Below are positions 1 to 36,543 of a DNA stretch of 36,543 nt, piece after piece (within the stretch, counting starts at the first letter, position 1; each line of letters opens with the position of its first letter). A model generated the notes under the pieces. It was not told where the DNA came from. It saw only the letters and a program-made list of their open reading frames with translations, and made no database searches. The stretch is from a virus. Position numbers and translations under genes: made by a program. The stretch lies in IMG/VR virus record IMGVR_UViG_3300020411_002649, positions 1 through 36,543 of that record. The stretch is one strand, 5' to 3'.

Positions 1-49
1 TAAACCTTTCGGCAGTAAAGATTCTAAATTGGTCGGTAAGTAACGCCAT
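1..49 (-). CDS. Partial gene start, possible gp8-like baseplate wedge protein
   Basis: Only the first 16 codons are inside the window: they read MALLTDQFRIFTAERF and run off the low-coordinate edge. The ATG at 47-49 has an upstream purine-rich AGAAGG (62-67) about 12 bases away, and an exact late promoter core lies just before that, so this start is well supported. T4 gp8 begins with a short segment containing YRAIVTSKF, which vaguely resembles FRIFTAERF here, and in T4 gene 8 follows genes 6 and 7. With so few residues the gp8 assignment is an inference from gene order. It could equally be another baseplate or fibre protein. Confidence 0.5.
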   Translation of the reverse strand, partial: MALLTDQFRIFTAERF

Positions 50-70
50 TGTTAACGATTGCCTTCTTTT

Positions 71-78
71 TATTTATA
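71..78 (-). promoter_or_regulatory. T4-type late promoter core TATAAATA
   Basis: The minus strand carries an exact TATAAATA between the stop codon of the 627-residue gene (83-85) and the ATG at 47-49. The flanks match the other late promoter of this window: both read CCCTATAAATAAAA. By analogy with T4 late promoters, transcription would start about six bases downstream, near position 65. That leaves a very short leader starting almost at the AGAAGG ribosome site. The element would start a new late transcript for the gene that leaves the window. Confidence 0.8.
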
Positions 79-82
79 GGGG

Positions 83-1966
83 TTAGTCTTCCTCATTTCT
101 GACAGCACCAGTATATTCAACAGAATATATCTTTGCTGTAGCACCAGAGGTCACCCCTTGTAAGGTTTCACCCTCTGACCACAGATAATTAGGATCATTT
201 GAAACAATATCCTTAATGGTTATTGTGTGTAAACTCTCATTGGTACCTATTATAGGACCAGATGTAACTGATGTAGTAGTTGCAGTTAACCCAGTTGTAT
301 TACCTTGGACACCTTCATCAACTTGGAAGGTTGGTGCAGGGTTAATATACTCAACAATAAGTGTTGCTGTCGAGGTATGAGTATCACCATCACCTAAAGC
401 ACCAGCAGCAGTGATAGTAGCAACTAAAGAATTTGGACTTCCATCATATATTTGGTCACCAACTTGGAATAGAGTAGTGTTTTGTCCACCAAGTGTTTCC
501 TCTATACCATATTTAGACGAGGCTATACCACCATCTAAACAAATTTGGTTTTCAAACTCAGTACCAGTATTAACTAAATCGATAATACCATCACCAAGAC
601 CATCTAATTCATCATCATCTTCAAACTTTCTGTTGAGGATTAAACTTAATGGATCTGTAAAGGTAACAATATTATCTCCTTCAGATTCTATCAAAACGTG
701 TGGCTCTATACCTGTGCCTGATGCACCAGCAGATCCAGCAACGAATGCAATAATCTTAGACTTCTCATTAGATCTACCACCATCGATGAATGCTAATTCA
801 TCAACTTCAAAGGTTAGATATAATGCTTTTTGTACAGGATCCCAATCATATACTATAGCAACTCGGTTATTTGAGGATTCAATTACCCTTCTAACCTTGT
901 CAGTAACTTGGAAATCATATGCTGTTAGTCCTGTATTAGGATCATCTTGTAAAGTATCGAGTGTGACTTTCTGGTCAAAACGGAAGTTAACACCTCTATC
1001 ACAACCAGTGAAAGCATCGAATAAAGCACCATCAACACCAGCAGCAGTTTTACCTGTATACCTTACAATCTCCCTACCTAACAGAATCTTACCTGAACCT
1101 GGATAGGGATCAGTTGTCTGTACGTATATTGTACTAGTACTAGAATTAACATTACTAGTTAATCCAGTTATATTATAGACAACTGAGTTTAGAGACTGTC
1201 TGTTTCTTGCTTCACGAATCAGGTCAGTATCTCTAGTAAAGATAACCTCAGGAGGTGTAGTATATCCACCACCACCTGTAAGTAGATCAATATTTGTAAT
1301 CTTACCAAGGTTAATAAATGCTTCAGCAGTAGCACCAGATCCACCACCTTTGATTAACTGTATAAGTGGAGGAGTCTCAAAGAATTCACCTTGATTAGTT
1401 AATGTAATAGAAGAAACTTCACCAAACTGATTGACATTAGCAACACCAGTTGCACCTTGGCCACCACCACCGCTAATGATGATATTTACGTCTTCCTCTG
1501 TATAGTTTCTACCCTGTTGCTCAATAGCAAGACCTGTAATCAAACCTGTGACAGGTACCAACTCAGATCCAGATCCACCACCACCTACAATATTAGCAAC
1601 AGCATCAAAGTAACCATCACCAGGCACATTCATTTGAATGAAATCTATACCACCATCATTCTTTAAGAATACGGTACCAGTTGCAGATCCGTCAGAACTC
1701 TCATCCTGTATCTGCAATCGTAATGGGTTATATCCTTCACCAGGATCTATAACCTCCACAGCAGTTATAACACCACCATCTCCTTCGACTACTGCTCTTA
1801 AAACAGCGTCTCTGATGGGTGTGCCACAATTACCAATTCTCAATCTTGGTGGATCAGCAGGATCATATCCTTCACCACCGTTAATAACATAAACATCCCT
1901 CACCCCAAAAGTACTATTGAAAATTGGGAAGATTTCGGCACCGCTACCTGGGACTGTTCTTGTCAT
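83..1966 (-). CDS. Virion structural protein with GGGGSGATA/GYTxxP beta repeats (627 aa)
   Basis: The protein is probably a secreted-free virion fibre or baseplate decoration; I do not recognise a precise function. Residues about 27-245 hold roughly six short glycine-rich repeats, each ending in a GxGY..PP or GGGGSGAT(A) signature; the clearest is GGGGYTTPPEVIF. These are the same repeats that recur in the 9,581-residue neighbour. Residues about 280-330 contain the module SGKILLGREIVRYTGKT followed by FTGCDRGVNF, which also has counterparts in the giant protein. The C-terminal third (about 480-627) has short beta-rich repeats such as SEGETLQGVTSGATAKI. No signal peptide, membrane segment or enzyme motif is visible. 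The ATG is one base after the upstream stop codon, with GGTGG just before it, suggesting translational coupling. The confidence is high for a real structural gene and low for any specific role. Confidence 0.85.
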   Translation of the reverse strand: MTRTVPGSGAEIFPIFNSTFGVRDVYVINGGEGYDPADPPRLRIGNCGTPIRDAVLRAVVEGDGGVITAVEVIDPGEGYNPLRLQIQDESSDGSATGTVFLKNDGGIDFIQMNVPGDGYFDAVANIVGGGGSGSELVPVTGLITGLAIEQQGRNYTEEDVNIIISGGGGQGATGVANVNQFGEVSSITLTNQGEFFETPPLIQLIKGGGSGATAEAFINLGKITNIDLLTGGGGYTTPPEVIFTRDTDLIREARNRQSLNSVVYNITGLTSNVNSSTSTIYVQTTDPYPGSGKILLGREIVRYTGKTAAGVDGALFDAFTGCDRGVNFRFDQKVTLDTLQDDPNTGLTAYDFQVTDKVRRVIESSNNRVAIVYDWDPVQKALYLTFEVDELAFIDGGRSNEKSKIIAFVAGSAGASGTGIEPHVLIESEGDNIVTFTDPLSLILNRKFEDDDELDGLGDGIIDLVNTGTEFENQICLDGGIASSKYGIEETLGGQNTTLFQVGDQIYDGSPNSLVATITAAGALGDGDTHTSTATLIVEYINPAPTFQVDEGVQGNTTGLTATTTSVTSGPIIGTNESLHTITIKDIVSNDPNYLWSEGETLQGVTSGATAKIYSVEYTGAVRNEED

Positions 1967-1967
1967 A

Positions 1968-3449
1968 TTAGACCACCGTTAAATTTCCTACCATTGCTGC
2001 GTGTGCAGTGCACTGGTAAACATATGTTGTGCCAGGAGAAAGATCCATTGGCACTGTCCAGAATTGGACTCCTTCTTGATTACCTGAAACTCCTTCGGTA
2101 ACAGCAGTACCACCTGATGTTTGCCTTAGAGCGAGAGGATGTCCTGAACCTGTTGTATTATTAAGTCTGTATGTAAATCCTCTATAGACATATATTGTTG
2201 GATTGTCTGATGAAGAATCAACACCACCACCTGCTACTCTATAAACACTACTATTAGGAGCAGTGAAATTAAATCCTATTGTGGGTGATGTTGTAGGATC
2301 CCAACTAGTACCATTGAAAATGATATTATCATTTGTAGTAGCAGCTCCACTAAGATATAGATCAGCATTAACTGTCAACGTGTTAGTGGAGGCAGCAGTA
2401 GTAATTCCATTACCACCTGCAATATCCAATGTTGAGGTTGCTAGTTGTGCAGTTGTAGTGCCACTGTCTCCAATAATAGTTTTGTATGTCTCTTGACTTA
2501 CATTGGGAGAATCATTTGTAATCGTAAGATTATCTCCACTAACAGCAGTACTAATACCAGTCCCACCAATGAGGTTAATAGTAGCAGTTGTACTACCTGC
2601 GGTTTTTGATCCTGAGTCACTTCCAATTACACCATAAGCATTCTGGTTGGCATCTCCAAGAGAACCAGTCATATTGATTGTGACTGTATCTCCTGTGATT
2701 GCGGTAGCAATATTCGTGCCACCAACTATATTTAATGTATCTGTTGCAGCAGACGCTGTTGTTGTACCAGTATCACCAGCAACAGTCTCAAATAAGTTTT
2801 GAGTAGTGCCTCCACCACCTCCACTAGCTGAGTCATCATTAGCAGGTTCCCACTTACTTGTAGCAGAATTCCATTTAATAACCTGACCACCCGCAGGACC
2901 ACCTCCAACGGTCATATCTACATCAAATAGATCACCAAGAGTGTGATCCTCACCTATAATCTTCTTCCAACCACTATTAGTAGCAACCCTTGCAACATTA
3001 TCACCACTTACCAAAGCAAACATACCCTGATGTGTTGAAGAATCAGGTAAATCTCCTGTAGATGGGAAATAATTACTATACTTTAACTTACCATCAGCAC
3101 CATCGATGTATGTAAGAGACGATCCTGTATTACCACCCCATAATTTAATGTCTCCAGTGCCATTAGGTTTGATAACTATATCACCATTAGCAGATGATAT
3201 AATTTGATGACCATTGACATCTACATTCCCAGAGAACGAATCAAAATCTCCTTCAGCGAACTGTGCACCATTCCATTTTAGAATTTGTCCAGTTGAGGGA
3301 GTGCCAACATTGACTTGTAGGTTGGTATCATTACCAAGATTGGTGTATATCTCATCAATGACGCTATTTAATTTGATAGCACCATCTCTAAGACTGTCAC
3401 CAGTCCCATCGTTTGCCGATGATCCAATATTAAGGGTTTGCTTTGCCAT
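1968..3449 (-). CDS. Fibre-like structural protein with C-terminal cupredoxin domain (493 aa)
   Basis: The N-terminus, with NIGSSANDGTGDSLRDGA and a following helix ending DEIYTNLG, is the type found at the start of many phage fibre proteins. The middle (about 215-350) has three repeats of about 45 residues built on D(S/T)G(T/S)(T/K)TA..AT.T(L/I)(N/D)I.GG. The last 100 residues (about 393-493) look like a cupredoxin. H437 (in SGHPLAL), C480, H483 and M486 (in YQCTAHAAMVG) occupy the positions of the type-1 copper ligands, and the C-x2-H-x2-M spacing equals that of amicyanin (C92, H95, M98). Copper binding is inferred and not shown. The ATG lies 23 bases after the preceding stop, without a strong ribosome site. 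A fibre whose tip carries a stable beta-sandwich is the simplest reading; redox activity is a speculative alternative. Confidence 0.85.
   Translation of the reverse strand: MAKQTLNIGSSANDGTGDSLRDGAIKLNSVIDEIYTNLGNDTNLQVNVGTPSTGQILKWNGAQFAEGDFDSFSGNVDVNGHQIISSANGDIVIKPNGTGDIKLWGGNTGSSLTYIDGADGKLKYSNYFPSTGDLPDSSTHQGMFALVSGDNVARVATNSGWKKIIGEDHTLGDLFDVDMTVGGGPAGGQVIKWNSATSKWEPANDDSASGGGGGTTQNLFETVAGDTGTTTASAATDTLNIVGGTNIATAITGDTVTINMTGSLGDANQNAYGVIGSDSGSKTAGSTTATINLIGGTGISTAVSGDNLTITNDSPNVSQETYKTIIGDSGTTTAQLATSTLDIAGGNGITTAASTNTLTVNADLYLSGAATTNDNIIFNGTSWDPTTSPTIGFNFTAPNSSVYRVAGGGVDSSSDNPTIYVYRGFTYRLNNTTGSGHPLALRQTSGGTAVTEGVSGNQEGVQFWTVPMDLSPGTTYVYQCTAHAAMVGNLTVV
1989..2273 (-). other. Cupredoxin-like domain of the 493-aa protein
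   Basis: The segment covers about residues 393-488. Key residues visible are H437, C480, H483 and M486, preceded by PGTTYVYQC, a typical last-strand approach in blue copper proteins. The distance from the first histidine to the cysteine is 43 residues; in amicyanin it is 39. The four-ligand set is complete, unlike the degenerate cupredoxin folds used purely as scaffolds. The fold assignment comes from motif recognition only. Confidence 0.65.
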
Positions 3450-3472
3450 GATCGTAGTCTTTACAGTGTTAT

Positions 3473-5071
3473 TTAGGTGCCATCATAAGTTTGTAATGTG
3501 GAATCAAGAGTAGATGAGGTACTATCGAATCTATTTGCGGTGCTACCACTTCCACCACCGCCAAGTACTGTCAGTGTTGCTGCTTGAGAATCTAATGGTG
3601 AGTTAGATGCTGTTGTACCACCAATTGGACCGATAATTCTACAACGATACTTGTATCCAGTCATATATGGCAGTGCAGTCACTGCTAATGTATTAGTTGT
3701 TGCTCCAGTTACAGCAGAAAATGCAAATCCACCGTCAGTAGATTTGTACCATTGGAATGAAACAGGTCCGTCTTCAGGAGAAACAAGTTTCTGGACTGAG
3801 AATGTAGCAGTCTGACCAGCATTAACGGAAACACTAGCTGGTTGTAGTGTAAATGATAGTATTGGTACTACTCCTCCATCACCACCACCTGGATCTCCAC
3901 CTCCACCTTGCTGTACTGGTTCTACGGTGAACGTGGTGTCAATAGTTTCTCTGGTTGTTAGTCCAATAATGTATGGGAATTTAGTATTATCTACGTTATT
4001 CTCATCAACAGTAAGGAAATAAGCATAGGTACCATCCTGATATTCAGGTGTGATAGCAAATCTACCATTATGACTGTCTAAATCTCCAGTACCTTCAATG
4101 TATTCATAGTCCTCCATCAACGTACCAGCAGGAGGATTGTCAGTTGTAGACCCATAATCAGGTCTTCCAGCTACTTCACTGTCTCTTACAGCATATGAAG
4201 TCCTCATTGTCCTAGTTCCACTCAAATTATCGAATGGTGTGGAGTATCCATAAGGTCCATAGATGGGAAATCCATCAAATGCTATACCAATTATCTTAGA
4301 ATGACCGTCAGGATGACGAATATTGTCTCCATTAAACTGAGTTGCACCATAATAATCATTATATGATGCAATTGATCCACCAGATTTCCAACAATCTAAG
4401 AAATGAGGGTCATGATAGTGGTATTGACCACCTTGTTCTGGGTGACCACCACAAGAATCCTCTCCAGAATTAACAAAAGGTAGATCTCCAGCAGCAACCC
4501 AACTGAATCCAGAGGGAGGATTGAGTCCAGCACCAGCAGAAGGGTTAAAAATTGCCACTCCATTACCAGCAATCCCTATGTTCCCCAGGGGCGTGGAAAC
4601 TCTTCCATTACGTTGGTCATAATACTCGTAAGTACCACTCACAGGAGTAGTTGCTTGCTCTTCTACAATAAAATCTAAGGTGGTATCACTGGATAACCAG
4701 CACTCACCGTCAATAGAAGTGAATGTCGTGCTCTTAAATACGAATTTTTGCTTTAATCCATCACTGAAAACAACCATTATATTATCATTTTCTGCAATAC
4801 TAGGATTACCACCAGTGAAAAGTGTTAAATCATTTACTGATATAGTAACTCTTCTAACAAATCCGTCATGCGTATATCCATTACTATCAAATGTGCGAGC
4901 AATTCCAAATGTTCCTCCACGGTATAAGAAGTCATGATCGAAGTCCTGTTCTACTACAGTATTAGGGTTGTTATCATTTGGGAACGTACCAAAACTTACA
5001 GGTGCTGGGAGTCCATCGGACTCCACCGTTATTACCTTGGTTGCCTGATTGTATGATGCTGTGGCTGCCAT
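3473..5071 (-). CDS. YHYH-domain and Ig-like virion protein (532 aa)
   Basis: Residues about 190-375 match the YHYH domain family. The name-giving YHYH is at 217-220, inside a Cys/His-rich loop (CGGHPEQGGQYHYHDPHFLDC without its last residues is readable from 205), followed by IAFDGFPIYGPYGY near 265-280 and SHNGRFAITPEY with YAYFLTVDEN further on. The domain function is unknown; the clustered His, Cys and Asp suggest a metal site, which is an inference. Residues about 405-510 form an Ig-like domain with the pattern LQPASVSVNAGQTATFSV, FQWYKSTDGG and YKYRCRI. The extreme C-terminus is low-complexity Ser/Thr. An incomplete relative of the YHYH domain sits inside the giant upstream gene, and both proteins end in related Ig domains. 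The ATG is preceded by AAGGAT and follows the giant gene's stop by eight bases. Confidence 0.88.
   Translation of the reverse strand: MAATASYNQATKVITVESDGLPAPVSFGTFPNDNNPNTVVEQDFDHDFLYRGGTFGIARTFDSNGYTHDGFVRRVTISVNDLTLFTGGNPSIAENDNIMVVFSDGLKQKFVFKSTTFTSIDGECWLSSDTTLDFIVEEQATTPVSGTYEYYDQRNGRVSTPLGNIGIAGNGVAIFNPSAGAGLNPPSGFSWVAAGDLPFVNSGEDSCGGHPEQGGQYHYHDPHFLDCWKSGGSIASYNDYYGATQFNGDNIRHPDGHSKIIGIAFDGFPIYGPYGYSTPFDNLSGTRTMRTSYAVRDSEVAGRPDYGSTTDNPPAGTLMEDYEYIEGTGDLDSHNGRFAITPEYQDGTYAYFLTVDENNVDNTKFPYIIGLTTRETIDTTFTVEPVQQGGGGDPGGGDGGVVPILSFTLQPASVSVNAGQTATFSVQKLVSPEDGPVSFQWYKSTDGGFAFSAVTGATTNTLAVTALPYMTGYKYRCRIIGPIGGTTASNSPLDSQAATLTVLGGGGSGSTANRFDSTSSTLDSTLQTYDGT
3950..4510 (-). other. YHYH domain, complete copy
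   Basis: The domain covers roughly residues 188-374 of the 532-residue protein. The YHYH tetrapeptide is encoded at 4412-4423. The motifs IAFDGFPIYGPYGY, RTMRTSYAVRD, DYEYIEGTGDLDSHNGRF and KFPYIIGLTT align by eye with the copy in the giant protein, which lacks the YHYH tetrapeptide itself. I recall YHYH domains from bacterial and marine phage proteins; no activity is established that I can name. Confidence 0.75.
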
Positions 5072-5079
5072 ATCCTTAT

Positions 5080-8000
5080 TTAGATGTCATCGAAGATGAG
5101 ATTTGGTGTGAAGTTGCTGATTACAGTAGCACCAGTCTGGACACTCAATACAGCAGAGAGTGAGTAAACTGGGGTTGCACCAGCAGCAGTGATTGCGACT
5201 CTATATTCGTCACCATCGTCTGCCTGTACTGTGTTATTTGTTGTATGGGTTGCTGTGTTAGCACCAATGATGTTGCTCCATGTTTGAGTACCATACTCTT
5301 TCTTCTGCCACTGATAATTCATTGTTTGATCATTAGTTACAGTGGAGACAACTGTGAATGCAGCAGTCTGACCTTGGTTAACAGTTACGTTAACTGGATC
5401 CAGAGTAATTGCGATTGTACCAGCATCAACACCAGCACCACCACCTGTGTATTCTGATCCTTCGCCTGCGAGGACATCAAATCCACCGTTAATTGGACCA
5501 CCTGTAGGAGGTGTAAAGTCATCAGGTACTTCATTATCAACTAAGACTGTTGGTTGTGAATAACCAATACCAGATGTCTTAACATCGATTCTAGTAATAC
5601 CCATCAATGCCTTGATACGAGCATCAAATCCAGAAGAAGAAATAACATCAACATTTGGACGGTCAGTATAACCATCGCCTGGGTTTGTTAGGACTGCATT
5701 TGTTATCTTACCAGAAGTAATGTCTGCAATAGCAGCAGCATTTCTACCCTTAACAGATCCAGTGTATTCAAACGTAATTAAGGAGTTGGAAGACTCAATT
5801 AGAGCAACCTCTCTTGGGAATTCTTCACCCTCGATGTCTAGTCTGTCACCAGCTTCAACTGGTGGTACAACTGTTGCAGCAATAACGTCTGCGTCAGATC
5901 CAATGTATGAGAAACCAACGAAGGTTGATCCCGCACGTGGGACTTCAGCGAAGATGATACGTGATCCAACGATCTCATATGCAACTCCTGGTTCCTGAAT
6001 AATACCATTAAGTGAAACAATGATGTTATTCTCAGGACGTATGACGTTAGAAGAAACACCTTCAGTTAGAGTCAAGGAGTAGAATAATCCAGATCTCTTA
6101 AGGTTGAAGGAAGATCTCAATGAGTCAAACTCGAAGGAGATATCATCTAACTGACGTAACTTACCAACATAGTATCCGATAAATTCAGATCCAATTTCAG
6201 GTGCTTCAGCAAACTGAATCTTGTCAGAGAATGCAACGTAAGAAAGGTTACCACCTGGAGGTTGTAGGATACCATTAACAAATACAAGTAAGTGACCAGC
6301 AGGATCAGGGAAGTATGCTTCACCATTAGAAATCGTGAGATCGAAGTTAGTCTGGACTCCATCAAATCCTCTGAAGTAACGATCAACTCTACCCTCAAGT
6401 GTGCGAGCAGAAGAAACACCACCACCCCATCCGAAGTCAGATTTAAGTGACATGTTATCAACGAATACTCCATTAGCTGCTTCTACCCAGATAGTAGCAG
6501 TAATACCTTGTTGCTCAATTGCAACAACCTTAGCATAAGATTGATAATCTGTTGCAGTGTAGTTAGATACTGCTGCATATATGGTTGGGAAGTTAGATCC
6601 AATTTCAATCTTACCAATATGGTTTCCAGCAAATACCAAATCAGTTAGAGGAGCACCATCACCAACAGGGTTGATATTAGCGATCCAAAGTTTGTGTGTT
6701 TGTGGTGGAGTTGCTGATAGATCTTCTTCCTGATACTTAGTAACAACAGCAGTGAATCCAGGATTCTTCTGTACGGTACCTTGTAGGAGTGATACTTCAT
6801 CACCAACATTGAATGTATCAGATATACCAGTGTCAATGATTGCAACACCTAGATCTAATTCTAGAGTTTGTATTCCATGTAGATACTGATTCAATTGAAT
6901 CTGTTGTCCAGTAATACCCTTAACTTCTAAGATGTAATCAGTGATACTACCGTAAATTATATCTCCAGGTATCCACTCAGTTTCAATAGTTTCAACATCA
7001 ATTGAAATTCTACCACCTTCATTATTGGTTAGTGATCCAGACTTACTTACATAGTTGTCCATGTAACCTTCTAAGGATCCAACCTTACTGAAGAACCAGT
7101 CACCTGTAGCAAATGATCCTTTACTTACATTAATGAGGAATCTATCAGATGGAGCACCAACTGTATGAATTGCATTACTATCTTGACCTACGATCTCATT
7201 AGTATCAGCGATTGTACCAGAAATAGTCTCTAACTTAACAAATGATATACCTGTTTCATCTTGTGGGGTTGTAGTCTGTAGGACATAACCAGTATTTGCT
7301 GGAGCACCATTAACAACAACTTGCTCACCATTAACGAATTGATCATATGTGCCAGGAGTTGTTTCATTAGCAACAGTTGGATAATGAGTATAGATCTTAT
7401 AGACCTCACCTTCAGTTGCTAGGACATTACCAATCTCAGCGTTAGCATTTGATGAAGATCCGAAGATAACATCAGCAGCATTAAATCCACCTTGTATTGG
7501 AGTCTCAGAAGTATATGTTGGGAATGACTCAGCAGTTCTAGTAATACCACTTCTTCTTTCAACAGCAAAGATATGACTTCCAGTATTAGAAGTATCTACC
7601 TGTAGTAATCTAAATCTTCCATCATGGATATAAGAAGCACCAATTTCAAACCACTCAGCAGTAGCAGTTAAGCAATAGAAGTATTCTTGATTAGCTAAAC
7701 CACTTAGAGAAGGTTGAGATGCAGGAATATACTTAAGGATATCACCACGACGGAACTGGTTTCCACGCTCAATTCTAATTCTATATTCTGCACGATCAAA
7801 TCCTACATCAATTTCAGGTGTAAGACTTACCAATTCAGGATCAGTGTTGTAATCAACACCCATCTCATACTTAGTAACTCTATTTGTGCAGTCTGTATTT
7901 GGTACGAATGTTACTCTTGCTTCAGTTGGGAATTGTGACATTTCCAAAGCATACTCAATTGGGTTGAGTGAAGAGTCAATCATAAATTCAACTGCTTCTT

Positions 8001-11000
8001 GATTCCACTCAAGTCTGTTTTCTGGTTGATATACAATGTAACTATTCCATCCAGCATCAGTACCTACAAGATACATTACACTCTTGATGTATTCACGTAT
8101 CTTAGCTAAGCAGTATAATAAATGAGTCCTAGTTACATTAGTAAATGCTATGAAGTTACCCTCACCATCAAACCAATTTTGTGCAAGTCTAAATGATCCA
8201 GCATTACCACCAGTTACTAAGTCATAACGTACTGCCTTAAGAAGATCAGTAGCAAAATCGATAGTAAGATTAGTAGTTGGATAACTTGTTTGAGTTTCGG
8301 TAAATGCTCTCTCAGAAATTGCTTGCTGATTAAAGAGAATCATATTAGCAATAGTCTTGCTGTTTGTTTCTCCAGCACCAAGAGTGTCAGTCATTATATC
8401 GAATAATGTATCAATTGCTGACGTTACATTGTAGCAAGTACCTTCTTGATAACTTGTATTAAAGTTATATGGGAATGTCTGAGTTATAGAAGCAGTATGA
8501 TCAGTATTGCTATTCTTAGCTTTACTGATTGTCTCTATAAGAATATCAGATAGTGTAGCAATAGCAGCAGCAGTCTCTTGACATGTCTGATTCCATGTAC
8601 CTTGATCATCTTGACCACCATTAGAAGAATCATAAGTGATTGATAGATCTCTTACAACGACCTCTGGTGTGTACTTAACGGGCCAACAGATAGGCATCTC
8701 ATATCCTCTATTTGCCACGTTATTAGGATTAGTAATAGCATCCGTTACTAGACTCATTAAGGATGTAATATCATTCTCTACCTCAGCACCTTCTGTACCA
8801 GTGTAAGCAATGTCAACTCTACGTGCTCTCCAGTATTCAAGATCAGTTCTTACAGGCCATGCCCATGATGTTACTGACTGGACAGGTAATATCTTACCGT
8901 CAGCAAAGTCTGTTACACGAGGATATGTGTGGTTAGTAGCATTAGCATCCTGACTACATGTGAATGTTAGTGAATTACTATCAATCGTTACAGCATCATC
9001 TGTGCGTAATGAGTGACCAGCAACAGTTAATGTTAGTTGACCTGTAGTAGGCTCATAGTATGCATCTGTAGGAGTTAATGTTGAACCATCGTTGACATTA
9101 GTAATACAGTTGGATAGAGCAGATACGAAGTTATGCTTATAGTTACCACCCTGTATTAGAGCACCTGAATTAGCATTAACAAATGTATGCTGATAAGTGT
9201 CACCCGCAGGAGATACACCTACGTTAATTCTTATCTTACCATTTTGTATCTTAAGTCCTCTTTCAATACCAGATACAAATGTATGAGTGCCTAGGAATGT
9301 TGATGGGACACCTTTCAGTACTTGTACGTCGAAGTTATCACCATCTACATTAGATACTGCTAACCATTCATTACTTGCATGATCTGTAGGTCTTGGATAT
9401 AAATGAGTAGTCCTATCATCATCAAGATCACATGTAAATCCTAGTGAATAATCCTTAATGTAAACATAATCATTTGCCTTCCATATAGCACCATCTTTAG
9501 CAGATACGAATATATGTTGATAATTACCACCACCAATAACAGCACCAGGTAATGCACTAACGAATGTATGATCGTATAGATCAGCAGTAGTCTGAGCGAT
9601 ATTTACATCGACTGTAATCTTACCACTCTGTCTGTGTAGAGAGTTATTCTTAAATCTCTCGAATGTATGAGTATGGTTACCACCAGCAGTGATAGCACCT
9701 GATGTAGCAGAAGCAAATCTGTGTGTATAGTTACCAGCAACAGTAGATCCTACGTTAACTGTAATTGTAGAATTTTTCTTCTCTAATCCTTCAGAAACAG
9801 CACTTACGAATGAGTGGTTATATTGACCACCACCTCTGATTGTACCTCTGATAACTGCACCAGTTGCAATAGATGCAATCTGATGAGTTGTAGTATTAGA
9901 AGAAACTCCTACGTTAACATCGAATGTATTTGTTTGCTTATTAGAGATTGTTAACCAATCACCAGCAGCTGGATCTTCTGCTCTTGGATAAGCATGATCA
10001 GTCTGGAAATTATCTTCTTGACACTGGAATACAAATGCTCCATTCTTAAGTTGTACCTTATCTCCATTCTCGAATGGGTGACCATTAAGAGTTATTGTTA
10101 ATATACCTGTTCCTGGGACATAAGATGCAGTTGATGGAGTGAATGCATTTTCAGATCTTACGAATTGGTGAAGTGTAGTATTACTTGACTTACCAACATG
10201 TACTGTAATTGTATTAGCAGTAGCAGCAAGAATAGGGACAGACTCATCATAGAATGGATCATCAGCAGTAGCACCACCGTTACCATTAGCACGAGGATAC
10301 TTATGCTCACTACCAAAGTTATCAGCTAAGCACTTGAATACTAGTGACTCTTCCTCAATGTATACTGCTTCATGTGCATACTTAAGTCCATTAGTAACAG
10401 CAGACACAAATGTGTGCGGTGAAGTTACAGACTGAGGTGCAGATGCTAAGACCATTACATCAAATGTATCAGTAGTAATGTTAGTTACTTCTAACCACTT
10501 ATCACTTGGGTAATCAGTAGATCTTGGATATACATGATTGTCTGTAGGATTATCAGCATTAGCAATACCAACTTGGACATCAATCGTAGTCGCAGTTGGA
10601 TTTAATACTGCAAGTTGTTGACCAGATGCAGGGTCAGTAGCACGTGGATATGCGTGGTTGGTTGCATTATTGTCAGCATCACAAGTGAAGGTTACACCAC
10701 CATTAGCAATGGTAACTGTATCAGAAGTTGTTAAACTGTGTGATCCAATTTCCAAGGTCATCACACCTGTAGTTGGATTGTAAGTTGTACCAATTGCAGC
10801 AGTGTATGTGCTACTACCATCGTTAATAGCATTATTAACACCACTTACGAATGCGTGAGTACCAGTAGATGCAGAGCAGTTGAAGGTTATGGATCCATCG
10901 TCAAACTTAACTCTATCACCAATCACAAATCCGTGATCAGGGACAGTAGCTGTTAATATACCAGTTGTAGGATTATAAGCAGCATCAGTAATTGTAGTGC

Positions 11001-14000
11001 TACCTCCACCCTTAAAGTTGTGACTACCAATTGTTAACACCATATCACCTGTAGTAGGCTCATATGTTGCAGCAGAAACTAGGTAGTTAGCACGAGGTGT
11101 TGTACCAACATTAACATCAAAATTATTACCAGAAACATTAGAAACTTCTAACCACTTATGAGAAGCAGGGTCTGTTACTCTTGGATAAGAATGATTAGTT
11201 GCATTATTATCCATGTCACAAGTCATGACTAATGAATTGTCAGCAATTCTTACATGCTCACCATTAGAGAATGGGTTGTTAGCAACCGTTAGTGTTAATA
11301 TACCAGTAGCAGCATTATATGCAGCACCAGTTGCTGTATACTTAGCATGACCTACTGCCTTAATTTCAATAGCATGATCGTATGCTCTATCTCTCTTAGC
11401 AGAAAGACCATTAGAAGCGAATGATTGGAAACTATGAGTAAATGATCCACCAGCTCTGATTGATCCTCTCTTAACAGAATGCTTCTTCGCTCTCTTAAAT
11501 GTATGAGCAGAAGTATTAGTTGAAGGTGCAGAATCTAATACCTGTACCTGGAATGTATCATCAGTTCTATTCTGAATAGTTAACCACTTATTACTTGCAG
11601 GATCACCATGTCTAGGATAAGCATGCTCAGTAGCATTATCATCTTTATTACATGTGAAGATTAATGAATTATCTTCAATCATGATCTGCTCACCATTGAT
11701 CATTCCATGACCAACGATAGTTATTGTCATTAGACCTGAAGCAGGACTATAAGTCACATTAGTAGGTGTCTTACCTACAGCAGGTTTAAAGATGTGAGCA
11801 TGGTTAGATGCACCAGAAGGTGATGGGTTAACATTAACTGTTATAGTACTATCAGTTACAGCAATTACATCAACAGCATCAGCATATGCAGGATCGTCAC
11901 CAGATGCACCACCAGTACCATTAGGACGTGGATAGAAGTGATCACTACCATGACCATCTTGTGCACAAGTGAAGCACATTGATTCACGGTTAATGTAAAC
12001 ACTATGTGCAGTTGTAATACCGTGGTCAGGACCAACAGTAATTACCATGTTACCGTTAGAAGCGTTATACTCTACATTCTGAGGATCGAAACTCTTAAAC
12101 TCAGACTTACCAACGAAGATCTTGTATGTGTTAGCATCGATGTACTCAATAGGCTTCCACTTACCACTAATAGGATCAGAAGATCTAGGATAAGTCTTGT
12201 CATTGGTACTTCCGTCCATTGTGCAACGCAAGGTTATTGCATTGTCATCAATCTTAACAAGAGATCCTGTATCTAGTCCATGACCATTAGAAGTGATTGT
12301 TAAATAACCTGTTGTTCCATCATAGTCAGCACCTGTTGGAGTGAAGGTATCAATTATATTTCTTGGATATGCATTGGTAGATGAATAACCATCCTGATCA
12401 CATTCTAAGGTGATGCCACCTGTAGCAATCTGGACACTTTGTCCAACTTTAAGATCGTGCTCACCAATAGTGATTTCCATATCACCTGTTGTTGGTGTGT
12501 AATCAACATCTGTAGGTGTGTAACTAACAGCAGCAGTTGTACCAACATCAATATCAAAACCATTTTGAGATACATTAGAAATTTGTATCCACTTACCACT
12601 GATAGGATCAGTTCCTCTAGGATATGCGTGAGTGCTGGAATCATTATCCATATCACAAGACATATCTAATGCATAATCTTCAATCCTGATATAGTCTCCA
12701 TTAGAGAATCCATGATTGTTTAGTGTCATTGCTAACACACCTGTTGATGGTGTGTAGGTAGCACCTGTTGGTGTCCATCTTGTTACACCGTCATCAATAA
12801 TTCTAAGTGAGTTATTATATGCAGGATCAGATACACGAGGATAAGTATGCTCAGTGGAGTTACCATCTTTAGAGCATGTAAATGTTAATGCATCAGCAGC
12901 AATCTTAATACTATCATTACCCTTCATCAAGGTAGCAACTGTAATACTGTTAGGTACTGCAGATACAAATGCGTGAGTAGTTTGGTTTGTAGATGGTATG
13001 TTGAATAATACTTGTACGTCGAATGTGTCCTTAGTGACATTCTTAACTGTCATCCACTCATCACTATATGGGTCAGATGCCCTAGGATAAGCATGATTAG
13101 TTTGATCACTATCTTGGTCACATGTGAATGTTACGAATCCATCTTGTACCTTAATTCTTCCTCCATTCTTAAGACCATGATCAGCAACAGTCAATGTCAT
13201 GATACCTGTTGTAGGATCATATGCAGCATTGGTTGGTGTTAGTTGTGCAGGAGCAATAAACTTATGAGTATAGTTACCACCAGTTGCAACTGTTGCTCTG
13301 ATAATAGCACCATTAAGAGCACTTACAAATGTATGAAGAGTTACGTTAGTAGATGGTGTCTCATCAAGTACCTTAACATCAAAGGTATCATCAGTTACGT
13401 TATGAATTGTTAACCACTTATCATATACTGGATCACCGTTTCTTGGATAAGAATGATTAGTTTGATTACTATCCTGTAAGCATGTGAATACAAGTGAGTT
13501 AGTACCAATCTTGATACTCTCTCCTTCCATAAATCCATGATCAGGAACTGTAACAGTCATCCAACCTGTTGTTGGATTATAGTTAACATCTGTTGGTGTA
13601 ACTGCTTGAGTTGATGGGACAAATGTATGTGTATATGTGCCACCACCGATTATTGCATTAGAAGAAGCACTCTGGAATGAATGAGTTGTTGGGTTTGTAA
13701 TTTGACCATTACCAACATCTAATGTGATTGTACCAGTTTGTCTCTTAAGACTATTATTAGCAAATGATACGAAAGTATGATCGTAAACATCATTAATACC
13801 AGACTTACCTACATGGACATCAAAGGAGATATTAGATACATTAGAAATAGGTAACCATTGACCATATGTAGGATCTGTTACTCTAGGATATGTGTGGTTA
13901 GTAGCATTGTTATCCTTAGTGCATTGGAATGTAATTGCATCCTTATCAATCATTACAAAGTCTTTTGCTCTATGGAATGAGTTAGAAGCAATACTATTAA

Positions 14001-17000
14001 CAACATGAGTTGTTGTATTAGAGATTGCTGCATTACCATAAAGGTTACCAACTTGTAGATCAAATGTTGTGCTACCTACATTAAATGCCTTCAACCACTT
14101 ACCACTAACAGGGTCAGTAGGTCTTGGATAATTATGGTCAGTTGCTTGACTATCCTCATCACATCTCATTGTTAGAGCACCATCATCAATAAGGATCATG
14201 TCACCATTCTTGATGTTATGTCCTGATAGAGTAGTTCTTAAAATACCAGTGCTAGGATCGAATATAGCAGATGTTGGAGTATAAACTTGAGGAGCAGTAA
14301 AACTATTACTCATAGTAATAGTCATCGTACCAGCAGTAGGATTGTAAGATGCGTTTGTAGGACTATGAGTTGTCTTACCTAATTCATAGATAGGAATATT
14401 TGTATCATAGAAATGATCCTTCTTATGAGTAATGCAGTTTGATGAAGCACCTACAAATGAATGTATTGTAGTATTGGTAGATGGAATAACATCTAATACT
14501 TCAACACTAAATTCATTTCCACTTACATCATGAATCATTACCCACTTACCAGCAACAGGATCTGATGCTCTTGGATAGGTATGATTAGTTGCATCGTTAT
14601 CTTTCTTACATGTGAATGTTAAAGAATCAGTTGCTATCTTAATGTATGAATATGGTAAGAATCCATGATTAGGAACTGTAAACTTAAGATGTCCAATATT
14701 AGGATCGTAAGTTACATCAGTTGGTGTATGAGTTGTAACAGCAGATCTTGGATAAGTATGATCACTTGATTGACCATCAGCATCACAACGGAATGTTAAT
14801 GAATCAGGTGCAAGTCTGATGCTATCACCAGCATGACGTAAACAATCAACAGCAGAAGTTGAGTAAGTATGATCGTAAATACCACCACTTATAATCTGTG
14901 CTCTAGTAATACTATTCGCAACAGCACTTACGAATAAATGTGTTGATGTATTACTCTGAGGAATGATTGTATTAACCTTAACATCAAATGTATCAACATC
15001 TACGTTCTCAACTTTCAACCAAGATCCAGATGCAGGATCACCAGGACGAGGATATGTATGTGTTGATCCATGATCGTCTAATGCACATGTTAATGTTAAT
15101 GCATTATCAGCAATCTTGATCATGTCACCATTTTCAAAACCATGACCATTGATGGTCACAGTCATCATACCTGTTGTTGGATTATGATTAATATTTGTTG
15201 GAGTATAACCTGTGTTAGGAATGTAAATATGCTGACTCTGATCAGAGATAGCACCATTAGCAACATTAACAGTTATTGTTCCATCCTTCTTAGTAATACC
15301 ATTTGCCATAGCAGTCTGGAAGACATGCGTTGTGGTATTTGTTGAAGGAGCATATGATAATACTTGTACGTCAAATGTATTAGCAGTTAAGTTACTACCC
15401 AATACACGTTGCCATCTATTTGCATATGGATCTGTTGCTCTAGGATATGTGTGATCAGATGATTGACCATCTTCATCACAACGGAATGTTAGAGAATCTA
15501 ATTTAAACTTAACTGAATCACCTTCTTGTAAACCATGATTCACACTTGTAGTGATCGTCATGATACCTGTTGTAGGATTATATGATGTACCAGCAGTTGC
15601 AGTTAATGGAGTACCATCATATAGTATAGGAAGAGGTTTGTTATAGAATGGGTCATTACCATTAGATCTTGGATAAGCATGTGTGCTGTTATGAGCATCT
15701 AAGAAACATGTAAAGACTATAGATTCTTTTGCTAATCTTATACTGTTACCAGCTCTTAGATCATGATCACCAATGGTCATCTTCATCTCACCTGTTGCAG
15801 GTGTAAATTCAGCAGCAGAGATTGTAAATGGAATAGTTGGTGTCTTACCTACATGGACATCGAATTGATCCTTAGATACATTACGTACATCCATCCACTT
15901 ACCACTCATCTGATCAGTTGATCTAGGATAAGCATGAACTGAATTATGGTTGTCCATTGAGCAAGTAAAACTTACTCCACCATCAGCAATCTTAACGAAG
16001 TCTCCTTCACCAAAACCGTGATCAACAATGGTCAATCTCATTAGACCAGTTTGACCATTATATGTTGCACCAGAAATACTATGAATTGATGAATCACGGA
16101 AACTAAACTTCCTATCTGTGGACAATACTAATTGACCATTATTAGGAGTAAATGTAGCACCAGTAACGTCATAATTTACAGCAGGTGTCATACCAACATT
16201 GACAGTTACAGTATCAGCAGAAACAGCAACAATTGGAATAGGCTCATTATGTACTGGATCCTTAGATCTAGGATAACTGTGCACGGTGGCATGGTCATCC
16301 ATATCACATGTAAATGATAATGAGTTTTGTGCTAACTTAAGATTTGTACCAACTGATAGACCATGACCAGTGCCAATTGTCATTACTAGAGCACCAGTTG
16401 CAGTGTCGAATGTAGCAGCAGTAGGGACAAAACCTTTAATAGGAGATGCACCAACATTAACTGTAAATGTACCACCAGGAATATCAGACTCAACAACATC
16501 TAGCCACTTACGTGTGCAAGGGTCGGAAGATCTTGGATATACATGATTGCTATAATGGTTATCCATTGAGCAAGTGAATGTCATGGAATTTTCCATGATC
16601 TGTATCTGATCTCCTGGAGAAATATTATGTCCAGATACAGTTAGTTTTAATAGTCCTTTATCTGCTTGATATTCAGCATAAGATGCAACATGAGTGGTAG
16701 CACCAACGAAACGATGCTGACCGATATCCATTTCTAATTCACCAGTATTCTGATCGTAAGTAGCACCAGAAACATCATATTCAACCTTAGGAGTAGATCC
16801 TACATTAACAGTAAAGTTATCCTTATTAATAATAGATTCAACTAACAACCACTGATCACCAGCAGGGTCTTTTTGTCTTGGATATCCATGCTTAGTTGCA
16901 TGATTATCTTGAGCACATGTGAATACTAAAGATCCATTTTCAATTCTTACTTGATCACCAGTCTTAAATCCATGATCGTCAACAGTGATTATCAATACAC

Positions 17001-20000
17001 CAGAATCAGGATCATATTGTGAATTCTTTGCAGTATATGTGTTATGAGTTGACATTCCATGATTAGGAACTGTCAATGTCATAATACCTGTATTAGGTTT
17101 GTATGTAGCACCATTGACCTTATACTCTTCACCATATGTTTCTAATACTTCTACAGCAGCATTACCAGCTGGGTCACCAGATCTAGGATATGAATGCACT
17201 GAAGCATTATTATCCATGTCACATGTAAAGTTAATAGAGTTGGTAATTAATCTAAGGAATGTACCCTCTGTATGATTATGTGATCCAACATCCATTACTA
17301 AATCACCAGTACTGGAATCATACTCAGCATGTGATATATCGTATGCAATTGTAGGAGCAGGTCCAACATTAACTGTGAAAGTATTAACAGTAGCAGACTC
17401 ACCACTTGCTAAAGCATTACCACCTTGAATACCAAATCCAGCATAATTTGCAGAAGCAAATATACCACTACCACCTGTCAATCCAGTATATCCAGAAGGT
17501 GTAGTTGCAGATCCTTGAGCAACACCATCAATCCAAAGTTTAACAGCACCAGCACCAGCAGTTAGATTACCACCAATCTGGATTTGGAATACAATCTCAT
17601 GATCTCCATCATCAAAGTATTGTGATAAATTAGAGATTTGTAAATCTAATAATGCTAATCCATTATCACTAGAAGTGTTAGCACCACCAGCATAACTGTT
17701 AGATCCATCACCAGCACGAAGTCTTAAATATGTGCCACCGTCTCTAATACCAAACCATACACCAGATGTTGAATCTCCAGCTTCAAATAGACATGCATCT
17801 ATTGGAGAAGAAGGTAATTTTGTTACAAGTCTGAATACAGCATCTTCACCTGTTACTAATCCTGTACCAGTATCTGTTGTAGAAATCTTATCTTCACCCA
17901 ACTTAAATGATCTAGTCATTAAGTTATTATATTCACCTGTAACAGGACCATCGAAGGTAACATTTAATAGTGAAGTTGTGGGTTTAGGCACAGCATCATA
18001 GAATCTCTGATCAACTGTCCAACCAGCATCATTAGTAATGACCTGACCCTTCATTGCACGGATCGCATATTCCTTCGCTTTATTAATAATCCAATTAGTT
18101 TCAGCAGATGCGTTAGTAACGTGGTCTAAATTACCATTATATGTTGTATAGAATTCTGACGCATATTGCATCCAGTTTGTACCACCATACTTAAGATTCC
18201 ATACCATTGATCTGATGATATCAGTAACGTCATGGACACAGTTAACAGGTCCACCAGGAATTGCTAAGTTTGGATATTGTACTAAACCAGCAGCAACTGC
18301 TTGCTCTGCAATATATCTGATGTTTCCATCAATAGCATCACCACATTGTTTGTAAATATAATCTTTAGGATTCTGATTATAAGTTTGTACTGGAATGCTC
18401 TGTAAAGACTCTCCGTCAACATAATCTCTACCAAATGCATTACGCATTGTCATTGTAACTACATCCCTAAGGATCTTAATTACAGTTATAGATGCTTCCC
18501 ACTCACCCTCAACATGCTTAAGTGAATTATCTTCAGGCTCAATATAGAGTTTAGCAGCATCAATAGTCTTCTCATTACAATCAAAACGAAGGTCATGTAC
18601 CATCGCTTCAATCATATCTAATACGTCATCTTCACAGTTAACATGACCACCAGGAATTTGTAGATTCTCATACTTAGAAAGATCATTCATTGTTGAAACA
18701 ACTTCCTTAGCAATGATTGCTCTATTATTCCAAAGTAGATCAGCAGCATCTAAGTATCTGTCATTATTTGCTCTTTGAGAAGTAGTAGGATATCCTTCAC
18801 TATCGATAACAATTTCAGAATCTCTATATGCAGTTCTAGCAGTCCATTGAGGAATATAATACTCTTCTTGTGCCCAACCAGGTACGTTAAGTGCATTACC
18901 ATCATTATCTAATAAACCAGAAGCAACTTCACCAGGTGACAATAGAAGGTTATTAACTGCCTTCATTGAAAGCATCTTAGCAAAATCAAGAGCATCATTC
19001 AATGCACTTAATTCATGCTCAACATGAAGTATATTATCTTGAATATCAAGATATTGAGTTATAATTCTCTGAGTTTGATAATTGCCTCCTGTAGCAAGGT
19101 CAGCAATTACAGCAGGAATAATATGTGTTTTAATATCATTCTTACAACCAGCAGATCCTGTACCAGGAATCTCTAGGAAGTCGTAAGTTACAGTATCAAT
19201 TTCTGCTTGATACTTATCCTGAATGTATCCTTCTGTTTCCTCAGCAATATAATCTCTATTCTTCCAAAGTTGGAATCCACCTTCTCTAAATCTTTGCTCA
19301 TTAGGTGAAATAACCATAAGCAAATCAGTACCAAGAGTATCAATTGTATCTTGTACTGCTTGTGATGCAGGAGATGAGAAATTATTAGGTATTCTATATC
19401 TTGTAGTATATGTGCCTGTTAAAGTTGAACTAGTTGTAGTGATTATCTCCTTAGCAAGTTTTAATACTTCATTCCATGTATAAAGTGACTGAAGTATCTC
19501 TTGACCAATAAAGTTTAATTCACCACCAACACTCATATAAGTCCTTGCAGCAAATAGAGTATGGTAGTTACCATCTTCTCTTAAGTCCTTAACAATAGCA
19601 CCAAGGATATAATCCTTAGTATCTCTGATACATGTATCAGTACCACCGTAGCTATTATTTTGTGGATCATCACCTTTAATATTGAAATCACTGAATGCTG
19701 CCTTCATTCGACCTACTGCTTCTTCAGCAATGTAAGCACCGTTAAGGTCGATGATATCAGCACAGTCTCTATACTCCTGACGACCTAGATCAACGTCCTC
19801 AGTTATAACAGCTAAGTTAGCATAATCAATAGTCTTAGCAGTTGCAGAAGATGATCTCTGACCACTATAAGTTGCATAGGTTTCAGTAGTAGAAAGTATA
19901 AATGGTGCTTCACCATCTAAACCAAATACGATATTTTGTTGACTATAATCAACTTGAGTAGGTGCTTGGAATCCAGTTGTATAATCACCAACACCCTTCT

Positions 20001-23000
20001 TAATAACGATGTTATCAATATGACCATCCCACTTATTAGCACCGTTGAAATCTTGTCCAATATACAGAGCAGCATATAGGTAATCATTAGTATCAACATA
20101 GTTACCACCAAGTTGAGCACCATTGATATACAACTGAGTAACACCAGATGATCTACTTACAGCAATGTGCATCCAAGTACCAGTTGTTGTAACTACGTTA
20201 CCACTAGTAATACCTAATGTAGTTCCATTATAAACCTTAATTGCTTGTTGATCTTGAATAATTCTTAATCCTTGAGTAGCACTCAAACGACGGAAGTCAA
20301 ATAAGCATTGAGATTGTGTATTAGTGCCAGCACGGAACCAACCTTCTATTGTGAAGTCTCCTGTACCAAAAGCGAAATCTTCGGAAGCAGGTGCAGTTAA
20401 TGAATGATTAGTAGGAAGATATATTGACTTAGTGCCACTTAATTCTGCCTTCTTAACAATTACACTTTGAGTGCAATTAGTAAAGGTTAAAGTAGAGTTA
20501 GTAATATATTCACCAGCAGTGAATGTACCAGTAACAGGACCAGCGAATAACCACTTAAGACCAGAGTTAACACCTAATGCTTGGAATAATGCTCCAGATG
20601 TCATACCCTTAATCTGGTTACCAGTTATAAACTGTCCAGTGCCCTTATCCTTATATCCAATCTTAGTTGTCCTAACTGTTTCATTAGCAACAAATGTACC
20701 ATCTGAAATAGATGATAGAGCATTAACATTGTTAAGATTACCAGCAGTCATTGCTGTAGTTGCAATTGCTCTTAAAGTGTCAATATAAGACTTGACATTA
20801 GCACAATTGTTAATATCTTGATTATTACCAGATGCATAGTTTGCATCGTATCTGTTAGCAGGAGCAACACCACCAGAGTAAGTAGTAGGATCATTAAGGT
20901 TATATCCAACCCCAGATAGATCCTTCCAATACATTAGGTTGTTGATTGCTCTATGCATCAATGTACCAGCAGCAGTGAATGCATGGACTGCTTCTGCCTC
21001 TTCACCAACAATACCGTTAGTTAGAGGGACACCAGCGTCATCGAAGAATTTTTTAGTAAACTCAACTGTATTATAGTTACCACCTTGTCCAACATCATTA
21101 GCAATAGCATCAATCATGTATCCAAGGTCTCTTCTGCACTTCTCTTGATGTGGTGAATATGTACCTTGTGTTTCAGCAGGAAGATCATTTAGACTTGCAT
21201 TATTCAATACTTCATCAATAAATTCATGTAAAGTATCGATAGCAGCTTGTACGTCTGTGCAGTTTGCAGGATCGGCATTATTAGTGTTTGTACCAGAAGT
21301 ACCGTAATTATCGTTAGGTGATGGGTCAGCAGTGATTGTAAGGTCTTGATATGCAGTCCAAGAGTCACCAGAGTTAACAGCGTTGATTGTACCTGAATAA
21401 CCGTTTGCAAGTGCAACTTTCATCCTATCTCTTGCCTTTTCAAAGGCAAAACGAGTTTCAGCAGATTGAGCACTTACATAAGTGAATGTTCCGTTAGTAT
21501 CGAAGAATTGTTGACAGAATTTACGAGAATATCGGTTTCCACCAGCATAGATGTCAATAGAGACTGCATCAACGAAAAATTCAATATCTCGCTTACATTT
21601 CGCATCTGAAGGAATTGAAGATGAAGGATATTGAGTTTTCATGTCATCAAACGCCATTCCAGCAATTAATGACTTATTCTTCTGTATAAAGCGATATGCG
21701 TCTTTAAATCTACTCCAAGAGTTAGTAATAACGTCAGATGGGAAATAATAATCAGGATAGTCAATTGCAATTGCAGCTTCTGCAAAATCGATGATTTCTT
21801 GCTTATTATTGGAAATATTCCGTTTTGCATCAAGATATCTGTTTGCAGCATTTCCGTGGAAGGTAGATCTTGGATTTCCGAAGAATGCCTTCTTATTACG
21901 AAGAATCATGCCTTCAGCAAGCACTCCACCTGTTAATTGAGAATATTCAACTTCTGTAGTCCTTACTTCTTCAAAATTCAAGAAGTCAGCGTTAATTCTG
22001 TTTGAAGAATCATAAAGCTTAGTAGGAGTGATAGAAGAAGCAGAAATATCATCTAAGATCACGTTAGGGTTAGTTAGACTAACTAAACGCTCAAAGAGTA
22101 ATCCGAAGAAGGTTGTGCCTCGGTTAATGACCAATGTATCAACAACTTCATTATTAATTGGATCACTGTAAGGAGCGATGTATGTAATCTGGCCTGCAAT
22201 CTTAGACGAGGCAGAATATATGAATTCATTAAGTCTGAGATCGAATATACCAGTCTCGAATCTAGGAGTACCTGAAGTCTTACTTACAACGACTCTATCA
22301 GTAACATTACCATCAGTATCTACGTTAGTCTCTTCAATGTAAGCAGTATCACCTTCAAGGTTAGTAATACCTTCACCAAATCTGAATATGGTAGGACTGT
22401 TAACTAAGGTAACTGATTCTACCAATGCAGCGAATAATTCGCCTCTCTTAATTTGCTCATTGAGCTGGAAGGATCCACCAGTTATATTAATAACATCGAT
22501 ATGGTTGGTACCAGAATCAATAACAGTAGCAACAACGTCAGATTGTGCTCCCTGAACCTGCTGTCCTATTGTTGGGAAGATACCATAGTTTGAAGTACCA
22601 AATCCATCATAAAGTGCAATTCTATAGATTGGTGTAGGAGTAATTCCTAAGATTCTATAGTTAACTTTGGAAGGTGGTTTTGGTGGCTCATCAAATACTA
22701 AGTTACCACCAACAATCTGATAAGATTCACCAGGTGCCTGAATGATACCATTCAGAGTTATCATCAACTGGTCTTGCTTAACGATTACAGTTTCACCCTC
22801 AACAGTAATTGGGAATGACTTCTTAATACCATCAAACTGATCTTCAACACTATCAAGTTTCTTAACGATAGAAGTTAAGATTTCCTCAGAAGATGTCAAA
22901 CGCTTCTTACGGAAGAGAACCTCTGTATTGTTGTAGTCAGTATATATTGGTTGTGCAGCACCGAATGATGTAATCTGGTTTACATTACTATAGTTGTTAA

Positions 23001-26000
23001 TGTTAACCTGTTTAGTAAACTCAGTACCGATCTTACGTCCAGATACGTCCTTACCACCAGTAAGTTGTAACTGACCAAACATATTGAAACCAGCAGGGTG
23101 GTTATTTTCTAAGACCTGAGTCTTCCACTCTGTGATAGGAATTTGTGATTGTACAACATATGAGAAGTTTTGATAGAAGAAACTATCTTGAATCTTCTGG
23201 ACAATCTCAGATGGTTTACCAACGTCATCAATAAATCGGCCTGGTGTCTTCGTTAGGGAGCCGATATTTAACACACCACGTGCTATTGAGAAGTTATCGA
23301 TAACACCAGATGCTTTAGATATCTCACCTGTTACCTTCTCACCTTCTGCCCAGTCACCAGTGTAATCAACGATCTTAAGAATCTTAGGACCAATCTGCCA
23401 ACCAGTGTTAGTAGAGACTTTACCTCTTGCAGTTGCAGTCTCAACATTAGATCCTTGGAATACATCTTCTCCTTCTAAGAAACGAGATGTTTCAACAACA
23501 GCAGTTGCTTTACCACCGAATACCTCAGTTAAAAGTGTCTGTCTACCAGATCCTTGAGTTAGGAAAGTAACGTAAGATCCTGCTAATGCAGATGCTTGAG
23601 TAAGACCAAATCTTAATTGGTCAGATTCTAGACCAGCTGCCTCACCAGCAATAGCATAGTAAATCTGTCCTTCAACCAAACTGGTTAAACCTGCGGTAGA
23701 TGGTTTTGGTAATTCACCTTCTGTGCTACCAATATCATCAGATCTAAATTGGACTTCTGCACCAGAGGTTATACCATGTGGGAAGTTAAACTGTAGATAG
23801 TTAAGGTCTAAGTTAACAACGTAGTTAAATTCTGATTTTAGAGTAACCGTTGGTTCGGATGAATATCCAGCACCACTGTTTTTAATAATGATCTCACTAA
23901 GACGATTGTTTTTAACAACTGCTTCTGCCTCAGCACCAGATCCACCACCACCTTCAATAACAACAGCAGGAGTTGAAGTATAACCAGCACCTGGGTCAGT
24001 TATCTTGATCTCGGAAAGTATTGAAGTATTGAATAACTGAAGGTTAACTGGGAAGGTAATTTCAGGTTTCAGTGTATAGTCATGTGAATAACCGAAACCA
24101 AATTCATTATTCTTAAGTCTCTTAATCTTACCAATATTTGTACCTGTTAGGAATACAGATGCACCAGATCCTTCAGAAGGAATAACAACAGTTACAGATC
24201 CACCAGAACCTGCTAATGTAGATCCTAAGATTCCTGGAATAGCATCGATATCAATAGATGCAGTAGTATATCCTTTACCTGGATCTGCTACAGCAGCACC
24301 AGTGATTGTACCTGATCCAACAGTATCATCAAACTCAACAGTAATAGTTGCTTTACCACCTTCACCATCACCAGCTACAGGGACATCATAGTAAACACCT
24401 GGAGCATATTCAGTACCACCATCATTAACTACAATTTTCTCAATCTGTCTGAATGATGCAATATCACTAATGATAGGTAACTTCTGATAGAAACCACCTG
24501 GAGATACTAATTTAATAGTATTGATAGGTCCAACTGCTCTCGTAGAAGTAGTTGAATAGTATGAATAAACCTGATCAAATTCATCTGTACCAACTTCAGC
24601 ATTAGTCTTTTCAGGTTCCTTAAGTAATTGGAATCTAAACTCAGTATCAGTTATAACTTCAGCAACTGAGAATGTGCCTTCATATGGAGTTGTGATAACA
24701 TCAATGAATGAATTCTCACCAACTGGAGAATCATCACCAGTCCTAGATGGGTCAAAGTAATAGGAGATATTAGTTACATCACCCAATACAGAGAATTTAA
24801 CAAATGGGTAGTTTCCAGCACCTAGAGGAACACCTGGAGTACCTTCTCTTGTTATGTTATTAAATGAGTATTCTAGTTTGTACTGGTTGTCTTGTGAGAA
24901 TGACAAGTAGTAGTTAAGGTTTGAAGTATCAGATACATCAAAGACATACTGATGATTTCTAGTAAACTCTAGGGTTGGGTGCTTCGCATATATGTTAACA
25001 CTAGCAATAGCGTTATTGTTAAATGCTGGCTCACTTACAGCAGTTGATCTAATACCAAGTGTATATTCCCTAGATCCAATTACCTGATCAATAAAGAATG
25101 ATCCATTGAATTGATCACCTTGGAATCCTTCAGAGAAGATGATATCACCTACTTTAAATCCATGAGGAGAATTTGATGTAAAGTATACTAAATTGGTGTT
25201 ATTAACAGCATTTCTAATAATATCTTTTTCAAGACGGACAGTAACACGAATCTTCTTAACAGAAGCAAATCCAGAGATCTCTACACTCTTACGATCCTCT
25301 GCCTCAGTAATATTACCAGCATTGATAGAAACAACATCTTCTGGAATGTATAGTGAACCAGGTTGAATCTCTACAATCTGAACTGTATAGTTATTACCTA
25401 GATCATATGGAAGTGTCCTAGCATAAGTAGCGATTGATTCTGATGTAGATACATGATCCCATGTTACACCACCATCAGATGCAGCACCAGTAGTATGTGT
25501 TGGAGGAGTTGTACCAGATACACCAGCACCACCAGTTGCCACCTCATATACATTTAACTTATGCCATACTCTTTGTCCTACAACATATAACTTACCATTA
25601 TCCCACTCAGGCATATCTTGATTAAGATATTGAGGCATTGGATATGGATGTTGAGTAAGATCAACAGTAAACTTACCTGCATCATCTATGAATACCCAGT
25701 TAATAAGACCATCACTTACAACACCACCAGTATGGACTGGAGGAATTGTACCAGTAGTACCTGTGCCTTGTGACTGGTATATCTTCTTATCATAGTATCT
25801 CTGCTCACCAACAGTTACAGATACACCTGCTGCCCAAGGGATTTCAGGTTCTTCAACTTGGAAATATGTACCAGCAATCTGGTTTACATCACCAACATCA
25901 GTCTTAAATCTATCTGTATTATTGAAGTTACCATATATCTTACCAACCTTATATTTGTTACCAACCCCACGGTCTTCCTCTAAAATTGCATTCTCATTAG

Positions 26001-29000
26001 GCACCTCAACGATAGTACCATATGCACTAACAATATCTTGTCCACCTGCATTGGTAGTAAACTGTTGAATTATAGAATTCTTAGTTAATTTAACATCCTG
26101 TGTAAATGTAAACTCAAGGACATTATCAATCTTCTGATATAATGCATCTCTTAGATAATACTTACTGATAACATCAGCAGTAATTGTAAGTTTCTTACCT
26201 AATGGTGATGGTATTGTAGAAGTCTTAGTGCCATATTCTGTAAGAGCATTACTAAAGGTATATGTCGCAGGATTCATTGTAGATATGGTCTGAGACATAT
26301 CTAAGATCTGTAAACCACCAGCACCAACTTGCCAAGCACTGAATGCTGCTAAACCTAAATCACTCCAAGTTGTAGCAGTCTCAATATCCTCAAAAGCGAT
26401 ATTGGTATACTCAGTTAAACCAGTAAGAGTATATGCACCTCTCTTATCATGCAATCTGTCAAACTTAATAAGAGCAGTATCTGATATAGATGTAGTAATA
26501 GCAATCTCTTCAGTTGGAATAACATATGTGCCATTATAAGGAGCAACATCATCGATGACTAGATCATCAATCCAACCAATCATTGAATTACCAACAACAG
26601 GACCAGAGAATTTACCAGCAACTGTAAGATCTGCAACACTGATATCAGATGTAGATTGGAAGTTACATACAAGGTTACCATTGAAGTATACTTCATACTG
26701 ATACAATCCAAGAGATTCTTCTCTCTTCTGGAATGTAACATGTACCCAAGCACCACCACCAAATAATGTCCAGTTAGTAGCAGTAGCAGAAGTTGCAACC
26801 TCAACTGAGTTTACATAGATAACAACTTTTTCATAGTTACCACTAGTATTATCTCCATCTAATTCTACTTGAATAGAATCACCAGTAATAGGTGTTACAT
26901 CAAATAGTAAAGGTTTTGTTTGAGTTGCATGATGTGCAGTAGCAATAGACATCCATGCTCTTGCACTCCACTCCTTAGTAGTTAAATTATAAGCAGGGAA
27001 TTTAACAGGACATGCTGCACTTAACTTAAGTGAACTTGTACCAAACTTGTATATTGAAGTATCAATAGAAGCATTAGCAGGAGTATGTGGTGTTAGAGTT
27101 GATTTATTCAACTTAGTATGATCAAAATCTAGATCATTTTCATCATTGAAACGATATGATGCTAATTGATCAGACTGTCTACGATCTACAGCAACAATAC
27201 AGTCACCAGAACTATCTACTGTATGAGTCTTAGCTTGTATACCAATATTAACTGTGTCATTAATCTTAGTTTCCTTAATTACAGTACCATCATACTTGAG
27301 GTAATGTACAACAGCATATCTCTCATTCTCAGACTCAATAACATCAGTAACAAGTGTATAGTTACCAAATACGTCTACACTAATACCAGCATGTTGAATA
27401 CCATCAACATTACCACTAATAGTTACTGACTTACTCCATTCCCATCCAGAATTAGCAGTAGCGATTGGGAATTTATTAACTTGGACTTTCTCATACTTCT
27501 GAGTAGCACCATTGTAGAAGTCCCAAACAAGGATAGCATCTCCATATTCATCAACAGTGAATTGTGGATTTCTTACATATCCACCAACTGCTGGTACCTG
27601 TCTAATATACTCAATTTCTAGGTTTGCACCATCAAAGAAGAATACACCAAAGATACAGTCGTTATTTTGATCATTAATACCAACAAAGAAGAATCTATCA
27701 TCAGATATCCACTTAATCTGATTGATCATCTCCGAATCATCAGCAGATGCAATCTTTCTCTTCTCTACAAGGTCACCGTCAAGATCACACTGAATAACCC
27801 ACATATCGTTAGGATCAGGTGAGTTACTATCTGTATAACCTGCAATATAAATTCTCTTCTCTTGGTCAAGTGCTATAGTTGTTACCCAGTCCCTTCTAGA
27901 AAGACCTGAGATACCAGCAATTGCCTTCTGCCACTGTAGAATACCATCAGGAGCATTAGCATTGTTAAAACCAGACTTATACTGTCCTAGCCATATATCA
28001 GGATTGTACTGAGAATTATTAGGGTCATATGTATGACCAACGATGTAAATGACATCATCTTCTAATGACTCGTCAATATACATCTTAACGAATTCTGCTT
28101 TCTTAACACCTGAATTAGTAGGTAGTAGATTTCTCTCCCAAACCTTCTGACCTAAATCATCAAACTTAACAAGGAATGCTGCTTGATCACCATCTGTTTC
28201 TAAAACACTACCACAAACATATGTGTAACGATCAGCAGTAGTCCAAGTATCATGTATACTAACTTGACCAGCTGCTTCTTTATATTCTGTTATCCAATAA
28301 CGAGTCTTCTTATACTGTTGTGGATGAGATACTCTAATCTGAGGAGGATTGTCAGAATCGTATCCATTACCAGAGTTAATGATATTAACCTTGTTAATCT
28401 GTCCAGTATTCTCTAGTACCAACTGCAATTCAGCATCTTTTCCAGAATCGGTAATCAACTCAAATGTAGGTGGAATATCTTCGTTATATCCTGTACCTGC
28501 TTGGACTATATTAATTCTCTCAACACCAGCAACAACCTTAACTCTATAGGTTTTAGAGGTATTATCAATTACAGGTCTTGAGTTTACAATGATTTCATCT
28601 TGCTGTCTTAATTCATGACCTTCAGCAGTAGTAATTTTACCATAAGGACGGTCACCAATAACTTCTTTCTGATAACCAATAATTCTTTGTCCTTTAACAG
28701 ATTCAATAAGTGCAGATGCACCAAATCCACCAGTACCTTCATTATCGAAGAATACGGTGTCATTTACCTGATAAGAAACACCTGGGTTTTCAACAACGAA
28801 TCCATCAATCTGAGCATTCTCAAACTGGGTAGTTGTTTCAACTTCAATGTCAACTCTAGACTCTTCTGATACTCTTGGGAAGTAATCATAAATTTGTAGA
28901 GTTGCCTCTTCAGACATCTCTAATATTTCTTGTTGCTCATTAGCATCAATCAAACCATCATTGTTAGAGTCTTGTATTTCAAAGATAATAGGATATCCTT

Positions 29001-32000
29001 CTATCTCAGTAGTAAGGACATCTGCTTCCTGGTTTGGTTGACGATCAACATCAATATCAACATCAGTATATGGATCTCTATAACGTACAACACCATCAGG
29101 GATATTCTCCTGTGTTGCTGCTTGAGAGAAGTTCCAGTTATCAGGTAGAGAGTTGAATTGTGGTCCCATGATATATGGGAATTCAGCAAGACCTGCATCA
29201 CTAGCATCGATAGTTATGAAGTAAGCATATATGCCATCTGGATAATCAGGTGTCTTACAGAAACGACCATTGTAGTTGTCTAGATCACCAGACTGGAAAT
29301 CATAATAATAGTCATCGATGAATGTACCAGCAGCATAGGTATCAATAGGAGGACCATCTACCCTAGCAGGGTTAGGATTAGTTGTCGCATCATATACAAC
29401 ATTTTCCTTCAATTTAAAGGATGTACGCATCCTTCTAATACCACTATTCTGGTCAGTTGGATCAATGTATCCATAAGGACCATATATTGGGTTACCATCA
29501 AATGCCCAACCAATAATAGGTGAGTGCTCAAAGTTGGATGATACTTCTTGGAATTCCTGTGTAACAGGATTTAAGAATACGTTATCACCAACAACATATC
29601 TTAATTCTTTAGGATCTGAGAGGTGAGCATATTCACCACCAAATTGGTTGTTATATCCAGTAAATACATATCCTCTTGCAAAGTCATATTTGTCTACTAA
29701 TTCATACTGAAGGTTTTTATTCCACTGGTAGACTGTAGGTTGGAATGACGCTAATTGACCTACTGCTTCGAGTCTGACGGTTGTTAAACCTTGTGTATAC
29801 CCAATACCCTTGTTGACGATAGTTACACCTAAAACACGTCCTTTATCTTCTCCAATTGTACCGATAGTTGCTTTAGCAATAGCACCGAAACCATCACCAT
29901 TAATGATTATATTTGGTGCAGTTGTATAGGAACTACCAGAGTTAATAATAGCGATAGATACGATTCTACCATTAATAACAATAGGTTGTGCTAAAGCACC
30001 TTCACCAGAGTTAACTTTAATAGAAGGAAGTGAAGTATATCCAGTACCAAAATTAGTGACGTTTACACTCTGAATTGGACCTCTAACATTAGCAGTTGCA
30101 GTAGCACCAGTACCCCCACCACCAGTAATAGAAACTAAAGGTTGTGTGGTATATCCTGTACCTGGTTGCTCAACTAGAATTCTTGTTACCCTACCACCAG
30201 TAATAACTGCCTGTGCAGTAGCACCACTACCACCACCTCCAACAATAGAAACTAATGGAGAAGATGTGTATCCACTACCTTCAGTATCCATATCAAAGGA
30301 AGTTAGACTACCATTAACTACAACTTCAGCAGTAGCACCTGATCCACCTCCCCCAGTGATCTCTACGTTGGGTTTAGCACCAGCATCGTATGATTCACCA
30401 ACATTGGTAACTGCGATGCTAGTAAGAGGACCATACTGGATAAATTCTCTAGATTTGTAAGACCAGATAGAAACACCGTTTACCCAAGCACCAATTGGTG
30501 TTCCTGGGTCAATTGTCTTTCTTTCAGATATAGTTTGGACATTTCTAGGGAATCTGAGTAATTTCCTCTGATTTCCTGGAATAAGAGCAGATCCTGTAAA
30601 TGGACCTATTTTGTAGTTAGGAAGTCCAGATGCAGCGACATAAACGTAATCATCGTTGAAAAACGAGTTTTGGATGTTTGTAGTGAATTCACTAACAACA
30701 TTATTGATAGAAGTCGTATCAGACTTACCTCGGTTAAGGTCAACCGATAATAGGATGTTTCCTTCAGGTACTAGCTCGGTAGGAGTATTAATCTGATATG
30801 AGAAAGTAAATTGGTCAATTCTTGATGTTACAGTGAATGTACCGTTGTAAACAACTGGGTTTGCACCATATATCGTAACTTGGTCAGAAACCAATAATCC
30901 GTGAGGGTTACTACAGGTTACAGTTGCAGTTTGGTTGTTAACACCACCAGGATTGATAGTATCAACCTGAATCAACTTCTTGACGTTATATAACCAAGAT
31001 TGGAGTCTTAATTCCTCAGCAGTCGATCCGAGGTTTGCAACCTTCAGTTTATCACCAGTAAGGTAGTAACTACCAGTATCGTTTAGTACTGTGGTACCTG
31101 CTTCAGCAATACCTAAAATCCTTAACTTACATTCCCCTACAGTGCCTTTATTGACATAAACGAAAATATCGGACTGAATTATGGTACCAGGATCCCAATC
31201 TTCGACGATTCCATTCTTAGACCTAGTACACTCTATGAACTGGTTAAGAGACTTCTCTTTATACTGGACTTGCTCTACATCATTGATTCTAATAGTACCA
31301 TTACGCTCGGGCCATCCAATTGTGCTGTCAACCGTGATTATCTGCCCAGTAGTGGTTAAAGGCTCAACTAGACGAGTTTTATAAGGTATGATGAAGCTAC
31401 CAACTAAGGTTTCTTCGGATATTGCCAATTCATAGATGGTGTCAGTACCTTCAATGATAGTAATGACGTTTTCGATCAATGCAGACGCAGCAGTAACACT
31501 AGTGTCCACTTCATCGGCATATTGGTTAACTTCTGAGTCAATTAGGTTTGCAGGATCACCTTCTATCAATTCTGCACGAAGAATGGTGTCTACAACCCAA
31601 GTTGCATGAGATGGACTTATAATTTCATCTTTTGGATAGTAAAGATCAACATCTTCACCAAATAAGATTTTAAAGAGGTATTGAGTTGCTAAGTTAGTAC
31701 CTTTAGAGATATAGAAGTCACTAATATTCTTAATAACCTGTACAGGGTTAACTTTAGCAAAATCGATGTCTAAGGTTGGAAGATATTGCCTTCTAAACTT
31801 ATCAAAGACTTCTTTAATGAATAAAGAGTCAAGATTGGTTACATGAGCACCAGCAACGTGATTTGACTGTCTTAATGCTGCTTCTCCAGCATATATCTCA
31901 TTATGAAGGTTATCGTAGTCAACAGGTCCAGAAACGCCTCTGGAGCACCCTAGGAAGGCACTAGAGGTGTATCCTGATCCATTCTCTAGAATATCGAATC

Positions 32001-33825
32001 CAGTAACTTGATCAAACCCAACATCTACAGATGCCCTTGCTGCTTTTGGTTCTGCGATGTATACAGTTGGTGGAAACTCGGTAGAGTAACCAGATCCAAA
32101 ATTAGTAATATTAATATCTGTTATTTCGCCATTAAAGATAGTTGCAGCAGCAGTTGCCCCTGTACCACCTATAGGTTCTCCATATCCGTCTTTTCTATCA
32201 TCTACAATATAAACTGAAGGTGCATCGGTATATCCTTGTCCACCAGTCAACATTTCAATATTTGTGACTGATCCAGATGCTACAGTAACGTCTAGTACCT
32301 GAGCACCAATTGGGTTGATAATTGCCACCCTAGGAACAGAAGTATATCCACGACCTCTGTTTGTGACAGTAATTTCATAAACTTGTCCGTCTTGATTGAT
32401 TCTACTTATAGCTTGAGCGTTAATTCCACCATCAGGTGCTTCATCAATGTATACGATAGGTGGATTGCTGTATCCACTACCCATTGTCTTAACTTCAATA
32501 GATCCTACGTCAATTCTACCTTCAGAGTCGATTGTAGGAGCACCAATGGTTGCTCCACCAGGATTCTTGAATGATATAGCAGGAATGAAGTCATAACCAC
32601 TACCACTGTTAGTAATAGTCAAAGAATCAACCATTCCAGTCACATCATCTACTGTGAGACTTAATGTTGCTGGTGTACCATTAGGATCTGAAGGATTTCC
32701 AACTACAGGGATTGGAGGGTTGTAAGAAGTGTATCCTTGACCACCATCGATCAAATTGATGTCTTTAATACCACCAATTAGAGCTCTTGCTGTAGATTCC
32801 TTACCAGTCTTACTTGTAATAGAAACTTTAGGTGCAAAGTCTAATCTATACTTAGATCCACCTTCTTTAGGAATTAAACTGGTTATTTCACCAGCATCAC
32901 TAACTGAAGCAATTGCCTTGGCTCCTGAACCATAAGAAGGAGCATTATATTCGACAGACCTAATATGAATATCATCAGCAGCTCCGATTTCATTTTTGAA
33001 AACAACTTTATCTTGAAAAACGGTAAAATCGGTATATGGTTCTTGTAAACGACCATTTTTGTTAATTATTAGTCCAATTTCGGAAGTTGGAGTATAAGAT
33101 TGTGTATTAATCCTTAATGGGTAAATTTTAGTGTTTTGCCACTCCTGATAAGGAATAGCATCCATAGTTTTGATCGTTTGATCCGAATATCCGACCAGAT
33201 ATGTAATTCTTGTAAATTCAGAGTCATCAGCACCTGTTTGATCTCTAGGTGCTTCTGCAAAACGTATATTAAACCCTTCAACGAAATAATCGACTCCAGG
33301 AACCTTCATATCATTGTAAGTAATGACAATTAGGTGTTCAGCAGAAGGTGGAGCAACAGGAGTGCCTAAAAAGCTTAATGGGAAGTTTTTAAGGGTGCCA
33401 TCAAAGAGTGTAAAGGGGTTTTCTAGTTGTTGCTTCTTCTTATTGAATTGTGGATAAGAGATACCAGGAGTAATGATAACATCAGGACCACGAGTAACAG
33501 ATTCATAGTAAATTACCTCATTATCAATCATTATGGAGCCATTTTGCTCCTGGAACCCATCTATACCTTCAATTTCAATCTTTTCATCGTACAGACCAAT
33601 ATCCTTGAGCAATTTAGTTGCACTTGCAAGTTGCTCAGAAGTATAATTATCCAGATCAAGATATCTCAGTAAATTATTGAGAATATCGTAAGGACGACCT
33701 GTTTTCTCTTGAGACTTATAGTACTCAAAGAGGAAATTAACTAATTGTCGGTCTTCTTGACGAATAAACTCAGGTAACTGATTTTCGACCCTATCAGAGA
33801 CGTTGATATTCTTTGTAATCGGCAT
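5080..33825 (-). CDS. Giant mosaic virion protein (9,581 aa) in the gp7 position
   Basis: One open frame of 9,581 codons without interruption, between the gp6-like gene and two fibre-like genes. The first 60 residues are charged and helical (FIRQEDRQLVNFLFEYYKS). Residues 665-755 contain a block with FRRQYLPTLDIDF, NISDFYISKGT and ILFGEDVDLYYPKDE, which I recall from large structural proteins of marine T4-like phages; it may be the baseplate anchor. The rest is a string of beta and helical modules listed separately: GYTxxP repeats, YHYH, EF-hand loop, propeller, three LamG-like domains, helical modules, 27 YPR units and a C-terminal Ig domain. No signal peptide or membrane helix is seen. T4 gene 7 (1,032 aa) occupies this slot, but I see no convincing gp7 match beyond position. 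The ATG is five bases after the gp6 stop with a poor ribosome site, suggesting coupled translation. Structural role: confident; exact role (long fibre, whisker or tail decoration): unknown. Confidence 0.92.
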   Translation of the reverse strand: MPITKNINVSDRVENQLPEFIRQEDRQLVNFLFEYYKSQEKTGRPYDILNNLLRYLDLDNYTSEQLASATKLLKDIGLYDEKIEIEGIDGFQEQNGSIMIDNEVIYYESVTRGPDVIITPGISYPQFNKKKQQLENPFTLFDGTLKNFPLSFLGTPVAPPSAEHLIVITYNDMKVPGVDYFVEGFNIRFAEAPRDQTGADDSEFTRITYLVGYSDQTIKTMDAIPYQEWQNTKIYPLRINTQSYTPTSEIGLIINKNGRLQEPYTDFTVFQDKVVFKNEIGAADDIHIRSVEYNAPSYGSGAKAIASVSDAGEITSLIPKEGGSKYRLDFAPKVSITSKTGKESTARALIGGIKDINLIDGGQGYTSYNPPIPVVGNPSDPNGTPATLSLTVDDVTGMVDSLTITNSGSGYDFIPAISFKNPGGATIGAPTIDSEGRIDVGSIEVKTMGSGYSNPPIVYIDEAPDGGINAQAISRINQDGQVYEITVTNRGRGYTSVPRVAIINPIGAQVLDVTVASGSVTNIEMLTGGQGYTDAPSVYIVDDRKDGYGEPIGGTGATAAATIFNGEITDINITNFGSGYSTEFPPTVYIAEPKAARASVDVGFDQVTGFDILENGSGYTSSAFLGCSRGVSGPVDYDNLHNEIYAGEAALRQSNHVAGAHVTNLDSLFIKEVFDKFRRQYLPTLDIDFAKVNPVQVIKNISDFYISKGTNLATQYLFKILFGEDVDLYYPKDEIISPSHATWVVDTILRAELIEGDPANLIDSEVNQYADEVDTSVTAASALIENVITIIEGTDTIYELAISEETLVGSFIIPYKTRLVEPLTTTGQIITVDSTIGWPERNGTIRINDVEQVQYKEKSLNQFIECTRSKNGIVEDWDPGTIIQSDIFVYVNKGTVGECKLRILGIAEAGTTVLNDTGSYYLTGDKLKVANLGSTAEELRLQSWLYNVKKLIQVDTINPGGVNNQTATVTCSNPHGLLVSDQVTIYGANPVVYNGTFTVTSRIDQFTFSYQINTPTELVPEGNILLSVDLNRGKSDTTSINNVVSEFTTNIQNSFFNDDYVYVAASGLPNYKIGPFTGSALIPGNQRKLLRFPRNVQTISERKTIDPGTPIGAWVNGVSIWSYKSREFIQYGPLTSIAVTNVGESYDAGAKPNVEITGGGGSGATAEVVVNGSLTSFDMDTEGSGYTSSPLVSIVGGGGSGATAQAVITGGRVTRILVEQPGTGYTTQPLVSITGGGGTGATATANVRGPIQSVNVTNFGTGYTSLPSIKVNSGEGALAQPIVINGRIVSIAIINSGSSYTTAPNIIINGDGFGAIAKATIGTIGEDKGRVLGVTIVNKGIGYTQGLTTVRLEAVGQLASFQPTVYQWNKNLQYELVDKYDFARGYVFTGYNNQFGGEYAHLSDPKELRYVVGDNVFLNPVTQEFQEVSSNFEHSPIIGWAFDGNPIYGPYGYIDPTDQNSGIRRMRTSFKLKENVVYDATTNPNPARVDGPPIDTYAAGTFIDDYYYDFQSGDLDNYNGRFCKTPDYPDGIYAYFITIDASDAGLAEFPYIMGPQFNSLPDNWNFSQAATQENIPDGVVRYRDPYTDVDIDVDRQPNQEADVLTTEIEGYPIIFEIQDSNNDGLIDANEQQEILEMSEEATLQIYDYFPRVSEESRVDIEVETTTQFENAQIDGFVVENPGVSYQVNDTVFFDNEGTGGFGASALIESVKGQRIIGYQKEVIGDRPYGKITTAEGHELRQQDEIIVNSRPVIDNTSKTYRVKVVAGVERINIVQAGTGYNEDIPPTFELITDSGKDAELQLVLENTGQINKVNIINSGNGYDSDNPPQIRVSHPQQYKKTRYWITEYKEAAGQVSIHDTWTTADRYTYVCGSVLETDGDQAAFLVKFDDLGQKVWERNLLPTNSGVKKAEFVKMYIDESLEDDVIYIVGHTYDPNNSQYNPDIWLGQYKSGFNNANAPDGILQWQKAIAGISGLSRRDWVTTIALDQEKRIYIAGYTDSNSPDPNDMWVIQCDLDGDLVEKRKIASADDSEMINQIKWISDDRFFFVGINDQNNDCIFGVFFFDGANLEIEYIRQVPAVGGYVRNPQFTVDEYGDAILVWDFYNGATQKYEKVQVNKFPIATANSGWEWSKSVTISGNVDGIQHAGISVDVFGNYTLVTDVIESENERYAVVHYLKYDGTVIKETKINDTVNIGIQAKTHTVDSSGDCIVAVDRRQSDQLASYRFNDENDLDFDHTKLNKSTLTPHTPANASIDTSIYKFGTSSLKLSAACPVKFPAYNLTTKEWSARAWMSIATAHHATQTKPLLFDVTPITGDSIQVELDGDNTSGNYEKVVIYVNSVEVATSATATNWTLFGGGAWVHVTFQKREESLGLYQYEVYFNGNLVCNFQSTSDISVADLTVAGKFSGPVVGNSMIGWIDDLVIDDVAPYNGTYVIPTEEIAITTSISDTALIKFDRLHDKRGAYTLTGLTEYTNIAFEDIETATTWSDLGLAAFSAWQVGAGGLQILDMSQTISTMNPATYTFSNALTEYGTKTSTIPSPLGKKLTITADVISKYYLRDALYQKIDNVLEFTFTQDVKLTKNSIIQQFTTNAGGQDIVSAYGTIVEVPNENAILEEDRGVGNKYKVGKIYGNFNNTDRFKTDVGDVNQIAGTYFQVEEPEIPWAAGVSVTVGEQRYYDKKIYQSQGTGTTGTIPPVHTGGVVSDGLINWVFIDDAGKFTVDLTQHPYPMPQYLNQDMPEWDNGKLYVVGQRVWHKLNVYEVATGGAGVSGTTPPTHTTGAASDGGVTWDHVSTSESIATYARTLPYDLGNNYTVQIVEIQPGSLYIPEDVVSINAGNITEAEDRKSVEISGFASVKKIRVTVRLEKDIIRNAVNNTNLVYFTSNSPHGFKVGDIIFSEGFQGDQFNGSFFIDQVIGSREYTLGIRSTAVSEPAFNNNAIASVNIYAKHPTLEFTRNHQYVFDVSDTSNLNYYLSFSQDNQYKLEYSFNNITREGTPGVPLGAGNYPFVKFSVLGDVTNISYYFDPSRTGDDSPVGENSFIDVITTPYEGTFSVAEVITDTEFRFQLLKEPEKTNAEVGTDEFDQVYSYYSTTSTRAVGPINTIKLVSPGGFYQKLPIISDIASFRQIEKIVVNDGGTEYAPGVYYDVPVAGDGEGGKATITVEFDDTVGSGTITGAAVADPGKGYTTASIDIDAIPGILGSTLAGSGGSVTVVIPSEGSGASVFLTGTNIGKIKRLKNNEFGFGYSHDYTLKPEITFPVNLQLFNTSILSEIKITDPGAGYTSTPAVVIEGGGGSGAEAEAVVKNNRLSEIIIKNSGAGYSSEPTVTLKSEFNYVVNLDLNYLQFNFPHGITSGAEVQFRSDDIGSTEGELPKPSTAGLTSLVEGQIYYAIAGEAAGLESDQLRFGLTQASALAGSYVTFLTQGSGRQTLLTEVFGGKATAVVETSRFLEGEDVFQGSNVETATARGKVSTNTGWQIGPKILKIVDYTGDWAEGEKVTGEISKASGVIDNFSIARGVLNIGSLTKTPGRFIDDVGKPSEIVQKIQDSFFYQNFSYVVQSQIPITEWKTQVLENNHPAGFNMFGQLQLTGGKDVSGRKIGTEFTKQVNINNYSNVNQITSFGAAQPIYTDYNNTEVLFRKKRLTSSEEILTSIVKKLDSVEDQFDGIKKSFPITVEGETVIVKQDQLMITLNGIIQAPGESYQIVGGNLVFDEPPKPPSKVNYRILGITPTPIYRIALYDGFGTSNYGIFPTIGQQVQGAQSDVVATVIDSGTNHIDVINITGGSFQLNEQIKRGELFAALVESVTLVNSPTIFRFGEGITNLEGDTAYIEETNVDTDGNVTDRVVVSKTSGTPRFETGIFDLRLNEFIYSASSKIAGQITYIAPYSDPINNEVVDTLVINRGTTFFGLLFERLVSLTNPNVILDDISASSITPTKLYDSSNRINADFLNFEEVRTTEVEYSQLTGGVLAEGMILRNKKAFFGNPRSTFHGNAANRYLDAKRNISNNKQEIIDFAEAAIAIDYPDYYFPSDVITNSWSRFKDAYRFIQKNKSLIAGMAFDDMKTQYPSSSIPSDAKCKRDIEFFVDAVSIDIYAGGNRYSRKFCQQFFDTNGTFTYVSAQSAETRFAFEKARDRMKVALANGYSGTINAVNSGDSWTAYQDLTITADPSPNDNYGTSGTNTNNADPANCTDVQAAIDTLHEFIDEVLNNASLNDLPAETQGTYSPHQEKCRRDLGYMIDAIANDVGQGGNYNTVEFTKKFFDDAGVPLTNGIVGEEAEAVHAFTAAGTLMHRAINNLMYWKDLSGVGYNLNDPTTYSGGVAPANRYDANYASGNNQDINNCANVKSYIDTLRAIATTAMTAGNLNNVNALSSISDGTFVANETVRTTKIGYKDKGTGQFITGNQIKGMTSGALFQALGVNSGLKWLFAGPVTGTFTAGEYITNSTLTFTNCTQSVIVKKAELSGTKSIYLPTNHSLTAPASEDFAFGTGDFTIEGWFRAGTNTQSQCLFDFRRLSATQGLRIIQDQQAIKVYNGTTLGITSGNVVTTTGTWMHIAVSRSSGVTQLYINGAQLGGNYVDTNDYLYAALYIGQDFNGANKWDGHIDNIVIKKGVGDYTTGFQAPTQVDYSQQNIVFGLDGEAPFILSTTETYATYSGQRSSSATAKTIDYANLAVITEDVDLGRQEYRDCADIIDLNGAYIAEEAVGRMKAAFSDFNIKGDDPQNNSYGGTDTCIRDTKDYILGAIVKDLREDGNYHTLFAARTYMSVGGELNFIGQEILQSLYTWNEVLKLAKEIITTTSSTLTGTYTTRYRIPNNFSSPASQAVQDTIDTLGTDLLMVISPNEQRFREGGFQLWKNRDYIAEETEGYIQDKYQAEIDTVTYDFLEIPGTGSAGCKNDIKTHIIPAVIADLATGGNYQTQRIITQYLDIQDNILHVEHELSALNDALDFAKMLSMKAVNNLLLSPGEVASGLLDNDGNALNVPGWAQEEYYIPQWTARTAYRDSEIVIDSEGYPTTSQRANNDRYLDAADLLWNNRAIIAKEVVSTMNDLSKYENLQIPGGHVNCEDDVLDMIEAMVHDLRFDCNEKTIDAAKLYIEPEDNSLKHVEGEWEASITVIKILRDVVTMTMRNAFGRDYVDGESLQSIPVQTYNQNPKDYIYKQCGDAIDGNIRYIAEQAVAAGLVQYPNLAIPGGPVNCVHDVTDIIRSMVWNLKYGGTNWMQYASEFYTTYNGNLDHVTNASAETNWIINKAKEYAIRAMKGQVITNDAGWTVDQRFYDAVPKPTTSLLNVTFDGPVTGEYNNLMTRSFKLGEDKISTTDTGTGLVTGEDAVFRLVTKLPSSPIDACLFEAGDSTSGVWFGIRDGGTYLRLRAGDGSNSYAGGANTSSDNGLALLDLQISNLSQYFDDGDHEIVFQIQIGGNLTAGAGAVKLWIDGVAQGSATTPSGYTGLTGGSGIFASANYAGFGIQGGNALASGESATVNTFTVNVGPAPTIAYDISHAEYDSSTGDLVMDVGSHNHTEGTFLRLITNSINFTCDMDNNASVHSYPRSGDPAGNAAVEVLETYGEEYKVNGATYKPNTGIMTLTVPNHGMSTHNTYTAKNSQYDPDSGVLIITVDDHGFKTGDQVRIENGSLVFTCAQDNHATKHGYPRQKDPAGDQWLLVESIINKDNFTVNVGSTPKVEYDVSGATYDQNTGELEMDIGQHRFVGATTHVASYAEYQADKGLLKLTVSGHNISPGDQIQIMENSMTFTCSMDNHYSNHVYPRSSDPCTRKWLDVVESDIPGGTFTVNVGASPIKGFVPTAATFDTATGALVMTIGTGHGLSVGTNLKLAQNSLSFTCDMDDHATVHSYPRSKDPVHNEPIPIVAVSADTVTVNVGMTPAVNYDVTGATFTPNNGQLVLSTDRKFSFRDSSIHSISGATYNGQTGLMRLTIVDHGFGEGDFVKIADGGVSFTCSMDNHNSVHAYPRSTDQMSGKWMDVRNVSKDQFDVHVGKTPTIPFTISAAEFTPATGEMKMTIGDHDLRAGNSIRLAKESIVFTCFLDAHNSTHAYPRSNGNDPFYNKPLPILYDGTPLTATAGTSYNPTTGIMTITTSVNHGLQEGDSVKFKLDSLTFRCDEDGQSSDHTYPRATDPYANRWQRVLGSNLTANTFDVQVLSYAPSTNTTTHVFQTAMANGITKKDGTITVNVANGAISDQSQHIYIPNTGYTPTNINHNPTTGMMTVTINGHGFENGDMIKIADNALTLTCALDDHGSTHTYPRPGDPASGSWLKVENVDVDTFDVKVNTIIPQSNTSTHLFVSAVANSITRAQIISGGIYDHTYSTSAVDCLRHAGDSIRLAPDSLTFRCDADGQSSDHTYPRSAVTTHTPTDVTYDPNIGHLKFTVPNHGFLPYSYIKIATDSLTFTCKKDNDATNHTYPRASDPVAGKWVMIHDVSGNEFSVEVLDVIPSTNTTIHSFVGASSNCITHKKDHFYDTNIPIYELGKTTHSPTNASYNPTAGTMTITMSNSFTAPQVYTPTSAIFDPSTGILRTTLSGHNIKNGDMILIDDGALTMRCDEDSQATDHNYPRPTDPVSGKWLKAFNVGSTTFDLQVGNLYGNAAISNTTTHVVNSIASNSFHRAKDFVMIDKDAITFQCTKDNNATNHTYPRVTDPTYGQWLPISNVSNISFDVHVGKSGINDVYDHTFVSFANNSLKRQTGTITLDVGNGQITNPTTHSFQSASSNAIIGGGTYTHTFVPSTQAVTPTDVNYNPTTGWMTVTVPDHGFMEGESIKIGTNSLVFTCLQDSNQTNHSYPRNGDPVYDKWLTIHNVTDDTFDVKVLDETPSTNVTLHTFVSALNGAIIRATVATGGNYTHKFIAPAQLTPTNAAYDPTTGIMTLTVADHGLKNGGRIKVQDGFVTFTCDQDSDQTNHAYPRASDPYSDEWMTVKNVTKDTFDVQVLFNIPSTNQTTHAFVSAVPNSITVATLMKGNDSIKIAADALTFTCSKDGNSTEHTYPRVSDPAYNNSLRIIDDGVTRWTPTGATYTPSTGVLAMTLNNHGFSNGDYIRIEDYALDMSCDMDNDSSTHAYPRGTDPISGKWIQISNVSQNGFDIDVGTTAAVSYTPTDVDYTPTTGDMEITIGEHDLKVGQSVQIATGGITLECDQDGYSSTNAYPRNIIDTFTPTGADYDGTTGYLTITSNGHGLDTGSLVKIDDNAITLRCTMDGSTNDKTYPRSSDPISGKWKPIEYIDANTYKIFVGKSEFKSFDPQNVEYNASNGNMVITVGPDHGITTAHSVYINRESMCFTCAQDGHGSDHFYPRPNGTGGASGDDPAYADAVDVIAVTDSTITVNVNPSPSGASNHAHIFKPAVGKTPTNVTYSPASGLMTITIVGHGMINGEQIMIEDNSLIFTCNKDDNATEHAYPRHGDPASNKWLTIQNRTDDTFQVQVLDSAPSTNTSAHTFKRAKKHSVKRGSIRAGGSFTHSFQSFASNGLSAKRDRAYDHAIEIKAVGHAKYTATGAAYNAATGILTLTVANNPFSNGEHVRIADNSLVMTCDMDNNATNHSYPRVTDPASHKWLEVSNVSGNNFDVNVGTTPRANYLVSAATYEPTTGDMVLTIGSHNFKGGGSTTITDAAYNPTTGILTATVPDHGFVIGDRVKFDDGSITFNCSASTGTHAFVSGVNNAINDGSSTYTAAIGTTYNPTTGVMTLEIGSHSLTTSDTVTIANGGVTFTCDADNNATNHAYPRATDPASGQQLAVLNPTATTIDVQVGIANADNPTDNHVYPRSTDYPSDKWLEVTNITTDTFDVMVLASAPQSVTSPHTFVSAVTNGLKYAHEAVYIEEESLVFKCLADNFGSEHKYPRANGNGGATADDPFYDESVPILAATANTITVHVGKSSNTTLHQFVRSENAFTPSTASYVPGTGILTITLNGHPFENGDKVQLKNGAFVFQCQEDNFQTDHAYPRAEDPAAGDWLTISNKQTNTFDVNVGVSSNTTTHQIASIATGAVIRGTIRGGGQYNHSFVSAVSEGLEKKNSTITVNVGSTVAGNYTHRFASATSGAITAGGNHTHTFERFKNNSLHRQSGKITVDVNIAQTTADLYDHTFVSALPGAVIGGGNYQHIFVSAKDGAIWKANDYVYIKDYSLGFTCDLDDDRTTHLYPRPTDHASNEWLAVSNVDGDNFDVQVLKGVPSTFLGTHTFVSGIERGLKIQNGKIRINVGVSPAGDTYQHTFVNANSGALIQGGNYKHNFVSALSNCITNVNDGSTLTPTDAYYEPTTGQLTLTVAGHSLRTDDAVTIDSNSLTFTCSQDANATNHTYPRVTDFADGKILPVQSVTSWAWPVRTDLEYWRARRVDIAYTGTEGAEVENDITSLMSLVTDAITNPNNVANRGYEMPICWPVKYTPEVVVRDLSITYDSSNGGQDDQGTWNQTCQETAAAIATLSDILIETISKAKNSNTDHTASITQTFPYNFNTSYQEGTCYNVTSAIDTLFDIMTDTLGAGETNSKTIANMILFNQQAISERAFTETQTSYPTTNLTIDFATDLLKAVRYDLVTGGNAGSFRLAQNWFDGEGNFIAFTNVTRTHLLYCLAKIREYIKSVMYLVGTDAGWNSYIVYQPENRLEWNQEAVEFMIDSSLNPIEYALEMSQFPTEARVTFVPNTDCTNRVTKYEMGVDYNTDPELVSLTPEIDVGFDRAEYRIRIERGNQFRRGDILKYIPASQPSLSGLANQEYFYCLTATAEWFEIGASYIHDGRFRLLQVDTSNTGSHIFAVERRSGITRTAESFPTYTSETPIQGGFNAADVIFGSSSNANAEIGNVLATEGEVYKIYTHYPTVANETTPGTYDQFVNGEQVVVNGAPANTGYVLQTTTPQDETGISFVKLETISGTIADTNEIVGQDSNAIHTVGAPSDRFLINVSKGSFATGDWFFSKVGSLEGYMDNYVSKSGSLTNNEGGRISIDVETIETEWIPGDIIYGSITDYILEVKGITGQQIQLNQYLHGIQTLELDLGVAIIDTGISDTFNVGDEVSLLQGTVQKNPGFTAVVTKYQEEDLSATPPQTHKLWIANINPVGDGAPLTDLVFAGNHIGKIEIGSNFPTIYAAVSNYTATDYQSYAKVVAIEQQGITATIWVEAANGVFVDNMSLKSDFGWGGGVSSARTLEGRVDRYFRGFDGVQTNFDLTISNGEAYFPDPAGHLLVFVNGILQPPGGNLSYVAFSDKIQFAEAPEIGSEFIGYYVGKLRQLDDISFEFDSLRSSFNLKRSGLFYSLTLTEGVSSNVIRPENNIIVSLNGIIQEPGVAYEIVGSRIIFAEVPRAGSTFVGFSYIGSDADVIAATVVPPVEAGDRLDIEGEEFPREVALIESSNSLITFEYTGSVKGRNAAAIADITSGKITNAVLTNPGDGYTDRPNVDVISSSGFDARIKALMGITRIDVKTSGIGYSQPTVLVDNEVPDDFTPPTGGPINGGFDVLAGEGSEYTGGGAGVDAGTIAITLDPVNVTVNQGQTAAFTVVSTVTNDQTMNYQWQKKEYGTQTWSNIIGANTATHTTNNTVQADDGDEYRVAITAAGATPVYSLSAVLSVQTGATVISNFTPNLIFDDI
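5110..5435 (-). other. C-terminal Ig-like domain of the giant protein
   Basis: About 110 residues near the C-terminus carry the Ig-like pattern DPVNVTVNQGQTAAFTV, YQWQKKEYGTQTWSNI and DGDEYRVAITAAG, closing with a final strand before a short tail. The layout (QGQTAxF, YQWxK, then Y(R/K)(V/C)) parallels the Ig domain in the downstream 532-residue protein (SVNAGQTATFSV, FQWYKS). Such domains are common on phage surfaces, where they are thought to bind carbohydrates weakly. Confidence 0.75.
5895..6370 (-). repeat. Two tandem NGIxQxPG beta modules
   Basis: Two adjacent modules read VFVNGILQPPG...IQFAEAPEIGSEFIGYY and VSLNGIIQEPGVAYEIVGS.IIFAEVPRAGSTFVGF. Related copies occur elsewhere in the same protein, near 22640-22860 (MITLNGIIQAPGESYQIVGG) and, more diverged, near 33180-33380 (VPGVDYFVEGFNIRFAEAP). 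The module recurs in phage fibre proteins and is probably a small beta-sandwich. Confidence 0.7.
8050..8840 (-). repeat. Helical module after the YPR array
   Basis: This segment (aa about 8328-8592) returns to the helical, Cys-containing style of the aa 3970-5280 region. It has NQTCQETAAAIATLSDILIE, then YNVTSAIDTLFDIMTDTL, then LLKAVRYDLVTGGNAGSF. The (A/V)(V/L).YDL..GGN signature is the same as in the earlier modules. The 27-unit YPR array therefore looks inserted between, or expanded within, a run of helical modules. Confidence 0.6.
8868..17345 (-). repeat. Tandem array of 27 C-x2-D-x5-H-x-YPR protein units
   Basis: About 2,800 residues (aa about 5493-8319) are built from units of roughly 100 residues. 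The consensus, pieced together by eye, is Y.PTTG.(M/L)T(L/V)T...HG(F/L)..GD.(I/V)KI...(S/A)L.FTC..D....T.H.YPR..DP....(KW or P)L.(I/V).NV, followed by a beta strand ending in a VNVG or VQV segment and often (T/S)HTFVSA. I count 27 YPR motifs. Two flavours alternate in the first part of the array: one with DP...(G)KWL..NV and one with DP..N.P(L/I)PI..V...T(V/I)TVNVG. Cys, Asp+3 and YPR are nearly invariant; His+9 is Asn in one unit and Lys in another. The units are divergent at the DNA level, so they are old or diversified duplications. Confidence 0.88.
17385..17975 (-). other. Third LamG-like (concanavalin-like) domain
   Basis: About 195 residues (aa about 5285-5478) just before the YPR array show the jelly-roll pattern: LLNVTFDG, FRLVTKLPSSPIDACLFEAG, GVWFGIRDGGTYLRLRAGDG, DGDHEIVFQI and VKLWIDGVAQGSAT. 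The order (ends-of-sheet strands, then a W-IDG loop) fits laminin-G-like domains, which often bind glycans. Confidence 0.6.
17985..21905 (-). repeat. Run of about six helical modules with GGN-type signatures
   Basis: Residues about 3974-5280 contain repeated helical units, each with a motif such as (R/Y)(F/Y).DA..L...N...IA.E(A/V) followed by C..D(I/V)...(I/V).A(V/I)..DL..(G/D)GN. Examples are CKRDIEFFVDAVSIDIYAGGN, CRRDLGYMIDAIANDVGQGG, CIRDTKDYILGAIVKDLRED and CEDDVLDMIEAMVHDLRFD. Each unit has one or more conserved Cys. Units are separated by a LamG-like domain at 19955-20440. I have seen this style in marine phage structural proteins, but know no assigned function. Confidence 0.7.
19955..20440 (-). 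other. Second LamG-like domain, between helical modules
   Basis: This is the clearest LamG-type match of the window. The protein (aa about 4461-4623) reads SIYLPTNHSLTAP, FGTGDFTIEGWFRAGT, GTWMHIAVSRSSGVTQLYIN and KWDGHIDNIVIKKG, in the canonical order of the concanavalin-like fold. It may bind glycans on the host surface; that is inferred from the family. Confidence 0.8.
23840..24440 (-). repeat. Third cluster of GYTxxP glycine-rich repeats
   Basis: Residues about 3128-3328 include VNDGGTEYAPGVYYDVPV, ADPGKGYTTASIDID, TDPGAGYTSTPAVVIEGGGG and KNSGAGYSSEPTVTL. They are the same family as the repeats at 29755-30435 and 31945-32950 and in the 627-residue protein, showing reuse of one module in at least four places. 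Confidence 0.75.
25448..25838 (-). repeat. Two W...GTIPP/GTTPP carbohydrate-binding-like repeats
   Basis: Two tandem units of about 50 residues read WAAGVSVTVGEQRYYDKKIY...GTIPPVHTGG..SDGLINWVFID and WDNGKLYVVGQRVWHKLNVYEV...GTTPPTHTTG..SDGGVTWDHV. The pattern (W..G..y..G..v......Y......G..g..PP.H..G..sDG...W) resembles short aromatic-rich binding repeats found on phage fibres and related to CBM5/12-type folds; that relation is a guess from pattern. Confidence 0.6.
26500..27130 (-). other. First LamG-like domain
   Basis: Residues about 2232-2442 show FGTSSLKLSAACPVKFPAY, EWSARAWMSIA, IQVELDGDNTSGN, VIYVNSVEVATSA, WVHVTFQKRE and EVYFNGNLVCNF, ending with MIGWIDDLVIDD. The arrangement is typical of a laminin-G/concanavalin-like jelly roll placed directly after the propeller-like region. 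Confidence 0.7.
27150..28335 (-). other. Beta-propeller-like region
   Basis: About 390 residues (aa about 1831-2225) show repeated four-strand blades of the type seen in bacterial SBBP/NHL-like propellers: RYTYVCGSVLETDGDQAAFLV, DDVIYIVGHTYDPNNSQYN, KRIYIAGYTDSNSPDPND, DDRFFFVGINDQNN, YGDAILVWDFYNG and GNYTLVTDVIESE. I count about six blades. The (I/V)Y(I/V)(V/A)G(Y/H)T signature is the best evidence. Confidence 0.65.
28936..28971 (-). other. EF-hand/dockerin-type calcium loop
   Basis: Residues 1619-1630 read DSNNDGLIDANE. Aspartate/asparagine at positions 1, 3 and 5, glycine at 6, isoleucine at 8, aspartate at 9 and glutamate at 12 are the full canonical calcium-loop set. A helix-like stretch (QQEILEMSEEATLQIYDYF) follows. 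Only one loop is seen, as in dockerin-half or single EF-hand-like loops in extracellular proteins. Confidence 0.7.
29130..29645 (-). other. YHYH-type domain, copy lacking the YHYH tetrapeptide
   Basis: Residues about 1394-1565 of the giant protein read HSPIIGWAFDGNPIYGPYGY, RRMRTSFKLKE, DDYYYDFQSGDLDNYNGRF, YPDGIYAYFITID and EFPYIMGPQFN. These match the complete copy downstream step by step, but the N-terminal Cys/His loop with YHYH is replaced by QEFQEVSSNFEHSP. If the loop is a functional centre, this copy has kept only the scaffold. Confidence 0.75.
29755..30435 (-). repeat. GGGGSGATA/GYTxxP repeats, second cluster
   Basis: About six units of 35-40 residues (aa about 1130-1357), such as GSGYTSSPLVSIVGGGGSGA and GTGYTTQPLVSITGGGGTGA. 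Each pairs a GxGYTxxP turn with a Gly-rich loop, consistent with a stacked beta-solenoid or beta-prism stalk. Confidence 0.8.
31570..31840 (-). other. Conserved ILFGEDVDLYYPKDE block of the giant protein
   Basis: Residues about 662-752 are helical and highly charged: FIKEVFDKFRRQYLPTLDI, VIKNISDFYISKGTNLATQY and LFKILFGEDVDLYYPKDEI. They interrupt the beta-repeat regions. From memory this block recurs near the N-terminus of large structural proteins in marine T4-like phages, so it may mark the baseplate-proximal part. That role is inferred. Confidence 0.55.
31945..32950 (-). repeat. GYTxxP/GGTGATA repeats, first cluster
   Basis: About eight units (aa about 292-627) with phrases such as GSGYSNPPIVYIDEAP, GRGYTSVPRVAIINPIG, GGQGYTDAPSVYIVDD and GSGYSTEFPPTVYIAEP. 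Unit length is about 40 residues. The same module appears in the 627-residue protein, so the two genes probably exchanged or copied this segment. Confidence 0.8.
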
Positions 33826-33830
33826 CTATC

Positions 33831-35927
33831 TTAGAAACAGGATTCGCTGACTGGATATGTGAAGGTATCCGTTGGATAATCGATAATATTTATACCCCCT
33901 ACTGGACCAAAATTATAACCATTAAAGTTATTCGGATCGAAGGTGGGGATTGCAGTATCGTTGATTGTATAGTCAATTGGATTGACTACTGGGTTGAATA
34001 TTGTTGGATCTACGCCTGGTGGGACTTGAATTGATCCACCAGCAGGTAATACCTGAATTGGTAGTCTTTCAGTGTCATCTGGAGTGCCCTGAATCGCTAC
34101 AGGACCAACACAGACTTGACCAGTGCTATAATCAACACTTCCTACAGAAGGATTAAGAACTAACTCAGTTTCATCCCTAGTTGTGACGAGAATTAGGTTA
34201 CCCATACCATCATCTCTAATATTTACTGGTACCAAGACCTGATTTGTCGTATTTGTCGAAATTCCAGGACTAGAGATCTGTGCAGCAGTTGCACCATCGG
34301 TTAAAGTAAGATTTACCAAATCTTCAGTGTATCCAGTGGCATAAAACGTACCAGATTTGACTGTTGAGAAGGAAGGCTTACATTTTTGGTCTCCAGTGCC
34401 ATCTCCATCCTTAGGACTTCCAGAATATTGAGATGGATCATAAAGTGGGTTGCCAAAATCCAAACATTGAGTAAATACATTACCAAAAGTGAATTCATCG
34501 AGATTTTGACCCAAAGTCATTTGAGTAACATTACCAGAAATTGAAGAATCTGCATTATCGATCATAGAACCGAAATTAGATCCATCAATACGTCCATTAA
34601 ACCTATTTGTTTGACCAGCTTTGTTATATTCATCAATTCCTTGAAGAATTTTAGTACCAAGTTGGGATCCAGTCAAATTAGTGTCATTTCCATTGTAATA
34701 AACGTAAGATTTAGGAATAACATAGAAACTTGTTGGGTCAATGATGACTGGTTCGATTGAAGCAACCGAATATTTCAATAAATCCTTTTTAATCTTATTT
34801 TTTGTCGTTGCATTCAACTTATTTCCTGTTTTTGGACGGATTGCAACGTAAACTTTACCGTAAACTGGTGGAGAAAGCTTCTCACCACCAAAAGCAGTCA
34901 CGGATGCTGCTTGAGGATAGATTTCAGAGACAATATGCTCAAAATCATTCTCTGTAACTGCCCTATTTTGGGTTGCATACGCTCTAGGTGCCCTAAACTT
35001 GACCGAAAGACCTGTTTCACGGTCTTCACCGTCCTGAGCAGCGTCTTTAGTGCTTAATGTGATCGCATTTGGACTAATTACACGACCATCGGAGTCAATT
35101 ACGTTACCAACAAAGGCAAATGACTTCGCACCGTTAGCTTCAACCCCATCTGTAGACACATAAGTGAGTTTTATATACTCACCATCAATTAATTTACGTC
35201 CAATTGACCCATCACCGAAGACAACCTTGTATCTCATGTCATCAGTCTCTTCCAAATAGTAAATTCTGGAAGTTGAGTTAGCATTTGTGACGTTTGTAGC
35301 AGCAGAATAGGTATCTGTCTCTGAAGATTGAGCAGTTGGAGAAATATCCACTGTCAAAAGACCAGTATCTACCCTATCATCAGGAATAATGTATTCTTGA
35401 CGCTTAGTATAGTCAACTGTATAGTTGTATTGTAGTAAATTTCCTTGATATACCAATACATTATCAAAAACTGCCTGTCCTGAAGAGGAATCTACTGGAA
35501 CTTTGATGTCTTGAGTCAATGCAAAGGTATAAGAATCAAAATCATTGTCTGCAACAAAGACATCACCCTTCTTTAGAGTCGCAAATTCGGGAAAAGTCGT
35601 ACCATTTAGTGATGTTACAGTCTGAGCAACCATTTTTACACATGCTCTAGGTGCTTTTATTGACCTTGGAGTGTAATTTAACTGCTTTGCTATCCTTACA
35701 ATGTTATCTCTGACTGTTGCAGTCTCTAAAAATGCTTCATTTAACGCCATGTTAGCGTTAAAAGCAGTATAATATGTGTTATAAGCAAGTATATCAATGA
35801 GATATGACGCAGAACTACCCTCAAAATCGTAATCTGAGAATTCTTTTCTTGTCCTTAGGTACGACCTAATGGATTCTTTGATCTCAAAGAAGTCTAAAGA
35901 CGTTAATTGTGATGGTATTGCTGCCAT
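33831..35927 (-). CDS. gp6: Baseplate wedge protein gp6-like (698 aa)
   Basis: This is a structural protein of the baseplate wedge, the ring that triggers sheath contraction in T4-like phages. The N-terminal part reads FFEIKESIRSYLRTRKEF.DYDFEGSSASYLIDILAYNTYY, matching the T4 gp6 region with NEFLDYDFEGS and LLAYNTLY. The middle has DGEDRETGLSVKFRAPRAYATQNRAVTENDFEHIVSE, equivalent to the T4 stretch EDIERIRELG..KRETQQRCVTATDYDTFVSE, followed by KVYVAIRPKTGNKL. Length is near T4 gp6 (660 aa). The last 130 residues, with GGSIQVPPGVDPTIFNPVVNP, are less conserved. The ATG overlaps no neighbour but sits one base after the gp25 stop; GAGAAGG at the end of gp25 serves as ribosome site. Its position directly after gp25 and before the giant gene matches T4-like order. 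Confidence 0.95.
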   Translation of the reverse strand: MAAIPSQLTSLDFFEIKESIRSYLRTRKEFSDYDFEGSSASYLIDILAYNTYYTAFNANMALNEAFLETATVRDNIVRIAKQLNYTPRSIKAPRACVKMVAQTVTSLNGTTFPEFATLKKGDVFVADNDFDSYTFALTQDIKVPVDSSSGQAVFDNVLVYQGNLLQYNYTVDYTKRQEYIIPDDRVDTGLLTVDISPTAQSSETDTYSAATNVTNANSTSRIYYLEETDDMRYKVVFGDGSIGRKLIDGEYIKLTYVSTDGVEANGAKSFAFVGNVIDSDGRVISPNAITLSTKDAAQDGEDRETGLSVKFRAPRAYATQNRAVTENDFEHIVSEIYPQAASVTAFGGEKLSPPVYGKVYVAIRPKTGNKLNATTKNKIKKDLLKYSVASIEPVIIDPTSFYVIPKSYVYYNGNDTNLTGSQLGTKILQGIDEYNKAGQTNRFNGRIDGSNFGSMIDNADSSISGNVTQMTLGQNLDEFTFGNVFTQCLDFGNPLYDPSQYSGSPKDGDGTGDQKCKPSFSTVKSGTFYATGYTEDLVNLTLTDGATAAQISSPGISTNTTNQVLVPVNIRDDGMGNLILVTTRDETELVLNPSVGSVDYSTGQVCVGPVAIQGTPDDTERLPIQVLPAGGSIQVPPGVDPTIFNPVVNPIDYTINDTAIPTFDPNNFNGYNFGPVGGINIIDYPTDTFTYPVSESCF

Positions 35928-35928
35928 T

Positions 35929-36342
35929 TTATGCCTTCTCTAGGAGGAAATCGACGTTTTGCGATACAGGTTCTCCGACAATCTTGTAATCTATTGATAC
36001 ATGGACGGAATTTATATCAGAATCATCACGAAGTCCAACCCCAGTAACCTGGATTCTTGGTTCAAGTCTCGAAAGACAGTTAAATATCTCACTTTTTATA
36101 GCATCCACTGAGAATGGATCCCATGGTTCAAACATTAATGCCTTAACTCTTGATCCAATGTCTCTTTGAAAGGGTCTTTCCCCAAACATTGTGAGAATCA
36201 AATTACGTACAGACTGTTTAATAGCGTTTTCATTCTTAACCACGCCAAAATCGCCAGTTGAGGGGTTAGCATTAAACGAAACTGCTAAGTCTTTGAAACC
36301 TCTACTGACGTATTTCTCAGATCTGAACCTATAAGAAGGCAT
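35929..36342 (-). CDS. gp25: Baseplate wedge protein gp25-like (137 aa)
   Basis: This is a small, conserved wedge protein that contacts gp6 and the sheath in T4-like baseplates; the family is GPW/gp25. The core NLILTMFGERPFQRDIGSR followed by VKALMFEP corresponds to T4 gp25 with GSRPFDPEFGCDLSDQLFE. Downstream LSRLEPRIQVTGVGL matches NYEPRIDKLAVNV. Length (137) is close to T4's 132. A basic N-terminal extension (YRFRSEKYVSRGFKDLAVSF) replaces T4's first helix. The start is fixed by its placement 40 bases after a late promoter core. There is no strong ribosome site, only an A-rich leader. Confidence 0.96.
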   Translation of the reverse strand: MPSYRFRSEKYVSRGFKDLAVSFNANPSTGDFGVVKNENAIKQSVRNLILTMFGERPFQRDIGSRVKALMFEPWDPFSVDAIKSEIFNCLSRLEPRIQVTGVGLRDDSDINSVHVSIDYKIVGEPVSQNVDFLLEKA

Positions 36343-36356
36343 ATTTTTCTTAACTC

Positions 36357-36382
36357 AAAAGATATTTATCGTTATATCTTTT
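36357..36382 (-). other. Nine-base inverted repeat in the gp25 leader
   Basis: AAAAGATAT (36357-36365) and ATATCTTTT (36374-36382) form a perfect nine-base stem with an eight-base loop. It overlaps the last base of the late promoter core and lies upstream of the gp25 ATG. In the transcript the stem is AU-rich and followed by a short U run, so it could be a weak leader hairpin or weak terminator. An element to protect the mRNA end is another possibility. Confidence 0.5.
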
Positions 36383-36389
36383 ATTTATA
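36382..36389 (-). promoter_or_regulatory. T4-type late promoter core TATAAATA upstream of gp25
   Basis: An exact TATAAATA on the minus strand lies in the 59-base gap between the small basic gene and gp25. It shares the 14-base block CCCTATAAATAAAA with the promoter at 71-78. The start of transcription would fall about 34 bases upstream of the gp25 ATG. I found no exact copy at the four gene junctions between here and position 78, so the gp25-gp6-giant-YHYH-cupredoxin-627 aa block may be one long late transcript. Confidence 0.8.
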
Positions 36390-36401
36390 GGGTTTCCCCG
36401 A

Positions 36402-36539
36402 CTATTTTCCTTGACCCCTATACCTTTTTCTTGCTGCGTTACGAGCCGTAGCAGCTAATTTGGTATTTTTTGAGTTTCCTTGCCTTGTTTTCTTCGGTTG
36501 AGGTGCTACATAACCACCTGTTGTTCCGTAAAGTGCCAT
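36402..36539 (-). CDS. Small basic hypothetical protein (45 aa)
   Basis: A 45-codon frame starting with ATG at 36537-36539 and ending TAG at 36402-36404. The protein begins MALYGTTGGYVAPQPKKT and has a strongly basic C-terminal half: RQGNSKNTKLAATARNAARK, then RYRGQGK. It has about twelve Lys/Arg residues and one Gln-Pro-rich turn. I do not recognise a function, although I recall similar tiny basic frames beside baseplate genes in T4-like cyanophages. Its coding status is supported by the start placement, the following late promoter and the plausible composition. Only three bases precede the ATG, so its ribosome site is not visible. It could act in DNA or RNA binding, or as a minor virion component. 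Confidence 0.7.
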   Translation of the reverse strand: MALYGTTGGYVAPQPKKTRQGNSKNTKLAATARNAARKRYRGQGK

Positions 36540-36543
36540 TTTT

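Follow-up and report, generated by a model that had tools for sequence, protein, structure and literature searches.

The cupredoxins known so far are either free electron carriers or domains of enzymes, and the question raised by this locus is whether such a domain, with an intact set of type-1 copper ligands, is part of a phage tail. A sequence-only reading of the window (the whole stretch of DNA that was analysed, 36,543 nucleotides, which is a single IMG/VR virus record) had placed a complete type-1 copper site, in the interval 1989-2273, at the tip of a phage fibre-like protein and had regarded such a centre in a virion as surprising. The features that bear on this question are the following.

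83..1966, minus strand: baseplate-wedge-like neighbour of 627 aa (PHROG 22827, E 1.6e-279; PHROG 708, E 4.1e-194)
1968..3449, minus strand: predicted gp9-type baseplate wedge/tail-fibre connector of 493 aa (Pfam T4_gp9_10_N, PHROG 677)
1971..2273, minus strand: predicted C-terminal cupredoxin domain, residues 393-493 (AF2 pLDDT 96.2, Foldseek/VIA, amicyanin profile match)
1992..1994, minus strand: M486, putative axial Met ligand (this and the next three lines from the ORF translation, a 28-row alignment and the amicyanin register)
2001..2003, minus strand: H483, putative second His ligand
2010..2012, minus strand: C480, putative Cys ligand and the sole Cys in the 493 residues
2139..2141, minus strand: H437, putative first His ligand, with Pro next to it
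2364..2711, minus strand: shaft-like stretch with three two-strand elements, residues 247-260, 299-312 and 349-362 (secondary structure of the full-length model, of low confidence there)
3237..3443, minus strand: T4 gp9/gp10-like N-terminal domain, residues 3-71 (Pfam PF07880)
3473..5071, minus strand: neighbouring virion protein of 532 aa with a YHYH domain (PF14240, E 5.8e-37; PHROG 25852)
5080-33825, minus strand: giant structural protein of 9581 aa, a single ORF that fills most of the record

Judged by its profile matches, the 493-aa protein comes from a T4-like marine cyanophage and is a baseplate wedge/tail-fibre connector of the gp9 type rather than a fibre. T4_gp9_10_N (PF07880) matches residues 3-71 with an E-value of 7.3e-10, and PHROG 677, 'baseplate wedge tail fiber protein connector', matches the protein with an E-value of 7.3e-136. 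Upstream of the gene lie the genes for the 532-aa YHYH protein, the 9581-aa giant protein, gp6 and gp25. The gene order is the same in cyanophage P-TIM40, the closest named phage to the 493-aa protein, with the giant protein followed by genes of 526, 491 and 614 aa and then gp8. The PHROG match, the gp9/gp10-type N-terminus, the neighbours and the order in P-TIM40 together indicate that the locus is part of the baseplate region in a T4-like cyanophage from the sea and that the protein is a gp9-type connector. That the protein belongs to the virion thus agrees with the sequence-only reading, whereas its description as fibre-like gives way to that of a connector, on the Pfam and PHROG assignments and the N-terminal matches in relatives.

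The region from about residue 5532 to residue 8300 of the giant protein contains 24 copies of C-x2-D-x5-7-H-x-YPR, which may be another metal-linked repeat, and the whole protein has 64 Cys and 177 His, which is apparently unusual for a virion protein. A YHYH-like stretch, judged by eye, is present as well; YHYH domains are described as predicted zinc hydrolases in one report (PMC7824862).

We predict with high confidence that the last 101 residues form a genuine cupredoxin domain, the fold that the sequence-only reading had proposed. The model of this domain (AlphaFold2, 28 family members) reached a pLDDT of 96.2 and a pTM of 0.86, and all 23 PDB chains matched by Foldseek at E<=0.001 are blue-copper proteins, among them the N-terminal domain of Hyphomicrobium nitrite reductase (HdNIR), amicyanin, rusticyanin and plastocyanin (3cvd). 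The model and these matches correspond to the Greek-key beta sandwich of about 100 residues that characterizes the cupredoxin superfamily. VIA-align to the N-terminal cupredoxin domain of HdNIR (2dv6) gave Z 9.5 over 88 aligned residues (rmsd 2.3, 26% identity); since Z-scores of 7 to 8 may be background, weight was placed on the unanimous PDB list. The profile of the 28-member family matched amicyanin with E-values of 2.6e-4 (mutant 1sf3) and 0.0016 (1aac), with the ligands H/C/H/M in register with those of amicyanin, which we take to be residues 53, 92, 95 and 98. The Pfam profile Copper-bind (PF00127) has a cut-off of 21.2 bits, which was missed by both the window protein (13.3 bits) and the isolated domain (16.2 bits); it matched 28/28 family members at E<=1, the best with an E-value of 4.8e-4.

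The full-length model of the 493-aa protein, with a mean pLDDT of 66 and a pTM of 0.35, was trusted just for the C-terminal domain and residues about 130-200. The stretch between residue ~200 and the C-terminal domain is plausibly shaft-like, with its three two-strand elements. The domain is terminal, as had been proposed, and its placement at a tip is plausible, the shaft region being of low confidence in the model. The interval proposed for it holds residues 393-487, and the domain continues to residue 493, the last codon.

Translation of the ORF places H437, C480, H483 and M486 exactly where the sequence-only reading had them, and the profile alignment sets the four on H/C/H/M of amicyanin, in agreement with the amicyanin-type C-x2-H-x2-M spacing that it had noted. 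The domain thus has the His, Cys, His and Met of a type-1 site with a Cys-x2-4-His-x2-4-Met loop. The pattern H-x25-60-C-x2-4-H-x2-4-M has a single match in the window (six-frame open stretches of at least 60 aa, 18,508 residues). It also arose 144 times when the 101 residues of the domain were shuffled 200,000 times, and the motif on its own is therefore suggestive; support must come from fold and family. The fold prediction, the amicyanin register and the family-wide retention of the ligands are far stronger evidence than the motif.

In the family alignment the four ligands are invariant in 28/28 rows, as is a Pro after the first His. Seed peptides that contain the ligands make a retention count circular and were left out of it; the seeds used were 44 to 62 residues long and ended before the first His. 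These ligand-blind scans took at most the best 80 matches per scan and are biased towards closer relatives. In the first scan (best 80), 78 half-domains were followed by all four ligands and the other two were cut by contig ends. Three more distant queries yielded 110 half-domains, 105 of them with four ligands, one incomplete and four without; in one of these scans 26/34 loci had no half-domain (collagen-like or partial matches), and in another 1/21 was dropped. Pooling gave 130 distinct domains, of which three incomplete ones were excluded, and all four ligands were found in 123 of the 127 complete domains, or in 16/20 after clustering at 70%.

The four domains without the full set lack three or four ligands at once, and replacement of a single ligand was seen in none of the 127. 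No ligands are left in two of them (L221 and L233); in L223 the His, Cys and His are absent with one Met alignable, and in L329 the first His is retained and the Cys, His and Met are gone. Fold residues, among them Pro25, the RG-motif Gly and those of the closing strand, are mostly retained in all four. The losses fall on three branches of a tree, which needs three changes, the tree being built from few columns, with the ligand columns included and with long branches at exactly the ligand-less rows. Two of the loci (L221:1895-2836 and L223:1771-2709) encode gp9 proteins of 313-314 aa, with a terminal domain that has the fold residues without the copper ligands. By their sequences these are natural ligand-less controls, and their existence indicates that copper is dispensable to the gp9 slot.

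In the named phages, 13/13 gp9 proteins carry the domain with four ligands (12 found via the N-terminus, and P-TIM40 as the closest relative). Six of the seven places in P-SSM2 and P-HM2 could be aligned, all six with four ligands (the seventh is L351). The loop occurs as C-x2-H-x2-M, C-x4-H-x2-M or C-x2-H-x3-M, so that the ligands are kept despite differing loop length. A scan that included the ligands gave 113 profile matches, five of which did not have four ligands: two lie at contig ends (L089, L060), one locus was split in two (L066) and one match is partial (L062). The partial match is the second in its protein (residues 295-393 of the first open frame), with Thr for the first His and no aligned C-H-M. 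A weak extra stretch in P-HM2 (L348, 10 bits), adjoining a scored copy, has no C-H-M either.

Free replacement of the ligands in relatives, which the sequence-only reading had named as evidence against the site, is not what we found; the set is retained or lost jointly. This concerted retention and loss suggests joint selection. A bound metal would be expected to keep His, Cys, His and Met together while letting the loop vary in length, and this is the pattern seen. The Met is retained as strictly as the other three ligands and a zinc site would not need it, which argues for copper over zinc.

The site is no peculiarity of this phage and is widespread among marine cyanomyoviruses. The domain was found by tblastn (E<=1e-3) in 318 of 50,697 phage records, named Synechococcus, Cyanophage, Prochlorococcus or Marine virus, and most of the 60 matches listed carry the annotation baseplate wedge tail fiber connector. 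In the T7-like cyanopodovirus P-GSP1 (L112, 3944-5944) it occupies residues 20-119 of a 666-aa hypothetical protein, and further tail or structural proteins with copies were found in P-SSM2, S-SCSM1, P-HM1 and S-CAM4, from which it appears that the domain is mobile, both from protein to protein and across virion morphotypes. In the literature searched, phage tails are nowhere described as containing a cupredoxin or a type-1 copper site; for some of the proteins, UniProt/InterPro may already show the superfamily. The domains noted in such phages, in two reports, are YHYH and lectin-like domains (PMC7824862, PMC7029224).

A scan of cellular genome contigs, with patterns that included a ligand-bearing peptide and may therefore have missed other kinds of cellular cupredoxin, returned three loci. 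One is a contig of 188,235 bases in the Nonlabens xiamenensis assembly (L108, NZ_RMVE01000006.1), which is 99.06% identical to P-TIM40 over 8303 bases and is apparently a phage contaminant in a bacterial reference genome. The other two (L107, L109) are Euryarchaeota MAG contigs bearing the same cupredoxin domain, probably misbinned phage contigs.

A role in light-dependent adsorption is unsupported by the presence or absence of the domain in P-HM2 (3 copies), P-SSM2 (4), P-SSP7 (0) and S-PM2 (0). Adsorption of S-PM2 is light-dependent with no copy and P-SSM2 adsorbs in the dark with four, which argues against a link. According to one report, P-HM2 fails to adsorb in darkness and P-SSP7 is able to infect without light (PMC7112961), and light-dependent adsorption is described for several cyanomyoviruses in another (PMC2984593).

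The reading that we favour, and consider fairly probable, is that the cupredoxin domain with its intact type-1 ligands forms the docking head of the connector and likely holds one copper per chain. In T4, gp9 connects the baseplate with the long tail fibre, and this role is the ground for reading the domain as a docking head. The gp9/gp10-type N-terminus would anchor the shaft to the baseplate and the cupredoxin domain would form the globular end of the shaft. By analogy with T4 gp9, the main task of this end would be docking, either to the long tail fibre or to a surface ligand. One copper per chain would fix the C-x2-H-x2-M loop in place and, through it, the end of the domain that is exposed. 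We infer that the metal is copper, that virions contain it, that the domain docks and that the metal stabilizes the loop; redox use of the site is possible. The existence of ligand-less gp9 proteins suggests that copper benefits most lineages but is not structurally required.

It is rather unlikely, in our judgement, that the docking module merely reuses the cupredoxin fold, with a site that is empty or zinc-bound in the virion and with no copper biology. The cytoplasm, in which virions are assembled, has little free copper, the ligand-less gp9 domains retain the fold residues and the second-sphere Asn is replaced by Pro, all of which would fit such a site. However, an empty site should drift, whereas all four ligands, including the Met, are present in 123/127 distinct domains and are lost jointly.

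A more active use of copper, as a redox or copper-responsive element of the baseplate or as copper offered to an uptake receptor of the host in the way suggested for iron on the fibres of T4 and of marine phages, appears improbable. The type-1 set is complete including the axial Met, the domain is present in other tail proteins too, and iron on phage fibres sets a precedent, with T4 gp37 holding iron on HxH motifs and the Trojan Horse hypothesis set out in one report (PMC11705849). Against this, no partner enzyme or electron donor is known, the presence of the domain does not track light-dependent adsorption, and the copper content per virion would be small. Slightly less probable again is the specific proposal that blue-copper centres sit at the fibre/baseplate junction of the virion, where redox state or copper would couple the chemistry of the host surface to attachment or tail firing.

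That the domain is a petE plastocyanin fused to gp9 and still a photosynthetic carrier is very improbable. Plastocyanin has a longer His-to-Met gap than the C-x2-H-x2-M spacing found here. Cyanophages do carry petE, as a separate plastocyanin gene according to one report (PMC3037559), but the domain sits in structural proteins and its profile matches amicyanin (2.6e-4) better than plastocyanin (0.012), leaving a plastocyanin origin unsupported. A chance motif in an unrelated beta domain, for which only the single-sequence Pfam score below the cut-off speaks, is scarcely credible, being refuted by the model with pLDDT 96, the 23/23 PDB matches, the amicyanin register and the ligand retention (123/127).

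If cupredoxins with jointly selected ligands are a fixed part of the tails of abundant ocean viruses, copper would join the metals that virions display, and active virion copper, if true, would be the copper counterpart of the iron 'Trojan horse' idea. Whether cyanophage particles contain type-1 copper is directly testable. S-RIM8 and S-CAM8 carry the domain and S-PM2 has no match, and the records list Synechococcus WH7803 as host for all three, so that these phages offer natural controls on one host.

Amicyanin of Paracoccus denitrificans, a free periplasmic electron carrier of methylamine dehydrogenase, shares with the phage domain the cupredoxin fold, the ligands in register, the C-x2-H-x2-M spacing and a Thr after the Cys. 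By sequence the phage domain belongs to the cupredoxin fold and has a type-1 ligand set; it is distinguished from amicyanin by the residue after the first His, Asn in amicyanin and Pro in 28/28 phage domains, indicating that the inner neighbourhood of the site differs. Amicyanin has no phage context, whereas the domain here belongs to a virion protein and lacks the features specific to amicyanin. The best structural match, the N-terminal domain of Hyphomicrobium denitrificans nitrite reductase (2dv6), is an enzyme domain with 26% identity. The likeness to T4 gp9 and PHROG 677 lies in the N-terminal domain and the genome context: in the coliphage T4-type records listed, matches are confined to the first 39-79 residues of the phage protein, the N-terminal 268 aa align (tblastn) over residues 1-79 or fewer, and the cupredoxin domain has no match at E<=10 in these records. 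With the iron-holding HxH fibres of T4 gp37 (PMC11705849) the connector would share a metal held by a phage adhesion protein, the iron there being bound on motifs along the fibre and the putative copper here in a folded domain.

Follow-up and report, generated by a model that had tools for sequence, protein, structure and literature searches.

A giant gene in the gp7 slot of a probable marine cyanophage, with the predicted anatomy of a baseplate anchor joined to a fiber-like arm

The window analyzed here, the whole 36,543-base contig of an IMG/VR virus record, is dominated by one gene, whose product is probably a baseplate wedge protein of the gp7 type, from a marine T4-like cyanophage (Kyanoviridae), enlarged to a single chain of anchor plus arm. 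The gene begins with ATG and contains no internal stop, in a window free of ambiguous bases. Its 28,746 bases make up 79% of the total, in agreement with the initial annotation, which had described an uninterrupted frame of 9,581 codons filling almost four fifths of the window. The predicted protein has a mass of about 1.04 MDa and a pI of 4.7. Its domains and its neighbors are listed in Table 1.

Table 1. Positions of the giant gene, its predicted domains and the adjoining genes in the window (residue numbers refer to the giant protein)
Feature	Position	Strand	Basis
Giant virion gene in the gp7 slot, 9,581 aa	5080..33825	-	ORF; PHROG 701 E=0
gp25-like baseplate wedge subunit, 137 aa	35929..36342	-	PHROG 261 E=4.2e-48
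gp6-like baseplate wedge subunit, 698 aa	33831..35927	-	PHROG 219 E=1.7e-200
N-terminal helices of wedge anchor, residues 1-112	33490..33825	-	BLAST to slot gp7s
Beta-rich insertion 1, G-x-G-Y-T repeats, residues 130-620	31966..33438	-	AlphaFold2 pLDDT about 90
Conserved anchor, DFY-x-SKGT...LFK-x-LFGE motif, residues 640-800	31426..31908	-	PDB-wide profile search
YHYH domain (insertion 2), residues 1396-1541	29203..29640	-	Pfam PF14240 E=1.8e-28
Beta-propeller (SBBP) repeat, residues 1973-2001	27823..27909	-	Pfam PF06739 above cut-off
LamG/ConA-like domain, weak, residues 2274-2422	26560..27006	-	Pfam PF13385 E=2.6e-5, under gathering score
Probable gp7 C-terminal motif YQxFSYV...W...HPAGF, residues 3531-3591	23053..23235	-	Aligned with T4 gp7 HPVGF at 884
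Six helical repeats, about 115 aa each, residues 4033-5270	18016..21729	-	HMM from 4 repeats
LamG/ConA-like lectin domain, residues 4476-4608	20002..20400	-	Pfam PF13385 E=5.4e-17
Array of 26 HYPR units, residues 5495-8331	8833..17343	-	All-beta repeat; invariant C, D, YPR, D
Conserved C-terminal region, residues 8344-9581	5083..8796	-	47-53% identity to P-TIM40, S-WAM1, S-SZBM1
Downstream virion structural protein, 532 aa	3473..5071	-	PHROG 25852 E=4.5e-221
Baseplate wedge-tail fiber connector, 493 aa	1968..3449	-	PHROG 677 E=7e-136

Read along the minus strand, a gp25-like gene is followed by a gp6-like gene and then, five bases after the gp6 stop, by the start of the giant. This is the slot of T4 gene 7, which directly follows gene 6, and both the slot and the roughly ninefold excess over T4 gp7 (9,581 versus 1,032 aa) had been recognized correctly in the initial annotation. 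The 532-aa virion protein downstream keeps its position in P-TIM40, S-WAM1, P-RSM6 and S-SZBM1. Residues 256-379 of this protein match PHROG 701, the family of the giant, at positions 1422-1552, and residues 405-502 match the Ig-like PHROG 613, as the giant does, so that the two proteins have domains in common. A 627-aa protein further downstream (83-1966, minus strand) matches the wedge profile PHROG 708 and additionally PHROG 701 at 1124-1300, which points to a distribution of beta-repeat domains among several wedge genes. The gp8 gene lies directly after the slot gene in S-SM2 and P-HM2 and after further wedge genes in close relatives, a position outside the contig in the present case. In a promoter and terminator scan of positions 1-6500, promoter scores were no better than those of shuffled sequences.

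A chance open frame is ruled out by the length alone and by purifying selection, dN/dS being 0.09-0.35 in all nine sections of the giant gene in comparisons with five related contigs. Residues 621-1300 have the lowest ratio (0.09-0.16) and the repeats the highest (0.27-0.35); purifying selection thus acts along the full length, with the core evolving most slowly and the repeats fastest. An assembly join is likewise ruled out, since contig 3300030333_005390, from a different metagenome, matches the window gap-free across 27,928 bp at 99.91% identity (24 mismatches), and a further sequence (L006) is 100% identical across a 6,959-bp overlap. Complete frames in ten related contigs, for which overlapping pieces were joined by contig coordinates without a single conflict, measure 9,560, 9,559, 9,553, 9,914, 9,914, 9,461, 9,458, 9,792, 9,489 and 7,842 codons; with the last set aside, the nine other fully sequenced frames range from 9,458 to 9,914. 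In another relative the contig stops inside the frame, after 9,228 codons; three more span 9,580-9,922 codons, with 3.7-4.1 kb of each span unread. In principle an assembler might be misled by repeats; no support was found for an assembly artefact or an artificial fusion of genes, however, and against the gap-free second contig, the relatives with uninterrupted frames of like length and the selection in every section, such an origin is exceedingly improbable.

Two of the related contigs have peculiarities of their own. Contig 3300006329_000009 (L054, L089, L143, L191) differs from the window by a dS of about 1-1.5 over the first 1,300 codons, and in residues 3621-8343 its values nearly equal those of contig 3300020467_000005, a pattern that suggests recombination within the giant gene. 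Contig 3300006332_001381 (L037, L183), the source of the 7,842-codon frame, has an N-terminus 87% identical to that of the window; a pattern search did not find the HPAGF motif in it, and another arrangement follows a similar anchor.

The giant belongs to a gene family known before from marine cyanobacterial viruses, in which it is an extreme case. Its match to PHROG 701 (“virion structural protein”) reaches 5,516 bits over residues 1-4900 and 1,983 bits over residues 4682-9581 (E=0). In tblastn searches, the first 1,000 residues retrieved 479 phage records, nearly all from cyanophages, followed by Sinorhizobium, Methylophilales and Pelagibacter phages. Together with the photosystem gene psbA on a 199-kb related contig that carries a 9,914-codon frame, this makes a cyanophage the likely source. 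The closest isolates have slot proteins of 8,573 (P-RSM6), 7,351 (P-TIM40), 6,737 (S-WAM1) and 6,619 aa (S-SZBM1), which bears out the mention in the initial annotation of very large structural frames in marine T4-like phages. Elsewhere the slot protein is smaller, with 896 aa in Melnitz, 1,007 in phiM12, 1,032 in T4, 1,454 in S-CRM01, 4,156 in S-SM2 and 4,454 in P-HM2. The giant is among the longest frames of its family, in which the longest isolate gene examined has 8,573 aa and metagenome relatives reach 9,914-9,922.

Very large proteins, about whose novelty the initial annotation was unsure, have already been described for this slot, both as PHROG 701 and in virions of S-SZBM1 (PMC9146016). 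In purified virions of that phage, mass spectrometry recovered 71 peptides (13.5% coverage) of the 724-kDa orthologue S-SZBM1_208, a protein that carries no HYPR unit, so that the measurement concerns a HYPR-less relative (PMC9146016). The literature on the size of the gene yielded only the S-SZBM1 table of virion proteins and labels reading “baseplate wedge initiator”. The domain anatomy of the giant is the new part, for which no description was found in the literature searched.

The evidence for a gp7-type core comes from three segments. The N-terminal helices resemble, in BLAST, the slot proteins of S-SM2 (gp7, E=1e-16), S-CRM01 (E=5e-13) and phiM12 (gp7, E=5e-5); an HMM comparison of this segment with T4 gp7 itself gave no significant match. 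When a 10-sequence profile of the anchor was compared with every PDB sequence, two matches emerged, both of them T4-type gp7 (5hx2_A, E=1.5e-4; 9f4a, E=4.8e-4), at residues 729-759. Run against 500 shuffles and a small T4 database, the same profile gave 6.5e-7 for gp7 and 0.57 for the best shuffle. A BLAST chain leads in the same direction, from residues 670-894 to phiM12 gp7 (2e-14) and from phiM12 gp7 to T4 gp7 (3e-5). The third segment is the probable C-terminal motif, whose HPAGF at residue 3576 resembles the HPVGF of T4 gp7 (884), as do motifs in S-CRM01 (1356) and Melnitz (660). The HMM of this motif matches T4 gp7 with E=7e-5, a value equalled by 1 of 500 shuffles, and the order of the motifs is collinear; the presence of a C-terminal gp7 motif is thus suggestive. 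Should the motif prove genuine, insertions of about 500 and 2,700 residues would divide the gp7 core. Homology of the giant to gp7 is supported by the anchor profile, and the gp7 of P-HM2 displays N-terminal helices, anchor, motif, helical repeats and HYPR units in the same order as the giant. A second P-HM2 gene annotated as gp7 (baseplate wedge subunit; L352 25551-32822) matches none of the five anchor, motif and repeat HMMs, and its name looks doubtful.

According to a published proposal, cyano- and pelagimyophages lack gp7 and have VrlC in its stead (PMC7029224), and the giant would then be an unrelated structural protein that occupies the slot. The Pfam gp7 domain models PF21427, PF21428 and PF21456, none of which matches the giant, are in keeping with such a loss, and they favor the term gp7-like over a strict equation with T4 gp7; the same models likewise miss the slot proteins of phiM12, Melnitz and S-CRM01. 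The AlphaFold2 model of the N-terminus is good in the beta insertion only, and a Foldseek search of this model, in which the anchor helices have low confidence, found no significant match in the PDB. Against an unrelated protein stand the anchor profile, with its exclusive match to gp7 in the PDB, and the genomes of P-HM2 and S-SM2, which carry a gp7-slot gene and VrlC together, so that VrlC is no simple replacement. We therefore regard the loss of gp7 as distinctly unlikely, and the anatomy of the giant conflicts with the published view.

Beyond the core, residues 3620-9581 extend the chain with helical repeats, a LamG domain, the HYPR array and the conserved C-terminal region. The last of these contains one further helical repeat, a weak one (8490-8593), and closes with an Ig-like segment (9469-9562; PHROG 613, E=1.8e-8). 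The length of a HYPR unit is roughly 85-120 aa, and the C, D, YPR and D positions are invariant in 51 unit pairs. An AlphaFold2 model of two units is all-beta (pLDDT 88.5), and its comparison with PDB structures gave no convincing match (best E 0.007, low probability, TM about 0.2). Units number 26 in the window and 26-30 in those relatives whose arrays are complete, against 18 in P-RSM6, 5 in P-TIM40, 3 in ACG-2014d and none in S-WAM1 and S-SZBM1; the extra size of the giant is mostly due to this array. Within the array, units are 39-62% identical to their own best match. They correspond to those of close relatives largely one to one and in order, mostly at 60-88% identity and with few gains or losses, and show no one-to-one correspondence with units of P-RSM6 or P-TIM40, from which it appears that the array predates this group and has been turned over between genera. 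HYPR-like units occur in 321 phage records, all from cyanophages or marine viruses and several named tail fiber. In bacterial and archaeal genomes none was confirmed with one 125-aa query and a seed-pattern method, which is weak evidence of absence; the HYPR alignment was too variable to serve as a search query.

The extension has counterparts among proteins named as tail fibers, names that in these cyanophages are annotations rather than tests. HMMs of the HYPR and helical repeats match the “tail fiber” of P-HM2 (3,677 aa) and the “short tail fiber” of ACG-2014h, both of which contain these repeat modules without a gp7 core, and a structure search of viral models also brought up the “long tail fiber” of S-SCSM1 and the “tail protein” of S-WAM2. 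Since the helical and HYPR modules make up tail-fiber genes of other cyanophages, the extension is most likely a fiber-like arm. The gp7-type core (residues 1-112, 640-800 and probably 3531-3591) would then be seated in the wedge beside gp6, with the beta-rich domains inserted in it projecting from the baseplate, and the roughly 6,000 residues that follow, with their helical repeats, their LamG lectin domain and the array of 26 HYPR beta units, would form the arm. Long tail fibers are reported to be absent in S-SZBM1, S-WAM1, P-RSM6 and P-TIM40 (PMC9146016), and in such phages the arm may carry the sites of host contact. T4 gp7 is a monomer present in six copies per baseplate (PMC3004832); by analogy, one giant per wedge would give six per virion, with a combined weight of about 6 MDa. 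A single-chain appendage of anchor, stalk and binding domains had been proposed in the initial annotation. The anatomy fits this proposal in its gp7 core, fiber-type repeats, YHYH domain, propeller and LamG domain, and for its remaining parts, the contact with a receptor and the intact chain in this phage, we rely on inference.

The same domain order would also accommodate a precursor whose cleavage in the course of assembly yields a gp7-like wedge protein (about residues 1-3,620) together with at least one separate fiber protein. A natural boundary lies just after the probable gp7 C-terminal motif, near residues 3,591-3,620, and in other cyanophages the modules beyond it occur in separate tail-fiber genes. 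The S-SZBM1 orthologue, however, was recorded as one 724-kDa entry, in a table without peptide positions (PMC9146016), and we judge cleavage to be unlikely. Somewhat more credence, if still well short of an even chance, is due to a passive role for the HYPR array, as a spacer that fixes reach or length while binding resides in the C-terminus or in the YHYH or LamG domains. Relatives with a conserved core and C-terminus have anything from 0 to 30 units, and S-WAM1 and S-SZBM1 lack the unit altogether. Interchangeable spacers would not be expected to behave as these units do, which differ from one another and yet largely keep their order and sequence in close relatives.

Under the favored reading, that of a gp7-type anchor continued into an arm, the giant suggests a way for phages without long tail fibers to reach their hosts. 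We tentatively propose that a tail fiber has been fused onto and into the wedge protein, so that a chain of about 1 MDa per wedge may serve as both hub and host-recognition arm and replace a separate long-tail-fiber system, its reach and specificity evolving as repeat units are gained or lost and diverge. With repeat numbers in this one gene running from 0 to 30 units, the role of the array can be tested by a comparison of existing isolates.

Among known systems, T4 gp7 shares with the giant the slot after gp6, the helical DFY-KG-LFK-E anchor and probably the HPxGF C-terminal motif. The giant differs in being nine times longer, with large insertions and an extension, and the T4 Pfam gp7 domains V, VI and the helical domain were not detected in it. 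The giants of P-RSM6, P-TIM40, S-WAM1 and S-SZBM1 (“virion structural protein” or “baseplate wedge initiator”, PHROG 701) have the same slot and domain order and are 54-61% identical to that of the window over long stretches, but are shorter (8,573, 7,351, 6,737 and 6,619 aa versus 9,581) and poorer in HYPR units (18, 5, 0 and 0 versus 26). The tail-fiber genes of P-HM2 and ACG-2014h have the helical and HYPR modules in common with the giant; they lack the gp7 core and are separate genes elsewhere in the genome. Finally, the beta-barrel of phage endosialidases weakly resembles part of the HYPR unit (PF12195, E=2.9e-6, below cut-off; phi92 endosialidase 4hiz_B, prob 0.93 but E=0.17), whereas the half of the unit with C, D and YPR lies outside the resemblance and no catalytic domain was seen.
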